Assembly: GCF_025854375.1 (NCBI RefSeq)
Contig: NZ_CP107575.1
Span: 124,001-188,000 of the forward strand
Length of the DNA stretch: 64,000 nt
From: Glutamicibacter sp. JL.03c
GTDB lineage: Bacteria; Actinomycetota; Actinomycetes; Actinomycetales; Micrococcaceae
Reading direction: 5' to 3'
Part shown: piece after piece, positions 1 to 64,000 of the stretch
Numbering within the stretch: position 1 is the first letter of the stretch
Layout: the number at the start of each line of letters is the position of its first letter
Translations under genes and position numbers: made by a program
The notes under the pieces: generated by a model
Databases searched by the model: none
Told to the model about the DNA's origin: nothing
Seen by the model: only the letters and a program-made list of their open reading frames with translations

Positions 1-114
1 TTTGTTCCGCAGTGCTTCTAGCTAAGTTTTGCACAATCGAACCGGCATCCCGGACACTATGACATTTCTGGCAACGGCTTCGAAACTTGTTGCCAACGGG
101 CATAGGATTTGAAG

Positions 115-624
115 GTGAATACTTTTACCGTCCGCTCCGCCAGAACCAGTGATGTCCCGGCCATTCGCGATCTTGTGCGACCTTTGGCCGAACAACGCAT
201 CTTGCTGGATAAGGAAGCGGTGACCTACTACGAATCCATTCAGGAATTCGTTGTAGCCCAGGACGCCCACGGGAATGTTGTCGGCTGTGGTGGCCTGCAC
301 GTGATCTGGGAAGACATCGCCGAAATCCGCACCCTCGCCACTTCCGATACGGTCCGCGGCATGGGCGTCGGGCACCTTTTGCTGGGTGAATTGCTGCGCC
401 GGGCCAAGGCCGTCGGGGTTTCCCGGGTCTTCTGCCTGACCTTCGAGGTCGCCTTCTTCGAACGCCAGGGTTTCAGCGTGATGGCCGACCAGAGCGCAGT
501 GGATTCCTCGGTGTACCAGGAAATCCTGCTCTCAAGGGATGAAGGCGTAGCCGAATTCCTGGACCTTGCCCGGGTCAAGCCCAATACGCTGGGAAATACC
601 CGCATGATCATCGCCCTGGACTAG
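115..624 (+). CDS. GNAT N-acetyltransferase, short ArgA-like (amino-acid N-acetyltransferase)
   Basis: A 169-residue single-domain GNAT protein resembling the short actinobacterial N-acetylglutamate synthases, which acetylate glutamate with acetyl-CoA in the first step of arginine synthesis. The acetyl-CoA pyrophosphate-binding loop is visible as VRGMGVGHLLL near residue 80, and FFERQGF near residue 115 is the usual GNAT C-terminal motif. It lacks the amino-acid-kinase domain of classical ArgA, as is normal for short forms. I chose the GTG at 115 because an AGGA lies 8 bases upstream; a TTG at 109 is in frame but too close to it. The next gene is convergent, 6 bases away. Substrate is inferred from family likeness only. 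Confidence 0.75.
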   Translation: MNTFTVRSARTSDVPAIRDLVRPLAEQRILLDKEAVTYYESIQEFVVAQDAHGNVVGCGGLHVIWEDIAEIRTLATSDTVRGMGVGHLLLGELLRRAKAVGVSRVFCLTFEVAFFERQGFSVMADQSAVDSSVYQEILLSRDEGVAEFLDLARVKPNTLGNTRMIIALD

Positions 625-630
625 TCCAGG

Positions 631-1431
631 CTAGTCCATCCGGTCATAGCGGGCGCGCAAGACCAGGTAGATCGCATAGCTGAGCAGGCCGGCGGCAATG
701 ACCATCAGCAGCACCGAGCCATAGGCCTGGTCGCGGATGGCCTTGAGCGCCCCGTCGATGCCGCTGGCCTCTTCGGGATCGCCCTGGATGGTGGCCACGA
801 TGAATAAGAGCCCCAGCGCCCCGAGCACCAGCCCCTTGGCAGGGTAGCCGATCATCCCGGAATAGCGGATCGCCGAGGAGATTTCGCTGCGGCTCGACCG
901 GTGCAGATCATCAAGGAATTTGCGGCTCACTCCCTTGTAGATGTAATACCCGGCCATCCCCAGCAGCACCAGGCCCAGGATGATCAGCGCGGCCCGCCCC
1001 GCCACGGACTTCATCAGCATGCCGCTCAGGCTCGTGGTGCTCTGGCCAGAATCGCTGGGGTTGCCCACGGCAAAACGGCCGAAGGCGAACCCCACGGCCA
1101 GGAACACCACGCCGGTGCCCGCGAACTTGAGCCGATCCTTGGCTTCCTTCTCCGGCAGCAGCACCTGGGCCAGCGACCACACACCGAGCAATAGCGCGCC
1201 GACGGCGCAAATCCACAGCAGCACCACGCCGAAGGGCTGTGCCGACAGCGCCTGCATGGCGCCGCTCTGGTCGGCCTGCGCCTGCCCGCCGGTGGCGAGC
1301 ACCGCGGCAAGAACCCCGATGGTGCCGTGCAAAATGCCGTTGGCGATGTAGCCGAGCCGGGCCAGGCGTTCAAACCACGGGTGCCGTGCGGCCTGATGGG
1401 CGGCAGCGGCCGGATCAACGGAAGCGTTCAT
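631..1431 (-). CDS. DUF1206 family integral membrane protein
   Basis: A 266-residue protein with six predicted hydrophobic segments arranged as three two-helix repeats, the pattern of DUF1206 proteins. The repeats are visible as similar stretches beginning near residues 21 (FERLARLGYIANGILHGTIG), 100 and 190 (YSGMIGYPAKGLVLGALG). It would sit in the cytoplasmic membrane; function is unknown. It follows mutY on the same strand after 13 bases, so co-transcription is likely. Confidence 0.8.
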   Translation of the reverse strand: MNASVDPAAAAHQAARHPWFERLARLGYIANGILHGTIGVLAAVLATGGQAQADQSGAMQALSAQPFGVVLLWICAVGALLLGVWSLAQVLLPEKEAKDRLKFAGTGVVFLAVGFAFGRFAVGNPSDSGQSTTSLSGMLMKSVAGRAALIILGLVLLGMAGYYIYKGVSRKFLDDLHRSSRSEISSAIRYSGMIGYPAKGLVLGALGLLFIVATIQGDPEEASGIDGALKAIRDQAYGSVLLMVIAAGLLSYAIYLVLRARYDRMD

Positions 1432-1444
1432 GCGCTAAGCATAG

Positions 1445-2353
1445 CTAGGATGGCAGGCGCACGCCGTCATCTTCGAGCACTGCCAGCCCGTCTTTGAGCA
1501 AGCCGGCCAGGGCCCGCTCGCGCTGCGCGGGTTCAGCCTGCAGCTTTTCCAGCGCCACATAGGTGGCGTGGCTCTGCCCGGCAAGATCGGCCAGGAAGGA
1601 AGCTTGCGGAACCGGATGCTCATGTTCGCGCAGGACCGCCATGATCGCGCCTCGCACCTGGCGGTCGGTGCCCTTCCAGGCCTGGCCCTTCGGAGTGTAG
1701 TGCGGGGCCGGCTGGCCTGCGGCGATCCATGCGCACTGCTCGAAGACCGGGCAGGCATCACAGCGCGGGCTGCGCGCGGTGCATACCAGCGCGCCGAGCT
1801 CCATCACCGAGATATTCCACAAATTCGCCTGGCAATCATCTTCGGGCTGCACCCGCCGGGCGCGCGCGAATTCGCTGGCGCGCGGGCCGGGCTCGGGCAG
1901 GGCCATGCCGCCAAAGAGCCGGGCATGCACCCGCCGGATATTGGTATCGACCACCACGGTGCGCTCACCGAAAGCGAAGCAGGCAATGGCTGCGGCCGTA
2001 TAGTCGCCTACCCCGGGCAAGGCCCTCAGCGCCTCTTCGGTGCGTGGCACCTCGCCGTTGTATTCGGTGGTGATTTCCACCGCCGCGGCATGCAGCCGCT
2101 GGGCCCTGCGCGGGTAGCCCAAGCGGCCCCAGGCCTTCAGCGCTTCGGAGAGCGGCTCAGCGGCCAGGTCCTGAGGCCGCGGCCAACGGCGCATCCACTG
2201 TTCCCACACCGGCAGGACACGCGCCACGGGGGTCTGCTGGAGCATGAATTCGCTGACCATGACCTCCCAGCCGCTCACGCGGTCACGGCGCCAGGGCAGG
2301 TCCCGGGAATTCTTCTGGTACCAGTCATTGATGAGGTGATGGATTTGTTGCAC
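1445..2353 (-). CDS. mutY: A/G-specific adenine DNA glycosylase
   Basis: MutY removes adenine mispaired with 8-oxoguanine in base excision repair. The 302-residue protein has the HhH-GPD fold: the catalytic glutamate in SEFMLQQTPVARV near residue 35, the helix-hairpin-helix LPGVGDYTAAAI near 112, the catalytic-region aspartate in VVVDTNIRRVH near 135, and the four-cysteine iron-sulfur loop (CTARSPRCDACPVFEQC) near 190-207. The C-terminal NUDIX-like recognition domain is very short, as in many actinobacterial MutY proteins. Upstream of the DUF1206 gene in the same direction. Confidence 0.93.
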   Translation of the reverse strand: MQQIHHLINDWYQKNSRDLPWRRDRVSGWEVMVSEFMLQQTPVARVLPVWEQWMRRWPRPQDLAAEPLSEALKAWGRLGYPRRAQRLHAAAVEITTEYNGEVPRTEEALRALPGVGDYTAAAIACFAFGERTVVVDTNIRRVHARLFGGMALPEPGPRASEFARARRVQPEDDCQANLWNISVMELGALVCTARSPRCDACPVFEQCAWIAAGQPAPHYTPKGQAWKGTDRQVRGAIMAVLREHEHPVPQASFLADLAGQSHATYVALEKLQAEPAQRERALAGLLKDGLAVLEDDGVRLPS

Positions 2354-2439
2354 CCCACCACTGTAGCCAACGATGTTTCATTGCCTCGATTCCCCTGCCA
2401 TTACCCGGATCCCGGGCAGCAATGAACTAGCCTTAAGCC

Positions 2440-3045
2440 ATGAGCAATGCATCAGGGGGAAAGCTTCCAGCCAGCGTCTATCGGCGCCGGCGCATCACCG
2501 TCGCGGTGATGGCCTTGGTGCTGGTGGGCTTGATCATCTGGGGTATTGCCGCCATTGCCGGATTGCTCTCGCAGGACCCGAAGGATCCTGCAGCCCCGGC
2601 CCCTACCGCGCAGTCCAGCGCGCCGACCCAGAGCGCGGAATCCGAAGAGGACGCGGGTAAGAAGTGCAAGGCCGATGAGGTGAAGGTGACCGCCTCCACG
2701 GACGCCAAGAGCTATCCGGCAGGCAAGAATCCGGTGCTGATCTTGAGCGTGGAAAACACCTCGAAGCGCGAGTGCGAAGTGAACGTCGGGACCAACATGC
2801 AGGAATTCTTGATCTCCAGCGGCTCCGACCGGGTCTTCTCCACGGTGGACTGCCTGCAAAACGGCGAAGACGTGCCGCTGGCCTTCGCCGCAGGGCAGAA
2901 GGAGAACGCCCGCTTCACCTGGAACCGCGACCGCTCGGCGCCGGGCTGCAAGGCCGTGAGTGTCCAGCCACGGCCGGGCACCTACAAGTTCACTGCGGCC
3001 ATCGGGGAATTCGAATCCGAGCCGGTGAGCTTCACCCTGGAGTAG
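2440..3045 (+). CDS. membrane-anchored extracytoplasmic protein, DUF4232-like
   Basis: A 201-residue protein with a basic N-terminus, one membrane segment at about residues 21-45, a low-complexity Ala/Pro/Ser/Gln linker to about residue 68, then a beta-rich extracytoplasmic domain with conserved cysteines (KKCKADEVKV, KRECEVNVG, DCLQNG, APGCKAV). The Cys-paired beta domain with a C-terminal FTAAIGEFESEPVSFTLE resembles the actinobacterial DUF4232 or intracellular-proteinase-inhibitor-like domain. Function unknown. It lies between two divergent/convergent repair genes and converges on disA with 3 bases between the stops. Confidence 0.6.
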   Translation: MSNASGGKLPASVYRRRRITVAVMALVLVGLIIWGIAAIAGLLSQDPKDPAAPAPTAQSSAPTQSAESEEDAGKKCKADEVKVTASTDAKSYPAGKNPVLILSVENTSKRECEVNVGTNMQEFLISSGSDRVFSTVDCLQNGEDVPLAFAAGQKENARFTWNRDRSAPGCKAVSVQPRPGTYKFTAAIGEFESEPVSFTLE

Positions 3046-3048
3046 TTC

Positions 3049-4122
3049 CTAGATGTAGCGATCCAGCAGCGAGGACTCGGCCATGCGGGCCAGGCCCTCG
3101 CGGATGGAACGGGCGCGTTGTTCGCCCACCCCTTCGATCTCCATCAACGCGGTCGTCGAGGCGGCCATCAAAAGCTGCAAATTATCAAAGGACGCCACCA
3201 GTCGATCACCGATGGCCTTGGGCACCGTGCGGATCTGCGAGAGCAGGCGGTAGCCCTTGGGCGTGAGCTGATCATCGGGCCCGACACTGCCCTGCGGGAA
3301 CAGGATCTTGGTCAACCCTTCAAGGTCGATCAGCTGCGCATCGGAGACCTCATGCAGTCTCTCGAGAGCGATATCAATATCTAGCTCCGGGTCTTCGGCC
3401 TGCGCGTAGTCGCGCATCAGCAGCTGGTTATCGACCTGGATCCCGGAGAGCAATTCCGCATGCTGCGCGGCCAGCAGGCGCCCGTCCATGCCCAGCTCCA
3501 GCACGTAGCGGGAGATTTCCTCGCTGGTCCGGCGCAGCATTTCGGTGCGCTGCAAGACCGCCAGGACTTCGCGGGCGGTAGCTACATCCTCGATCTCCGC
3601 CGCGGACAGGGCGCTGGTGACCTGGTCCAGGCGGTGGCGGTAGCGCTCCAGGGTGGCGATGGCCTGGTTGCCTCGGGCCAGCAGCCGTTCGGCCGGCTCG
3701 AGCACGTGGCGCTCGCCGGCGGCGTAGAGCGTAATGGTCTGCATGGACTGGGAGACCGAAATGGTCGGGAAGCCGGTCTGCGCGGCAACACGTTCGGCCG
3801 TGCGGTGGCGGGTGCCTGACTCCTGGGTGTCGATCTGCGCGTCGGGCATCAGCTGCACCCCGGCCTGGAGGATCTGGCGGGCAGTGCCATCCAGGATGAT
3901 CGCCCCGTCCATCTTCGCCAGTTCGCGGATGCGGGTGGGCGTGTAGTCGGTGTTGATCCTGAAGCCGCCGGAGCTGATGGATTCAACCACCTTGTCATGT
4001 CCCAGCACGATCAGGGCGCCGGTGCGGCCGCGCTGGATGCGCTCGAGCCCCTGGGCAAGTTCGGTCCCCGGGGCGATTTGGGCCAGGATGGCCAGGAATC
4101 CGGGGGATGGGTTCGCTTTCAA
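3049..4122 (-). CDS. disA: DNA integrity scanning diadenylate cyclase
   Basis: DisA makes cyclic di-AMP from two ATP and slows synthesis when it meets branched DNA. The 357-residue protein has the N-terminal DAC domain, with the DGA motif in DGAIILDGT near residue 72 and the RHR motif in GTRHRTAER near 103, a coiled linker (about 150-290), and a C-terminal helix-hairpin-helix (ALMEIEGVGEQRARSIREGL) near residue 330. Length matches the family. It lies 34 bases downstream of radA on the same strand, the common actinobacterial pairing; RadA is a known DisA partner in Bacillus. Confidence 0.95.
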   Translation of the reverse strand: MKANPSPGFLAILAQIAPGTELAQGLERIQRGRTGALIVLGHDKVVESISSGGFRINTDYTPTRIRELAKMDGAIILDGTARQILQAGVQLMPDAQIDTQESGTRHRTAERVAAQTGFPTISVSQSMQTITLYAAGERHVLEPAERLLARGNQAIATLERYRHRLDQVTSALSAAEIEDVATAREVLAVLQRTEMLRRTSEEISRYVLELGMDGRLLAAQHAELLSGIQVDNQLLMRDYAQAEDPELDIDIALERLHEVSDAQLIDLEGLTKILFPQGSVGPDDQLTPKGYRLLSQIRTVPKAIGDRLVASFDNLQLLMAASTTALMEIEGVGEQRARSIREGLARMAESSLLDRYI

Positions 4123-4156
4123 CGTGCGTCCTTTCGGCGGGCGGCAGCACTCTAGT

Positions 4157-5551
4157 TTATCGTGTTGGCTTCTGCCGCTGGGTGAAGGCGATATCCAAGG
4201 CCTGGGCGATGTTTTCCACCTGGAATACGCGGATCCCGTCGGGGATATTTTTCAGCGGTTCCGGGGTGGCCGGGGCCATCGCGAAGGAGAAGCCCAGGCG
4301 TTGCGCCTCGGTGATGCGACGTGAAATCTCCGGCACCTGCCGCACCTCCCCGGCCAGCCCGACTTCGCCGAAGGCCACAAAATCCTGGGGCAGGGGGAAC
4401 TCGTTCATCGAAGAGGCCAGCGCCAGGGCGCAGGCCAAGTCGGAGGCCGGCTCCGCGATTTTCACCCCGCCAACGGTGGCGATGTAGGAATCCATGGAGG
4501 ACAGGTCCATATGCGCCCGCGCTTGCAGGACCGCGACCACCATCTGTGCGCGGGCCGCGTCCAATCCGCTGGTGGCGCGCCGGGCTGCCGGGGCGTTGCT
4601 GCGCGAGAGCAGGGTCTGCACCTCGGCGACCAGTGGGCGCCGGCCCTCCAAGGTCACGGTGATGCAGGTTCCCGGCACGGGATTGCGGGTGCGGGTGACG
4701 AAGAGCTTGGACGGATCGGTCAATGACTCGATGCCGTCTTCATTCAAATCGAAGCAGCCCACCTCATCGGTGGCCCCGTAGCGGTTCTTCAGCGCGCGCA
4801 GGATGCGAAGCCTCGAATGCTTTTCGCCGTCGAACTGGCAGACCACATCCACCAGGTGCTCCAGCAGGCGGGGGCCCGCGACCGAGCCTTCCTTGGTCAC
4901 GTGCCCGACCATGATGGTGGACATCGCACGGGTCTTGGCGGCGTTGATGATCGATGCGGCCACTTCGCGCACCTGCGAGACGCCGCCGGCGGCCCCATCA
5001 ACCTCGGCCGAGGAGAAGGTCTGCACCGAGTCCAGGATCAGCAGCTGCGGGTCGATCTCCTGGATCTGTCCCAGGGCCAGCGCCAGATCGGTTTCGGCGG
5101 CCAGATACAGGGTGTCGGCGATCGCGTTGATGCGTTCGGCCCGGGACTTGACCTGGGCCGCGGATTCCTCGCCGGTCAAATACAGCACCCGAAGACCGGT
5201 CTGCGCGGCCTTGGCGGCCACATCCAGGAGCAGCGTGGACTTTCCGACGCCCGGTTCACCGGCAAGCAGGATGGCCGCGGCCGGTACCAGCCCGCCACCG
5301 AGCACGCGGTCCAGTTCGGAGACCCCGCTGGGCCTGAAGGCCGCTTCGGAGCCATCGATCTGGGCGATCGGCTTGGCCGGGTGGGCCACCTTGGCGGCGG
5401 CCACGGTGCGCGCGGAGACAACCCCTACCTCTTCAACGGTGCCCCACCCCTGGCATTCGCCGCAGCGTCCCACCCATTTGATGGTGGTCCAGCCGCATTC
5501 AGAACATTTGAATGTCGGCGAAGACTTGCTGCGTGTGGAGGTTTTGGCCAT
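4157..5551 (-). CDS. radA: DNA repair protein RadA (Sms)
   Basis: RadA is a RecA-like ATPase that promotes branch migration during recombination. The 464-residue protein shows the N-terminal zinc finger CSECGWTTIKWVGRCGECQGWG, Walker A GEPGVGKST near residue 98, the RadA-specific KNRYG motif near residue 255, and a C-terminal Lon-protease-like domain (DLSSMDSYIATVGGVKI onward). Full length. It probably forms an operon with disA. Confidence 0.96.
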   Translation of the reverse strand: MAKTSTRSKSSPTFKCSECGWTTIKWVGRCGECQGWGTVEEVGVVSARTVAAAKVAHPAKPIAQIDGSEAAFRPSGVSELDRVLGGGLVPAAAILLAGEPGVGKSTLLLDVAAKAAQTGLRVLYLTGEESAAQVKSRAERINAIADTLYLAAETDLALALGQIQEIDPQLLILDSVQTFSSAEVDGAAGGVSQVREVAASIINAAKTRAMSTIMVGHVTKEGSVAGPRLLEHLVDVVCQFDGEKHSRLRILRALKNRYGATDEVGCFDLNEDGIESLTDPSKLFVTRTRNPVPGTCITVTLEGRRPLVAEVQTLLSRSNAPAARRATSGLDAARAQMVVAVLQARAHMDLSSMDSYIATVGGVKIAEPASDLACALALASSMNEFPLPQDFVAFGEVGLAGEVRQVPEISRRITEAQRLGFSFAMAPATPEPLKNIPDGIRVFQVENIAQALDIAFTQRQKPTR

Positions 5552-5586
5552 AGGCCCATGCTATCGAGCCGGGCGGACAAAATTGC

Positions 5587-6729
5587 TCAAGACAGCTTGG
5601 GCAACGCGCTGATGGCTTCGTCGTGATTGCGCCCGGCGGCTTCGAGCAGATCCACGATCATCGGCCGCAGCAATAGCACCAGGCCTTCGCCCTGCAGGCC
5701 CTCGACCCCTAGCGCCCGCGGGTCCAGCTGCGCCGCTGCGTTCTCCAATTGGCGCACCGCGGATTTTTCGTATTTGCGTTGCCCGGCCACGGTTTGTTCG
5801 CGCACCGAGTGGGCCAGCGAGTTCGCGGCCTCCGAGACCTCGCGCAACAGCGGTGCCAGAGCCTCGGCCCCTTCAGGGGTCAGCGCCCCATTGCTGAGCA
5901 CCGATGCCAAGCGGCGTGCGAAGACGCGCAGGTTGCGGGCGGTCCAGTCGTAGTGGTTGAAGCGTTCGGAAAGCCGGGCCAGCTCGTGGCGGTGCCGGCG
6001 GCCGGCCGGGGAAATCATCGCGATTTCCTTGGAGGCACTGAAAGCCCCGGGCAGCTTGTCCAGGTGCTTCTGGGTTCCGCGGGCCTTGATCAGCGCGTGG
6101 AATGCCGAGCGCCGGTCATCATCGCGGATGGCCCACGAGCATTCGAGGATGGCCTCGGAGAGTTCCTTGAACAGTTCGCTCAGGGCCGCCACCGGGGTGC
6201 GCCGCGGATCGGTGGGCCAGAAGATGATCACCAGCAGGGCCAGCAGCGAACCGGTCAGCGCGTCGATGGATCTGGCAAAGGGACCGTCCACGCTGACCGG
6301 CAGCAGGACGACCAGCGCCGATTGCATGCCCAACTGGGTGGAGAAGATCGCCCCTGAGTCCAGGTAGCGGGCCACCACCAGGCTCAGCGACATCACCAGG
6401 GCCGCCTGCCAGATGCCCTGGCCGAACCAGTGCATCAAGGTATCGCCCAAGGCCACGCCCAGGGTGCAGCCCAGGGCCACCTCGGCGGTTTTGCGCGCCG
6501 TGGTGGAAGCGCCGAAGCCCAGGGAAATCAGGGCGCTGGTGGCGGAAAAAATCGGCTGGGTGTGCCCCCAGATGCTCTCGGCAATCCAGAAGGCGCCGAT
6601 GGCGCCCAGGGTCATGCGCAGAATCCTAGGCAGCGAATTGCGCGCGCGGAGCAATCCGGCGCGGTTTCGCGCAGCCAGGAAGCCGGCAACCTTTGCCGGC
6701 AATCGCTTCTGAGTACTCCCAATAGCCAT
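5587..6729 (-). CDS. FUSC family membrane protein (aromatic acid exporter-like)
   Basis: A 380-residue protein with an N-terminal six-helix membrane domain (about residues 30-170; IWGHTQPIFSATSALISLGFG, ALVVLLPVSVDGPF) and a long helical cytoplasmic C-terminal half. This is the layout of FUSC/ArAE proteins related to aromatic acid exporters. Substrate unknown. It is on the same strand as radA, 35 bases upstream of it, and diverges from the pst operon. Confidence 0.75.
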   Translation of the reverse strand: MAIGSTQKRLPAKVAGFLAARNRAGLLRARNSLPRILRMTLGAIGAFWIAESIWGHTQPIFSATSALISLGFGASTTARKTAEVALGCTLGVALGDTLMHWFGQGIWQAALVMSLSLVVARYLDSGAIFSTQLGMQSALVVLLPVSVDGPFARSIDALTGSLLALLVIIFWPTDPRRTPVAALSELFKELSEAILECSWAIRDDDRRSAFHALIKARGTQKHLDKLPGAFSASKEIAMISPAGRRHRHELARLSERFNHYDWTARNLRVFARRLASVLSNGALTPEGAEALAPLLREVSEAANSLAHSVREQTVAGQRKYEKSAVRQLENAAAQLDPRALGVEGLQGEGLVLLLRPMIVDLLEAAGRNHDEAISALPKLS

Positions 6730-6819
6730 AGGCTCAGTCTCCCACGGACTGGGCGCGAAGCCGATGAAGATGCGGCGAAATCGCTTCAGTGAGCAGGATC
6801 ACCAGCCCATGCAGAAGCT

Positions 6820-6841
6820 GTTAACCTCTTGTTCACCTTCG
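6820..6841 (+). promoter_or_regulatory. PHO box (PhoP operator) upstream of pstS
   Basis: Two adjacent 11-base direct repeats, GTTAACCTCTT (6820-6830) and GTTCACCTTCG (6831-6841), match the direct-repeat-unit structure of actinobacterial PhoP operators. A further GGTTACC follows at about 6852. The pstS start is about 105 bases downstream. Phosphate-starvation induction is inferred from family knowledge. Confidence 0.75.
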
Positions 6842-6945
6842 CCGGGGGAACTGGTTACCTTGGCTCTTTAACGTCGTAGATGAAGCGGGACAGAATCCGC
6901 TGGCAAGTTTCTTACATTTAGTATTCAACATGGGGAGTACATCTC

Positions 6946-8061
6946 GTGAAGCTCAATCGCTTTGGCAGTGCAGCTGCCGTCCTTTCTGTCGCGGCACTCG
7001 CACTGACCGCTTGCGGTTCAGACAGCCCAACCGCTGCCAGCTCCGAGAGCGCAGCAGGCAGCTCATCGGCCTCTGGCGTCACCGGCACCCTGACCGGCAT
7101 CGGTGCTTCCAGCCAGAATTCGGCAATGGAAGCATGGAGCACCGGCTTCAAGGCCGCCAACTCCGGCGCCACCGTGCAGTACTCGCCAGATGGCTCCGGC
7201 GCAGGCCGTGAAGCCTTCCTGGCAGGCGGCGCGCAGTTCGCCGGCTCGGATGCCTACCTGAAGGAAGAGGAAGCCACCAAGGCCAAGGAAGTGTGCGGCC
7301 CGGACGGTGCCTTCAACATCCCGGCCTACGTTTCGCCGATCGCTGTTGCCTTCAACCTCGAAGGCGTTGATGAGATCAACATGGACGCAGCCACCATCGC
7401 CAAGGTGTTCAAGAAGGAAATCACCAAGTGGAACGATGAGGCCATCGCCACGCAGAACCCGGATGTGGAACTGCCTGACACCGCCATCACCGTGGTTCAC
7501 CGCAACGATGAGTCCGGTACCACCGAGAACTTCGTCGAGTACCTGAAGGCTGCCGCAGCCGATGTCTGGAGCTACGAGGTTTCCGGCGACTGGCCAAGCG
7601 ACATCCAGTCGGAGAACGCCAAGGGCACCTCCGGCGTGGTTTCGACCACCACCTCCACCAACGGCGCCATCACCTACGCTGACTTCTCCGCAGTGGGCGG
7701 CCTGTCCACCGTGAACGTCAAGGTCGGCGACGAGTACACCAAGATCTCGGCTGATGCAGCTGCCAAGGCCCTGGAAGCCGCAACCCCGGTTGAAGGCGCG
7801 GCCGAAAATGACCTGGCACTGGACCTGAAGCGCGACACCACCGAGTCGGGCACCTACCCAATCGTGCTGGTTTCGTACCACATCTTCTGCAGCAGCTACA
7901 AGGATCAGGCCACCGTGGACCTGGTCAAGGCCTTCGGCAACTACGTAGTTTCCGAGGAAGGCCAGAAGACCGCCCAGGAATCGGCCGGCAACGCGCCGAT
8001 CTCGGCAAGCATCGCAGAGAAGGCTGCCAAGGCGATCGACTCGATCACCGTCGCCCAGTAG
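6946..8061 (+). CDS. pstS: phosphate ABC transporter substrate-binding lipoprotein
   Basis: PstS binds inorganic phosphate outside the membrane and hands it to PstCA. The 371-residue protein has a lipoprotein signal peptide with lipobox LTAC (cysteine 23), a Ser/Ala-rich linker, then the two-lobed phosphate-binding domain. Phosphate-contact motifs are visible as GIGASSQNSAMEAW near 50, GSGAGREAFLAGGAQFAGSD near 84-104, and HRNDESGTTENF near 185. First gene of pstSCAB, behind the PHO box. Confidence 0.96.
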   Translation: MKLNRFGSAAAVLSVAALALTACGSDSPTAASSESAAGSSSASGVTGTLTGIGASSQNSAMEAWSTGFKAANSGATVQYSPDGSGAGREAFLAGGAQFAGSDAYLKEEEATKAKEVCGPDGAFNIPAYVSPIAVAFNLEGVDEINMDAATIAKVFKKEITKWNDEAIATQNPDVELPDTAITVVHRNDESGTTENFVEYLKAAAADVWSYEVSGDWPSDIQSENAKGTSGVVSTTTSTNGAITYADFSAVGGLSTVNVKVGDEYTKISADAAAKALEAATPVEGAAENDLALDLKRDTTESGTYPIVLVSYHIFCSSYKDQATVDLVKAFGNYVVSEEGQKTAQESAGNAPISASIAEKAAKAIDSITVAQ

Positions 8062-8086
8062 GACTCCTGCCGGGCAACCGGTGCAT

Positions 8087-8116
8087 GGTGCGGGTGGTGA
8101 CTCAGCCACCCGCACC
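8087..8116 (+). terminator. stem-loop in the pstS-pstC gap
   Basis: Perfect 11-bp arms (8087-8097 GGTGCGGGTGG; 8106-8116) with an 8-base loop, and no T-run after it. It sits 25 bases after the pstS stop in a 119-base gap. Such hairpins commonly stabilise the pstS transcript or attenuate read-through, so that binding protein exceeds permease; that role is inferred. Confidence 0.55.
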
Positions 8117-8180
8117 AGCAACACCCCTCCACCCCCAGCAGTGAATACTGCTTCACCCCCGTTTCGTAAAGGCTTTAGCC

Positions 8181-9116
8181 ATGACTACCAATGCTTTGAC
8201 GAGCAAGTCATCGACTTCCGGCCGCGCAGGCGACAAGATCTTCTCTGGCGCCGCGCTGGCTGCCGGTGTCCTGATCCTGATCACGCTCTTCGCGGTCGCG
8301 GTCTTCTTGCTGATCCAAGCGCTACCGACGTTCTTCGCTGATCCGGCGGAGATTTCCGGTGGCCAAGGATTCTTCGCTTACATCTGGCCGATTGTTATCG
8401 GCACCGTCATCGCAGCCGCCATCGCGCTGGCTGTAGCTACCCCGATCGGCATCGGCGTGGCGCTATTCATCTCGCACTTCGCCCCCAGGAAGGTTGCTGG
8501 CCCGCTCGGCTACCTGATCGACCTGCTGGCCGCGATTCCGTCGGTCATCTATGGCGCCTGGGGCTACATGGTGCTGGCACCGGCCCTGGTCCCGGGATAC
8601 GAATGGCTGGCCGCGAACCTGGGATTCCTTCCCATCTTCGAGGGTCCCGCCTCGCAGACCGGCAAGACCATGCTCACCGCTGGCATCGTCCTGGCCGTCA
8701 TGGTGCTTCCGATCATCACCTCGCTGAGCCGAGAAATCTTCTTGCAGACGCCCAAGCTGCATGAAGAAGCGGCGCTGGCCCTGGGAGCCACCCGCTGGGA
8801 AATGATCACCACCGCGGTGATCCCTTTTGCCCGGCCAGGCATCATCTCGGCGGTCATGCTGGGACTGGGACGTGCCCTGGGCGAGACCATGGCCGTGGCC
8901 CTGGTGCTCTCCACCGGCAACCTGATCCCGTCGCTGATAAAGACCGGCAACCAGACCATTGCCGCGGAAATCGCCTTGAACTTCCCCGAGGCATTCGGGC
9001 TGCGCCTCTCGGAGCTGATCGCTGCCGGCCTGGTCCTGTTCCTGATCACCCTGGTAGTGAACATGATCGCCCGCGGAATCATCGCCCGCCACAAGGAATT
9101 CTCGGGAGCTAACTGA
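8181..9116 (+). CDS. pstC: phosphate ABC transporter permease PstC
   Basis: A 311-residue inner-membrane subunit of the high-affinity phosphate importer, with six predicted membrane helices. The ABC-permease EAA loop is visible as EEAALALGATRWEMITTAVIPFARPG near residues 196-220. DLLAAIPSVIYGAWGY near 115 is typical of PstC. Its stop TGA shares one base with the pstA ATG, indicating translational coupling. Confidence 0.96.
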   Translation: MTTNALTSKSSTSGRAGDKIFSGAALAAGVLILITLFAVAVFLLIQALPTFFADPAEISGGQGFFAYIWPIVIGTVIAAAIALAVATPIGIGVALFISHFAPRKVAGPLGYLIDLLAAIPSVIYGAWGYMVLAPALVPGYEWLAANLGFLPIFEGPASQTGKTMLTAGIVLAVMVLPIITSLSREIFLQTPKLHEEAALALGATRWEMITTAVIPFARPGIISAVMLGLGRALGETMAVALVLSTGNLIPSLIKTGNQTIAAEIALNFPEAFGLRLSELIAAGLVLFLITLVVNMIARGIIARHKEFSGAN

Positions 9117-10258
9117 TGAGTGCCACCACAACCAACCTCGATCACCAGGCCGGCATCAATCCCACCCCGCCGGTGCGCAAGCGCAATTCGCTGGCCAAGG
9201 GCAAGCTGCCACGATGGGCCATCTGGGCCATCGCTGCCGGATCGATCGTCCTCGGCGCCGCGGCCTCCACCCTCACCGGCTTCAACGTGGCCTCCTTCGC
9301 CATCTACTCCGCCATCATCTTCCTGGTCGCCGCCTCGGTGATCACCACCATGGTGGAGGGCAAGCGCCGTGGCAAGAATGCGATGTGGACCTACCTGATC
9401 TACGCCGCCTTCATCGTGGCGCTGATCCCCCTGGCCTCGGTGCTCTTCACCGTGCTGCAAAAGGGCCTGCCCGGGATCAACAGCCACTTCCTGTTCTCCT
9501 CGATGAATGGCGTCACCGGAGCCATCGACAACCAGACCGTGGCCAACGGGGAGCCGGTGATCGGCGGCGCCTACCACGCGGTGATGGGCACCTTGCTGAT
9601 CACCCTGTGGGCCACCTTGATCTCGGTTCCGGTGGGCATGCTCACCGCGGTGTACCTGGTCGAATACGGGCAGGGCAAGACCCTTTCCAAGGCCATCACC
9701 TTCTTCGTTGACGTGATGACCGGCATCCCCTCGATTGTGGCCGGCCTGTTCGCTGCCGCGTTCTTCGGCATGATCCTGGGCCCCAACGCCCGCATGGGCA
9801 TCGTCGCCGCCGTGGCCTTGAGCGTGCTGATGATCCCGACCGTGGTCCGCTCCACCGAGGAAATGCTCAAGATCGTCCCGAATGAACTGCGCGAAGCCTC
9901 CTTCGCCCTGGGCGTCAGGCGCTGGCGCACCATCTTGAAGGTCGTCATCCCCACCGCGATCTCCGGCATTGCCTCGGGTGTCACCTTGGCCATTGCCCGC
10001 GTGATCGGCGAGACGGCACCCATCCTGGTCACCGCCGGCATCGCCAGCAACATCAACCTGAACGTCTTCGCCAACTGGATGTCCACGTTGCCGACCTTCA
10101 TCTACTACCAGATCCTGACTCCGACCAGCCCGACCAATATCGACCCATCGGTGCAGCGCGCCTGGGCAGCGGCCCTGCTGCTGATCCTGATGGTGATGGC
10201 GCTGAATCTGATTGCTCGCCTGGTCGCCTCGATCTTCGCTCCCAAGAAGGGCCGTTGA
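9116..10258 (+). CDS. pstA: phosphate ABC transporter permease PstA
   Basis: A 380-residue partner permease. The N-terminal 150 residues hold an extension with two or three additional hydrophobic segments before the conserved permease core, as in many actinobacterial PstA proteins. The core shows FVDVMTGIPSIVAGLFAA near 205 and the EAA loop LREASFALGVRRWRTILKVVIPTAISG near 260-286. It starts on the last base of the pstC stop. Confidence 0.95.
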   Translation: MSATTTNLDHQAGINPTPPVRKRNSLAKGKLPRWAIWAIAAGSIVLGAAASTLTGFNVASFAIYSAIIFLVAASVITTMVEGKRRGKNAMWTYLIYAAFIVALIPLASVLFTVLQKGLPGINSHFLFSSMNGVTGAIDNQTVANGEPVIGGAYHAVMGTLLITLWATLISVPVGMLTAVYLVEYGQGKTLSKAITFFVDVMTGIPSIVAGLFAAAFFGMILGPNARMGIVAAVALSVLMIPTVVRSTEEMLKIVPNELREASFALGVRRWRTILKVVIPTAISGIASGVTLAIARVIGETAPILVTAGIASNINLNVFANWMSTLPTFIYYQILTPTSPTNIDPSVQRAWAAALLLILMVMALNLIARLVASIFAPKKGR

Positions 10259-10303
10259 GCCAAGGCTCCGGTCCGATCCACCTAGACTTTTCAAGGAAAT
10301 ATC

Positions 10304-11083
10304 ATGGCAAAACGCATCGACGTCAAAGATTTGAACGTCTACTACTCCAAGTTCCTGGCCGTTGAGGGCGTCTCGATCAATATCGAGCCCAAGTCCGTCA
10401 CCGCCTTCATCGGCCCGTCGGGCTGCGGCAAGTCCACCTTCCTGCGCACCCTGAACCGCATGCACGAGGTCATTCCCGGCGGCCGCGTCGAGGGGCAGGT
10501 CCTGCTAGATGGGGACGACCTCTATGGTGCCGGTGTCGACCCGGTCACCGTGCGTAGCCAGATCGGCATGGTCTTCCAGCGCCCCAACCCGTTCCCGACC
10601 ATGTCCATCAAGGACAATGTGCTCGCCGGGGTGAAGCTGAATGGCACCAAGATCTCCCGTTCGGATGCCGATGACCTGGTGGAGAAGTCGTTGCGCGGCG
10701 CTAACCTGTGGAACGAGGTCAAGGACCGCCTGGACAAGCCGGGCTCGGGCCTGTCCGGCGGCCAGCAGCAGCGCTTGTGCATCGCCCGGACCATCGCGGT
10801 CAAGCCAGACGTGATCCTGATGGACGAGCCCTGCTCGGCATTGGACCCGATCTCCACCTTGGCCATCGAGGACTTGATCAACGAGCTGAAGAACGACTTC
10901 ACCGTGGTGATCGTGACCCACAACATGCAGCAGGCGGCCCGCGTCAGCGACAAGACCGCGTTCTTCAACATTGCCGGCACCGGCAAGCCGGGCAAGCTCA
11001 TCGAGTTCAACGACACCACCGCCATCTTCTCCAACCCGGAGCAGAAGGCCACCGAAGACTACGTCTCCGGACGCTTCGGATAA
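10304..11083 (+). CDS. pstB: phosphate ABC transporter ATP-binding protein
   Basis: The ATPase of the phosphate importer, 259 residues and full length. It shows Walker [10 protein letters not shown] near 33-41, the PstB-type Q-loop [11 protein letters not shown] near 88, the signature [13 protein letters not shown] near 148-160, Walker [14 protein letters not shown] near 169-181, and the switch histidine in VTHNM. It follows pstA by 45 bases. The last 465 bases of the gene and its terminator recur 22,654 bases downstream (see the direct repeats). Confidence 0.97.
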
Positions 11084-11205
11084 AGATTTCGGATATCGGC
11101 GCTTCTTGAAGTGGCGATAGACGAACCGGAAGGGGGGTCTTCCGGGGATCCTGGAGGGGATCACCGCCAACGGCGCACCAGTATTGGTGCGCCGTTGGTT
11201 TTTAA
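10619..11205 (+). repeat. left 587-bp direct repeat (pstB 3' part plus terminator)
   Basis: This segment recurs at 33273-33859, offset exactly 22,654 bases with no indels. I count four mismatches: T/G near 10703, C/T near 10830, C/A near 10857 and G/C near 11098. Both ends are sharp: the flanking bases differ immediately outside. It marks the left boundary of the accessory island. Confidence 0.95.
11167..11203 (+). terminator. pst operon terminator
   Basis: Perfect 14-bp stem (11167-11180 pairing with 11185-11198), GTAT loop and a T-run, 83 bases after the pstB stop. A strong intrinsic terminator, duplicated at 33821. Confidence 0.9.
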
Positions 11206-11214
11206 TCTGGCTGC

Positions 11215-11619
11215 ATGTCGGAACCGTCAGTGCAACGCATTATCGTCCGAGCGCGCTTCGACTCTGTGGGTTTTTCAACAGAGGAAGGGGGCCAGTTCGT
11301 AGTGGCAGAAATTCCCGCAGAGGTTTCAATTCCTGGTCACTGCATCGTTGACGGCGATTGGATGGAACAGTGCGGTGGCGGGTGGACTTGTGAAAGAATC
11401 ACCCGGTTTGGGAGCGATCCATTCGCTACGTCAGCACTGTCCAGCTCTGATGCATCAGAAAGTGGTTCGCTTAGCGGACCGTTGCTAACGGCACTGGGAA
11501 CCGTCGGTGCGGCTAACAGATCAGCGCTCGTCTCTACTGCTCGTGCTTCCCTTGGCCGGCGAAATCGGACTTCGCCGAAGCGCCCGTTAGTCGCGGTGTT
11601 GGAGACCAAGCCTGCGTAG
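11215..11619 (+). CDS. hypothetical protein at the island's left edge
   Basis: A 134-residue ORF whose ATG lies 9 bases inside the island. The first 65 residues look protein-like (IIVRARFDSVGFSTEEGG, FVVAEIPAEVSIPGHCIVDG); the rest is Ser/Ala/Arg-rich and may be non-coding. No clear Shine-Dalgarno sequence. Not recognised. It could be the start of a gene cut at the junction. Confidence 0.3.
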   Translation: MSEPSVQRIIVRARFDSVGFSTEEGGQFVVAEIPAEVSIPGHCIVDGDWMEQCGGGWTCERITRFGSDPFATSALSSSDASESGSLSGPLLTALGTVGAANRSALVSTARASLGRRNRTSPKRPLVAVLETKPA

Positions 11620-12773
11620 GATCCTAGAAATGGGACGGTGGCTATGGTGTTGCCGGGGATCTGCGACGTGGTATTTTCAGTGGCTCAAAGGGGCGAAACC
11701 CGGCTCAGAGGTTCAGGGCAGGGCTAAGCGGGAGGGACTTCAAATGAGTAGCCGGGGCCACGGGTTGGGTGCTCAAAGACATCATTTCGCAGCCCGGATC
11801 CCGGAACGCTACTTTTCCGTCGTCTGTGCCGACGAGGGCAAGGGTCTGCTATCCAGCGCACAATGCTGGCCGATGCCCAAGCGGTGGGCTGGTGGGCGCC
11901 GTGATAGTAGTTTCGCTTCAATCCGCGCTGTGCGGGTATTCTGCAACGCTGTTGGGCAAGCTCCATGCTGTGAGGAGGTCCATCACGGCATCATGATCTA
12001 GCCGGGACCGAGGAACCGCCGAAGTAGCGACGGATCTGTGCGACGTAGCCCATGATCCTTCCGCCTTTTTGGCGCTTCGGCAGTAATGGCCCAAACCGCA
12101 TCCACTCGCATGCCCGAAGTGGCTTAATCCTGGCCAGAGATCGAGATCTTGCGGAGGGCAGACCGGCATGGCGCCTGCTGTGACTTAGGCGTTGAATTCG
12201 TCTTATTCGTCCGTTTTCGCCGATTCTGGATTCATATCTGCGCTGCGCTGCATCGAGAAGCCGGGCAATCTGAGGTACCGGAACACCAAGGTGGCAAGCC
12301 GCGGTGGCGAGCAGCACAAAGATAGCGTCGGATCGGTCCGCTAAGACCATTCTCGGGCCGACTCAGGCCAAGGTGAAAGTACACTTGTTGTTCCCAGGCA
12401 CGTTGCGAACACGAGAGACAAAATGAAGACCTCCAGCCCGAGGAAGATGTCCACGTTCGTGGTGATCATCGCTCGCGCGCCTTTGTACTATTGTGTCTTC
12501 AGGGGTGGCAAACTGCCCTTCGAATGTTCTTGCATGCAGGTCATCCGGGGTTTCTAGGTTCGTGGCATCTCGATCTCTGATAAGCAATCGCCACGCTTCC
12601 ACACTCATCTCAAAGTTGACATCCGAAATTGACCGGCCTGCTGTTCCGATGATTCTGTGCGAATGACTTAAGCAATCCTTGTGCGGCATTGCAGCTCTAT
12701 CCATTCACATTGTTAATCGGAAGGCATGTTACCCGCCGGCAGATGCTGGTATCGGCTGCGGCGCGCTTTCTGG
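11620..12773 (-). other. gene-poor stretch with decayed transposase fragments
   Basis: No intact gene. On the minus strand, residues WRLLIRDRDATNLETPDDL (about 12530-12595) resemble the integrase-core signature LIRDRD-F-D of IS481/IS3-type transposases. An adjoining minus-strand frame near 12440-12480 reads ITTNVDIFLGLEV, reminiscent of an IS110 N-terminus, and 12240-12350 may continue it. All are broken by stops and frameshifts. I could not find terminal repeats. Confidence 0.35.
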
Positions 12774-13607
12774 TTATCGTTTTTGGCGCACGAATTCGAT
12801 CTGCGCACCGTAACCCTGTCTGGATTTGATGATGATTCGACCGTCGTCCTCGATGTAAGGTACGCCATTACTGCCGAGCAACTGCCGCACTGTGCCGAGC
12901 TTTGCGACGGATACCGAGTATCCGGTGAAGCCGTTGACGATGGCGCTAACGTCCACATCTATGTCGCCACCCTCGGCCAGCGGGTAGTGCATGCCGTTCT
13001 GGGTGCTTGCAACGCCGCTGTAAGCACTGAGGAACTTTTCGTGTTCCTCAGGTAGTTCCACGGCGAGGCGCACGCTGGCCACATTTCTGGCACCATTGGC
13101 GTGTTGCTGTAGTTTCGGGCTCCAAAAAGCTTCCGGGAAATGTTGCTGGCAGACGAAGAACGAGCAATTAGGAAGTCGTTCGTCGACGGCGAAAGCCAAG
13201 CTGAAAGCCACATGAGTTTCGCTGCCGTCGGCGGCAGTGCCTTTCCGCTCGAATGAAAACGGTTCAAAGGAGCCAATAGCGGACTGCGCATAGTGCTTCG
13301 CATCTACTTCCGCATTATCACTATCGAGAACCAGCATTCCGAGACCTTCGCCCTGTGCCTGATAATCGCGCACGAAAGCGCCGAAGCTGAAACGCTCTGG
13401 GGTGTGTTCACTGATTCCATCTTGAGCTGTCACCGTGATCAGTTCCAAGAACGAGGAACCCAATTGAATCACGTAATTCTCCGTACCCCACGGATGCCGG
13501 TTGCGAGATCCGACTGTGAAGCCAAGCTTCCGATAGAAATCGGCAGCTCCATCAAGGTCTTGCACTATCAAAACGAGATGGTCGATTCGCCGTTTTTTGT
13601 GAGTCAT
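12774..13607 (-). CDS. VOC superfamily (glyoxalase-like) protein
   Basis: A 277-residue protein with a glyoxalase-like fold: N-terminal RRIDHLVLIVQDLDGAADFYRKLGF carries the first metal-ligand-type histidine. A second module follows from about residue 160 (NVASVRLAVELPEEHEKFLSAYSG). It resembles the actinobacterial Glyoxalase-like domain family of about 270 residues, mostly uncharacterised; substrate unknown. Its ATG overlaps the TGA of the upstream amine oxidase (ATGA), so the two are translationally coupled and probably act on related compounds. This pair has no counterpart in the second locus at 45-52 kb. Confidence 0.75.
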   Translation of the reverse strand: MTHKKRRIDHLVLIVQDLDGAADFYRKLGFTVGSRNRHPWGTENYVIQLGSSFLELITVTAQDGISEHTPERFSFGAFVRDYQAQGEGLGMLVLDSDNAEVDAKHYAQSAIGSFEPFSFERKGTAADGSETHVAFSLAFAVDERLPNCSFFVCQQHFPEAFWSPKLQQHANGARNVASVRLAVELPEEHEKFLSAYSGVASTQNGMHYPLAEGGDIDVDVSAIVNGFTGYSVSVAKLGTVRQLLGSNGVPYIEDDGRIIIKSRQGYGAQIEFVRQKR

Positions 13608-14725
13608 TTTTTTACTCCATCCTTCCTGATAAGTTCTGTTGCTATATGGGCCGCATTTGTGCCTGCTTCTAAAGCACCTGCTAGGTATCCCGCTTCATGA
13701 TCGCTGACTTCGCTCCCGCCTAGAATTAGGCGTTCAGCCCAAACACCGTGCGTCCAAGCTTTCGCAGGAGCCGGGTGTCCGGACGATACCAAATCTTCGG
13801 TAGTAGATGTCAGCTCGTCAGCGGCCCAGTCCTTTAGCAGAATGCTTCTAGGAGTTGCGGCCTTCTGGCCGAAAACCCGGGTGAACTGTTCGAGGCAAGC
13901 TTCGGTCATTGCTTCCCTGCCCAGGCTTCTGCGATCTGTCGGCGCAATGCCGAGGAACCCCATCAGCGCAGCTTGCCCATGCGCGGTCGTGGCGTCGTGA
14001 ATCTCCGACATCGGGCCAGCTAAACTCTGTACAGTTCCCGATAGGCCGTCCTCACGCCAGAATGGCTGTTCATAGACGGCAATGAATTTCGCTTGAGACG
14101 CCATCCACGTGGGGGTGCTGCGCCACAACCCTACAGTTTCCGGATCAAGCTCAGGACCGTAAACGATGCTTGAAGCCAGCATCCGTGGAGGTGCGGCGGC
14201 AATCACGAAATCGACGTGGACGCTATCTTGAACCTTGGATGAATTCAGAAAGGTGACGTGTACCCCGTCCGATGTCAGTTCCAGATGTGTGACCGGCGCT
14301 TGGAGCACTAGAGAAGCGGCGGGCAGAGCATCGGCCAGACCTTGCACCAGCGCTGAAGTGCCACCTTTTATGCGTGCAGACCGTTGCGCTGCGGGGATGT
14401 CTTCGGTGGCTGTGTAGCGACGAGACGGTTCACGGGACATGCGCTCGAAGACAACATCTCCCTCGCTGTACTGGGTGAAAGTTTCGAGCCCGAGCTCTGC
14501 TATTGCTCGTTGCACAGCCGGTTGCGTAGCTGGCCAGACCCAGGAGGGACCCAAATCGAAGCCACCTGCCCGGCTCTCGCCCCCATCATTAAGGGTCAGC
14601 ACTCGACCGCCAAGCCTGTCTCGGCCTTCCAGCACTATAAAGGGTATTCCTGCTTCAGCTAGACCGCGTGCAGCGCAAAGGCCAGCGACTCCGGCACCGA
14701 TGATTGCAACTTGTACATCTTTCAC
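13604..14725 (-). CDS. FAD-dependent amine oxidase (flavin monoamine oxidase family), island copy 1
   Basis: A flavoprotein expected to oxidise an amine to an imine, giving aldehyde and H2O2. The dinucleotide-binding motif VAIIGAGVAGLCAARGLAEAG is followed by the GG doublet RLGGRV. The C-terminal flavin-contact region reads HGVWAERLILGGSEVSDHEAGYLAGALEAG. There is no C-terminal CGGCY-type cysteine, so FAD is probably non-covalent. The frame is open upstream to 14917, but that extension is not family-like, so I chose the GTG at 14725, just before the FAD motif; no good Shine-Dalgarno sequence is seen. About 373 residues. Diverged paralogue of the genes at 18420 and 50485. Confidence 0.75.
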   Translation of the reverse strand: MKDVQVAIIGAGVAGLCAARGLAEAGIPFIVLEGRDRLGGRVLTLNDGGESRAGGFDLGPSWVWPATQPAVQRAIAELGLETFTQYSEGDVVFERMSREPSRRYTATEDIPAAQRSARIKGGTSALVQGLADALPAASLVLQAPVTHLELTSDGVHVTFLNSSKVQDSVHVDFVIAAAPPRMLASSIVYGPELDPETVGLWRSTPTWMASQAKFIAVYEQPFWREDGLSGTVQSLAGPMSEIHDATTAHGQAALMGFLGIAPTDRRSLGREAMTEACLEQFTRVFGQKAATPRSILLKDWAADELTSTTEDLVSSGHPAPAKAWTHGVWAERLILGGSEVSDHEAGYLAGALEAGTNAAHIATELIRKDGVKK

Positions 14726-15292
14726 AGTTACTGACGTTAACAGCGGATGGGGGACGGCAGTACTTCTTGACAGCGAATGACAAGCGAGACAATTGACGGT
14801 CACGTTTGTTACGAGCAACAGAAGCATGCGCGCATTTCTCAGAGAGATAAGTCCACGTTCATCATTCTTCGTTTCACCTGAGAGTGCGTGGATTATCAAT
14901 GGTGGGAACGCGCACATTGATTGGAGCGCGATTCAGACCTTGTGACGCCTTGCTCCAGAACAGGTGGCCAAAGAACTTTTCTCTTCCAGATGCAGCAAGG
15001 ACAGTTTGAGCTGATCTCCAATTTCTATGTCCTATCCCTCCGCAGGGGTACCGTGAATTGTATGCTCGCCGACCTTTGGGCGCGTTGTTGGAGCGACATT
15101 CACAGTGTGCCGATAACACCACTGAGCTCATCACCGAGTGCAGAAAGCTTGACGACAGGTTCAGGAATCCATTTTTCGGATAACAGGCATGGCCGAGACC
15201 CCCGCTGATACCCCCAAAAAATGCAGCTGGCCTTCCCCACGAGACCACAGCGATGAACGCCAGCGGAGCATTTGCAGCTAGGCGCCTGCCTT
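14726..15292. other. intergenic stretch without a recognised gene
   Basis: Only the doubtful upstream extension of the amine oxidase frame (to 14917) and short unsupported ORFs. Around 15222-15262 a GCTGGCCTTC...GCCAGC pattern looks like a decayed version of the perfect terminator found after the homologous AhpD-like gene at 45572-45610. Confidence 0.5.
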
Positions 15293-15622
15293 CTAGTGCT
15301 GCGTGAAGAACTTCATGGCCTGCCAGCCGTGGGTCACAGCGGCACCTGCTCGCAGCGCAGTCGCGACCATGACAGTCTCAGCGAGTTCTTCTTCGCTGGC
15401 CCCGGCTTCGCGCGCTCCATTGGAGTGGGCTTCGAGGCAATACGGGCATTGCGTGGTCAGCGCGACCGCCACTGCCATCAGCTCGGTGTATTTCAGCGGG
15501 ATCGTTGCGTCGGGGTTGTTGAAGACGGCGTTGTCCAAGGCCTGGAATCCTTCGACAGCCTTCGGTGCTCCCTGACGCAGGTTGCGGAAGTATTGGTGGT
15601 CGGTGTGTTCGTGGTATGCCAT
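15293..15622 (-). CDS. AhpD-like carboxymuconolactone decarboxylase family protein (locus A)
   Basis: A 109-residue protein with the AhpD-type redox motif QCPYCLEAH near residues 59-67 (two cysteines plus histidine), as in alkylhydroperoxidase-like proteins. Expected to act as a small peroxidase or thiol-redox protein; substrate unknown. Nearly identical to the gene at 45624: about five substitutions over the shared 108 residues and a 143-bp identical DNA tract covering the gene start and upstream region. On the minus strand behind the ABM-like gene, within the LysR-led group. Confidence 0.85.
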   Translation of the reverse strand: MAYHEHTDHQYFRNLRQGAPKAVEGFQALDNAVFNNPDATIPLKYTELMAVAVALTTQCPYCLEAHSNGAREAGASEEELAETVMVATALRAGAAVTHGWQAMKFFTQH

Positions 15623-15873
15623 GCAAGCTTCTCCTGTCGTGGTGGTTGGTAATGGCTTGATCTATTCCAGCGGAGTGTGGAACAGGCGTGTGGTTTGCCG
15701 ATGCCGAGCGCTTCCATGCTACGAGAGAGGCTGGGGTCGGCATTAGTGGGCAGCGTGAATAGGCGCCTAGGGAGTGACGTGGTCTGCGATGGGTGCCGTG
15801 TCTAGGCCGTTGGTAGGCATGCAGATTGCGTCGTTCACTGCTCACGATGCTCTTCATAGCATTCAGCCAGCAA

Positions 15874-16155
15874 CTAGACGGTGTCGTAGATGCGAATTTC
15901 AGGCTCAGCCTTGAGAAATGCAGAAAGGCCGGCAACGACATCCTTCGTGAACAGTTCGGATGAAAGATAGGCCTTTGCGTTCTCCATGTTGTCGAATCCA
16001 TGGAAGACCTGGACATCTTCGTCTCGAGCTAGCAGCTCTTTGCTGATAGCACCAGGCACGGTATCGAGGAATGGCTGCTTGTACTTGGCGTATACACCGG
16101 CTGCAGCAATGCGGTCAGTTTCGTCGACCTTGAGTGTGATTTGCAGATATGCCAT
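15874..16155 (-). CDS. ABM-domain protein, putative quinol monooxygenase-like (locus A)
   Basis: A 93-residue small alpha/beta protein of the antibiotic-biosynthesis-monooxygenase (dimeric ferredoxin-like) fold: LQITLKVDE opens the first strand, and VFHGFDNMENAKAYLSS near 53-69 is the conserved His-Gly-Phe segment. Small ABM proteins oxidise quinols or act as auxiliary dimers. I chose the ATG at 16155 because GGAG lies seven bases upstream. The homologue at 46846 has lost this central segment. Between the LysR and AhpD-like genes. Confidence 0.75.
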   Translation of the reverse strand: MAYLQITLKVDETDRIAAAGVYAKYKQPFLDTVPGAISKELLARDEDVQVFHGFDNMENAKAYLSSELFTKDVVAGLSAFLKAEPEIRIYDTV

Positions 16156-16299
16156 GGAATACTCCATTCCGTTAGAGATATGTCGCGGCGACATCTTGCC
16201 GCACGTTCCCTAGGCTACGAGGCCCGAAGATATCTCCGGTAGATGAGTATAGTGAATGCAGCTATAGGGGATATGAATAGTAGTATTCAGCCAGAGAGA

Positions 16300-17199
16300 T
16301 CAGCTGGACGCCTTTATGAGCCGTTCGACGAGTCCCTCGAGTTCTGTCGCTGTAGAGGCAGTGGGATTCCAGATTGCCTCGTAGAATATCTCTACTAAGC
16401 ACCCATTTGAGTCAAGGACTTCTCGGTGGGTTGCCTGGGATGAGATGAGTTTGGACTTCGGGAGCATGGCGGACCCGAGGCCGAGAAGGGACCACTCTTC
16501 GAGTACTCGGTAGCTACCGGCTTCTCCTGGGTAGGCGGTAACATCAAGCTTGTTGTCCGCGATTAAACTGCGGGTAAAAGTAGTAAGACCGCAAGTATCA
16601 GGAAGCAAAATTAATTGTCGTCCCGAGAGTTCATCAAGATTAACCGGACCTTGTCCGGGTTGGGGCTCGATTAGTACCAGCGGCTCGGAATCAATAACGC
16701 GATGAGCATAACGTGGCATTGGCTCAACGGAAGGTACAACAATCAGATCGATGTCACCGGCGATCAATGAAGTGCGCAGTTCGCTCATGTTTGACTCGCG
16801 AAGGACGAGTTGCCGAGGTGAAGCCTGTTCAGGCTGATCATATACGGCCCTATAAGCACTCGCCACAAGTTTAGGATCAATGAGCGGGGAGACGCCAACG
16901 CGGATCGTATCTGTGGCGGGCCCAGTCCAGCGGGTGGCTTCGGCCCGAATGTCGTCGAGCGCTCCAAGGGCATGTTCGATTCGCGGCAGGATTGCTTCAC
17001 CAAATGCGGTTGGTGTCACTCCGCGGGGAGAACGATTAAATAGCTTTCCTCCGAGCGTCGTTTCCAGTTTGGCAATTCCGTTGGATAGAGCGGGCTGGGT
17101 GACGCCGTAGGCTTTCGCAGCAGCACTAAAAGATCCCGTTTCTGAAACGGCGCGAACATAGCGCATTCCTTCTGTACTTAAACGCTCAGCCATACACAT
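16300..17199 (-). CDS. LysR family transcriptional regulator (locus A)
   Basis: A 299-residue LysR regulator: N-terminal winged helix (MRYVRAVSETGSFSAAAKAYGVTQPALSNGIAKLE) and a periplasmic-binding-like effector domain from about residue 95. Divergent from the zinc alcohol dehydrogenase, the usual LysR target arrangement. An ATG at 17193 is an alternative start, but the Met-Cys-Met-Ala opening is kept in the paralogue at 47197. It probably controls both divergent arms. Confidence 0.9.
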   Translation of the reverse strand: MCMAERLSTEGMRYVRAVSETGSFSAAAKAYGVTQPALSNGIAKLETTLGGKLFNRSPRGVTPTAFGEAILPRIEHALGALDDIRAEATRWTGPATDTIRVGVSPLIDPKLVASAYRAVYDQPEQASPRQLVLRESNMSELRTSLIAGDIDLIVVPSVEPMPRYAHRVIDSEPLVLIEPQPGQGPVNLDELSGRQLILLPDTCGLTTFTRSLIADNKLDVTAYPGEAGSYRVLEEWSLLGLGSAMLPKSKLISSQATHREVLDSNGCLVEIFYEAIWNPTASTATELEGLVERLIKASS

Positions 17200-17233
17200 A
17201 TATTATCCGTCGATAATTGATTGTCATCTACTG
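17194..17233. promoter_or_regulatory. conserved LysR operator/promoter region (locus A)
   Basis: The dyad ATTATC-CGTC-GATAAT (17212-17227) has the size of a LysR box. A 40-base segment aligns without gaps to 48091-48130 in locus B, sharing ACACA, TTATC, GGAT/CGAT, TTG and TCTACTG. Conservation between diverged loci supports a functional operator. Confidence 0.6.
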
Positions 17234-17295
17234 ATGAGCTGCCAAAGCACGTACTCTTCTAGAAACATTGTTAGCAATAGAGGGAGTCGACATCG

Positions 17296-18333
17296 ATGTC
17301 TGTGACGACGATGATGAGAGTTCATACCACGGATGGGGACCTAAATGCTGACCAAGTTAAGTTTGACCCTCCATCTGAAGGATGGGTCACCATTGATGTT
17401 GTAGCCAGTGGAATGTGCCGCGCAGACCTTGGGACTGCTGCCGCGCGTGGAAAATCAGAGCCTGTCACTCCTGGACATGAAATCGCGGGATTCATTTCCG
17501 AAACTGGATCGGGAGTGAACGGATGGAAGGTCGGTGACCGAGTAGCTGTCGGATGGTTTGGCGGAAGTTGTGGTCATTGTCGCCATTGCCGGACAGGAGA
17601 CGTGGTGCATTGTGCAGAACGCCGAGTACCTGGGGTGAGCTATCCAGGAGGGTGGGCTACCCGCGTCCATGCCCCAGCGTCAGCACTTGCGCGTATCCCT
17701 GATGGCCTTGACTTCGTGGAAGCCGCTCCGATGGGGTGCGCGGGTGTCACGGTGTTTAACGCAGTACGTCATGAAGTGCGATCAACTGGTGCGAGAGTTG
17801 CAGTATTCGGAATCGGAGGCTTGGGACATCTAGCGATTCAGTTCGCTGCAGCGATGGGGCATCAAGTAATCGCCATCTCCCGGGGTCCTGAACGAGAAGA
17901 GGCTGCCCTCAATCTTGGGGCGGAGATGTACATAGACAGCAACGAGAATCTTCCGGGAGACGCGCTCAGGGAAATAGGGGGTGTCGATGCGATTATCAGT
18001 ACTGCATCATCGACCAAATCGGTAGCCGAACTATTGAATGGGCTACGACCTCATGGGCGCCTGGTCATGATTGGTGTTGACGCAGAGGCACTAGAACTTC
18101 CAGCGGGGCCGATTATTTCCCATGCGCTGTCGATCACAGGACATCTTACGGGTAGTCCCGCGGACACCGAACAAGCCATGGAGTTCGCAGTACGAAATAA
18201 TATTCGTCCGGTTGTTCAAACCTTTCCTCTGGTCCAAGCGCAGACCGCCCTAATCGTGCTTCGAGAAGGTCAAGCGAGATTCCGTCTCGTCCTTGTAAAC
18301 GAATCCCATGAGAAAACGCGGATGACAACGTAG
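17296..18333 (+). CDS. zinc-dependent alcohol dehydrogenase, MDR family (locus A)
   Basis: A 345-residue medium-chain NAD(P)-dependent dehydrogenase. Catalytic zinc ligands: CRAD near residue 38 and GHE near 60. The structural-zinc cysteines are in CGHCRHCRTGDVVHC near 89-103. Rossmann motif GIGGLGHLAIQFAAAMG near 172. It oxidises an alcohol or reduces an aldehyde; substrate unknown. First gene of the rightward arm. In locus B the equivalent gene is directly followed by an MFS gene, but here only 86 bases separate it from the amine oxidase, so the MFS has been lost or moved. Confidence 0.88.
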   Translation: MSVTTMMRVHTTDGDLNADQVKFDPPSEGWVTIDVVASGMCRADLGTAAARGKSEPVTPGHEIAGFISETGSGVNGWKVGDRVAVGWFGGSCGHCRHCRTGDVVHCAERRVPGVSYPGGWATRVHAPASALARIPDGLDFVEAAPMGCAGVTVFNAVRHEVRSTGARVAVFGIGGLGHLAIQFAAAMGHQVIAISRGPEREEAALNLGAEMYIDSNENLPGDALREIGGVDAIISTASSTKSVAELLNGLRPHGRLVMIGVDAEALELPAGPIISHALSITGHLTGSPADTEQAMEFAVRNNIRPVVQTFPLVQAQTALIVLREGQARFRLVLVNESHEKTRMTT

Positions 18334-18419
18334 CGAACGCATTCCTAAACCACCACTGAGGGGCTTCTATCTTCTAGAAATCCTGTGAAATAGACGAAAA
18401 CACTGAGAACCACGAAGTA

Positions 18420-19547
18420 GTGAATCCAAAATACGCAACGGCACTAGGCAAAGAGGAAACAGGGGAACCGAAATTGCAATCAGCCCCGGGCTTACAAAAC
18501 TTTGAGGTGGTAATTATTGGCGCGGGTCTGGCAGGATTAATCGCTGCCCGCGAACTGACTGAGCATGGTGTGAAATTAGTTCTGTTAGAGGCTCAACCAA
18601 GGGTTGGAGGCAGGGCGAAGTCCGTGATGACTAGCGGGGGAGCTATTGATCTTGGCGCTACATGGTTTTGGCCTAATGAACCCCAGATCCGTTCTTTATG
18701 CCATGAGCTGAAATGCGAGGTCTTTTCGCAAGCAACTGCTGGAAATGCACTCTTTGAACCCGATTCGCAAAACGTGCAACTTCTACAAGGAAATCCAATT
18801 GAATCGCCGTCGTATCGTTTTGCACTCGGAGCACAAGATCTGGCCGAAAAACTTTCTCTGACTTTACCGGCGGACGTATTGCGAACAAACACAACCGTCA
18901 CTTCGCTCCAATATGCCGAGGACAAGATCTTGGTGGGTGCAGACCAGGGCGTTATCCTGGCGGACCATGTCATCGTAGCCCTTCCTCCTGCACTGGCCGT
19001 TGAATCAATTGATTTCGGCCAAGACCTTCCAGACGATCTACTGTCACTGGCGGCCCGTACTGCTGTCTGGATGGGGTCAATGGTTAAGGCTGTCGCCATT
19101 TTCAATGAACCGTTTTGGCGTACAGCTGGGTTATCGGGTTCTGCCTTCAGCTATGCAGGTCCATTCCGGGAAATCCATGAACACAGTGGAAAAAATGCAA
19201 AACCAGCAGCCTTGTTCGGTTTCGCCCCCTCTCAAATTTTTTCGAACAAGAATGATGAATCGATAAGTCATGCATTTGTTGCCCAACTGAACCGTCTTTT
19301 TGGAAACGAAATGCCTAGCCCTTCGAAGATTCATATCGTTAATTGGGCGAAGCAGAGGTTTACCAGCCAGGTACAGCCGCTAGCCGCTACCACTGATACT
19401 TTTGGTGATTCAAGGTTCCAGAACCCATTGTGGGGCCGCATCCATTGGGCATCGACAGAAACCGCCCTAGAATTCGCTGGTCATATGGAAGGTGCCCTCC
19501 GTGCGGGGTCAAGCGCTGCCAAACGAATTATGCACAATATGAGCTGA
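18420..19547 (+). CDS. FAD-dependent amine oxidase (locus A, copy 2)
   Basis: A 375-residue flavin amine oxidase: FAD motif VVIIGAGLAGLIAARELTEHG, then GGRAKS and AIDLGATWFWPNEPQI, and C-terminal IHWASTETALEFAGHMEGALRAG. No covalent-flavin cysteine is seen. Expected to convert an unknown amine to aldehyde plus H2O2. GTG start. Clear counterpart of the gene at 50485. The likely product class (aldehyde, peroxide) fits the neighbouring dehydrogenase and AhpD-like protein. Confidence 0.85.
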   Translation: MNPKYATALGKEETGEPKLQSAPGLQNFEVVIIGAGLAGLIAARELTEHGVKLVLLEAQPRVGGRAKSVMTSGGAIDLGATWFWPNEPQIRSLCHELKCEVFSQATAGNALFEPDSQNVQLLQGNPIESPSYRFALGAQDLAEKLSLTLPADVLRTNTTVTSLQYAEDKILVGADQGVILADHVIVALPPALAVESIDFGQDLPDDLLSLAARTAVWMGSMVKAVAIFNEPFWRTAGLSGSAFSYAGPFREIHEHSGKNAKPAALFGFAPSQIFSNKNDESISHAFVAQLNRLFGNEMPSPSKIHIVNWAKQRFTSQVQPLAATTDTFGDSRFQNPLWGRIHWASTETALEFAGHMEGALRAGSSAAKRIMHNMS

Positions 19548-20053
19548 ATTTCCTCACCAGTCCGCACAGATTCGTTTTAGGGTCGCATGAATGATTACAA
19601 CATAGTTCAACCACGGATATCACTGGAAGTGGCAGTTCATAGGGACTAGCCCAGATCTTTCAGCAGTTATCCAACTGCTGCCGGAATCCCGTACCAATGG
19701 ATTCTCGGCGGCCGTTCCTGATTCAGTCCGCGCCAAAGGGTGCCTGAGCCACCGACGCTGAATGCCAGGTTCCACGCACCCGGACCACACTAGCCTTTCA
19801 AAACCTAAGAAACAAGGGAATAGCTACTACCAATTCACGCAGCCAGCAATCCGTGCCGCCATCTCTGGAACAGCAAGTCAATATTCTGCTGAAGCTGGAC
19901 TGTAGCAAATCTTGTCAATAGGCATAGACGACCGACCTCGAACCGTTTTCAAAAGCGTCCGAGGTCGGTCTTCTGGTACCACCACGAATCCGGTATCGTG
20001 CAGGTACGTCTTGACGACAAACAAGGTCTGACTGATATCCGCGTGTTGGCTAA
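19548..20053. other. intergenic stretch with a terminator-like hairpin
   Basis: No gene recognised. An inverted repeat with perfect 11-bp arms (19930-19940 and 19960-19970) followed by TTCT could terminate transcription from the left. The stretch ends at the IS1380-like element. Confidence 0.5.
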
Positions 20054-20129
20054 CCCGGGTGTTTCATGATGAGCCCCGTCATTAACTGTCATTAAAAACG
20101 AAAGAGTGATCTGAACTGGGAAAATAAAG

Positions 20130-21619
20130 GTGTCTAAGCCAAAATTCCATGAGTTCAAGGATCACTCAAGGATCACTCTTTCAGTGACCAAGCATACCGG
20201 CCTTTACCCCCAGCTCCCAACCATCACCACATCCCAGAATCTGGTGTCCCACGCAGGACTGTCCATGCTGGCCGGCCTGCTCAATAGCCTCGGATTCCGG
20301 CAACTGGCCGAGGACCGGCTCGGCCAGTTCGTCCCCGCCACCGCGACCCACCGGCCAGGGAAAATGATCAGCGATCTGGTCATGATGCTTGCCGCGGGCG
20401 GGGAGCACGTTACCGATACCGACCCACTACGCGTTGCCCCAGGCATTTTCGGGCAGGTAGCCTCCGAGGCGACGTTCAGCCGGTTCTTCACCCGGCTCGC
20501 CGATCATCCCGGCGCGTTCGACTACGCCTTCGCGATCACGCGGCGCGAGGTCCGCTCCTGGCGCTGGGATGCCGCTGGCCAGCGCAGCCCAGCGGTCCGG
20601 GCATCCGCACCAACCCGCTCATTGTGGATATTGATGCTTCGTTGGTGCATGTGCACTCTGATAAGGAAGGCGCCAAAGGAACCTATAAGCGCGGGTACGG
20701 GTTCGCGCCGATGATTGCCATGGCTGACTACGGCAGGGCCAACGGCACTGGCGAAGTGTTGGCCGTGCACCTGCGGCCGGGAAACAAGGGAGCGAATTCC
20801 GCGGCTGACCATATCAGCATCCTCACCGAGGCGTTGGCCCAGCTGCCTGATGATTTCTATGACCAGGATGGGTGCCTGATCGGTGAGAAGATCCTGGTCC
20901 GCACCGATTCAGCTGGGGCGTCCCGCGAATTTTTGCACCACCTGCATACCCTGGGTTTGCAGTTCTCCACCTCGTACGCGCTGCCCGTTCTCAATGAGCG
21001 CTTCATCGGGTGGTTCAACGAGAAGAAGTATTGGGAGCCGGCGCTCACCGCCAACGGGCAGATTCACGAGGACGCGTGGGTAATCGACGCGACCAAGATC
21101 TTGGGCTGAGGGATTATCCGCCGGGCACCCGGATCTATCTGCGTGCCGAGCCCCTGCATCCTAAGGGCGAAGGCCAACCTGTTCGATACCGACGGGAATC
21201 GGGTCACCGCATTCTTGACCAATGCTCCACGGTTTGACCCGGCGTTCCTGGACGTACGGCATCGAGCGCGGGGCCGCTGCGAGAACCGGATCAAGTCGCT
21301 GAAAGCTGCCGAGTTAGGCAAGTTGCCGTTCTTCGCGTTCGGTGCGAACCAGGCCTGGGCGAATCTGGCGATGTTCGCCTTGAACCTGGTGGCATGGCTC
21401 CAGCTGGCGGTGCTGCCAGCAGAGCATGCGGCCGTACGTTGGGATTTGAAGCGGTGGAGGTACCGCATCTGGTCGCTGGCGGGGAAGCCGGTCACCGGCA
21501 GCCGCCAGCGGCGGCTCCTGGTCAACCAGAACGCGCCAGAGGCGGGTCTGGTGCTGCTGTTGCAAGAGCGGATCAGCATGCTGGCTGGACGGTGGCGTCA
21601 CGGGCAATTAGTAGCCTGA
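20130..21619 (+). pseudogene. IS1380 family transposase, frameshifted
   Basis: The coding sequence is split among frames: residues 1-160 in one frame (from 20130), the DDE core with IVDIDASLVHVHSDKEGAKG from about 20620 to 21109, a short piece in another frame (LRDYPPGTRIYLRAEPLHP), and the C-terminal part with RCENRIKSLKAAELGKLPF to 21619. At least three frameshifts (about 20600, 21105, 21165), so not translated as one product. Confidence 0.85.
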
Positions 21620-21825
21620 ACTACTGGTTCCTGGTCCTTGATTCCTTCAACAGCAATACCTTTTCGGCGGGTGGTGGCCGGCGCGTGCGTCAGTGAGTGG
21701 CGCTGTTCGTGGTGCCTTGGAATAGGGAAAACCGCCAACGTGTGGCTTAGGCCGTGCGTTGGCGGGTTTCAGAACGTTCATGAAAGCGCTGGGCTAATAG
21801 GAATAAGTCCCTGCGTGTTGCTGGG

Positions 21826-22075
21826 GTGGAACTCTATTTGGGCAAGCTGGTGCGTTCCACCCGAGTGAGAGTCCTGTGGGATCGGGCGGAGCTGATGGTG
21901 TTGAGCATGGATGGTGAGCTGATCGCTAAATACGATTATCCCTTTCCGGAGGGCATGAAGTATTTGAGTTTGAAGCATGCCACCGCGAGGTTTCAGAACG
22001 TGCAGGAGCGTGGTTGAACTGTTACCGATGACTTGAGACATCAAGCGTCACCGATGTCCTGAGACATCACACCAT
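21826..22075 (+). pseudogene. right-end fragment of a second (IS481-like) insertion sequence
   Basis: A 63-codon frame (21826-22017, LYLGKLVRSTRVRVLWDRAELMVLSMDGELIAKY) resembles the C-terminal tail of actinobacterial integrase-core transposases. It is followed by a doubled motif (ACCGATGACTTGAGACATCA and ACCGATGTCCTGAGACATCA) like the terminal repeats of such elements. It lies within the IS1380 ends, so one element landed in or recombined with the other. Confidence 0.5.
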
Positions 22076-22323
22076 TAAAGAAAAGGTGACCCTTCGAACG
22101 CGGATTTCGGAAGCTTAGACACTCCCATTTTCCCAGTTCAGGTCACCCTTTCATCTTTTAAGTCAGTTAATGACTACCGGTCTTCATGAAATACACGGGC
22201 TAGCTGATCTGATTTAGTGCAATGTTTACGAAGGTAATCCCTTTTTCCCAACTTAGTTGACGTGAAGTTTTTCGTCGGACGGAGATTGAAGCAAGTATTG
22301 ATGTTTTGATCTTTTACGTTTAA

Positions 22324-23274
22324 TTAGGGGATTGTTATAACTTGTCCGGCGTATGCTAATCCGCCGCCGAACGCGAACAGCAAAGCCTTGGAACCCGAAG
22401 GCAGCGGCTCATCCGAAGCCATCATCTTGGACAGTGCCAGCGGAACCGAAGCAGCTGAGGTGTTGCCCGAGTAGACCACGTCGATGGCGACACGTGCTTT
22501 TGGTGCACCAATCTTCTCAGCCAGTGGTTCAATGATGCGCAGGTTTGCCTGGTGCAGGATGATGCCGTCGATCTCTTCAGGTTGCAGACCAGCACGTTCG
22601 ATAATTTCTTGGCACACTACCTGTAGTTGTGTCACTGTCCAGCGGTAGACGCTCTGGCCGCTCTGGGCGAACTTGGAGTTGTTCTCCGCTTCAATGCGAA
22701 TAGCATCTGACAGAGAAGGGACCGAACCCCAAACCACAGGGGAGATCTCCTGGGTTTCCGAAGCGGTGACGATCATTGCACCGGCGCCATCGGCTGTCAG
22801 CACACAGGTGGTGCGGTCGGTGAAGTCGGTGTAGTCGGTCAGCATCTCAGAGCCGATGACCAGTGCCTTGGCGGCGCTGCCGGTGGCGATGGCACCCTGC
22901 GCCAGAGCCAGTGAATGCGCGAAGCCAGAGCATGCGGTGTTGACGTCAATGGTCGCCGGCCCCTGATCCATGTTCAGCGCGTTGGCAACGCGGGCTGCCA
23001 TGTTCGGCGAACGATCGGTGGCGGTGCAGGTAGCGACGACAACCATGTCGATGTCTCCGGCGTCGATGCCTTCGGCATTTTCCAACGCCATCTTCGCTGC
23101 CTTGATAGCCATGGAATCCACGGTTTCAACACCGGTGCCCCAACGGCGCTCCTCAATGCCTACTCGTCGCACGATCCATTCATCGCTGGTTTCAACGAGC
23201 TTCTCCAGCTCGGTGTTTGGCACGATGCGCTCTGGCTGGAAGTGGCCAAAAGCGACGACTTTGCTGCCGGTCAT
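22324..23274 (-). CDS. beta-ketoacyl-ACP synthase III (KAS III)
   Basis: A 316-residue condensing enzyme, length normal for FabH, which joins an acyl-CoA primer to malonyl-ACP. The triad is intact: cysteine in NTACSGFAHSLAL near 113, histidine in LHQANLRI near 240, asparagine in YSGNTSAAS near 270. It lies 212 bases downstream of a branched-chain aminotransferase on the same strand. Branched 2-oxo acids are precursors of the branched acyl-CoA primers FabH uses in iso/anteiso fatty acid synthesis, so the pair makes metabolic sense. As an accessory copy it could also be an inhibitor-resistant FabH; both ideas are inference. Confidence 0.88.
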   Translation of the reverse strand: MTGSKVVAFGHFQPERIVPNTELEKLVETSDEWIVRRVGIEERRWGTGVETVDSMAIKAAKMALENAEGIDAGDIDMVVVATCTATDRSPNMAARVANALNMDQGPATIDVNTACSGFAHSLALAQGAIATGSAAKALVIGSEMLTDYTDFTDRTTCVLTADGAGAMIVTASETQEISPVVWGSVPSLSDAIRIEAENNSKFAQSGQSVYRWTVTQLQVVCQEIIERAGLQPEEIDGIILHQANLRIIEPLAEKIGAPKARVAIDVVYSGNTSAASVPLALSKMMASDEPLPSGSKALLFAFGGGLAYAGQVITIP

Positions 23275-23486
23275 GAATATTGCTCCTTGGTGGTCGAGGA
23301 AGAGAAGATTCTGCCAATTCAGCGCAGAGATCTATTTGATGCTTGCGGCATTGATTTTTACCGCAAGGTATCGCGCTGGGTTTAGCTACACGTGGATTGC
23401 GTTAGATTCTTAAAGCAGCATGATTCAGGTTGTACGATTCTGAGTTCGGCACATCTAGAGTTGCTCACTTGTCATTGGAAACGCCA

Positions 23487-24587
23487 TCAGCAGCCAGTGT
23501 TGCTGTCCACATGGTCCAACCAGCCGAAAATGTCCGGGCGGTTTCCACGTTGGATTCCAAGGAGCTCTTCGCGCAGCATGAGCGTTATTGGACCTGGGGA
23601 ATTGGTCCCAAAATCTGCTACGAAATCTCGACTACGTAGTTCACGAATCGGTACGATTACTGCGGCCGTTCCGCAGGCAAATGCTTCGGTGATTCGGCCG
23701 TTTTTCAGGCCTTGTACCCACTCAGTAACGGTGACCTCTCGTTCACTTACTCGAAGTCCAAGTTCCTTTGCTAGTTCAATGACACTGCGTCGGGTAATCC
23801 CATCTAGGATGTTGCCATTCAGCTTCGGGGTGATTAATTCACGATCATGCGTGACAAGGAAAATGTTCATGCTGGCTGCTTCATCAATCGTGTCTTCAGT
23901 GTTTGGGTCTGTGAAGAGGACTTGATCGCAACCGTGAGCTGAAGCTTCTTGTTGTGGGAGCATTGCTGCGGCATAGTTTCCACCGCATTTGGCCGCGCCA
24001 GTACCTCCATAACTTGCTCGGAAATGCTCTTCCGAACGCCATAGTGAAATGGGTTGGAGGCCTGCTGAAAAGTAATTTCCGGCAGGGCTGGCGATCACCA
24101 AGAATCGCGCGGCGTGAGCAGCACGGATTCCGATAAACGTCTCATCTGAAATCATTAGTGGACGTAGGTAGAGGCTTTGACCAGGACCATCCGGTACCCA
24201 GTCTGCGTCAATTTGCAACAGCTCATGTAGGGCCTGGACGAAAAGGTGCTCATCGATTTGGGGCAATGCCAGCCGTTGAGCTGATGCGTTCATCCGTCGT
24301 GCATTCAATTCGGGACGGAATAGCGCCATAGATCCGTCGGGCTGTTTGAAAGCTTTGAGACCCTCGAAAATTTCTTGTCCGTAGTGGAAAACGCTCGCGG
24401 CAGGATCGAAAGAAATCGGACCATAAGGCAATATTTCTGCATTATGCCATCCTAAGGTTTTGGTCCAGCTAATACTTGCCATGTGGTCAGTGAAGTGCTT
24501 ACCAAAGATGGGGTTAGCAAGGATTCTATTTCGTTCTCCGCGGTCGGCGGTGGTGATGGACGTTCGGGTAAAACTAACTTTTGTCAC
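23487..24587 (-). CDS. ilvE: branched-chain amino acid aminotransferase
   Basis: A 366-residue class IV PLP aminotransferase interconverting Leu/Ile/Val and their 2-oxo acids. The PLP-lysine region GGTGAAKCGGNYAAAML near 195-211 is the standard BCAT motif, and LYLRPLMISDE near 145 is the substrate loop. Full length. Its start overlaps the 3' end of the CcdA-like gene by 14 bases, so it belongs to the DsbA-CcdA-BCAT operon. Being on the island it is probably an additional copy. Confidence 0.92.
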   Translation of the reverse strand: MTKVSFTRTSITTADRGERNRILANPIFGKHFTDHMASISWTKTLGWHNAEILPYGPISFDPAASVFHYGQEIFEGLKAFKQPDGSMALFRPELNARRMNASAQRLALPQIDEHLFVQALHELLQIDADWVPDGPGQSLYLRPLMISDETFIGIRAAHAARFLVIASPAGNYFSAGLQPISLWRSEEHFRASYGGTGAAKCGGNYAAAMLPQQEASAHGCDQVLFTDPNTEDTIDEAASMNIFLVTHDRELITPKLNGNILDGITRRSVIELAKELGLRVSEREVTVTEWVQGLKNGRITEAFACGTAAVIVPIRELRSRDFVADFGTNSPGPITLMLREELLGIQRGNRPDIFGWLDHVDSNTGC

Positions 24588-25416
24588 TATTCGGCTCTTT
24601 AGTGGTAGGAACTGGATGGTTCTTGGGTTTTCGGCGGATGATTAACCATGCGGCCAGGAGAAGCAACATGGAAAGTCCAACTGTCAGGAAGTCTGGGACT
24701 GCAACAGATGCTTCACGAGCTGCGGACTCGATCGCAATCTGATCGGAAGCTCCGAGAAGGCCAGCAAGTTCTGTGGTTCCCCGGCTGAGCAACAGGAGGA
24801 TTCCGAGAGCAATAGTTACTCCACCGCTGATGAGGGTAGTCCATGTGCTTTGCCACCGGCCCAAGGAAATCTTGCGTGGACGGATAACGCGTTGGATGAT
24901 CGGTAGACGACGCCACAACAGCGCCAACAGAAGTAGCGGCAATGCCATGCCTGCAGCGAAAAACAACAGCATGGTTCCCCCCTTAATGGGGTTGCCGCTA
25001 AATGACGCATAGGCTAATGCAGCGCCTAGCAGCGGTCCAGCGCAGACCCCGGATAAGCCGTAAATAGTGCCGAGCAGATAAACCGCAAGTGGAGTGGTTG
25101 AGGTCTTTGTCGACTTACCTGGAAACCGGAAATTGAGATTGAGTAACATCATTACACCTAGTGTGATCACCACGATGGCGGAGGTAGTGACCAGAAGGTC
25201 CCGATGTTTATTGACTAGCGCTCCCAGAGTTCCTGCAAGTGCTCCTAGAGGGACAAGCGTACTGATCAGTCCCAGATAGAAGAGTCCTGTGCGACTGATG
25301 AGCTGTGAGAGCCCGGCAAACGCGTATGAAAAGAACGCTGGCAGCAACATCACTGAACAAGGACTGAAAAGGGTTAGAATCCCACCGAGGAACGCCGAGA
25401 GATAGTTAATGCTCAT
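24574..25416 (-). CDS. CcdA/DsbD-like thiol-disulfide transmembrane transporter
   Basis: A 280-residue membrane protein with six predicted core helices plus a C-terminal one. The two redox cysteines are in the CcdA positions: LFSPCSVMLLPAFF near 16-29 and GVCAGPLLGAAL near 120. Such proteins pass reducing equivalents from cytoplasmic thioredoxin to extracytoplasmic thioredoxin-fold partners. The partner is probably the DsbA-like protein encoded directly upstream (ATGA overlap). Confidence 0.85.
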   Translation of the reverse strand: MSINYLSAFLGGILTLFSPCSVMLLPAFFSYAFAGLSQLISRTGLFYLGLISTLVPLGALAGTLGALVNKHRDLLVTTSAIVVITLGVMMLLNLNFRFPGKSTKTSTTPLAVYLLGTIYGLSGVCAGPLLGAALAYASFSGNPIKGGTMLLFFAAGMALPLLLLALLWRRLPIIQRVIRPRKISLGRWQSTWTTLISGGVTIALGILLLLSRGTTELAGLLGASDQIAIESAAREASVAVPDFLTVGLSMLLLLAAWLIIRRKPKNHPVPTTKEPNSDKS

Positions 25417-26165
25417 CGACGCCCCTGATCTACGGCGTTATGAAGAAAGTCTGTAAATACTTCTGAAGGTTGCGCCCCAGATAATGCAGTATTTCCTGCT
25501 ACAAAGAATGGAACACTACTTACGCCTAGTTCTTGGGCCTCTGTCGTGCTTTGTTGCACCTCGGCGCGTAGCGAGTCATCTGATAAGTCTGCGGTGAACT
25601 TTTCCAGATCATCGACATCGGCTTGCTGCGCGAATTCAACAAGTTTTTCTCGGGGTAAGTCCGGGTGGCTTCTCGCAGGAGCTGACTGATACACAGCGTC
25701 TAGGTACTCAAAGTATTTTCCTTGTCGTCCTGCGGCTCTTGCAGCTACAGCTGCGCTTTCGGACTGTTCGCCAAAGAAGGCGACATCGCGAATTTCGATT
25801 CGAACAAGCCCCTGCTCGACGAAATCGGATTCAATGAGGGGCATTGTGTCACGATGAAATGCGGCGCAGAAAGGGCACCGCAAATCCGTCCACTCAGTCA
25901 GAACGATCGGGGCATCAAGGTTCCCAATTGCCATCGGATCTTTGGCTGTACGCCGTGAGATCTCTGCAGCTTGATCATCAGGTTGTTCTGAGTCGGGAGT
26001 TGCTGACGCAGTAGCAGCTGGATCAGGTCCTGTTTGCTGCGCCAGTCGCCCGACTGACAAGAACGCGATGAGCAGAGCAACACATACAAGAATGATGCTC
26101 AGGCTCCGTTTGGCCCATGAATTTCTTGCAGCTTGTTCCGTGTTTAGGTTCTGAATCTTACGCAC
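25413..26165 (-). CDS. DsbA-family extracytoplasmic thioredoxin-fold protein
   Basis: A 250-residue protein: N-terminal membrane anchor at about residues 19-40, a short acidic linker, then a DsbA-type thioredoxin domain with the CPFC active site in LRCPFCAAFHRDTMP near 95-109 and the cis-proline loop GVSSVPFFVAGN near 205. Acts outside the membrane in disulfide formation or isomerisation. First gene of the DsbA-CcdA-BCAT operon; divergent from the GntR gene. Confidence 0.88.
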   Translation of the reverse strand: MRKIQNLNTEQAARNSWAKRSLSIILVCVALLIAFLSVGRLAQQTGPDPAATASATPDSEQPDDQAAEISRRTAKDPMAIGNLDAPIVLTEWTDLRCPFCAAFHRDTMPLIESDFVEQGLVRIEIRDVAFFGEQSESAAVAARAAGRQGKYFEYLDAVYQSAPARSHPDLPREKLVEFAQQADVDDLEKFTADLSDDSLRAEVQQSTTEAQELGVSSVPFFVAGNTALSGAQPSEVFTDFLHNAVDQGRR

Positions 26166-26279
26166 AGTATCTAGGATACAAGTAGAATTCTAGTTGTGCT
26201 ACTGAAAGAAGTTCTCAAGTATTCTGGGAATGGCACAGAGCACCCTCGTGTCGGTCTGAACAAGCAAGGAGGGCCTTTC

Positions 26280-26915
26280 GTGGCAGCCATTGAAGAACCT
26301 AGTGCGTCTCAGCGTGCTTATCAGTTGATTCGTGACGGGATTTTGGAAGGTGTTTACGCGCCAGGGAGCATGGTGGGTGAAGCCTCGCTGGCTAGGGAAT
26401 TTAGCCTTAGTCGCACTCCAGTGCGTCTGGCCCTTGGCCGGCTGCAACAAGAGGGGTGGATTGAGATTTTTCCGAAACGCGGCGCCCTTGTTAAAGGGCT
26501 AAATGAACGGCAAATTGCAGAGTTGGCGGATATTCGTTTGTTGCTGGAGTCTGTTTCAATTGCCGACGCTACGGATACCCAGCGCGATGACATTGCAACA
26601 CGACAGTTGGAATCGATAGAAGAGCAACTGCAAGCATTCAAAAACGAAGATCTGCCTCGCTTTGTAGATCTGACGATCAGGTTTCACCGAGGGTTTGTCG
26701 AAGCTGGAAATAACAGTATTCGTCTTGAACTCTACGACCGTTTGGCTGACCGCCATCGTTTCGCGCTCTTTGCTTCAGGTGAAACTTTGCAATCTCGTTG
26801 CGCGGAGATTATTGCAGAGCATCGGGCACTTGTTGAGCTGATGAGATCGAAGGATATCGAGGGGTTCGGCGCACGGCTTAAGCAGCATATGTCAGACAGC
26901 GGGGCTCTCAGTTAA
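26280..26915 (+). CDS. GntR family regulator (FadR/FCD subfamily)
   Basis: A 211-residue regulator with an N-terminal winged helix (AYQLIRDGILEGVYAPGSMVGEASLAREFSLSRTPVRLALGRL) and an FCD effector domain with metal-ligand-type residues (RFHRGFVEAGNN, AEHRALVELM). I chose the GTG at 26280 because AGGAGGG lies just upstream; the frame is open to 26196. Divergent from the DsbA-CcdA-BCAT operon, its likely target. The intergenic dyad GTATCTAGGATAC (26168-26180) is a possible operator. Confidence 0.88.
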   Translation: MAAIEEPSASQRAYQLIRDGILEGVYAPGSMVGEASLAREFSLSRTPVRLALGRLQQEGWIEIFPKRGALVKGLNERQIAELADIRLLLESVSIADATDTQRDDIATRQLESIEEQLQAFKNEDLPRFVDLTIRFHRGFVEAGNNSIRLELYDRLADRHRFALFASGETLQSRCAEIIAEHRALVELMRSKDIEGFGARLKQHMSDSGALS

Positions 26916-26921
26916 GCAACT

Positions 26922-27071
26922 TTATCTGTTGGTGGGTGGTTCGACAGCCGCGGGATACATGCATGCTTGGCAGACGAAAGCAAACAGGACGAGGCCAGCA
27001 AGGAACACGACAATGCCTACCACAAGCAGCTTTAACTGTGCGTTCACCCAAATGACTTGGAGAAGGTTCAT
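26922..27071 (-). CDS. small single-pass membrane protein
   Basis: A 49-residue ORF with one clear membrane segment (LKLLVVGIVVFLAGLVLFAFVC) and a short polar tail. The ATG at 27071 has GGAG nine bases upstream; a GTG at 27131 in the same frame is less well placed. It converges on the GntR gene 6 bases away and lies downstream of the permease terminator. Not recognised; it may be a small partner of the permease. Confidence 0.45.
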   Translation of the reverse strand: MNLLQVIWVNAQLKLLVVGIVVFLAGLVLFAFVCQACMYPAAVEPPTNR

Positions 27072-27170
27072 TCTCTGTGACTCCATCCGTGCAGGCGTTG
27101 AGAGCAATCTCTCTGCGAGCCTAATGGGCACTTCAGCGAAGATCGATACATATACAACGGCTTAAATGTA

Positions 27171-27223
27171 TGAAACTCCCGCGGGGAATTACGGCTTTTC
27201 GACATCCACCGCAGGAGTTTCAT
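27171..27223 (-). terminator. terminator after the APC permease
   Basis: Arms ATGAAACTCC-GCGG and CCGC-A-GGAGTTTCAT pair with a single bulge across a 24-base loop, directly after the permease stop codon. Confidence 0.6.
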
Positions 27224-27224
27224 T

Positions 27225-28622
27225 TCATGGTCGTGGTAATTCTGAATTACGCAACTGGACTTCTCTTTCCGCGAGTGTCTTTTTTACTGTTGGATAACGG
27301 AGCAACGCAATAGCTACACCGATCGCCAGCCAAACTGCAACCGCGACCCAAGCCCGAATATCGAAGTCACCAAGCAATAGATATCCCTGATAAAGACTCA
27401 ACGCTACCGATGCGAACACTAATGACACGTGCAATGTCAACGGCAACTTGAACGGTGAACGCTCATATAGTTTGGGGATCTTGTAACGCAGGAGTAACGA
27501 AGCCACCACCAGCACAGCGAACATAATCTGCACGAAGACTGATGCGGCTGTACCAATCACCGAAATATCAACTCCCACGGCAGCCGGCGTAATTCCCAAG
27601 ACGTAGAGGATTACCAAAAGCCAATGTGGAGTGCCAAAACGCTTATTCACTGAACCCAAACCCTTGGGTAGCCATCCATCATCGCTCGCAGCCAGAAGTG
27701 CTTTGGTGCCCCAGAGGAGTTCAGCGTTCATTGTGCTGATAATGGCGACGATTGCGCCAGCAAGGATGAAGAAGAGCCACATTCCATGGGGCAAGAACTC
27801 CTCCGCGACGGTGGACAGTGGTTCCCCGGCTACCCGATCGATGGGAAGCACTCCAGCTGCGGGCAATGCCACTGCCACATAGATCAAGCCGACCAACGCT
27901 GTGCCGCCAATCATTGCTAGAGGGATGTCGCGTCCTGGATTCTTCATTTCACGACCGAGCTCGGCCACGCCGTACGCCCCGGCCGTTGCGAAGGAGAGGA
28001 GCGCTGCGGCACTGAGAAGTTCAACGAAACCGTTTGGCATGACCTCTGGATAGATCGCCCAATTGACCTTCGACAGCCCAAAAGCTGCAAAGGTGCCAAA
28101 GCCGAGCAACATGAGGATCATCATGAACACCCCTAGTCGGGCTGACACGACCGATCCTGCGAGGTTGGCTACGAAGAAGATCGTGACCAAGGAGATTGCT
28201 ACCCAGGCTTCATTGAACCATGGGTTGATCGCGTGAAGGTAGGCTCCTGCGGCCAGACCATACAGGCTCAAGGATCCTTTGCCGAGCGCCAGCAACCAGG
28301 CGAGTAAGAATCCCGCCGAGGGGTGAATTAATCTCGCTGTCCAGGTGTAGCTACCACCTGCTGTAGGGTAAGCCGCGGCGAGTGCTGCATAGGGGATTGA
28401 ACTAATGATGACAGCAACAACAGCCAACACGTAAGCCACCGAGACACCGCCACCTGTCATGGCGATAGCAACGCCAGTCAGTGAGACGATGCCACCACCA
28501 ATGATCTGGTTGACCGAGATGCCGATGGCGCCAACAAGTGTGATGCTTCGTTTAAGGTTGTCCTGATTTCGGATAACTGGTGTAGTCCCTGACTCAGGAG
28601 GGGAATGTGTGCTTCTGCCCAT
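27225..28622 (-). CDS. APC family amino acid permease
   Basis: A 465-residue amino acid/polyamine transporter with about 12 membrane helices. The unwound helix 1 motif IGISVNQIIGGGIVSLTG near 34-51 is typical. ATG with GGAG eight bases upstream. It follows RidA by 14 bases and is the third gene of a C-S lyase-RidA-permease operon, so it probably imports the lyase's amino acid substrate. Exact substrate unknown. Confidence 0.88.
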   Translation of the reverse strand: MGRSTHSPPESGTTPVIRNQDNLKRSITLVGAIGISVNQIIGGGIVSLTGVAIAMTGGGVSVAYVLAVVAVIISSIPYAALAAAYPTAGGSYTWTARLIHPSAGFLLAWLLALGKGSLSLYGLAAGAYLHAINPWFNEAWVAISLVTIFFVANLAGSVVSARLGVFMMILMLLGFGTFAAFGLSKVNWAIYPEVMPNGFVELLSAAALLSFATAGAYGVAELGREMKNPGRDIPLAMIGGTALVGLIYVAVALPAAGVLPIDRVAGEPLSTVAEEFLPHGMWLFFILAGAIVAIISTMNAELLWGTKALLAASDDGWLPKGLGSVNKRFGTPHWLLVILYVLGITPAAVGVDISVIGTAASVFVQIMFAVLVVASLLLRYKIPKLYERSPFKLPLTLHVSLVFASVALSLYQGYLLLGDFDIRAWVAVAVWLAIGVAIALLRYPTVKKTLAEREVQLRNSELPRP

Positions 28623-28636
28623 GGGTCTGCTCCTGT

Positions 28637-29128
28637 TCAGGCTTGAAGATCCGCTGGCGTTGGGGCGATATTGAAGATTGCTTCAACTTCAACCGTGGCG
28701 TTGAATGGTAAGCTGGCAACACCGACCGCCGAACGACTGTGTTCACCGATAGACCCCAATACTTTGGTAAAAAGCTCAGATGCAGCGTTGGCCACCACAT
28801 GTTGCTCTGAGAAACCGCAGGCTGACGAGACGAAAACCGTGATTTTCGCCAGATGCTCTACCTTTTCAAGGGAACCCAATGCTGCTTTGGCCTGGGCGAG
28901 AACCTGAATGGCACAGTGCTTCGCGGCTTCTTGCGCATCGCGGATAGTCACGTCACCGCCAACTTGGCCTAGTGTGGTAATCAATCCGTTCTCGAGTGGA
29001 AGCTGGCCAGAAACGAAGAGTTGTGAGCCGGTATTGAGTGCGGGGCGATAGATACCCGCCGATGCCGCGGAAATTTCTGGAAGCACGAGATCCAGCTGCT
29101 CTAGACGTTGAGTAATTGTTTCGGTCAT
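28637..29128 (-). CDS. RidA family enamine/imine deaminase
   Basis: A 163-residue member of the RidA (YjgF/UK114) family, which hydrolyses reactive enamines such as 2-aminoacrylate. This longer subgroup has SQLFVSGQLPLENG near 33-46 and the C-terminal RSAVGVASLPFNATVEVEAI, with the family arginine in the RSAVGV position. Its ATG overlaps the stop of the lyase gene (ATGA). PatB-type lyases release 2-aminoacrylate, so the pairing is functionally coherent. Confidence 0.9.
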   Translation of the reverse strand: MTETITQRLEQLDLVLPEISAASAGIYRPALNTGSQLFVSGQLPLENGLITTLGQVGGDVTIRDAQEAAKHCAIQVLAQAKAALGSLEKVEHLAKITVFVSSACGFSEQHVVANAASELFTKVLGSIGEHSRSAVGVASLPFNATVEVEAIFNIAPTPADLQA

Positions 29129-30366
29129 GGTCGTTCCTTGAGTCGGTTAACTGCGGTAATGATTCGATTGACGGCATCCTCGACGATGCTTCGAGGACAT
29201 CCGAGGTTGACACGCATGTAGCCGTGTCCTTGCAGGCCGAATTTCTGCCCCTGATCGAGCCAGACGCGAGCCTCAATAAGCATGAATTTCTTCAGCTCGT
29301 CGGCGCTAAGGCCCAGACCCCGACAATCCATCCAGGCAAGATAGAGAGAATCAGCCGGCAGGACTTTCAGTTCTGGAATGCTGGAGTTGATTGCCTGGGC
29401 GAAGTATTCGTGGTTGCCGCGGACGTAATCGAGCATTTGTTCCAGCCATGGCTCTCCGTGGGTGTAGGCCGCTTCGGCTGCGACCATGCCTAGCGTGTTG
29501 ACCAACGGGAACATGTTGCGGTCGTACTGTCGCTGGAGCTCGGCGCGTAGCCTGGCATTAGGGGTAATGATGTTTGCGCTCTGAAGCCCAGGTAAGTTGA
29601 AGGTCTTGCTTGGCGCTGTGCATGTAATGGAGTTCTGTGCGTAGTCCTCGCCAAGGGTCGCAAAGGGAATATGCTTCTTATCAGGGTTCATGATGAGGTC
29701 TTCATGGATCTCATCGGAAATCACGATAATTCCGTGACGTGCACAGATATCACCCATGGTGCGCAGTTCTTCCTCACTCCACACATTGCCAGTTGGATTA
29801 TGGGGGTTGCTCAGGATGAAAAGTTTGGTATCCGGCGTGATGGCTTGCTCGAAAATTTTCGCGTCGAAACTGTACCCTACTTCGGTGCGAACGAGTGGAG
29901 CGAGGGCTAGATGGCGCCCATTGAGTTTCACGTCATCATGGAAATGCGCGTAAACCGGAGGTTGGATCAAGACCGTGTCGCCGGGGGCGCTGAACGCCTG
30001 TACTGCCGTTTTCAATGTGGTGATGATCCCTGCCGCTTGCATAATCCACTCCGGCATGACGTTCCAGCCGAAGCGTTTACGTTGCCAGGAAATGACTGCG
30101 TTTGTATAGCTTTCGGTAGGGCCTGCCGGATAGCCGAAGACACCATGGTCAATTGCCTGGTGCAAAGCGTCGAGGACTTCTTTCGGTGCCTTGAAATCGG
30201 TGTCTGCGACCCACATCGGCAAGGGGTTTGCGGCGGCTTCCTCTGCTGAGAGCATTGCTTTCGCGCTAGCCCACTTCATGGAATTTGTGGGTTCGCGGTC
30301 AATTACTTCATCGAAGACGTTGAGTCCTGATTTCGTATGTTCTCGTGGCTCGGTCAGGGAGGTCAT
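29125..30366 (-). CDS. PatB/MalY-type PLP-dependent C-S lyase (aminotransferase class I fold)
   Basis: A 413-residue fold-type I PLP enzyme of the MalY/PatB group, which cleaves cystathionine-like C-S bonds to thiol, pyruvate and ammonia via aminoacrylate. Motifs: MWVADTDFKAPKEV near 60, LSNPHNPTGNVW near 170, and the PLP lysine in TAPSKTFNLPGLQ near 243. The frame is open to 30468, but the ATG at 30366 has GAAAGGA at good spacing. First gene of the lyase-RidA-APC operon; divergent from the Lrp gene. Confidence 0.88.
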   Translation of the reverse strand: MTSLTEPREHTKSGLNVFDEVIDREPTNSMKWASAKAMLSAEEAAANPLPMWVADTDFKAPKEVLDALHQAIDHGVFGYPAGPTESYTNAVISWQRKRFGWNVMPEWIMQAAGIITTLKTAVQAFSAPGDTVLIQPPVYAHFHDDVKLNGRHLALAPLVRTEVGYSFDAKIFEQAITPDTKLFILSNPHNPTGNVWSEEELRTMGDICARHGIIVISDEIHEDLIMNPDKKHIPFATLGEDYAQNSITCTAPSKTFNLPGLQSANIITPNARLRAELQRQYDRNMFPLVNTLGMVAAEAAYTHGEPWLEQMLDYVRGNHEYFAQAINSSIPELKVLPADSLYLAWMDCRGLGLSADELKKFMLIEARVWLDQGQKFGLQGHGYMRVNLGCPRSIVEDAVNRIITAVNRLKERP

Positions 30367-30479
30367 TGGTTGTCCTTTCGGTGAACATTCTGTGATGCGT
30401 AACACTGTAGGTACTATTTGGAGCAAGGTGTTGTTGTCTTTTGGGTGGCAACGGAGTGTAAATGGCAAGGAATGTGTGA

Positions 30480-30965
30480 ATGGACAGCATTGATCGAAAA
30501 ATTATTGCCGCACTGCAGCAGGATGGCCGTATGACCCTCACGGAACTGGCGAAACGTGTGCAGCTAAGCCTCTCTCGATGCCAAAGGAGAGTGCGTGATC
30601 TGGAAGAGAGTGGAGTGATTCTTGGATACGGTGCTCAAGTCAGCGCTGCTGCCGTGGGCTTCGGATTTGAGGTGCTAGCTTTTGCCACATTGTCGCAGCC
30701 TGATGATGTGTTGAATTTTGATGCTGCACTAATCGAGGTGCCCGAGATTATCGAGGCGCAGCGATTGTTTGGAACGCCTGACTATATGTTGCGTATCGTT
30801 TCTGAAAGCAGGGAAACGTACCAGAAGCTCTATGACGAAGTTTTGTGCAAATTACCTGGGCTGGCGGGATTGAGTTCGACAATTGTGATGAAGCAGACAG
30901 TGGTTCCCCGAGGGCTGCCGCTACATGATCGATCTCTCAGGTCAAGCCGGCATTACAGGGCCTGA
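30480..30965 (+). CDS. Lrp/AsnC family transcriptional regulator
   Basis: A 161-residue regulator: HTH at residues 1-50 (DRKIIAALQQDGRMTLTELAKRVQLSLSRCQRRVRDLEESG) and a C-terminal RAM ligand-binding domain. Divergent from the C-S lyase operon across 113 bases; TGTGATGCGTAACA (30391-30404) there is an imperfect dyad of Lrp-box size. It probably activates the lyase operon in response to its amino acid substrate. Confidence 0.9.
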   Translation: MDSIDRKIIAALQQDGRMTLTELAKRVQLSLSRCQRRVRDLEESGVILGYGAQVSAAAVGFGFEVLAFATLSQPDDVLNFDAALIEVPEIIEAQRLFGTPDYMLRIVSESRETYQKLYDEVLCKLPGLAGLSSTIVMKQTVVPRGLPLHDRSLRSSRHYRA

Positions 30966-30985
30966 GTTTATATTTTTAGGCATGT

Positions 30986-31008
30986 CTGGGATACATGATG
31001 TATCCCAG
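30986..31008. promoter_or_regulatory. perfect 23-base palindrome before the MFS gene
   Basis: CTGGGATACAT, central G, ATGTATCCCAG: 11-base arms with no mismatch, 73 bases ahead of the MFS start. No T-run follows, so an operator is likelier than a terminator. The cognate regulator is unknown; GATAC/GTATC half-sites also occur upstream of the island's GntR gene. Confidence 0.6.
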
Positions 31009-31081
31009 TTTCGTCTAGACTGTTCAATGCAGGCCTAACTCCGAGCGGCTTGTCCTGAAGGGTAGTGGAAGGCGAAAGATC

Positions 31082-32368
31082 ATGCGTGAACCGAGGCAAC
31101 TAATACACGGGTCAGAATTGAAAGGCGATGGCGATCATTGGCGTCGGCGCATTCAGAAGCGTACCGTGTGGATTCTTGCGATTACTCAGGTCGTTGGCAC
31201 AGTGGGGGTTGGCGTCGCCCCCTCTATTGGAATTCTGTTAGCCGAGGAAGTGACTTCTAACGAAGCCTGGGCGGGACTTGCCCGTACTGCGAGCACACTT
31301 GGTGCAGCTCTTTTGGGGTTGCCACTGGGAAATCTTGCCGCTCGATTTGGTCGCAGGGTCGCTCTGACCAGTGGATGGTGGATCGCAGCGCTGGGTGGTC
31401 TGTTGTTGGTCCCTGCTGCCCAGTATGAGCAGGTTGTCCTCCTTTTTGTGGGGTTGTTGCTCATCGGTTCGGGGTCGGCAATCAGTTTGCAGGCTCGTTT
31501 CGCCGCGACAGACTTGGCTGCTGACGCGCATAAGGGCCGTAGCTTGGCGTTGATCGTTTGGGTGGGAACCATTGGTAATGTGTTGGGGCCCAACCTTGGC
31601 ATTCCTGGTAGGATACTTGGCTCGGTCATTGGTCTTAACGTTTATGCCGGAGCCTTTTTAATTGCTGGAGTATGCATGTTCGCGGCTGGGGCACTGGTCT
31701 TTATGTTCCTCCGTCCGGACCCTCTTATGCTGCTTCAGCGCCACGAGTTACAAGCACGCCCGGCGGCAGTCCCTGCTCGATCAAAGGGAAGCTTCAAGCG
31801 GATTTTCCAAGAACTCAAGATCAATAAACGGGCGCGATATGCGGTATTCGCGATCCTCAGCGCACAAGTCGTCATGGTCTCAGTCATGACTATGACCCCT
31901 GTGCATATTACCCATCACGGCGGCTCGGTGACTCTGGTTGGATTCACTATCTCCCTGCACATTCTTGGCATGTATGCGCTGGCTCCGGTAGTCGGGCACA
32001 TCACGGACCGGTTCGGCCACCGAATCTCCATTATTTTGGGTTTGGTACTTTTCGCTGGATCCTTGATTTCCGGGGGATTGTGGCCAACCGACATGAATTG
32101 GATCATGACTAGTTTGATTATGCTGGGCTTGGGCTGGTCCTTTGTGAATGTTGCTGGTTCGGCGCTTTTTTCAACTGTCGTTTCCGACGAAACCCGGGCG
32201 TCGGCCCAGGGCGGGGTAGATGCGTTATCTAACCTTTGTGGGGCCATAGCGGCCTTCGTGGCTGGCCCGTTGCTCATGTTTACTTCTTTCTCAACACTGA
32301 CGGTAATTGCGGCGATTGTCCTATTGCCACTGACGGCGCAGACCGTTTTTCGTCCTCACTCAGCTTGA
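31082..32368 (+). CDS. MFS transporter (locus A, displaced)
   Basis: A 428-residue 12-helix major facilitator protein. The motif near residues 85-92 reads GNLAARFGRR (signature motif A type). Clearly homologous to the MFS gene at 49226 over the whole length (shared VGTVGVGVAPSIGILLA, NEAWAGLARTASTLGAAL and SLQARFAATDLA). In locus B that gene sits between dehydrogenase and amine oxidase; here it is 12.7 kb from its partners. Substrate unknown. Confidence 0.88.
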   Translation: MREPRQLIHGSELKGDGDHWRRRIQKRTVWILAITQVVGTVGVGVAPSIGILLAEEVTSNEAWAGLARTASTLGAALLGLPLGNLAARFGRRVALTSGWWIAALGGLLLVPAAQYEQVVLLFVGLLLIGSGSAISLQARFAATDLAADAHKGRSLALIVWVGTIGNVLGPNLGIPGRILGSVIGLNVYAGAFLIAGVCMFAAGALVFMFLRPDPLMLLQRHELQARPAAVPARSKGSFKRIFQELKINKRARYAVFAILSAQVVMVSVMTMTPVHITHHGGSVTLVGFTISLHILGMYALAPVVGHITDRFGHRISIILGLVLFAGSLISGGLWPTDMNWIMTSLIMLGLGWSFVNVAGSALFSTVVSDETRASAQGGVDALSNLCGAIAAFVAGPLLMFTSFSTLTVIAAIVLLPLTAQTVFRPHSA

Positions 32369-32393
32369 AGGAGTTGAGCGTGGTGCAACGCGC

Positions 32394-33272
32394 TCAGCTG
32401 GGAAGTGGCCCGTGCATGCATGAGAGTATCCGAAGTCGGTGAAGTTCATGATTCCTGCGGCCGTGGCAATTCCGGCTCAGACTTGCAGTCGACGGATTCG
32501 CCGCATCGTCGCGGGCGCAAGTCAGCTTGATTCGCATGGAGGGCATCGCCTCCATCAGCCATGGGCAGCGGCATTCGTGAAAACGGCGTCGCCTCGAACA
32601 TTCTGTTGGGTTGTACGCACCGCTCAAGCGCAAGGCAGTGAGACTGAAAGCCGCATATATCCAATTCTTCCAGGAGCTGCCCCCCTGTTCCTGGGTCGCA
32701 TAGAGGCCCTTGAGGCCAAGAACGGGTTCCGCCACCAGCTTCGACCGCCCTTTCGGCTTGATAAAGAGGAATTCCGGGTTGAATGTGATCGACTTCGGAT
32801 TTCTTGAGTCGAATCCTTAGCCTTGCCTCTATGTTTGCGAACCTCGTGGGAACTGCGTTGACGCACCTGCCTGACTATTAAATTCACTCGTTGGCTCATA
32901 TGGAAATGATCAGCGATGAACTTTGCCTTCGGCAGATGTGGCCGCGCCGTCTGATGGAATTCCGTGGATACTTCTATCGCGACGCACTGGACTCGTCGGC
33001 GCAACTGCCGTGGCCAGAACTGCTGTCAATTCTCCGAACCCGCACCGCGGTACCGTCCTCGAAATTCTGTCTCTTGCCCGAGTCCAGATCTGCGAACACG
33101 ATCGATCGCGACCCTATGCACTCCGCCATCCCGCCTCTGCCGCGCGTGCTTGCTGGACCACGCCGAACCAATGCTCGTCAAGCTCAATTAGCGGATGAAA
33201 ATATGGTTCACGCAACGAGGGACCGGCGGATGATCTTGAGCATTGCCGAGCCACTCGGGTACGTTTGAGGAA
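32394..33272 (-). pseudogene. ISL3 family transposase remnant, 5'-truncated and frameshifted
   Basis: On the minus strand, pieces of an ISL3 transposase follow in order: IELDEHWFGVVQQARA (about 33190), FADLDSGKRQNFEDGTAVRVR in another frame, then VQCVAIEVSTEFHQTARPHLPKAKFIADHFHMSQRVN with the family's DHFH motif (about 32900-33000), and a degenerate C-terminus. The N-terminal zinc-finger/HTH part is absent: the frame is cut at the pstB repeat junction at 33272/33273. Confidence 0.7.
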
Positions 33273-33737
33273 GTGCTCGCCGGGGTGAAGCTGAATGGCA
33301 CCAAGATCTCCCGTTCGGATGCCGATGACCTGGTGGAGAAGTCGTTGCGCGGCGCGAACCTGTGGAACGAGGTCAAGGACCGCCTGGACAAGCCGGGCTC
33401 GGGCCTGTCCGGCGGCCAGCAGCAGCGCTTGTGCATCGCCCGGACCATCGCGGTCAAGCCAGACGTGATCCTGATGGACGAGCCTTGCTCGGCATTGGAC
33501 CCGATCTCCACATTGGCCATCGAGGACTTGATCAACGAGCTGAAGAACGACTTCACCGTGGTGATCGTGACCCACAACATGCAGCAGGCGGCCCGCGTCA
33601 GCGACAAGACCGCGTTCTTCAACATTGCCGGCACCGGCAAGCCGGGCAAGCTCATCGAGTTCAACGACACCACCGCCATCTTCTCCAACCCGGAGCAGAA
33701 GGCCACCGAAGACTACGTCTCCGGACGCTTCGGATAA
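33273..33737 (+). pseudogene. pstB: pstB remnant lacking the 5' part
   Basis: Encodes only the C-terminal 154 residues of PstB, including the ABC signature, Walker B and the switch histidine. The Walker A region is missing, so it cannot be a functional ATPase. An ATG at 33243 could start a hybrid 164-residue product but has no support. Confidence 0.95.
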
Positions 33738-33820
33738 AGATTTCGGATATCGCCGCTTCTTGAAGTGGCGATAGACGAACCGGAAGGGGGGTCTTCCGGG
33801 GATCCTGGAGGGGATCACCG

Positions 33821-33857
33821 CCAACGGCGCACCAGTATTGGTGCGCCGTTGGTTTTT
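33821..33857 (+). terminator. duplicated pst terminator
   Basis: Same perfect 14-bp stem, GTAT loop and T-run as at 11167; 84 bases after the remnant's stop codon. Confidence 0.9.
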
Positions 33858-33862
33858 AAGCC

Positions 33863-33907
33863 CTTGTGTAAAGTAACCTTGACTGTAAAGCATGCTTGTC
33901 AGTAAAG
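33863..33907 (+). promoter_or_regulatory. promoter with three 17-base-spaced GTAAAG repeats
   Basis: GTAAAG occurs at 33868, 33885 and 33902, exactly 17 bases apart, each preceded by CTTG. A -35-like TTGACT (33879-33884) and a -10-like TAAAGT (33903-33908) overlap them, and a reversed GTTTAC follows at 33911. The arrangement suggests an operator over the promoter of the next operon, perhaps bound by its own XRE protein. Confidence 0.5.
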
Positions 33908-33941
33908 TGAGGTTTACATCAAGTCGAAAGGGGGCAATGGT

Positions 33942-34415
33942 GTGGAAATGAAAACAGCAACTCGGAGCAAATGGGGGCGTGCGCGTTTTGGCGGATCGCC
34001 AGCACTGCTGATTCTGCTCTCCGTGCTGGGAGGCCTGGTCCTCTCGGCAGCCTTTGCATGGCTGATCTGGCAGTTCGGTCCGGACGCTGTGGCGCAGCGC
34101 AAGGCGCTGGCCGCTGTAGTCGCCGGGCTGGTCATGTTCCCGGCAGCATTCGCCCTGTGCTGGGTAATCATGCTCGACCGGGACACTCTTGCCGGAGCCG
34201 TGAAAGATCCCGATTCGTCTATCGAGGGAAAGTGGTACGAAAAGGCGGCGTTCGGGACTTTCCATGACCTCATTGCCATGTGCGGACTGGGAGCCATGGC
34301 GTTGGGCCTGCTGCCCATCGACGTCGATCCTGTCATGGTGCTCTGTGGAGTCGTGATGTTCGCCGCGGTGGATACCACCGTGCGCTACCTGCTGATCAAG
34401 AAGGTCGAGGGCTGA
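33942..34415 (+). CDS. four-helix membrane protein, paralogue 1
   Basis: A 157-residue protein with four predicted membrane helices. It shares a pattern with the next gene: RARFGG at the N-terminus, a LDRDTL motif after helix 2, a K-P(D/E) segment with Trp, then DL-x4-GLG. The pairing with a small XRE regulator is common among DUF2975-like and related membrane families, but I do not recognise the exact family. GTG start with GGGGG seven bases upstream. Its TGA shares one base with the next ATG. Confidence 0.7.
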   Translation: MEMKTATRSKWGRARFGGSPALLILLSVLGGLVLSAAFAWLIWQFGPDAVAQRKALAAVVAGLVMFPAAFALCWVIMLDRDTLAGAVKDPDSSIEGKWYEKAAFGTFHDLIAMCGLGAMALGLLPIDVDPVMVLCGVVMFAAVDTTVRYLLIKKVEG

Positions 34416-34906
34416 TGGGCAACCGAGGAATCGAACCCCGCGTCCTGGCGCTGGGACGCTCCCGTTTCGGCGGGGGAAAGGCGCTGATGCTCACCCTGGT
34501 CCTGGGGAGCGGCCTGCTTGCCGCCGTCGTGCTGAGCACCCTGATCAGCTTGCTGGTGGACTTCGACGAAGGATTCTGGCCAGCGTGGATCAACCTGGCA
34601 TTCACCTTCTGGCTGGTGGCCAGCGCAATTGCGTGGTTCGTCTTCGTTGACCGCAGCACCCTGCCCAGACCTGCGAAGAATCCGGAACAAACTGTCGAAC
34701 AGGATTGGCGCACCCGCGCCCAGGCGGGTGTTTACCGGGACCTGGTCATTTTCCTGGGGCTTGGCTGCGTCGCGGCCTCGCTTTGCTCGCAGCTGGCAGA
34801 CCAGCCGCTTTCCGTGCCGGTAGCATTGCTGTTTGCGGGGTTGATTTCGGTCGCCCTGCTCGATTACATGATCAGATACCAATTGAATAAGCGAGCCGAG
34901 GGCTAA
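34415..34906 (+). CDS. four-helix membrane protein, paralogue 2
   Basis: A 163-residue four-helix protein, homologous to the preceding gene (RSRFGGGKAL, VDRSTLPRPAKNPEQ, YRDLVIFLGLG). The frame is open upstream to 34280, but the ATG at 34415 overlaps the previous stop codon (TGATG), which decides the start. Function unknown; the two may form a hetero-oligomer. Confidence 0.75.
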   Translation: MGNRGIEPRVLALGRSRFGGGKALMLTLVLGSGLLAAVVLSTLISLLVDFDEGFWPAWINLAFTFWLVASAIAWFVFVDRSTLPRPAKNPEQTVEQDWRTRAQAGVYRDLVIFLGLGCVAASLCSQLADQPLSVPVALLFAGLISVALLDYMIRYQLNKRAEG

Positions 34907-35103
34907 TGGAGAATAACCTCGGCGACTACCGCAAGGAACGCGGATTCTCGCAACAGGCGCTAGCTGACCAGCTCGGTGTATCCCGACAGACCATCATCTC
35001 CCTGGAAAAAGGGCGCTACGACCCGTCCTTGCCCCTGGCGTTCAAGCTCGCTGCGCTCTTCGACTGCCGCATCGAGGACTTGTTCATCCCCGACGAAGGC
35101 TAG
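34906..35103 (+). CDS. small XRE family HTH regulator
   Basis: A 65-residue Cro/CI-type helix-turn-helix protein of the YozG-like class (LGDYRKERGFSQQALADQLGVSRQTIISLEKGRYDPSL), which usually accompany membrane proteins as autoregulators. Start overlaps the previous stop (TAATG). Third gene of the operon; converges on the PiT gene with a 4-base overlap. Confidence 0.9.
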   Translation: MENNLGDYRKERGFSQQALADQLGVSRQTIISLEKGRYDPSLPLAFKLAALFDCRIEDLFIPDEG

Positions 35104-36128
35104 CTGGCAACAAATAGCGGCCTCACGGCCAAGGTCAGAATCGCCCCGCCGGCCACGCAGGCCACGGGAGTCAGCAACCAGTGCCGGACGACGCGGAACA
35201 CATTGCGCCACACCACCGATTCAAAGGCCTGGTTTTTGCCCGCCCCGACGATGCCACTGGTGACCGACTGCGTGGTCGACAGCGGCAAATGCAGCACGAG
35301 CGAACCCACGAAGAGCATCCCCGCGGCGACGCCCTGGGCGATCATTCCGCGCAACGGATCGAAATTCACCAGGCGGCGGCCCAAGGTATAGGTGATGCGC
35401 CACCCGCCGAGCAGCACCCCCAAGCTCAGGGCGCTGGCCGCCGCGAGCTGGATGGTCAGGGTGAGCGGTCCCGGATTCATGGCCTGGCCGGTGATCAGGA
35501 CCAGGCTCAGCAACGCGCCGGTCCGCTGGCCATCCTGCAGCCCCAGTCCCAGCGCCACGGCCCCGGCGGCGATGGCCTGGCCTGCGCGTGAACCGTCGTT
35601 GACCGAACGCGAGGTGTTATGGCGCAGCATCCTGGTCGCGGGAATCACCAGCAGATACGACAGGGTGTAGGCGATGACCGAGGCGAGCACCATGGGAAAG
35701 AGCACCGAGGAGAGCAAGAGCCACCAGGCGTTGCGCACCGAGTCATCGCCCATCAAGGCCGAGGCGCCGCTGCTTCCGACCAAAGCGGAGAGCAGCGCAT
35801 GGGTGGAACTGATGGGCAAGCCGCGCCACCAGCAATAGATTCCCCAGGCCCCCGCCACCAGGAGGCTGCAGATCAGCAGCTTCAGTCCCAGAACGCCCGG
35901 AGGCACATTGAAGTTCAGCTCCTGGACCAGCGCCACGCTCAGCCCGGACGTGGCCATGGTGCCGAGAAAGGCGAAGAACGCCGCAACGGACACCGCGATC
36001 GCCGGACGCAGCGCCCGGGTGCGCACCGAGGCGGCCACCGCAGTGGAGGCATCACGAAGCCCGTTGAGCACCCCGTAGGCCAGGGTCAGGACGATCGCAA
36101 CCGCCGTGAGAACGGAAAGGAGGGTCAT
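35100..36128 (-). CDS. pit: PiT family inorganic phosphate transporter
   Basis: A 342-residue, roughly ten-helix low-affinity phosphate permease. The PiT signatures appear as GVLNGLRDASTAVAASVRTRAL near 18-39 (GANDASTA-like) and, in the second half, TTQSVTSGIVGAGKNQAFESV near 287-307. Co-directional with the DUF47 gene, 5 bases downstream of it. Its closeness to pstSCAB before the island landed suggests a phosphate-uptake region. Confidence 0.9.
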   Translation of the reverse strand: MTLLSVLTAVAIVLTLAYGVLNGLRDASTAVAASVRTRALRPAIAVSVAAFFAFLGTMATSGLSVALVQELNFNVPPGVLGLKLLICSLLVAGAWGIYCWWRGLPISSTHALLSALVGSSGASALMGDDSVRNAWWLLLSSVLFPMVLASVIAYTLSYLLVIPATRMLRHNTSRSVNDGSRAGQAIAAGAVALGLGLQDGQRTGALLSLVLITGQAMNPGPLTLTIQLAAASALSLGVLLGGWRITYTLGRRLVNFDPLRGMIAQGVAAGMLFVGSLVLHLPLSTTQSVTSGIVGAGKNQAFESVVWRNVFRVVRHWLLTPVACVAGGAILTLAVRPLFVAS

Positions 36129-36133
36129 CGGCC

Positions 36134-36748
36134 TTAGGACTCCTTGACCAGCACGCGGCCAAGGTGGTCGGCAAACTGGCGAAGGGTGTTGGCGGTGAGC
36201 ATCAGCTGGTCGGCTACCAGCTGGTGCCGGCGGATGGTGCCTGCCTTGGAGAAATTCGCGATCTCATGGCCCCACGCCAGATGGGTCCGCGCGGCCCGCT
36301 TCGAGAACTGCAGCATTTGCAGCCAGTGGTCTTCCAGGTCGTCAAGGTTATTCAGGCGCTGCACCGCGTCGGACGCCAGCTCCGCGAGCTGCGAGATCAA
36401 TTCCAGCTGTTCCGCGGAACGCTCGGACAGCGGGGTGGAGCCGACGGTCATGATCAGCTCTCCGGTACCGCGCAGATGCTCCATGGTTTCGTGCAGAAAG
36501 CGCGATAGCGCATACATGTCTTCGCGCGGGAGCGGGCTGACGTAGCTGGTGCGCAGGTGGGTCATCACCGCATGGAGCAAGTCCGATGCCTCGGCCTCGG
36601 CCGTGGCCAGATCGCGCAGGCAGTCCGCGCGCGTTGCCGGGCTGCCGATCATTTCGGCCACGCTCTCGACAGAACCACGGATCGTGGCGGTCAGCGCGCG
36701 CAGCAACTCAATGCCACGCAAGGCGGAGGGAAAGACCTGGAACTTCAC
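36134..36748 (-). CDS. DUF47 family (PhoU-like) protein
   Basis: A 204-residue all-helical protein of the PhoU-related DUF47 family, cytoplasmic partners of PiT transporters that tune phosphate uptake. Length matches. It directly precedes the PiT gene, the standard arrangement. Confidence 0.85.
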   Translation of the reverse strand: MKFQVFPSALRGIELLRALTATIRGSVESVAEMIGSPATRADCLRDLATAEAEASDLLHAVMTHLRTSYVSPLPREDMYALSRFLHETMEHLRGTGELIMTVGSTPLSERSAEQLELISQLAELASDAVQRLNNLDDLEDHWLQMLQFSKRAARTHLAWGHEIANFSKAGTIRRHQLVADQLMLTANTLRQFADHLGRVLVKES

Positions 36749-36986
36749 TTTTTGGGCGCACCATTCGGATCGTTTGCTTTTGGTACCAACGCAGAACAGT
36801 TTACGACGTGGAAGTTAACACCGGGTCATTGATGATGCCGGACCGGGAACGCCTCTCGGCGGAAGGCCGCTCGAAGCGGCAGAATTTTGGAGCCCGGGGT
36901 TACCAGCGGCCCGACACCGTTATCTAGTGTTCTCGCCCCAAGCCCCTGCTGTCAACCACAGCGGGGGATGCGTGTACTTTCTCACG

Positions 36987-38198
36987 CTAGCGCCGCAGAG
37001 TCTTCTCCACACCGCTCGCGCACAACAGCGCACAGCAGAACCAGATGGCGCCCGCTGGCCCCATTCCAGCGGCCACGGAACTCGAGATCAGCGGCAAAGC
37101 CACTTGTCCGAGCCTGTTTCCCATCAAGCGGACGGCCAGCGCGGCGCCACGATCCACCGGAGGCACGGAGGTGGAAATCATCGTCATCGTCATCGGCTGG
37201 CCCAGCCCCAGGAAGAAGCCGCCTATGAGCAGGGCGAGCCCCGAAGCCCACAGCACATCGATGAAGACCGGAGCCAGCGCGATCGAGATGCCGGAGGTGT
37301 AGAGGCTGGCCACCAGCAAATGCTGGCGCTCGAAGTGCGCGGAGAGCTTGGGGATGAACAGCCTGGACACTACCGAGGCGCACCCTCGAATGGCCAAGAG
37401 CACACCCACAGCTGTCGGTGTGACGTCATGTTTCTCGGCAACCAGGGGCAGGAAGGCGGTCAGGATGTCCAGCATCGACAGCAGCATCATGGATGCGAAC
37501 ATATGCGAGGCCATGCCCTTGATCCGCAGGATAGAGCCGATCGACGCCGAAGAGCGCTGAGGCCGGGCAGCCGACACGGATTTGGCAACACGCGGCTGGA
37601 AATTTGGCAGCAAGAGCGGCACCGCCAGCAGTGCGCAACCCGCCCCGATCCATAGCGACAGGCTGATATCGGCGATTCGTTCTGCCGAGATGGCCTCGGT
37701 GCCGGTGCCCAGAACCAAGCCGGCGATCAGCGGGCCGATGAATTGCCCGGCCGCGTAGGCGGCGGTAAACCAGCCGAAGCCCTTGTCCAGGTCGGCATCC
37801 GGGAAATAGCGGGCAATGGAGGATTGGCCGCCGATGGTGAACATGAGATGCCCCAGGCCCAGCACGGCGCTGGCCAGTGCCACCGCCAGCGCATTCGGCG
37901 CGAGGTTCACGCCCAGGCCGCCCAGCGCAATGAGTCCCACCCCGGCCACCATCAGGAAGCGAATGCGTCGGATCCGGGAGCTGACCCGTCCCAGGAGCAT
38001 GGCGGTGAACAGTGGAAGCACGGCGTAGGCCGCGGTCACCGCGCCAACGGTGAAGGCCTCGGCGCCGAAGGAAATGAGCTTGTAGGTGGTAACCGGTCGA
38101 ACGAGGTTCAACGCCGCCTGGGACAGCAGCCCGGTGGACACCAGGATGATGAGCCAACGCATGATCCCCGAAGAGTTCGCTTTCGATCCAGCGACCAC
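36987..38198 (-). CDS. MFS transporter
   Basis: A 403-residue 12-helix major facilitator protein; MLLGRVSSRIRRIRFLMVAG near 65-84 is the motif A loop, and a Ser/Ala-rich central loop joins the halves near 200. No substrate assigned. Flanked by DUF47 and a conserved hypothetical gene; high GC like the core. Confidence 0.85.
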   Translation of the reverse strand: MVAGSKANSSGIMRWLIILVSTGLLSQAALNLVRPVTTYKLISFGAEAFTVGAVTAAYAVLPLFTAMLLGRVSSRIRRIRFLMVAGVGLIALGGLGVNLAPNALAVALASAVLGLGHLMFTIGGQSSIARYFPDADLDKGFGWFTAAYAAGQFIGPLIAGLVLGTGTEAISAERIADISLSLWIGAGCALLAVPLLLPNFQPRVAKSVSAARPQRSSASIGSILRIKGMASHMFASMMLLSMLDILTAFLPLVAEKHDVTPTAVGVLLAIRGCASVVSRLFIPKLSAHFERQHLLVASLYTSGISIALAPVFIDVLWASGLALLIGGFFLGLGQPMTMTMISTSVPPVDRGAALAVRLMGNRLGQVALPLISSSVAAGMGPAGAIWFCCALLCASGVEKTLRR

Positions 38199-38260
38199 AC
38201 GTACCTGCCTAAGATGTCGGGACTAGTTCCTCAACCATCCTAGAACTCCCACCCAGCGAT

Positions 38261-38926
38261 CTAGTCCAACGCGTCCTGGCGCCACAGGCGCGCGCAAATT
38301 TCCAGGTCGGCGGCGGTCTTGTTCAAGGCCCGGGCCTGCTGGGTCAGCTTGCTGCCACGATCGGAATTGGACAGGTCAGCGGCGTCTGCGTGCTCCGTCA
38401 TGCCCAGAACCAGTACCCGGCAGTAGGCCGCGGTGCGTTCAAGCGCATGGGCGAAATCCCCGTCGAAGGCCCCGGTGAGAATCGACCCGGTCATCTTCTT
38501 GAGCTCCTCCGCGGTCGGCGGCTCGGCGACTCCGGCCACGATGCGTTCGACTTGCGCGCGATGCGCGCCTGCCAGGAAGCGGGCCGAGTGCACTTCGGGC
38601 TTGCTCATGGTCGCCGCGCGCACCGCGTACAGCCGCCACAGGGCACCTGGCAGTGAGTGTGCCGGGGCCTCGCTCCACAGTTCCGCCAGCACCTCCAGGC
38701 CCTCGTTCTCCGCCACGGCGATCAGCCGGCGGGAGATCTCCGGGTCGTTGTTCTCGATGCCTCGGCGCACGAAGGCCTGGGCTGAAAGGTGGGCTGCTTC
38801 GGAAACGCGCGCGGGATCGGCCCCGCCTTCGTAGGGTTCGAATTCCTCGGGAGCGAAGGGGCGTGGTTTGTGATGGCGGAATCCCGCATCCTGGGCAACT
38901 TTTGATCCTGCGCGTGCACCTCTCAT
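38261..38926 (-). CDS. conserved actinobacterial protein of unknown function
   Basis: A 221-residue soluble helical protein. The N-terminus is RGARAGSKVAQDAGFRHHKPRPFAPEEFEPYEGG, followed by a helical body. I recall similar proteins being annotated as RNA polymerase beta subunits, but none of the polymerase motifs is seen. I chose the ATG at 38926; a GTG at 38980 is also in frame. No function assigned. Confidence 0.6.
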   Translation of the reverse strand: MRGARAGSKVAQDAGFRHHKPRPFAPEEFEPYEGGADPARVSEAAHLSAQAFVRRGIENNDPEISRRLIAVAENEGLEVLAELWSEAPAHSLPGALWRLYAVRAATMSKPEVHSARFLAGAHRAQVERIVAGVAEPPTAEELKKMTGSILTGAFDGDFAHALERTAAYCRVLVLGMTEHADAADLSNSDRGSKLTQQARALNKTAADLEICARLWRQDALD

Positions 38927-39086
38927 GGGCTCTAGGATACTCGCCGAACCTTGGTTCTTCGCTAACAGGTGTTGCACCACATATTGCCCGGGATTCAGCT
39001 GTTTTTGCCTTCAGCCCCAGCGCGAAAACAGCCGATTAATACTCACGCGGTGACATCGGGTAGTATGGATTTTGGCCTTGTGCCGT

Positions 39087-39159
39087 GCGCCTTTAGCTCA
39101 GCTGGTAGAGCACTGGACTTTTAATCCATTGGTCGCGGGTTCGATCCCCGCAGGGCGCA
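39087..39159 (+). tRNA. tRNA-Lys (anticodon TTT)
   Basis: 73 bases. Acceptor GCGCCTT pairs with AGGGCGC; D-arm GCTC...GAGC; anticodon loop CTTTTAA; T-arm GCGGG-TTCGATC-CCCGC; discriminator A. No encoded CCA. The accessory region begins just downstream. Confidence 0.97.
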
Positions 39160-39167
39160 CAAAAAAT

Positions 39168-39210
39168 GAAATAGGATCCAGCTTGCTCCTGCAAGCTGGA
39201 TCCTATTTTC
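39168..39210 (+). terminator. tRNA-Lys terminator
   Basis: Perfect inverted repeat of about 18 bp (AAATAGGATCCAGCTTGC and its complement) around TCCT, ending in TTTTC, 10 bases after the tRNA. Confidence 0.85.
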
Positions 39211-39237
39211 GTCTTAACTGCGGGGCTGGGCCGGGCT

Positions 39238-40283
39238 TATAGGCAATAAATGGTGTCTGGCCCTGGCGTGTCGCCGGGCCAAACCCACAGAATTCAGTGT
39301 TTAGTGGCTACGACCGCCCCAACCAGCCCGAGCATAAAGACCATCCTCAGCAATAGAAGCAGTGCCATAAACCTCAGGACCAATCAGCTCCGGAACAGGT
39401 TTTCTGGCCGCCTCCCGTTCCTTCAGCAGGACCTCTGATCCCTTGATGATCAAAGGCAGCTTCGGACGTTCCAACGAATCCGCGTGCGTCCAGCAAAACC
39501 ATTCACACGCACGCCGGCGATGCTCAATCGGCATGCCACGGTGGAGCCTGACCATCTCTCTGAGCCCGGAATTAATCGCGCCTTCAATCATGTTCGTTGT
39601 CGTACTGACACCAAGACCAATGAGCTCCGGCTTCAGATACGTGAACAGATGGCCACGCTTCAAAACAGAGTTCATCGCGTTATAGGCCTTGAGCAATCGC
39701 TCGTGGGTCGGCCAGGACTTCCGGGACTGACTGATGCCTCTGGGCCAAGGCCCAGACCAGTCTTTGGCGTAGGTGCGCTCATCGAGCAGATGCTGATGCT
39801 TTGACTGCCATTCAGCTAAGGCAGCCGCCCAACGGGCGGCTTCGTCCTGGTCTTTGATCCTGGTTAGTTGCAAGCTCAAATGCCGTATTGACTTGCCTGC
39901 TTCCAATCGTGGCTTCAGGGTGAGGTACGTGCGTATGGTGCGTTGGATATGTACTAGGCAGCGTTGGACTTCCACTCCGGGCCAGAGCGCTTTCAATGCA
40001 TTGAGCAGTCCTGAGCCACCGTCGGTGACAACGACTTTCGGTTGTGGGAAGTGTTTGAGTAACGCAATCCATGCAGCTGATTTTTCGTGGTCGCACCATT
40101 GCCAGCCGATGACTTTGCCGTTGCGTTTCCCGTTCTTCTTTTGAGGACTTTGGCAGATACTACATAGGTGGGTGTTTTTTCTATTAAGGGTCACACCTAT
40201 GGGAACGAAATCCATGCACAACTTGATTCTGCCCCGGAGTGCTGGGGCAGAATCAAGTTTTCAGACACCACTTATTGCCTATA
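39238..40283 (-). mobile_element. IS1249/IS256-like element with internal deletion
   Basis: 22-base terminal inverted repeats with one mismatch: 39238-39259 (TATAGGCAATAAATGGTGTC...) and 40262-40283. The element is only 1,046 bp, shorter than I expect for an IS1249-type element. Within it, upstream of the transposase frame, lies a perfect 16-bp hairpin (40220-40235 with 40244-40259). No matching 8-bp target duplication is seen. Confidence 0.75.
39301..40221 (-). pseudogene. IS1249-type transposase, internally deleted
   Basis: The catalytic mutator-type DDE part is present (VIGWQWCDHEKSAAW, VVVTDGGSGLLNAL, VEVQRCLVHIQRT, STTTNMIEGAINSGLREMVRLHRGM). Near 40115-40140 the N-terminal zinc-ribbon opening CSICQSPQKKNGK runs straight into RNGKVIGWQWC, so about 80-100 codons are missing, including the second CxxC and the first catalytic region. 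The reading frame stays open. Probably inactive, perhaps mobilisable in trans. Confidence 0.7.
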
Positions 40284-40466
40284 GGCCACCATCCAGAACA
40301 CAGTCCGCACCGGCAAGGCGCCCTGCAGCTCCATCAAAGGACACCAGGGACCCGAAGCAACAGCAGCACAAATTACCCGGCAACTAACCCTTCAACAGAA
40401 AGCAGGCCCACGATCCCGCTTATGAAACTCACCCCACGACCTCCACCACAACGAACGGAAAACGTC

Positions 40467-40685
40467 ATGTACACGCATATCAAGATCAAGAAGAACCCCT
40501 ACGCCTGGCCATCCTGGCTCGTGTCTTATGAGGGACATGCCATCGGCTCATCTCACAGCCTGCAGATCGCCCGCATCGCAGCGAACTTCACCCAGATACA
40601 CGTCAAAGAGATCAATCCGGCAAACCTCTGCCCCCGCTACCTGGTCACCCATGTCGCCCAAGACATGGGCAACGCCGGATACTAG
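40467..40685 (+). CDS. small hypothetical protein
   Basis: A 72-residue ORF (YTHIKIKKNPYAWPSWLVSYEGHAIG at the start, then SLQIARIAANFTQIHVKEINPANLCP). The compact, non-repetitive sequence looks genuine. ATG at 40467 with GGAA seven bases upstream; the frame is open to 40239. Similar in style to small plasmid or phage proteins; not recognised. Confidence 0.45.
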   Translation: MYTHIKIKKNPYAWPSWLVSYEGHAIGSSHSLQIARIAANFTQIHVKEINPANLCPRYLVTHVAQDMGNAGY

Positions 40686-40816
40686 CAATTCTGGACACCC
40701 GCAACGCATCGCCTAGCAGCCCTAGTTACAGCTGCCTAGCCACCAGCCAACCCGAACACTGAGGGCCCCGATCATGACTAGCCCGAAGAAAGCTCAGGAG
40801 CTCTCCCGGATGATCG

Positions 40817-41503
40817 TTGAAGATACCAGGAGGCAGAGAACATCGCTGGGCGGGCACTCAATTACCAGCGGCAGAAGTAAAAACGCCGGAAGCAAGGGCT
40901 ACCAGCGCCAAGCGCCATCGACCACGAGAAACTACGAACAGCAATCTCCTGCCATTTCGGGAAACCACTGCACTGTTCTTCGATCATAACGAACGCCTCG
41001 CTTATGACCGCCGGACAATTCTTGGGTGGCCAATGACCTGGTTAGAACGACAGGCAATCAACTTCTGGTCGGCCGCGCTTTCCTTTGCTGCGTGGGTTCT
41101 GCTCTTTTTCTGTCTACCGAAAATCTCACTCATCGACGCTTGGGAATCACCGGTAAATCACTTCTCGCATTCTGCTGTGACCGCCCTCTGCGCTGGTCTA
41201 CTACTTCGAGTGTTCATCTTGCTTATTCAAAAATTCCCGCCCAAAAATTTGCAACAACGACAAAGCGACGACGAAGAGCTGAAGCAACAGCGGATCAATG
41301 AAGCCAAGATGAGGGAAACTGCAGCTGCACAAGAACGGATCGACCGTATCGCCGAAGCCGCACGGGCCGATGCTTTTGGAATTTGCATCGCATTGAATGG
41401 TATTGGACATGTAATTTGCCTTGCGATGCGCAGTAATGTTTCACAGCGCATTCTCGTGAGATCAGGATTGGCGGAGCACCTGATACAGGCTCTCCTAATT
41501 TGA
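40817..41503 (+). CDS. hypothetical two-helix membrane protein with coiled coil
   Basis: A 228-residue ORF: polar N-terminal 70 residues, two membrane segments (about 82-101 and 117-137), then a charged coiled coil (DDEELKQQRINEAKMRETAAAQERI...). An overlapping frame from ATG 40774 (TSPKKAQELSRMIVEDTRRQ) reads more like a genuine N-terminus, so the gene may carry a frameshift near 40880. Function unknown. Confidence 0.4.
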   Translation: MKIPGGREHRWAGTQLPAAEVKTPEARATSAKRHRPRETTNSNLLPFRETTALFFDHNERLAYDRRTILGWPMTWLERQAINFWSAALSFAAWVLLFFCLPKISLIDAWESPVNHFSHSAVTALCAGLLLRVFILLIQKFPPKNLQQRQSDDEELKQQRINEAKMRETAAAQERIDRIAEAARADAFGICIALNGIGHVICLAMRSNVSQRILVRSGLAEHLIQALLI

Positions 41504-41628
41504 GTCATCAGCTGATGCGCAGATCCAGTGGACCGAGGGGGTTGCTTGGCCCCGGGGTGTCTTGAAGGTGATTGACATGAGGTGAAGTGATAAGGCTGCC
41601 ATAATCAGATCAGTGAGGGCTGGTGCAA

Positions 41629-43104
41629 CTAGATGAAAATTGACAGCACAAGCACCCATGCCAGGCCGGCAAAAGCTGCGATCGAAACGGGCAACGTGTA
41701 GACCTTGAACGCTCCTCGCGTGCTAATCCCGAAGACGGTCTGCATTAACCAGAAGGTATTGCTTGTCACGTGGATGAGAAGCATGCTGCCCGATGCGGCG
41801 GCTAGCGCGATGAGGACTGGATTGACACCCAGCGGTTCGACGATTGGAGCGAGAATGCCTGCGGCAGTAATAGCCGATGTCGTGACGGAACCAATGGCGA
41901 TGTGAAGCACTGCAGCGATTCCCCATACAACGAGCAGGGGCGCGAAACTTCCGGGCGAGAAATACTTGGTCAGGATGTCTCCCAGCCCAATTGTCTGCAC
42001 TGCGGCAGCGAGGCAACCTCCGACGCCGGTGACCAGCAGAATACTTCCGCTCTCCTGGAACCCGCGTGACAGTGCCTGGGCTGTCGCTGCGTGGCCAGCT
42101 CGGACCCTGCATACGGCCCAGGTGCCCAGAAGCACGATTAGAAGTGCAATTGTGGGGTTGCTCAGGAATTTGAATTCCTCAGATTCGAAGCCCAATACCT
42201 CTGAAATTGAACCAGCAGCAATCAGGCCAAGGCCGATAAGCAATGGCCCCAATGACAACCAGAGTGGAGGCTGGCGGTCTTCGTTGAGGAGGATGGTCCC
42301 ATGGGCGTCGACTTGCTCAGGCAGTGCGGTGGCAGCGCGTGAATTCTCGTTAGAGCTCGATGTTGGGCCGGATTGGTGGAGACTTGAACTCCCAGTCAAC
42401 GACTCTGCGGGATCCAGCTCTTCGATTCGCTGCTCAAGAGCGCGAACCCGCAACCATGCATCGGTTTCATCCATGGACGGTTTCCAGAGGCCGAACTTGA
42501 ACAATATATTCATGGCAGCGATTGTCGTTGCGATGGTTGCGCAGGCTACTGGAACGCCGAAGAGGAGCATGGAGCCGAGCGGAACACCCAGCAACGCCGA
42601 CAGCGCCAACGCCGCCACGCCGGGAACGGTCATTGTCAGTCCTACGATAAGGCCCGTCATGACGGCAGAAGCCATCTTGGGCAGACCATTTTTCCCCAAG
42701 TCGGCTGCAGTCGCCTTGGCCAGCGGTGCCGTCAGGACAAGGCAAACATCGATGTACAAGGATGCCAGCAGCGTTCCAATCGTGAGCCCGAAAGCTTGTG
42801 GCATCGCTTTCGTTCCGAATTTGCGAAGCAGAAGCGCTCCGAGCTTGTTGATGCCTCCCATGTAGGTGAGTATTGTTCCGGCGAGGACGCCGAATCCAAT
42901 GATGAGCCCGATTTCGAGCATGATGTTGCCGAAACCATTGATGACGGCATCGATTGCCGCCTGAGGGCCTTTCCCGTTGGCGAGTACCAGAGCCAGTGAC
43001 CCCAGTACGAGGGACATGACCGGGTCCACTTTCAGTTTGAGGATTAGGAACACGATGGCGATGATCGAAATGATCGCCGAGCTGATGATGAATAGGTCGC
43101 TCAT
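41629..43104 (-). CDS. GntP family permease
   Basis: A 491-residue, about 12-14-helix permease of the gluconate:H+ symporter family, with AAVQTIGLGDIL, HIAIGSVTTSAITAAGILAP and HVTSNTFWLMQTVFGIS typical of GntP members. A long hydrophilic loop (about 215-275) splits the halves. Members carry gluconate, D-serine, glycerate and related hydroxy acids. The neighbouring dehydrogenase suggests a 2-hydroxy-dicarboxylate such as D-malate or tartrate; inference. Confidence 0.85.
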   Translation of the reverse strand: MSDLFIISSAIISIIAIVFLILKLKVDPVMSLVLGSLALVLANGKGPQAAIDAVINGFGNIMLEIGLIIGFGVLAGTILTYMGGINKLGALLLRKFGTKAMPQAFGLTIGTLLASLYIDVCLVLTAPLAKATAADLGKNGLPKMASAVMTGLIVGLTMTVPGVAALALSALLGVPLGSMLLFGVPVACATIATTIAAMNILFKFGLWKPSMDETDAWLRVRALEQRIEELDPAESLTGSSSLHQSGPTSSSNENSRAATALPEQVDAHGTILLNEDRQPPLWLSLGPLLIGLGLIAAGSISEVLGFESEEFKFLSNPTIALLIVLLGTWAVCRVRAGHAATAQALSRGFQESGSILLVTGVGGCLAAAVQTIGLGDILTKYFSPGSFAPLLVVWGIAAVLHIAIGSVTTSAITAAGILAPIVEPLGVNPVLIALAAASGSMLLIHVTSNTFWLMQTVFGISTRGAFKVYTLPVSIAAFAGLAWVLVLSIFI

Positions 43105-43358
43105 GATGACTCCATTCGAAGACCTGTTCTAGACCACATGTTTTGGAAGAGCGCATTCCGTCTTCAGCAAGGAACCAGCGCTGGCAAATGGGGCTCTCTT
43201 GTGGTGCGAGTGGGGATATGGCGTCGGCGCGCAGGGCACTGGGGGTGCCGCCAATGCCCTGGCGCTGACGGGAGTGCCTCAGCGGGCATCGGGGGTGCTG
43301 CGAAGATCCCTGCGGGCTAACCGGATGCTGCAATGCAGGAATTGAAGCGCAGGGTTTC

Positions 43359-44438
43359 CTATGCGGGCGCGCTGACGCCGATGCGGTCCAGCACCGCATT
43401 GGTGTATTCAACGGTGGAAGCCGTTCCGCCAAGGTCACGCGTGCGGATGGGCGTGTCGGCGAGCACTCCGAACGCTGCATCGAGCATTTCGGCGCTGGCT
43501 TCGTGGTGGCCGAGATGGTCGACCATCATCGCCGCTGACCAGATTGCGGCCAGCGGATTGGCAATTCCCTTGCCGGCTATGTCAGGGGCCGAACCATGGA
43601 CTGGTTCGAACATCGATGGGTACTCCCGTTCGGGGTTCAGGTTGCCAGAAGGCGCGATGCCGAGACTGCCGGCGATTCCGGCGGCTAGGTCGCTGAGAAT
43701 GTCCCCGAAGAGGTTCGAGGCGACAATCACGTCGTAGCGTGTTGGATCCATAACGAGTTTCGCTGCCAGGGCATCAACATGTTCCTGGCTGCAAGAGACG
43801 TCGGGGTGCTGAATTGCCCGTTCGGTGAAGACTTCATCCCAGAACGTCATGGAATGCACCATCGCATTCGACTTGGTCGCGGAGGTCAGGGTTCCATTGC
43901 GCGATGCAGCGGTGCGCAGTGCGAAGTCGATGGCCCGAGTCACGCCGGCGCGTGTAAAGACGGATTCCTGGATGACGATCTCGTCGGGGCCGCCGGAATT
44001 GAGTCGTCCGCCGAGGTTGGAGTATTCTCCTTGGGAGTTTTCGCGGACGATCACGAAGTCGACTCCCTGTTTGACGATGTCAGAGCGAAGTGGGGTTGGC
44101 ACGCCGTCGAGGACCTTTATGGGACGCAGGTTGATGTACTGCTTGAATTCTTGGCGAATCGGAATGAGCAGTCCCCACAGCGACTCGTGATCGGGAACCC
44201 CTGGCCAGCCGACGGCACCCAGGAGGATCGCGTCGTGATTTCGAATTCGGCGCAGGCCGTCCGCTGGCATCATTGATCCTTCGAGGGCGTATCGTTCGCA
44301 AGACCAATCGAGTTCGTCAAATGTGAAGTCCAAAGCGTGACGACGGCCAATGGCCTCCAGGACGGCACGGGCCGGTGGAATGACTTCGGCGCCGATGCCG
44401 TCGCCCGGGATAATTGCAATGCGGTGTTTGGTAATCAT
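43359..44438 (-). CDS. tartrate/D-malate dehydrogenase-like beta-decarboxylating dehydrogenase
   Basis: A 359-residue member of the isocitrate/isopropylmalate dehydrogenase family: IAIIPGDGIGAEVIPPA start, FVIVRENSQGEYSNLGGR near 128, the SATKSNAMVHSMTFWDEVF block, and the metal-site NLFGDILSDLAAGIAGSLG near 244-262. The RENSQGEYS loop and LYSR-regulated context fit the DmlA/tartrate dehydrogenase subgroup rather than LeuB. In line with the LysR gene upstream and the GntP permease downstream. Confidence 0.85.
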   Translation of the reverse strand: MITKHRIAIIPGDGIGAEVIPPARAVLEAIGRRHALDFTFDELDWSCERYALEGSMMPADGLRRIRNHDAILLGAVGWPGVPDHESLWGLLIPIRQEFKQYINLRPIKVLDGVPTPLRSDIVKQGVDFVIVRENSQGEYSNLGGRLNSGGPDEIVIQESVFTRAGVTRAIDFALRTAASRNGTLTSATKSNAMVHSMTFWDEVFTERAIQHPDVSCSQEHVDALAAKLVMDPTRYDVIVASNLFGDILSDLAAGIAGSLGIAPSGNLNPEREYPSMFEPVHGSAPDIAGKGIANPLAAIWSAAMMVDHLGHHEASAEMLDAAFGVLADTPIRTRDLGGTASTVEYTNAVLDRIGVSAPA

Positions 44439-44508
44439 GTGATCTATTACATGCGCGCGGCAGATAATCGTCTAAGACGTAGAACCTGGCATTCTTATAG
44501 GCAAATGC

Positions 44509-45423
44509 CTATGGATTAGCGCAGCCTTCGGAGTGGTTGAGGGTCCACAGCTTCGCGGCGTCCCAAAAGGCCTGGGCGGCAGGGCTGACCGTTCCTTGGC
44601 GCTTGAGCAGGTCGACCGAAAGCGGTCCTGGGACATCGAGGGCGCGGAACGCCAAGCCGGTGGCAAGAGCGAGATCCATGAAGGCCTCAGTGACGATTGC
44701 GACTCCTGCTCCAGCGAGGATCAGCGGAATCAACGCCTCGCGGTGCTCAATTTCCACGGCAATGGTGCTTCCCTCGGCCATCGCCAGAACCTGGTTCGCG
44801 GCCCTTCGCATCTCTGTGCCATTCTGGCCAACGATCAGCCTCGCCCCGACCAGGTCCGCGGGTCGGACAGTGCCAAGGACCGAGGGCAAATCTCCGGGAT
44901 CGCGCGCTATGCAGAGGTAGCGTTGGCTTTCGACCGACAGCGCGTCGAGATCCTTGGGGATCGCCTCATGCTCGGGACGGCCTATGAGCCCAAGCTCAGC
45001 ATCGCCTGTATAGAGCGAGGCAATGACATCTTCGCGGTGCTTGGCGGCGCGCACGGTCACCGATACTCCGGGGTGCTGGTGCTGGAACCCGGTGATCAGC
45101 GGCGTCAGTGGATGGGCCGACTGCGACGACGTGGAGCTGATGAGCAACCGCCCACTTCGGAGCCCCTCAGCGGCATCGACCAATGAACGGGCGAGCCCGA
45201 TGCCGTTCAAGACATGGCGGGCTGCTGGCACGAGTGCTTCTCCGGAGGTTGTGAGCACCAATTTGCGTCCCACACGCACGAACAACGTGCTGTTCAGATC
45301 ACGTTCGAGGGCGTGCAGGGCTTGCGATACCGAGGGTTGCGCGACGAACAGCGCCTCGGCTGCCTTGTTGACGCCACCATGGTCAACGATTGCCAAGAAG
45401 TACGTCAGTTGGCGCAAATCCAC
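44509..45423 (-). CDS. LysR family transcriptional regulator
   Basis: A 304-residue LysR protein (HTH MDLRQLTYFLAIVDHGGVNKAAEALFVAQPSVSQALHALE). Same strand as, and 70 bases upstream of, the dehydrogenase gene, so it probably regulates that gene and the permease and may be co-transcribed with them. Confidence 0.9.
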   Translation of the reverse strand: MDLRQLTYFLAIVDHGGVNKAAEALFVAQPSVSQALHALERDLNSTLFVRVGRKLVLTTSGEALVPAARHVLNGIGLARSLVDAAEGLRSGRLLISSTSSQSAHPLTPLITGFQHQHPGVSVTVRAAKHREDVIASLYTGDAELGLIGRPEHEAIPKDLDALSVESQRYLCIARDPGDLPSVLGTVRPADLVGARLIVGQNGTEMRRAANQVLAMAEGSTIAVEIEHREALIPLILAGAGVAIVTEAFMDLALATGLAFRALDVPGPLSVDLLKRQGTVSPAAQAFWDAAKLWTLNHSEGCANP

Positions 45424-45571
45424 GTCGATTCCTCTTTTCTATGCCGATTCCTTGGCTGGTGTTCGGCGGTCATTCGATGGGCGTTTGATCGCCTGGCGGG
45501 ATGCCCTGAGGGTGCCCACGCCCTGCGGCTCCGTTTGCCGGGGACCGGGGCGGCACTGGCCACATAAGACA

Positions 45572-45610
45572 GCTGGCCTTCATCACGAGTTCACCGTGAT
45601 GAAGGCCAGC
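45572..45610 (-). terminator. terminator of the locus B leftward operon
   Basis: Perfect 16-bp arms (45572-45587 and 45595-45610) around a 7-base loop, 13 bases past the AhpD-like stop codon. Confidence 0.75.
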
Positions 45611-45623
45611 CGGATATTCTCGT

Positions 45624-45968
45624 CTAGGCGTTGGATTCCTGAGCTTGCGTGAAGAACTTCATGGCCTGCCAGCCATGGGTCACTGCGGCACCTGCGCGCA
45701 GCGCAGTGGCGACCATGACAGTCTCAGCAAGTTCTTCCTCGGTGGCCCCGGCTTTCCGCGCTCCAGTGGAGTGTGCTTCGATGCAATACGGGCATTGGGT
45801 GGTCAATGCGACCGCCACCGCCATCAGCTCGGTGTATTTCAGCGGGATCACGGCGTCGGGGTTGTTGAAGACGGCGTTGTCCAAGGCCTGGAATCCTTCG
45901 ACAGCCTTCGGTGCTCCCTGACGCAGGTTGCGGAAGTATTGGTGGTCGGTGTGTTCGTGGTATGCCAT
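45624..45968 (-). CDS. AhpD-like carboxymuconolactone decarboxylase family protein (locus B)
   Basis: A 114-residue protein with the CxxC-x3-H motif QCPYCIEAH. Almost the same as the island gene at 15293 apart from the last six residues and about five substitutions. The DNA from 45853 to 45995 is identical to 15507-15649. Last gene of the LysR-ABM-SDR-AhpD strand. Confidence 0.85.
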   Translation of the reverse strand: MAYHEHTDHQYFRNLRQGAPKAVEGFQALDNAVFNNPDAVIPLKYTELMAVAVALTTQCPYCIEAHSTGARKAGATEEELAETVMVATALRAGAAVTHGWQAMKFFTQAQESNA

Positions 45969-46044
45969 GCAAGCTTCTCCTGTCGTGGTGGTTGGCAATC
46001 CCTGGGTCTGTGCCGACATGGCGTGGACCCAGGGAGCGTGGTGG

Positions 46045-46815
46045 TTAGTTGCGACCGGCCATGACGCCGCCGTCGGCGTCCCAGATCGCGCCGGTAACCC
46101 AGCCGGTGGCGTCGGAGAGCAGGAACGCGGCGATCTCGGCAATCTCCTCAGGAGTGCCGACGCGGCCGATGGGGTGGAAGGAATCGAAGCCGCTGATGGC
46201 CTTGTCGACCTCGTCCTTGGGAATGAATCCCTCGTAGATCGGTGTGCGCACGACAGCAGGGGCGATCGCGTTGACCCGGATCTTGTGCCCAGCCAGTTCC
46301 ATGCCCAGATGCTGGGTCAGGGAATGCAGGCCGGCCTTGGCCATCGAGTACGCCGAGGAAGGTGTGGCAGCGATTGCCTGGTGTGCCCACATCGAGCCGA
46401 GATTGACGATTGAGCCGCCCTTTCCACCAGCCGCCATGTTCGCCGCGGCGGTCTGGGTGATGAAGAAGGTCGCCTTGTTCAGGTCGAGGTAGGAGTCGTA
46501 GTCGGATGCCTCGTAGTCGAGGAATGGCTTAGGCACGAACACTCCTGCTGCGTTGACCAGCAGCGTGGCGTCGGCGTGGTCGGATGAGAGCCGGTTGCGC
46601 AGCTCGGCTACTGCTTCGGCATCGGCAAGGTCTGCGGCCAGCGCGTGGACTGCGTGCCCGTGCTTCGCCAGCGCCTCCCGGGCCTCGTTGAGCTTGGACT
46701 GGTTTCGGCCGATGATGACGAGCTCTGCGCCTTCTGCTGCGGCCTTCTCGGCAATTGCGCGGCCCATGCCACTGGTGCCGCCGACCACGATCAGCTTGCG
46801 TCCTTCAAAAGTCAT
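46045..46815 (-). CDS. SDR family oxidoreductase (locus B)
   Basis: A 256-residue short-chain dehydrogenase. Cofactor motif [13 protein letters not shown] near 10-22; NAAG near 90; catalytic Ser in NLGSM and YSMAK near 155-159. Reduces a carbonyl or oxidises an alcohol with NAD(P). It has no counterpart in locus A. Between the ABM-like and AhpD-like genes. Confidence 0.9.
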
Positions 46816-46845
46816 GTTGTTCTCCTTGGTTCCGGGGCCTGGGGT

Positions 46846-47052
46846 TCAGGCGGTCTCGTAGATTCGGATCTCGGGTTCGGCCTTCAGCAACGGGGACAAG
46901 GCCCCAACGACGTCCTCGTCGCGCACAAGCAGCTCCTTGCTGGCGGCGCCGGGCACATTGTCGAGGAAGGGCTGCTTGTACCGGGCGTAAACGCCGGCGG
47001 CGGTGGCGCGATCGCGCTCATCGACGACCAGGGTGATCTGCAGGAAGGCCAA
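46846..47052 (-). CDS. ABM-domain protein with a 25-residue internal deletion (locus B)
   Basis: A 68-residue version of the gene at 15874. Residues flow from LLVRDEDV straight into VGALSPLLKAEPEIRIYETA; the 25 residues containing the conserved His-Gly-Phe and the following helix are absent. The frame is kept. The deletion ends fall in AGGACGTC-like repeats, so slippage is a likely cause. Start is TTG at 47052 with CGGAG upstream, matching the ATG of the homologue. Probably non-functional or altered. Confidence 0.65.
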   Translation of the reverse strand: MAFLQITLVVDERDRATAAGVYARYKQPFLDNVPGAASKELLVRDEDVVGALSPLLKAEPEIRIYETA

Positions 47053-47196
47053 GGCTTGCTCCGTTTCGTGCTGGTGGACCGCGGCCTGTTGATGCCGCAT
47101 GGCTTCTACGCTACGAGCGGGGCCGGGTTCAGCGGTAGATGGGCAGAGCGAATAGAGCCATAGGGAATGTGTATGGCCAGAGGCGGCTGTCGGCTT

Positions 47197-48096
47197 TCAG
47201 GCCGACGGCTGGACGAGCCGGTCAGCGAGGTCCTCGAGCTCGTTGGCGATGGGGGAAGCAGGATTCCAGACGGTCTCGTAGAAGATCTCCAGGACGCTGC
47301 CGTCAGCGTCGAGGACTTCCCGGTGCGGGGCGTTGGGGGAGGCGAGCTTGGATTTCGGCAGCATGGCTGAGCCGAGGCCGAGGTGGGACCATTCTTCAAG
47401 GACCCGGTAGCTTCCAGCCTCCCCGGGATAGGCGGAGATGTTGAGCTCGTTGTCGGCAATGAGGCTGCGGGTAAAAGTCGTCAGCCCGCAGGTGTCGGGC
47501 AGCAGGATCAGCTGCCGGCCAGTGAGATCGTCCAGGCGGGCGGGGCCCTCGCCGGGGCGGGGCTCGATCAGTACCAGTGGCTCGGAGTCGATGACCCGGT
47601 GGGCATAGCGTGGCATGGGCTCGACGGAAGGGACAACAATGAGGTCGAGGTCTCCAGCGACGAGCGATTCGCGCAGCTCACGCATATTCGCCTCGCGCAG
47701 GACCAATTGGCGACGGGCTTCCTGCTCCGGCTGGTCGCAGACCGCCCGGTAGGCGCTGACTACGAGCTTTGGGTCGATGAGGGGCGAGACGCCGACCCGG
47801 ATCGTTTCCGGTGCAGGCGTATTCCAGCGACCGGCCTCGGTGTGCACATCATCCAGCGCGACCAGTGCGTGTTCGATGCGTGGCAGCATGGCTTTCCCGA
47901 AGGCAGTGGGCGTCACGCCGCGAGGCGAGCGGTCGAACAGTTTCTGCCCTAGTGCCGCTTCGAGCTTGGCGATGCCGTTGGACAATGCTGGCTGGGTGAC
48001 GCCGTAGGACTTCGCCGCAGCGCTGAACGACCCGGTCTCCGCGACTGCCCGTACATAGCGCATTCCTTCGGTGCTTAATTTATCTGCCATACACAC
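47197..48096 (-). CDS. LysR family transcriptional regulator (locus B)
   Basis: A 299-residue LysR regulator, same length as and closely related to the gene at 16300 (shared MRYVRAV-ETGSFSAAAK-YGVTQPALSNGIAKLE and LILLPDTCGLTTFTRSLIADN). Higher GC than its counterpart. Divergent from the zinc dehydrogenase. Confidence 0.92.
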   Translation of the reverse strand: MCMADKLSTEGMRYVRAVAETGSFSAAAKSYGVTQPALSNGIAKLEAALGQKLFDRSPRGVTPTAFGKAMLPRIEHALVALDDVHTEAGRWNTPAPETIRVGVSPLIDPKLVVSAYRAVCDQPEQEARRQLVLREANMRELRESLVAGDLDLIVVPSVEPMPRYAHRVIDSEPLVLIEPRPGEGPARLDDLTGRQLILLPDTCGLTTFTRSLIADNELNISAYPGEAGSYRVLEEWSHLGLGSAMLPKSKLASPNAPHREVLDADGSVLEIFYETVWNPASPIANELEDLADRLVQPSA

Positions 48097-48130
48097 ATGT
48101 TATCGCTGGATTCACGTTTGTGGTCTACTG
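48091..48130. promoter_or_regulatory. conserved LysR operator/promoter region (locus B)
   Basis: Aligns without gaps to 17194-17233; keeps TTATC-N4-GAT, TTG and TCTACTG although the dyad is less perfect. Lies between the divergent LysR and dehydrogenase genes. Confidence 0.55.
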
Positions 48131-48191
48131 TCGACCGGCAAAGACTCGTAGTCTGCTCTAGTGGAGCAGTTCTGGACCGAGGGAGATCACA

Positions 48192-49229
48192 GTGGAATGC
48201 ACGGCGACGATGATGCGCGTCCATGCGCCCGGCGGCCTGTTGGCCGCTGACCGGGTCGAGGTCGGTTCTCCTCCGGAAGGATGGGTGGCGATCGACGTCG
48301 TTGCCAGCGGTGTGTGCCGCGCCGACCTCGGCACCGCAGCCGCAGAGCACGCTTCGGGGCCTGTCACGCCCGGGCACGAAGTCGCGGGCGTAGTCTGCGA
48401 GACGGGCTCGGGCGTTGAACGCTGGCGGGCGGGCGACCGGGTGGCCGTGGGATGGTTCGGAGGCAGCTGCGGGCGGTGCCCTGCCTGTCTTTCCGGAGAC
48501 GTCGTGCACTGCCCTGAGCGGAGGATTCCCGGCGTCAGCTACCCAGGCGGCTGGGCCAGCCGCTTCCTCGCCCCGGCCAGTGCACTGGCGCACATCCCAG
48601 ACGCCCTGGACTTCGTCGACGCCGCTCCGATGGGCTGCGCAGGCGTCACTGCGTTCAACGCAGTCCGGGGCGCTGATGCACCTGCTGGCGGCAGGATAGC
48701 GGTCTTCGGCGTCGGCGGGCTGGGGCACCTGGCGATCCAGTTCGCAGCGGCCATGGGCCACGAGGTAACCGCCGTGGCGCGCGGTCCCGAACGGGAACAA
48801 GCTTCGATCGCCCTGGGCGCTTCCGCATATATCGACAGCGAAGCCACGCCAGCGGGGAAGGCGCTGCGTGAGGTCGGTGGTGTTGACGCCATCATCAGTA
48901 CCGCCTCGTCGACCGCGCCCGTCGCGGAGCTGATCACAGGACTGCGTCCGCACGGACGGCTCGTCCTGGTCGGCGTCGATGCCGGCACGCTCGACCTGCC
49001 GGTTGCCCCCATGGTCGTGCACGCGCTGTCCGTGACCGGGCATCTGACCGGAAGCCCCGCTGACACTGAGCAGGCCATGGCCTTCGCCGTGAGGCACGGC
49101 ATCCAACCGACCACCCAGACCTTCCCGCTCGAACAAGCGCAGAGTGCACTTGATGCACTGCGTGAAGGAAGGGCGAGGTTCCGCCTCGTTCTCGAGACCA
49201 GCCTCGACAATGCGGGAGAACGCCCATGA
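48192..49229 (+). CDS. zinc-dependent alcohol dehydrogenase, MDR family (locus B)
   Basis: A 345-residue protein, same length as the dehydrogenase at 17296, with intact catalytic zinc ligands (CRAD, GHE), structural cysteines in CGRCPACLSGDVVHC and the Rossmann GVGGLGHLAIQFAAAMG. GTG start. The MFS gene begins inside its last codons (4-base overlap). Confidence 0.9.
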   Translation: MECTATMMRVHAPGGLLAADRVEVGSPPEGWVAIDVVASGVCRADLGTAAAEHASGPVTPGHEVAGVVCETGSGVERWRAGDRVAVGWFGGSCGRCPACLSGDVVHCPERRIPGVSYPGGWASRFLAPASALAHIPDALDFVDAAPMGCAGVTAFNAVRGADAPAGGRIAVFGVGGLGHLAIQFAAAMGHEVTAVARGPEREQASIALGASAYIDSEATPAGKALREVGGVDAIISTASSTAPVAELITGLRPHGRLVLVGVDAGTLDLPVAPMVVHALSVTGHLTGSPADTEQAMAFAVRHGIQPTTQTFPLEQAQSALDALREGRARFRLVLETSLDNAGERP

Positions 49230-50488
49230 CCTCCATCCAAACACTGGGCAGCCACCAACGGGACCGGCTCCAAAAACGCACCTTGTCCGTCCTGGTCATC
49301 ATGCAGATCGTCGGCACAGTCGGCGTCGGTGTCGCACCCTCGATCGGCATCCTCCTCGCCGGCGAAATCACCCAGAACGAGGCCTGGGCAGGACTCGCCC
49401 GCACTGCAAGCACGCTCGGAGCGGCCCTCATGGGTGTACCACTGGGAGCCCTTGCTGCCCGCCGCGGACGCAGATTCGCGCTCTCCAGCGGGTGGTGGGT
49501 CGCCGCTGCAGGCAGTGCCCTGCTTGTCCTGGCGGCCCAGCGCGGCCTCGTGTTGCCCCTTTTCATCGGCTTGTTCCTCATGGGAGCCGGCCTGGCCGTC
49601 AGCCTCCAAGCGCGCTTTGCCGCCACCGATCTGGCCGAACCGCGCCGCCACGGCCGTTCCCTGGCCCTCATCGTGTGGGTCGGCACCATCGGCTCGGTCC
49701 TCGGTCCCAATCTCGCCGTGCCCGGACGGCTCATCACCGCCGCCACCGGCCTCAGCCTCTACGCCAGCGCTTTCCTCATCGCCGCCGTCTGCATGGCGGT
49801 TGCCGGGCTTGTCTCCTTCGCGCTGCTACGACCGGATCCGCTCCTCGAGTCCCAGCGGGATGCCGATGCTCCGGCTGCCGGGCACTGCCAACCCGGTGCC
49901 TTCGCGATGTTGACGGCCGAGCTGCGCGTCAACGCAGCGGCCCGGTACGCGGTCTTCGCCGTCGTGTCCGCGCAGATCGTCATGGTAGCGATCATGACCA
50001 TGACCCCGGTCCACCTCACCCACCACGGAAGCTCGATCGAGATCGTCGGGATGACCATCAGCCTGCACATCCTGGGCATGTATGCCTTCGCGCCCGTGGT
50101 CGGCCAACTCACAGACCGCCTCGGCCACCGTGCCTCCATCCTCATCGGCCTGCTGATCTTCCTGGTCTCCCTCCTCCTCGGGGCAGCCCGCCCGGACGAC
50201 ACTGGCGGGATCATCGCCTCGCTGATCCTGCTGGGTCTGGGCTGGTCGTTCGTCAACGTCGCCGGGTCGGCGTTGTTCAGCTCCGTCGTCTCCTCCGAGG
50301 CGCGCGCGGCCTCCCAGGGCGGCGTGGATGCCCTGTCCAACCTTTGCGGCGCGATCGCCGCCTTCGCCGCCGGCCCCTTGCTCGCCGCGACGTCCTTCCC
50401 GTTCCTGTCCATCCTCGCGATCTTCGCTCTGGTCCCGCTCGCGGTCCTGGTCGTCGCCCGCGCCCTGCACCAGGGAGCCCAGCCATGA
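49226..50488 (+). CDS. MFS transporter (locus B)
   Basis: A 420-residue 12-helix protein homologous to the gene at 31082. Overlaps the dehydrogenase stop and the amine oxidase start by 4 bases each (ATGA), so the three are tightly coupled. It probably moves the pathway's substrate or product. Confidence 0.9.
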   Translation: MTSIQTLGSHQRDRLQKRTLSVLVIMQIVGTVGVGVAPSIGILLAGEITQNEAWAGLARTASTLGAALMGVPLGALAARRGRRFALSSGWWVAAAGSALLVLAAQRGLVLPLFIGLFLMGAGLAVSLQARFAATDLAEPRRHGRSLALIVWVGTIGSVLGPNLAVPGRLITAATGLSLYASAFLIAAVCMAVAGLVSFALLRPDPLLESQRDADAPAAGHCQPGAFAMLTAELRVNAAARYAVFAVVSAQIVMVAIMTMTPVHLTHHGSSIEIVGMTISLHILGMYAFAPVVGQLTDRLGHRASILIGLLIFLVSLLLGAARPDDTGGIIASLILLGLGWSFVNVAGSALFSSVVSSEARAASQGGVDALSNLCGAIAAFAAGPLLAATSFPFLSILAIFALVPLAVLVVARALHQGAQP

Positions 50489-51609
50489 GTGTCGAACACG
50501 ATCCCCGCCACGTCGACGTGGTCGTCGTCGGAGCAGGAGCCTCCGGCCTTGCCGCCGCCGTATCCCTGGCCCAAGCGGGGCTGTCCGTCGTCGTCCTCGA
50601 AGCACGGGATCGCGTGGGAGGCAGAGCCCGATCCATGGAAGTTGCCGGGGGAGCGATCGACCTCGGGGCCACGTGGTTCTGGGCGAACGAACCCCGCATC
50701 CAAGCGCTGACCGCGCAGCTGGGACTGCGCACGTTTCCGCAGTATCTGGACGGCGACGCGATGTACGAGGGCACACAGGTCCAGCGCCTGGACGGAAACC
50801 CCGTCGATGCCCCGGCATTGCGGTTCGCCGCCGGCGCGCAGGGAATGCTGGAAGGGCTGGTCCGCCGTCTGCCGCAGGGGATCCTGCACCTGGCAGAGCC
50901 CGTCGCATCGATCACCGTCGACGCGGGCGGCGCTTTCGTGAGCACCGACCTGGGCGGGTACCGGTGCGAGCATGTCATCCTGGCAGTGCCTCCGGCGCTG
51001 GCCGCGCAGCGGATCGCGTTCTCGCCCCCGCTGCCTGAGAGCATCCGGCGGATCGCGGAGGACACCGCGGTGTGGATGGGCGGCATCGTGAAGGCCGTAG
51101 CAGTATACGACCGGCCGTTCTGGCGGGCGGCCGGACTTTCCGGTTCCGCCATTAGCCACGTTGGCCCCTTCCGCGAGTTCCACGACCACAGCGGCACCGA
51201 GGGAACACCGGCGGCCATCTTCGCCTTCGCCCCGGCCGCCAGTTTCCCGGAACACGACCAGCAAGGCATAGCAACCGCCTTCCTCGACCAGCTGACGACG
51301 CTCTTTGGCCCTGACGCCGTCCACCCGCGAAGCATCCACGCCGTCGACTGGAGCTCCGAGCGATTCACCCAGCCCACGGGCATCGCCGCAGCCGATACGA
51401 GCCGTTACGGCCATGCGGCCTATGGCCAGCCTGTCCACGGCAGCATTCACTGGGCGTCCACCGAGACGGCCACTGCCTTCGCTGGCCACCTCGAGGGCGC
51501 GCTCCGCGCAGGGCTTCGCGCCGCTGAAACGATCCAGGTTCAGGTACTGCCCAACCGCCGATCTAACTCCCTCCAGCCACCCGATGAAAGAGAGAACCTC
51601 CTTGCATAA
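50485..51609 (+). CDS. FAD-dependent amine oxidase (locus B)
   Basis: A 374-residue flavoprotein: VVVVGAGASGLAAAVSLAQAG, GGRARS, AIDLGATWFWANEPRI, and C-terminal IHWASTETATAFAGHLEGALRAG. Counterpart of the gene at 18420. The frame is open far upstream (to 49144), but that part is a shadow of the MFS gene; the ATG at 50485 overlaps the MFS stop. Confidence 0.9.
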   Translation: MSVEHDPRHVDVVVVGAGASGLAAAVSLAQAGLSVVVLEARDRVGGRARSMEVAGGAIDLGATWFWANEPRIQALTAQLGLRTFPQYLDGDAMYEGTQVQRLDGNPVDAPALRFAAGAQGMLEGLVRRLPQGILHLAEPVASITVDAGGAFVSTDLGGYRCEHVILAVPPALAAQRIAFSPPLPESIRRIAEDTAVWMGGIVKAVAVYDRPFWRAAGLSGSAISHVGPFREFHDHSGTEGTPAAIFAFAPAASFPEHDQQGIATAFLDQLTTLFGPDAVHPRSIHAVDWSSERFTQPTGIAAADTSRYGHAAYGQPVHGSIHWASTETATAFAGHLEGALRAGLRAAETIQVQVLPNRRSNSLQPPDERENLLA

Positions 51610-52147
51610 CTATTTCAAGCCGCTGTCCGAGTTGCTCGCCGAATACGATCGAGCGTTGGCTTACACAGAGGATCTGTGGCGAGACCTCGACCCTGACGAG
51701 GTCCTCTGGCGACCGCATGAAAACTCGTCGGCGATTGGCTGGCACCTTGGCCACCAGGCTCATGTCGCCCATTTCATGGTCCGGAACCTCACCGCCGCCG
51801 AGCCGAGTCCCGACCCTGAGCTCGACGGGATCATGGATTCTGCCAACCCCGAGCAGTTCCGGGGCACCTTGCCTACCATCGACCGTCTGCGTTCCTTTCG
51901 CAAGACTGTCGCCGAACGCGTCCATGACCGCGTTGGCGCCATTGCAGCCGGAAACGTCGCAGCAACCGATCAGCTCACCGTCGTCGCCGGCCATATGCTC
52001 ACCGCGATCATCAACCACGAGTACCAGCACGACCAATGGATCGCCGAAGTCCGCTCCCAGAGCCTCGGCCACTATCTGCCGGAGGACCCTGGTAGTGAGT
52101 CCCTCTGCCGGGTCGATGGCTACCTGCTGCTCAACCCCTTGCGCTGA
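51584..52147 (+). CDS. DinB/DfsB-like protein
   Basis: A 187-residue four-helix-bundle protein of the DinB superfamily, with metal-binding-type histidines in GWHLGHQAHV near 49 and NHEYQHDQWI near 145. Such proteins include thiol-dependent transferases; function here unknown. I chose the ATG at 51584, overlapping the amine oxidase end by 26 bases, so it is probably the last gene of locus B's rightward operon. Confidence 0.75.
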   Translation: MKERTSLHNYFKPLSELLAEYDRALAYTEDLWRDLDPDEVLWRPHENSSAIGWHLGHQAHVAHFMVRNLTAAEPSPDPELDGIMDSANPEQFRGTLPTIDRLRSFRKTVAERVHDRVGAIAAGNVAATDQLTVVAGHMLTAIINHEYQHDQWIAEVRSQSLGHYLPEDPGSESLCRVDGYLLLNPLR

Positions 52148-52586
52148 GTACGCCGGAAGCCTTCGAACCTACTGGCCATCCTTCGTCGCACCAAGCGGTC
52201 TGGAGGGGCGATGCTCGTTGACGAACTGATTGATGAGGGGTAGACCGCCGATTTAACCTACTAGATGGTCAAGAACGAAGTGTTTCACCACAGGGCTTTC
52301 ACCCGGAGGGTGGCGGCGCTTACCGCGGTGATGGAGTTGATTGAGATTTGGTTACGAGCTGAAGATCCCACATTCAGCTGATGGCAGGATTAGTCCTTGG
52401 ATGATTCTGGAAGAGATTGGCAGCGAGAAAGGAATTCTCTAGTCTTTGCCGCTTGAGGTATTTAGAGAAGTTCAACGATCGTTACTCAGAAAGATGACAA
52501 GCTCGACATGCCAGTCGTGATTCTCATGGCTTCGTTGATGGAGTTTTTCCTTCAGAACCTCTCCGAGGCCAAGCGACGAATAAACT
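52148..52586. other. gap without a recognised gene
   Basis: Short frames only. Composition falls from high GC (locus B) to about even here, so this gap is a composition boundary. Confidence 0.5.
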
Positions 52587-53435
52587 TCAATGTTGTATGC
52601 GGTACTTACTGGGAGATACTCCATAATGGGAGCCGAATCGACGCGTCGCGTAGGATGCATCATGCCAACCTACAGCACGTCCAGCAGACGCCACTGAGAT
52701 ACCCTGCTCCCGCAGTAATAGTGCCATTCGTTCGGCTCGCAATTGGTTTAGGTAGGCCATCGGAGAAGAACCAGTGTCTCGTTGGAATAGACGAGTGAGA
52801 TGGGATGCGGAGAACGAGACTGCACTTGCTAGGCGCGCGATGGTCCATGCCGTATCCAGATTTTCACGCATTAATTGCTGCACTATCGATATCTCGGCCG
52901 ACGGTGATCCTAGACCTGCAAGTGAAGAACGATCTTTCGACTTCGCGATAGAGCTATCTAGTGCATCGAGTACGCGGTAGAAGTAGCTAAGTTGCCCGAA
53001 AATACCTTGTCGTCCAAAGGCGATTTTTGAATCAGCCAGATCGCACAACTCCGCGAACTCTGAACGTCCTAGTTTTCGACTGGTGACCTGACCGGGAGCG
53101 CGGATCTCATCTAAAGTGCTGTTTGTGCTGTTTGCGGGCAGGTGCTGTTGCAGCAACTGGGTCGACACGTATAGAAGTGATAATTGCAGAGAGCTGTGGT
53201 TTTTGTAGGAATGCCACGAGCTGGGCCCCAACGTCAGCACTGAACCGGGCTCCAAGACCAGAGAAGTGTTCTGCGTGATGTGTTGTGCTGACCCATCGCG
53301 GACAAGAACGATCTCAGCAAATTCGTGCCCGTGGGCCGCTAGGTCTGACTCATGATACGAGTGTGCCGTATGGACCAATGTGTCTTTGGTCGGAAATGTT
53401 TCAGCATGAGTGGAAGTGTACGAGACGTTCTTCAT
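52587..53435 (-). CDS. AraC family transcriptional regulator
   Basis: A 282-residue protein: N-terminal cupin effector domain (HGHEFAEIVLVRDGSAQHIT, LEPGSVLTLGPSSWHSY) and a C-terminal double HTH (TIARLASAVSFSASHLTRLFQRDTG; ISVASAGRAVGWHDASYATRRFGSHYGVSPSKYR). Its ATG overlaps the stop of the upstream GntR gene. Confidence 0.9.
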   Translation of the reverse strand: MKNVSYTSTHAETFPTKDTLVHTAHSYHESDLAAHGHEFAEIVLVRDGSAQHITQNTSLVLEPGSVLTLGPSSWHSYKNHSSLQLSLLYVSTQLLQQHLPANSTNSTLDEIRAPGQVTSRKLGRSEFAELCDLADSKIAFGRQGIFGQLSYFYRVLDALDSSIAKSKDRSSLAGLGSPSAEISIVQQLMRENLDTAWTIARLASAVSFSASHLTRLFQRDTGSSPMAYLNQLRAERMALLLREQGISVASAGRAVGWHDASYATRRFGSHYGVSPSKYRIQH

Positions 53436-54145
53436 CGGGTGATCGCCGAGACTGCACCACTTTGGGAGGCGTGTTGGGTCATTACCGCGGTGAGATGCTC
53501 CCTTGTTGCGGCCAAGGCTTTGATGCCTTCGCCAGCACGGATGGATTCAAGAATCGCCACGTGCTCATCAACGAAAGAGACTAACGGCTGATGATCTGAG
53601 ATCTCTCTTAAAGATCTCGCGGTACCTTCTTCTAGGGCTCGATACAGCTCTAAGAGCACCGGGTTGGCAGCCGACTCCACGACGGCAAAATGGAACTTGG
53701 CAGAGAATAAGTTGAGCTTCTCGGCATCGTTGTTCAGGGCTGCATGACGAGATTTTTCAAGGAGATCGGCCATGGCATTAAGGTCGTCTGGAGTCGCGCG
53801 AGTTGCGGCGAGCTCCGCTGCTTCAGCTTCGATGGCAAGACGCGCTTCAAGAACATAAGAAAGATGTTCGTTATCCAAATAACGATTCAAGACGGTGTTG
53901 AGCTCGCTGGATGCGCGGACGAAAGTGCCACTGCCTTGGATCGTTTCTAACATACCCACATGTACAAGAGCTTGAACGGCTTGGCGCAAAGTGACACGGC
54001 TGATTTTGTACTGTGTCAAAAGTTCGGCTTCTAGCGGTAGCCGCGAACCGATGGGCCACCTCCCGCTACTGATATTCTCCTGGAGAATTTCAATGACCTG
54101 CGGGACAAGTGTCGAACGTTTCGGCATGGTGGGGGTCTCCGACAT
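53432..54145 (-). CDS. GntR family regulator (FadR/FCD subfamily)
   Basis: A 237-residue regulator: winged helix (LPLEAELLTQYKISRVTLRQAVQALVHVGMLETIQGSGTFV) plus an FCD domain (FHFAVVESAANPVLLELY). Transcribed with the AraC gene. Probably controls the nearby MHS transporter, RidA and FAH genes. Confidence 0.9.
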   Translation of the reverse strand: MSETPTMPKRSTLVPQVIEILQENISSGRWPIGSRLPLEAELLTQYKISRVTLRQAVQALVHVGMLETIQGSGTFVRASSELNTVLNRYLDNEHLSYVLEARLAIEAEAAELAATRATPDDLNAMADLLEKSRHAALNNDAEKLNLFSAKFHFAVVESAANPVLLELYRALEEGTARSLREISDHQPLVSFVDEHVAILESIRAGEGIKALAATREHLTAVMTQHASQSGAVSAITR

Positions 54146-54439
54146 GTTAGCCTCCAGCTAGGGAAAGGGATGCTTAATAATTTAGCACTGGTTGCTGGAG
54201 ATCGAGTCCTTATTGACTACGCACAGTATTCAGACTTGTTCGGATGGGCCACCGAATGGAAAAGCAAGGGTAAGAATCAACTTTTTGGAAGGAGAACCAA
54301 GCACCAGGCTTGTGCAGGGTAGTTTTCGATGTCGTCTGTCTGTTACGCAACCGATGAGTAGGCTATTCCTGGTGTGCGAAGGTCTTTGATGAAATGAACC
54401 CTTTCGTATCGAAGAGCACATGAGTGATGGAATCAAAGA

Positions 54440-54473
54440 AAGGCATAGGCAGATTCGATTCTGCCTATGCCTT
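54440..54473 (-). terminator. terminator of the MHS transporter gene
   Basis: Perfect 14-bp arms around TTCGAT; followed on the minus strand by TTTCTTT. The rest of 54146-54519 holds no recognised gene. Confidence 0.8.
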
Positions 54474-54519
54474 ATCTCCTGTAGTTCTTAGCTGTTGAAT
54501 AAAATCTGTATGGTACTGC

Positions 54520-55830
54520 TCACTTCGTATGGTTTCGATTACCGCGATGAGTCTCCGGAGAGAAGAACGTAGCCGCGATCGTAACGGCGCTCAGTGCCGC
54601 GATGAATAAACCAATTACCCAGCCTTTTCCTCCGGTCATGTCTAGAAGTAGCACCGCAATGACCGGGGAGAATCCACCGGAGATAGTGGAAGCTACTTGA
54701 CTCCCAAGCGAGGCGCCCGTGTATCGGTGTTCAGGTTCGAAGAGTTCCGTCATGAAAGCTGCCTGCGGACCGTACATGAGGTCGTGAAAAATCATGCCGA
54801 TAACTATTGCGGCGCAAATGATGATCGCGCTGCCGGAGTCCATCATAAAGAACAATGGAATGGCAAAAACTCCAGAGAGGACTGCGCCAATTAGGTAAAC
54901 TCTCCTACGTCCAAACTCATCAGAGAACCAGCCTGACAACAGGGTTGTGCACAGACTTACACCTGAGGCGACCAGCACCCCAATGAGTGCAACATATCGG
55001 GGAAGCCCAAGCGAAGTTGAAACGTAGGTCAGTGAGAACACCGTAAGTATGTAGAAGAGCGAGACCTGGGATATCTTGATGCCGATTGCTAGAAGAACCT
55101 GTCGCCATTGCCGACGTAGAACCTGTACAAGCGGGAAACGTGCGACCTTTCCATGCTCCTGAACTTTCTTGAAGTCGGGTGTTTCTTCCATTTTGAGGCG
55201 GATTACGAGACCAACAACAATCAACACCGCGGAACTCAAGAATCCCACACGCCATCCCCACGCCATAAAGGCTTCCTCTGTGAGGGTAAAGTTCAGCGTA
55301 GTGAAAACGCCGTTTGCCAAGAGTAATCCGACTGGAGCTCCTACCTGAGGCCATGCGCCGAAGAGTCCTCGTTTCTCCTCCGGAGCATGCTCCACGGCCA
55401 CCAGGACTGCTCCTCCCCATTCTCCGCCAAGTCCGATCCCCTGAATGATGCGCAGGGTCAAAAGGAGCAAAGGAGCGCCCATGCCAATAGCCTGATGGGT
55501 GGGGAGGGCTCCGATAAGGGTTGTAGCTACACCCATGATTAACAGGGAAGTGACGAGCATGGCCTTCCGGCCAACACGGTCGCCGAAATGCCCCATAATG
55601 ATCCCTCCGAGAGGGCGAGAGACGAACCCAGCGGCGTAGGTTAGGAGCGCCAGTAGAGTTCCTGTCAAGGCTGACTCGGAAGGGAAGAAGAGCTGAGGAA
55701 ATACTAGAGCTGCTGCGGTTCCATAAAGGTAGAAGTCGTACCATTCAATCGTGGTCCCGACGAAGCTCCCGAAACGTGCACGCCGTTGCATGCTCTTCTT
55801 AGAAGCGAGTTCCAGTTCGGTGGTGGTCAT
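54520..55830 (-). CDS. MHS family MFS transporter (metabolite:H+ symporter)
   Basis: A 436-residue 12-helix transporter of the ProP/KgtP/ShiA-type MHS group: FVGTTIEWYDFYLYGTAAALVFP near 20-42, GHFGDRVGRKAMLV near 80, GIGLGGEWGGAVLVAVEHAPEEKRG near 125-149. The frame is open to 55917, but the ATG at 55830 begins the recognisable sequence. Imports an organic acid or similar; probably serves the RidA/FAH genes upstream. Confidence 0.88.
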   Translation of the reverse strand: MTTTELELASKKSMQRRARFGSFVGTTIEWYDFYLYGTAAALVFPQLFFPSESALTGTLLALLTYAAGFVSRPLGGIIMGHFGDRVGRKAMLVTSLLIMGVATTLIGALPTHQAIGMGAPLLLLTLRIIQGIGLGGEWGGAVLVAVEHAPEEKRGLFGAWPQVGAPVGLLLANGVFTTLNFTLTEEAFMAWGWRVGFLSSAVLIVVGLVIRLKMEETPDFKKVQEHGKVARFPLVQVLRRQWRQVLLAIGIKISQVSLFYILTVFSLTYVSTSLGLPRYVALIGVLVASGVSLCTTLLSGWFSDEFGRRRVYLIGAVLSGVFAIPLFFMMDSGSAIIICAAIVIGMIFHDLMYGPQAAFMTELFEPEHRYTGASLGSQVASTISGGFSPVIAVLLLDMTGGKGWVIGLFIAALSAVTIAATFFSPETHRGNRNHTK

Positions 55831-56203
55831 GAGATATCCATCCGTTAAGTCAAAGGATAACCTTTGCCTGCTGTAGGTGTGTGACGCTACTGAGCGTCTT
55901 GAGAAGGCTAGTGCCAAGCGTGATGAGGGAAAATGAGATGCCAGCTCAGATGGCGACTAAGTCTGTTTATAACTCGGTCTTGAGATCTGTACGCATCAGC
56001 CAGGGCTATGCAGAGTCGTCCGTTCGTGAAATCTATTTCTTAGGAATCTGCGGTGCGGGGAGTGGCCCATGATCTCGCGCGGATTTCTTACCGGATGATT
56101 TCGCGCGAGACCATACACTCTAAAGCTGAACTCTAATTGGAGATAGCCTTTTTTGTTGTAGTTCTACAGTAAAGACGTAGAAACAAGTGGGGATTTGGTA
56201 CGC
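55831..56203. other. gap without a recognised gene
   Basis: Only short frames; may contain the promoter of the MHS gene. Nothing else seen. Confidence 0.5.
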
Positions 56204-56587
56204 CTAGTTCTTCTTCTGAGCGATGGCCTCAACTTCGAAGACGAACTCTTCGTGCACTAGACCTGCCACAATTAGCAAAGTGTTCGGGGGATAGATGCCA
56301 TTAGGGTAGATTTCGGCAAAGATCTCTTTTCGCAGCTTCATGAAATGTGGAATCGTCTCGCGACCAACGACGAACGTAGTGAACTTGATAATGTCCTCAA
56401 AGCCAAGGTCCGCAGCAGCCAACGCTGTCTTGAGATTCTTAAAAGCGCCGCGGATTTGGCTTTCTGGGTCTTCCCCGTCGGTACCAAATTGACCTGCAAT
56501 GGCTACGATGTTGTCGGCGACGGCCACGGGTGAGTAATCGCCAAACTTCGAAAGGCCTTCGATGGTGGGGATGTATTGGATCGGCAT
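56204..56587 (-). CDS. RidA family protein
   Basis: A 127-residue standard-length RidA protein (GDYSPVAVADNIVAIAGQFG; YPPNTLLIVAGLVHEEFVFEVEAIA). The usual arginine of the RxxV motif is replaced in NTLLIVAGLV, so it belongs to a subgroup that may not deaminate enamines. AAGGAG upstream of the ATG. Follows the FAH gene by 63 bases. Confidence 0.85.
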   Translation of the reverse strand: MPIQYIPTIEGLSKFGDYSPVAVADNIVAIAGQFGTDGEDPESQIRGAFKNLKTALAAADLGFEDIIKFTTFVVGRETIPHFMKLRKEIFAEIYPNGIYPPNTLLIVAGLVHEEFVFEVEAIAQKKN

Positions 56588-56650
56588 TGAGTGCTCCTTG
56601 CTGGTTGCTTAATGATCGTGTCCCGCGATCAAAAATACGTTCGTTGGGAA

Positions 56651-57535
56651 TTACTGAACTTCGTTGCGTTGCGTGCCGAGACCTGTGATTGAGATTTCGA
56701 CGACATCGCCGGTTTGAAGAAACTTTGGAGGATCGAATCCAATGCCGACACCTACCGGTGTGCCGGTAGCGATGATGTCGCCTGGGAATAGGGTGATTCC
56801 AGCCGAAATGGTCGAAACTAATTCTGGAATGTCAAAGATCAGGTCACGAACGTGAGCATCTTGGCGAGCTTCACCATTAATCCACGATTGCACGCGTAGG
56901 TCTTCTGGATCTGGAACTTCATCCTTTGTGACTGCGTACGGTCCCATCGGGCAGTGGGTGTCCAATGATTTACCTAGTAGCCATTGTTTGTGAGTACGCT
57001 GCAGATCACGGGCGGTGAAGTCATCAATGATGGTGTAGCCCCATACATGATCGAAAGCTTCTTCGCGGGTAATCCCGCGGCCGCCGCGGCCGATGATGAT
57101 GCCGAGCTCAGCTTCATAGTCGAGCTCGTTAGTAACGTTTGGGTGAGATTCGATCTTGTCGTACGGACCGGATACTGAGGTGGTGGCCTTGGAGAAAACA
57201 ACCGGAGCTTCAGGCAGACTTTCTGAACGGTCCGGCGAATCGTATCCGGAACGGCCGAATTCCACAACATGCTCGCGGTAGTTTTTTCCGACGCAGAAGA
57301 TGTTTCGTTGAGGTGCCGGGATCGGCGCACAGAGTCTCACGCTGTCTAGAGGGAAAGTCGGCAATGAATCCAGGTCTTCATCGATCTGTTCTAGACCAGA
57401 CCAGGCTTCAATGACGTGAAGCAGATCCGCGCCTTCAGGTAGGCGGTCGCTCAGATCGTGTACGACCCCTTGAATGGGGTCTGCCAGGCCGACATGGATG
57501 CGTTCCGAGTCGACGGAGAATGAAACAAATTTCAA
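56651..57535 (-). CDS. fumarylacetoacetate hydrolase family protein
   Basis: A 294-residue FAH-fold enzyme. NIFCVGKNYREHVVEFG near 80, the metal-binding acidic residues in LDYEAELGIIIGRGGRGI near 138-155, DDFTARDLQ near 173 and GDIIATGTPVGVGIGF near 255 are all present. Members hydrolyse C-C bonds of acylpyruvates or isomerise such compounds in aromatic catabolism. TTG start with AAGGA upstream. The candidate GntR operators overlap its start region. Confidence 0.88.
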   Translation of the reverse strand: MKFVSFSVDSERIHVGLADPIQGVVHDLSDRLPEGADLLHVIEAWSGLEQIDEDLDSLPTFPLDSVRLCAPIPAPQRNIFCVGKNYREHVVEFGRSGYDSPDRSESLPEAPVVFSKATTSVSGPYDKIESHPNVTNELDYEAELGIIIGRGGRGITREEAFDHVWGYTIIDDFTARDLQRTHKQWLLGKSLDTHCPMGPYAVTKDEVPDPEDLRVQSWINGEARQDAHVRDLIFDIPELVSTISAGITLFPGDIIATGTPVGVGIGFDPPKFLQTGDVVEISITGLGTQRNEVQ

Positions 57536-57537
57536 AA

Positions 57538-57657
57538 TGAACCAATCCTTACCAATTGAACCAAAGCTAACGATGAAAAGCCTAACCCCCCTTGCCTGTG
57601 GGATTCAATACCTTTTTATTGGGAATTTTTGGTAGCTTATTGGTCCAAATTGGTTCA
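57538..57657. promoter_or_regulatory. repeated TTGGTTCA operators between FAH and GntR genes
   Basis: TTGGTTCA occurs on the minus strand at 57538-57545 and 57557-57564 and on the plus strand at 57650-57657, next to TTGGTCCAA (57640-57648). The first copies overlap the FAH ribosome-binding region and the last lies 19 bases before the GntR start. This fits autoregulated repression by the GntR protein. Confidence 0.6.
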
Positions 57658-57675
57658 TCCTGCTATTCTAGTCTT

Positions 57676-58332
57676 ATGACAGGTGCGGATCAGGCTCTCC
57701 GAGCGATGCTTCAAGACGGTATTGCAGCCGGTACTTTTCGTGCGGGTGCCAAACTACCGACCGAGCGAGAATTAGTTGAGATGCTTGCCGCATCACGTCC
57801 GTCCGTGAGGAAGGCACTATCGCAACTAGAGCGCGAAGGACTAATAACTCGACAGGTGGGTCGTGGTACTTTCCTGACCAGTACCATGTCGCCTGATGCG
57901 GTCCCGGTGGATTCTAGTCCTGCAACGATTATGCAAGCCAGACTGGTCTTTGAGCCTTCGATAGCTTCGACTGCCGCGCTGACTGCGACGGCAGTCGATT
58001 TGGAAACCCTGGAACGATACTTGAATGAGGGTGGCAAATCTGCGGATTTTGAGTCTTTCGAATCCTGGGATGCAAAATTACATCGTGCCATTGCGGTCGC
58101 GACCCAAAACGACCTACTGATTCGGATGTTTGACGTGATGAACGCTGCGAGGGACTTGCCAGTATGGGGGCTGAGAAAGCGGCAGACGTCGACGCCGGAG
58201 CGCCGACGTCAATACCATCATGAGCATGAGCAGATACTCAAAGCCCTGCAGGATCGAGACCCAGAGGGTGCGGAGCATGCCATGCGGGTGCACCTGCGTC
58301 AGGTCGGGGATGCGCTAAGCGGAGGTGCATAA
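57676..58332 (+). CDS. GntR family regulator (FadR/FCD subfamily)
   Basis: A 218-residue regulator: HTH with LPTERELVEMLAASRPSVRKALSQLEREGLITRQVGRGTFL and an FCD domain (DAKLHRAIAVATQNDLLIRMFDVMN; HEHEQILKALQDRD). The frame is open to 57592, but the ATG at 57676 starts the conserved part. Divergent from FAH. Confidence 0.9.
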   Translation: MTGADQALRAMLQDGIAAGTFRAGAKLPTERELVEMLAASRPSVRKALSQLEREGLITRQVGRGTFLTSTMSPDAVPVDSSPATIMQARLVFEPSIASTAALTATAVDLETLERYLNEGGKSADFESFESWDAKLHRAIAVATQNDLLIRMFDVMNAARDLPVWGLRKRQTSTPERRRQYHHEHEQILKALQDRDPEGAEHAMRVHLRQVGDALSGGA

Positions 58333-58690
58333 TGATAAGACTTCTCAATACCGAAGGGTGAAAATCAAAGCAGAAAGCTATTTGGCCTTTTCCGCTCAAC
58401 GAAGTCAAATTGTCTGCTGCTTCTAGTCGTTGCAGGAATTTTCTTGATTCGGTGAGGTTCATCGATCCTTTAATTCATATCCCAGTCCGCAAACGAAATG
58501 ATTAGAACCTCGTGGCCAACGCACAGAAATTATGGCGCCAAATAAGAACGGTGGTTGGACGAGAACTGCGGACGCCTCAAGTGAGCTCGCACTTAAGCTG
58601 GAGTTCCTTGTAGATCCTTTCGTAGCTAATCTGTTTGTGACCACTCAACGTCCGTGCATCTGCGCATTCGGAGAACTTTGGAAATGTGGC
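58333..58690. other. gap without a recognised gene
   Basis: Lies between convergent GntR and MFS genes. Only short unsupported frames; no clear terminator found. Confidence 0.5.
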
Positions 58691-60025
58691 CTAGGGCTGG
58701 GGGTGACGAGAATCGTAAGCGCCAAACCCCGGACGTAGCCGGAGCAGTACACCAGCTATCGCCATGATCATCAATCCTCCCGCGACGGCTGGTACCCAGA
58801 GCGTGAAAAGTGATGCGAGGACTCCGAAGTACAAGGCCCCTAGTCGAGGTCCGCTAGTTACGACAGTCATGAAGATACCTTGTAAACGACCTCGATAAAC
58901 ATCCGGTGTAGCTTGTTGCATCATCGTGGAACGGAAAATGCTGCTGATGTTGTCTGAGGCGCCAGTTAGTGCGAGGGCGATACACGCGGCAACGATCATC
59001 ACCACATTCGGATGAGTGGCATCCACGGTTTCCGGCGCAAACCAACCAAGGTGAGCACCCAAGAGGGCGAGTCCAAAGAGCATCGTGGCTAGTCCGAAAG
59101 CCTGCACTGCCCGGGTAATTGCTATGCCATGGCGGGTGATGCCGGAGAGTCGTCCGGAGACAAGGCTGGAGAGAAAAGTTCCGATGGCAACTGCTGCGGT
59201 GAGAATGCCGGTCGTTATTTCTCCGCCACCGAGTAATACAACTCCAACTGCCGGGAAAATTGCCACAGGGCTACCGAAGACCATCGCTATGATGTCCAAG
59301 AAGAATTGAGCGCGCAAGTTCGGCGCGGTGCGTAGAAAACGCAGTCCATCACGTAGCGATTCAAGTCCCGGACGTGTGGTAACACCGCCAGGAAGTAACC
59401 GGGGAAGGGTCCATAGGCCAAGGAATAGGGATAGCATTAGCAGCACATCAATGGTGTAGGTCAGAGGGTAGCCAAGAAGTGCAACGAGTGCGCCCCCGGC
59501 TGCCGGTCCAGCCATAACCATGATTCCTATAGAGATACCATTTAATGCGGCTGCGGGGGCGATCAGTTCGGGGCCAACCAGTTTTGGTGTCATCGCGGTC
59601 TTGGCTGCAGAGACCACAGAATTTGAACACGAGATAACGATGGACAGTCCGTATAACCATGCCTCGTTCACGTGACCGGTCCATGCGACGGTGGCCAGGC
59701 TGACGGTTGCAATCCAAGTAATGGTGGCACTGATCAGTGCGACGCGCCTGCGGTCGAAATAATCAGAGAGCATCCCGCCGTATAGTCCAGCGAAGATCAT
59801 TGGTACGAGGCCTGCGAATGCGATCATTGCCACGGCCAGGGTGCTGGATGTCAGGGCATACATATGCAGCATGACCGCGGTGACTGTTAGTTGGCCGCCA
59901 AGTCCGCCTAACATAGACCCAATCCACACACGGGCAAAATCAGGTCGTTGGGTGAGCGGCCGAAGATCGACAAGATGGCTTCGGGAAGAGATATTTGTAG
60001 TCATAGTAGTTTCTTTCAGCGACAT
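58691..60025 (-). CDS. MFS transporter, EntS-like (putative siderophore exporter)
   Basis: A 444-residue MFS protein of the EntS/TetV-type group (DFARVWIGSMLGGLGGQLTVTAVMLHMYALT; GLYGGMLSDYFDRRRVALISA near 78). EntS-like proteins export siderophores. It follows two FecCD permeases on the same strand. Its position in an iron locus is the main reason for the call. The ATG at 60004 is an alternative start. Confidence 0.78.
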   Translation of the reverse strand: MSLKETTMTTNISSRSHLVDLRPLTQRPDFARVWIGSMLGGLGGQLTVTAVMLHMYALTSSTLAVAMIAFAGLVPMIFAGLYGGMLSDYFDRRRVALISATITWIATVSLATVAWTGHVNEAWLYGLSIVISCSNSVVSAAKTAMTPKLVGPELIAPAAALNGISIGIMVMAGPAAGGALVALLGYPLTYTIDVLLMLSLFLGLWTLPRLLPGGVTTRPGLESLRDGLRFLRTAPNLRAQFFLDIIAMVFGSPVAIFPAVGVVLLGGGEITTGILTAAVAIGTFLSSLVSGRLSGITRHGIAITRAVQAFGLATMLFGLALLGAHLGWFAPETVDATHPNVVMIVAACIALALTGASDNISSIFRSTMMQQATPDVYRGRLQGIFMTVVTSGPRLGALYFGVLASLFTLWVPAVAGGLMIMAIAGVLLRLRPGFGAYDSRHPQP

Positions 60026-60184
60026 GCTGACATGTCGAAGTGCTTGTTTGTTGCGCCACCGATGAACCTATTGGAACAACGGACGTTTTCGTTTAGGAGA
60101 CCGAGCATTTTGTGTGTTGTCGTAGTCTTCTCATGTGTTCAGGGCTGGGGAATTGCGGAGGCAATGTATCCAGCCTGAGGAATC

Positions 60185-61222
60185 TCATAAGCTCATCCCG
60201 CGTTTTGTCCGTCGCGCTTGCAAACCTAGATATAAAGCTAGATACGCTCCACCGAGGAGCCCTGTCACTGTACCGACTGGCAAGCTCAAAGAGGGCGTGG
60301 TATATGTTGCAAGGAAATCTGCACTCACCAGCATAACCGCACCTACAACGGCGCTGATTATCGGGTGGATGTTGCCGGGAGCAATCCATCTTGCGAGATG
60401 GGGAGCGGCCAAGGCGACAAATCCAATCGGCCCGGAAGTCGCGGTGGCCAACGCTGCCAGAATGGATGCTACGGCTGTTACGCCAATTCGGGTACGGGAC
60501 ACATTGACGCCGAGCGCGCTGGCTAGGTCATCGCCCATCCCCATGAGGACCAGCGGTTTGGTGAGGAGCATAGCTAGGGGTGCTACAAGCAGAATGGTCA
60601 GTGCGAGATAACTGACTCGTTCCCAATCTGCGCCATTGAGGCTTCCCACCAGCCATCGCGCAGCGTTTTCTGCGTTATCCACGTCGGCGCGCAACAACAG
60701 GAAGGAATTGACAGACGTCAACAAAGGTCCAATCGCAATGCCCGCCAGGACCAATCGTGTCGGGTTCATACGGTGCTTAGAAGCGATGGAAAAGACAATG
60801 AGGCCGGTGGCAAGTCCTCCGAGCAAAGCGCCAGTTGGTGTTTGAGTTTCTCCTGCGTGCAGAACTAAGATCACCAGCAAGGCACCGGTAGCGGCGCCGG
60901 CGTTTATGCCTATTACATCGGGGCTCCCCAGAGGGTTGCGCGTGAGCCCTTGAAACAAAGCCCCAGACATTCCAAGGCAGCTGCCCACCAGTATCGCTAA
61001 CAGCAGTCGAGGAAGGCGCAACTGTAATAGCAGGTAATTTTCAGACCCACTGCCAGACCCAAAAAGAATGGATGTCAGTTGCTTTACTGTTAAAGGATGT
61101 CCAGTACCACCTAGAAGCGTAAAAATACCTATCGTTAGAAGAATCACCAGGACTGCGCAGAGCAAGCTCGTCCGCACGTGGGTGGAAGGTTGCATCGCAC
61201 TGACATTGGGTATGTTTTTCAT
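60185..61222 (-). CDS. iron-siderophore ABC transporter permease (FecCD), second
   Basis: A 345-residue, roughly nine-helix FecCD permease: LRLPRLLLAILVGSCLGMSGALFQGLTRNPLGSPDVIGINAGAA near 70-113, and SGPIGFVALAAPHLAR near 260. The frame is open to 61681, but the ATG at 61222 overlaps the upstream stop (ATGA) and starts the family-like sequence. No ATP-binding subunit follows it in this window. Confidence 0.9.
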   Translation of the reverse strand: MKNIPNVSAMQPSTHVRTSLLCAVLVILLTIGIFTLLGGTGHPLTVKQLTSILFGSGSGSENYLLLQLRLPRLLLAILVGSCLGMSGALFQGLTRNPLGSPDVIGINAGAATGALLVILVLHAGETQTPTGALLGGLATGLIVFSIASKHRMNPTRLVLAGIAIGPLLTSVNSFLLLRADVDNAENAARWLVGSLNGADWERVSYLALTILLVAPLAMLLTKPLVLMGMGDDLASALGVNVSRTRIGVTAVASILAALATATSGPIGFVALAAPHLARWIAPGNIHPIISAVVGAVMLVSADFLATYTTPSLSLPVGTVTGLLGGAYLALYLGLQARRTKRGMSL

Positions 61223-62280
61223 GGAGCAACCACCCGACGTTTGGACAAGATGATGAGGAATGCAGGGGCTCCGATGAATGCGGTGATGATCCCGGTTTGC
61301 ACTTCTGCCGGTGCGGCAATCACGCGACCAATAATGTCTGCTGTCAGGAGCAGTACTGGTCCGAGAATCACTTGGAAAGGTAGCGTTCGGGCATGGGTTG
61401 CACCTAGTAAGGCTCTTGCGATATGAGGGGTTGCTAGACCTACGAAAGCAATAGGACCGCAGGTGGCCGTCGCTGCCCCGCAAAGAAGCGTGACCGACAA
61501 CAGTGCACCTGTGCGGACCCACCCGGTGCGAGATCCTAATCCGCGGCTCATGTCTTCTCCTAGAGCTAGGGCATCCATCGAACGGCAAAGCGCGAACGCA
61601 AGGACGCTTCCTAGCAACAAGAAAGGTCCTGTCTGACCTAATATTTCTAGGGTCGGAACGTTGAGGGAACCGATAACCCAAAAACGAAACTGCTCATAGG
61701 TAGAACGATCGGCCAATGCAAAAGCAGAAACTCCCGCGCTTAATGCTGCGGAGATCGCGGAACCAGCCAACAGTAACCGTGCCGTGCTGGAAGAACGGTT
61801 TAATACTCCACCTAGCAGTGAAACGGCAATCGCTGCAAGGCCAGCTCCGCCCAGGGCAAACCATAGATAAACACGTGGAGAGCTAATTCCCAATACGCCG
61901 ATGCTTAGCACCACTGCGACGGCGGCGCCTGAGTTCACCCCCAGAATTCCGGGCTCAGCTAGGGGATTTCGTGTCACCGCCTGTATTATCTCTCCAGCGA
62001 GCGCGAGTGCTGCCCCAACGGTGAAGCCGATAAGGGTTCGTGGAATGCGCAGTTTCCAAATTACTTCTGCGTTGTAGCCGGTTTCCTGGCCGATAAGAAT
62101 GCGCCAGACTTCTGCGGGTCCGATAAGCGAGGTTCCAACAAACAGAGAAACTCCAAGTGCAAGCAGTAATGAGGTTGTACCCAACGTAAAGACCAACCGA
62201 TATCGCCAATATGAGTTAGGTTTGCTGTGCGCTAAACCGGGGATACTGGGTCTTATCGGTTGCAAGACCGAAGCTGGCAC
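61219..62280 (-). CDS. iron-siderophore ABC transporter permease (FecCD), first
   Basis: A 353-residue FecCD permease: KLRIPRTLIGFTVGAALALAGEIIQAVTRNPLAEPGILGVNSGAA near 75-119, and CGPIAFVGLATPHIAR near 275. GTG start immediately after the TAA of the binding-protein gene. Would pair with the next permease as a heterodimer. Confidence 0.9.
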   Translation of the reverse strand: MPASVLQPIRPSIPGLAHSKPNSYWRYRLVFTLGTTSLLLALGVSLFVGTSLIGPAEVWRILIGQETGYNAEVIWKLRIPRTLIGFTVGAALALAGEIIQAVTRNPLAEPGILGVNSGAAVAVVLSIGVLGISSPRVYLWFALGGAGLAAIAVSLLGGVLNRSSSTARLLLAGSAISAALSAGVSAFALADRSTYEQFRFWVIGSLNVPTLEILGQTGPFLLLGSVLAFALCRSMDALALGEDMSRGLGSRTGWVRTGALLSVTLLCGAATATCGPIAFVGLATPHIARALLGATHARTLPFQVILGPVLLLTADIIGRVIAAPAEVQTGIITAFIGAPAFLIILSKRRVVAP

Positions 62281-63309
62281 TTAGTCCCCCTGAACGGCTT
62301 TCTCAATTTCTGGAACTAGGCGTTCTAAGGCGTATGGGATCGAGGTTACCGTTGATGCAGACATCGCCATCACGGTGTCTTCATCGGTTACTTCTACGAT
62401 GCGTCCTTCTTTCACGGCGGAGAGCTGCTGAAAAGTGCTGGAGTTCGCGAATGCCTCTTGCGCCGCGTCGTTACCTTCCAAGACCACGATCACATCTGCC
62501 GTATCAAGCAAGTCAAGGCGTTCTTCGCTCACAGCGCCCCAAAACTCATCACCGGTGATCTCTGCTGCTTCTTTAGTAGCTCCGAAACCAAGCGAATCCA
62601 TAAAACGACCCCGATTATCTGTTGGCGCATACACCCCAAACTCGCCGTTCATCGAGATCACTGTGACGGCAGTGAGCCCCTCCCAATCGGGATGTTCAGT
62701 AACCGCATCGGCGAAGGCATCCTTCGCCTGAGTGACGAGCTGCTGAGCTTCGTCCTTCTTGCCGACAGCTTCTCCAACTTGAACGGTGCGAACATCCCAT
62801 GGAACCAGATATGCGTCTGTGTATCCTGCGACAGGTGCGACGGTTGCAGCTAGGCCCGAGAGTTTTTCGTAATCGGTTTGGGTCAGCTGGGTTCCGGTGG
62901 ACAAAATGAGGTCAGGGTTCGTTGCAGCGATATCCTCGAAATTAAGTTCCCGGAAAGTTAATAGTTTTGGATCTGCACTGCCTAAGTCATTGAGCGACCA
63001 TGGACCTACTCCTCGTTCCCAATCCGAGATCCACTGGGGAAACGCAACGGGAGTAATTCCGAGGGCTAAGAGCACGTCGGTGTCGGTGGTTCCAGTCACC
63101 ACAATTCGTTCTGCAGGGGCAGGAATGACAGTCTCGCCAAACTGGTGTTGCATGGTGATCGGCCAGGTGCCGGACGGCTCGTTATGAGATGAAGTCTCGT
63201 TTTTCGCTGTGGTTGTCGAACAGCCTGCAAGAGCTAGGGCAAGTATTCCTGCGACAATGGGGCCAACAAAAGTGAGTCGCCGAGAAATCCGGAGATTAGT
63301 AGGGTGCAT
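62281..63309 (-). CDS. iron-siderophore ABC transporter substrate-binding lipoprotein
   Basis: A 342-residue periplasmic-binding-protein family III member: signal peptide with lipobox LAGC (cysteine 29), a Thr/Ser linker, then a FepB/FhuD-type domain (PAPAERIVVTGTTDTDVLLALGITPVAF; FEDIAATNPDLILSTG). First gene of the import operon, behind an IdeR-type box. Confidence 0.93.
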   Translation of the reverse strand: MHPTNLRISRRLTFVGPIVAGILALALAGCSTTTAKNETSSHNEPSGTWPITMQHQFGETVIPAPAERIVVTGTTDTDVLLALGITPVAFPQWISDWERGVGPWSLNDLGSADPKLLTFRELNFEDIAATNPDLILSTGTQLTQTDYEKLSGLAATVAPVAGYTDAYLVPWDVRTVQVGEAVGKKDEAQQLVTQAKDAFADAVTEHPDWEGLTAVTVISMNGEFGVYAPTDNRGRFMDSLGFGATKEAAEITGDEFWGAVSEERLDLLDTADVIVVLEGNDAAQEAFANSSTFQQLSAVKEGRIVEVTDEDTVMAMSASTVTSIPYALERLVPEIEKAVQGD

Positions 63310-63327
63310 TTGAGAATATCCTCCAAC

Positions 63328-63346
63328 TTAGGCATGGCTTACCTAT
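63328..63346 (-). promoter_or_regulatory. IdeR/DtxR-type iron box
   Basis: TTAGGCATGGCTTACCTAT matches 14 of 19 positions of the consensus TTAGGTTAGGCTAACCTAA, 18 bases upstream of the binding-protein start. Implies repression by iron-loaded IdeR/DtxR. Confidence 0.72.
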
Positions 63347-64000
63347 TCACTTTAAAGGGATGCGGGCGTCGCCTTATAGGACAAATCCATCGGCCGGTTT
63401 CAATATCCTGCTCTATCAGGTTTCAGGCAAGAAATGCGCACGTTTCTGTAATATGATCTGCGCCACGTCAGAATCGATTTAAGTCATCAATTTGAGTCAG
63501 AGGGGCCGTCTGCTCGCATGGTGGTGCTTGCGGTTTGGGGAAATGAAGCGACGACAAAAGCGTAGATTTTGGCGGCGTGGCCATGCATAACAATTGGGTT
63601 GACGGCAACTCGGGATGAGGGGCCTCTGACCCACGCTGCCTTTCAGGCGAGTCTAGTCTGTGGTGGTGCTTGCTGGTTGGGTTGGGTGGCGGTCGTTCCG
63701 GCACGGTACTCCTGTTAGCACCAGCGCCGATGTAATATCCCGCTCAACGTCGGAATGGGGTTATGCCGCGTTATTGCCACGTGGCGGTGTGGTGCATTTC
63801 GATAGAGGTGGATAAGGGTGTGGGAGTGCTGCGGCAGAGTTGAGCGGCAACCTCGAAGCCAATCGTTTCGAGGGGCAGGGTGAGTTTGTTGGCGAACTTC
63901 TCTGCATTCCAGTGTGGGTCCGCTTCTGGGACCGTGTGGTCGGCGCCATTAACCAAGGGTGCCTCAATGGAACTAGGGTGGCGGGCGCGCGTGGTGCTGT
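63347..64000. other. right-end stretch without a recognised gene
   Basis: No supported gene. TGGTGGTGCTTGCGGTTTGGG (about 63520) and TGGTGGTGCTTGCTGGTTGGG (about 63660) are similar. Minus-strand frames at 63761-63967 show no family I know. May be a decayed element or the edge of a gene beyond the window. Confidence 0.4.

Follow-up and report, generated by a model that had tools for sequence, protein, structure and literature searches.

A 22-kb island of catabolic appearance between direct repeats of the pstB 3' end in Glutamicibacter sp. JL.03c, possibly inserted by a single crossover

Several described recombination systems resemble parts of the locus reported here. In Escherichia coli conjugation, linear DNA that had undergone partial degradation was ligated and then inserted through a single crossover, with part of the target gene duplicated around the inserted DNA and no integrase involved, and this route was 10 times commoner than homology-facilitated illegitimate recombination (PMC3240628). 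That case involved a laboratory plasmid and lacZ, whereas the present one is a natural gene block known as a footprint alone. For Vibrio T6SS arrays it has been proposed, as may also apply to our locus, that one homologous and one illegitimate end leave an old gene end downstream, but the units are effector-immunity modules instead of a housekeeping ATPase and a 22-kb block (PMC5361080). Pneumococcal merodiploids obtained by transformation share the principle of duplication through alternative pairing of incoming DNA, although their duplications span about 100-900 kb and are bordered by pre-existing repeats (PMC3784515). The megacircle of Burkholderia thailandensis, like the circle proposed here, is a piece of chromosomal DNA that re-inserts next to a matching copy, yet it requires IS copies at both ends and a transposase, whereas the edge relics here belong to different families (PMC6350997). 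Literature searches on integrase-free or Campbell-type islands, merodiploids, pstB islands and the genus yielded no paper on the locus itself.

The window, a 64,000-nucleotide stretch (C1:124001-188000), belongs to a genome of one contig of 3,586,856 bp. BLASTN of the window against itself revealed two 587-bp direct repeats on the forward strand, at 10619..11205 and 33273..33859, with 99.32% identity, four mismatches (10702, 10831, 10858 and 11099), no gaps and an offset of 22,654; the coordinates, the number of mismatches, the lack of indels and the offset are those given in the first-pass annotation, and identity drops sharply directly outside the block. Each copy spans pstB from codon 106 to the stop, followed by an inverted repeat and a T-run, read as a terminator. 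On the left, this completes an intact pstB for the phosphate ABC transporter ATPase (10304..11083, plus strand, 259 aa, ORF and Pfam); on the right, only a 5'-truncated pstB with its terminator is present. The left protein covers positions 2-136 of the ABC_tran profile and the right ORF only its C-terminal part, 79-136, so the right copy lacks Walker A, which agrees with the earlier description of one intact and one headless gene. Across the whole genome, a search for stretches of more than about 105 bases matching pstB returned just these two copies and no third.

The mismatches suggest that the repeat copies are alleles of two strains, since all three coding differences are synonymous and the fourth shows a distinctive pattern among relatives, although four sites prove little. 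The changes at 10702, 10831 and 10858 fall on third codon positions (Ala133, Pro176 and Thr185), as between alleles of a working gene; three synonymous changes out of three would arise by chance in roughly 2-4% of cases by our arithmetic, making this a weak indication. The 11099 mismatch lies in a small inverted repeat past the stop; the right copy has this inverted repeat perfect, whereas a single base breaks it in the left. The right copy's base occurs in 17/17 genus relatives and the left copy's in 0/17. At 10702, the left and right bases occur in 0/17 and 7/17 relatives, at 10831 in 3/17 and 7/17, and at 10858 in 11/17 and 2/17, respectively, so these three sites do not separate the copies cleanly. 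The proposal that the mismatches stem from a different donor strain is in keeping with their allelic appearance. The four positions cannot fix where a putative crossover took place.

Comparison with relatives provides the empty site. The first-pass annotation had proposed a native order of pstB, terminator and a membrane/XRE operon, and had suggested aligning related genomes over pstB; with a query that fused the 5' part of pstB to the right repeat plus the DNA downstream of it, one relative (G001) gives an unbroken alignment of 4,341 columns (84%) that spans the site without the island, bearing out that order. All 17 genus relatives carry a single pstB match (E 1e-40 or better), and their ~11-kb stretches beginning at pstB gave no BLASTN match to island DNA (E 1e-5). 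A PHO4/Pit gene lies downstream of pstB in 17/17; in 13 of them its nearer end is no more than 2.8 kb from the pstB start, and in 4 it is 4.9-5.7 kb away. A homologue of the small ORFs that follow pstB is equally present in 17/17; it starts at most 1.6 kb from the pstB start in 15 genomes, 2.2 kb from it in G009 and 5.0 kb from it in G005. These variable distances indicate that the interval downstream of pstB takes up DNA in other species, though not island DNA. Matches to island DNA elsewhere in the genus comprise IS pieces, FabH, MFS, GntR and AhpD-like genes and weaker single places. Insertion on the strain's own branch is, judging from these alignments, more likely than repeated loss; the repeats would still allow precise loss. 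In the nearest species compared, pstB is 94% identical, so no compared strain is close enough to serve as donor or sibling.

The native downstream region (33860..39160) holds two small ORFs, an XRE regulator (34906-35103; HTH_3, E 2e-16), a PHO4/Pit transporter with its partner, an MFS gene, one further gene and a tRNA-Lys. The two small ORFs have no Pfam match and, judged by eye, look membrane-bound.

The island proper (11206..33272, 22,067 bp) has a G+C content of 53-57%, compared with 63-64% in the near flanks; the window stretch 51,700-64,000 likewise has 53% G+C. At its left edge lies an ORF of 134 aa without a Pfam match (11215..11619, plus strand), found in 1/396 genomes of the order, its own, followed by a decayed IS110-family transposase relic (11738..12600, minus strand; edges as aligned). 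The first half of the putative catabolic cargo (12774..19547) encodes a glyoxalase-like protein, a first amine oxidase, a CMD/AhpD-like protein, a small protein, a LysR regulator, a zinc alcohol dehydrogenase and a second amine oxidase. The small protein (15874-16194), which has no Pfam or NCBIfam match, may be monooxygenase-like. A broken IS1380-type transposase in DDE_Tnp_1_4 pieces, with adjoining IS fragments (19647..22204), precedes FabH, branched-chain aminotransferase (IlvE), DsbD/CcdA-like and DsbA/thioredoxin-like genes (22324..26165, minus strand). The second half (26196..32368) includes a GntR regulator, an amino acid permease, RidA, a PatB-family C-S lyase (429.8 bits against a cut-off of 340), an Lrp/AsnC regulator and an MFS transporter. 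A decayed ISL3-family transposase relic (32423..33212, minus strand), shortened on the right-repeat side, leads to the novel joint at 33272..33273, where island DNA meets pstB codon 106.

Judged from its gene content, the cargo looks catabolic and may serve the breakdown of a beta-substituted, perhaps S-substituted, amino acid; with regard to mimosine or djenkolate as substrate, literature searches and PMC9269122 decide nothing. The first amine oxidase was found at E 1e-60, a threshold that places weaker homologues outside the search, in 1/295 family genomes, its own. Next to the best-matching C-S-lyase relatives in named genomes, and counting the two amine oxidases as one, 11 distinct island genes recur in Arthrobacter sp. 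NtRootA1 (L066) and 11 in Leucobacter ruminantium (L074), 10 in Arthrobacter sp. SW1 (L057), 9 in Sinomonas humi (L058) and 7 in Brevibacterium celere (L082). Across the 52 C-S-lyase loci listed, some of them cut by contig ends, alcohol dehydrogenase occurs in 19, RidA and Lrp in 17 each, amine oxidase in 15, IlvE in 4, DsbA in 2, and the FabH, DsbD-like and glyoxalase-like proteins in none; 24 of the 52 show the lyase alone or with Lrp. This patchy recurrence counts against a tight universal cluster. A partly similar gene set is present on a Rhizobium tropici plasmid. Linkage of the lyase cluster to pstB was considered and rejected, loci L057-L136 giving no PstB match at E 1e-40.

The reading we prefer, with a probability of roughly 50%, is that a linear segment from the chromosome of a close strain had its two ends joined and then integrated through one crossover in pstB. 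The donor would have belonged to the same species or to a very close one and carried the island next to pstB, the order of pstB then island being deduced from the left junction alone. A linear fragment of ~22.65 kb, with ends inside pstB at codon 106 and near the ISL3 relic, would have entered an island-free cell, where its two ends would have joined, closing a circle at what is now 33272/33273. A single homologous crossover would then have inserted this circle, through its 587 bp of pstB, into the resident pstB. The result would be a whole pstB restored on the left, then the island, and to its right a headless pstB before the native downstream genes. The locus displays the marks of single-crossover insertion-duplication: direct repeats with one copy truncated at what would be the end of the incoming fragment, and a one-copy empty site in 17/17 genus genomes. 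Of the first-pass annotation's single-crossover integration of a circular molecule, the crossover fits the repeat geometry, and a circular incoming molecule is a possibility.

Similarity to ISL3 ends at 33212, 60 bp before the joint at 33272, and a boundary running from inside pstB to a point 60 bp past a truncated relic would fit two random ends of one linear fragment. The idea that the joint is an IS end was rejected, the stretch 33180-33272 reaching a score of 23 where the best of 200 shuffles reached 30. An IS-borne circle, composite transposon or translocatable unit was also rejected, there being no matching IS at both ends (IS110 on the left and ISL3 on the right, both decayed). The joint pattern 33272/33273 had 0 exact matches in viral contigs, which says little on a circular form.

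A circularised chromosomal fragment fits better than a resident plasmid, a linear route also being possible, because no plasmid gene was recognised among the ORFs scanned, PLSDB coverage does not exceed 8%, and the joint links mid-pstB to sequence adjoining a truncated ISL3 relic. The Pfam scan covered the 20 larger island ORFs (two belong to a single split transposase, and another two matched nothing) and recognised no plasmid, replication/partition, conjugation or phage gene. At megablast sensitivity, 17 PLSDB records matched, mostly through pstB genes, with coverage of the stretch reaching 8% at most, though the records closest to this genome may be missing from that comparison; the best was an IS1380 copy on a Glutamicibacter nicotianae plasmid (8% of the query, 86.7%). 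A resident-plasmid origin was set aside as the less likely.

The relics bear on the age of the island. Alignments of the ISL3 relic with two related copies, each about 790 bp long, contain 15 and 20 indels, whereas two control pairs of related copies show 1 indel in 789 bp and 0 in 516 bp. The IS110 and IS1380 relics carry 36 and 21 indels, each against one copy and with no control pair. Part of these indels is alignment noise between distant copies; the 587-bp repeat has none. Because lesions are far more numerous in the relics than in the repeats (99.3% identical), the island DNA is probably older than the repeat and probably decayed for long on some chromosome before the repeat formed. That long prior decay suggests that the island was probably a chromosome resident rather than a newly arrived mobile element. 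The two repeats could, however, have been kept alike by gene conversion, which would mask their age.

An unlikely but serious alternative is homology-facilitated illegitimate recombination in an ancestor whose island already stood between pstB and the native genes. A linear fragment that came from an island-free strain and began at pstB codon 106 would have recombined homologously within the native downstream region, while its other end was joined illegitimately near the ISL3 relic, so that the right end of the island was lost and a headless pstB gained; the repeat would be the scar of a partial replacement, not of an insertion. With one event and no circle, this needs fewer steps for the repeat itself and accounts jointly for the truncated ISL3 relic, the headless pstB, the allelic mismatches and the apparent age of the island. 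The joint 33272/33273 fits an illegitimate end, and the homologous end has no assignable position. For short microhomology at this joint, sequence is available for the pstB side and, for the island side, up to 33272. At 11099 the right copy has the base of 17/17 relatives, which speaks for this reading, but that base fits the circle and single crossover equally. Such recombination is reported in three competent species and E. coli (PMC3240628) and proposed for displaced genes in Vibrio cholerae arrays (PMC5361080); the genome matches the Competence (ComEC-type) family, weak support given that 12/14 control genomes match too. Against it, the island's first arrival is left unexplained, inserts and deletions of this kind average about 1 kb, and in E. 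coli it is rarer than ligation with a single crossover (PMC3240628). The 10-fold E. coli rate, together with the account given of the island's arrival, is why we rank the circularised fragment higher; the precedent comes from E. coli and not from the island host's group (PMC3240628).

Quite improbable is a linear donor fragment that paired with two sister chromatids and underwent unequal exchange, as in pneumococcal merodiploids. The model in PMC3784515 yields a duplication without a circle, but it uses repeats pre-existing at two places, whereas here pstB alone is common and an illegitimate join would still be required.

A site-specific integrative element that has since lost its integrase and bore a replacement pstB 3' end is very improbable. 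Some integrative elements do carry a replacement 3' gene end, but prophages, ICEs and IMEs possess a tyrosine or serine recombinase, and profile searches with E values up to 1 matched neither a tyrosine integrase nor a resolvase within the island or close to it, which confirms the earlier observation that no integrase is visible. The island lies at 0.135-0.157 Mb; the three PF00589 matches of the genome start at 0.557, 1.192 and 1.584 Mb, the resolvase matches are at 2.309 Mb, and no integrase match occurs within about 399 kb. Furthermore, the flanking repeat of 587 bp is far beyond an att core, unlike the short att repeats of such elements, and the 20 scanned ORFs contain no conjugation or phage gene. 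An assembly artefact, in which a free 22,654-bp circle or a collapsed repeat was placed in the chromosome by the assembler, is highly doubtful: both junctions rest on the assembly and not on reads, but the genome is a single contig, the repeat copies differ at four places and have distinct flanks, and no replication gene was recognised among the ORFs scanned.

The locus represents a clean natural footprint of island gain or trimming through homologous recombination and one illegitimate joint, a new case of a known kind of recombination that leaves basic views of recombination unchanged; in its main lines, the first-pass annotation read this footprint rightly. Somewhat more tentatively than the history itself, we suggest that a randomly cut piece of ~22.65 kb, circularised and inserted by one crossover, offers an integrase-free route for whole catabolic clusters, with a headless gene as its sole mark. 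The repeats should let RecA delete the island precisely, so the catabolic trait may be unstable. The joint also provides a scannable signature, namely 5'-truncated gene duplicates at island edges in other genomes.

Within the family, a pstB footprint of this kind looks rare on the genomes searched. A pstB match (E 1e-40 or better) occurs in 291/295 genomes and two matches in 10/295; of the 290 other genomes with such a match, none has a truncated 3' second copy, although the threshold would let copies that are shorter or more diverged escape. The idea of pstB as a duplication hotspot was rejected, none of the nine other two-match genomes having a truncated 3' copy. Seven of these combine pstB with a distant partial match at 70-73% identity, and two carry neighbouring near-full pstB copies 4.5 and 5.2 kb apart.

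A second cluster, this one G+C-rich (66% G+C), occupies window positions 45570-51609 and includes homologues of island genes: AhpD, LysR, alcohol dehydrogenase (ADH), MFS and amine oxidase counterparts. In the aligned LysR-ADH and MFS stretches, this cluster and the island are approximately 70% alike. The AhpD-like genes (15224-15653 in the island and 45570-45999 in the second cluster) are 90% identical, whereas the LysR-ADH stretch adjoining them shows 70.5% identity, a disparity hinting at local gene conversion or separate transfer.

The island also harbors the genome's second FabH gene (22324-23274), exhibiting 88% DNA identity with a gene of relative G017 and 80% with the other FabH copy of its own genome. 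Speculatively, the island FabH might provide a back-up target that protects the cell from an inhibitor. Among plasmids, 17 listed ones (H18-H34), rhizobial for the most part, encode PatB-type lyases that share 64-75% identity with the island's own. The named source is Mimosa, Leucaena, Calliandra, Acaciella or Vachellia for eight of these 17 plasmids, and Phaseolus for five. This pattern hints at a legume amino acid as the substrate.

To the right of the island, long synteny with relatives reaches its limit at the 3' end of tRNA-Lys (39087-39160), with the break located there or at most about 130 bp further. A gene at 39301-40221 carries a Mutator-family transposase match, and the region past tRNA-Lys may represent separately acquired DNA.

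Near-full pstB copies are found in pairs, 4.5 and 5.2 kb apart, in two family genomes of one genus (G021, contig C26, and G051, contig C126).
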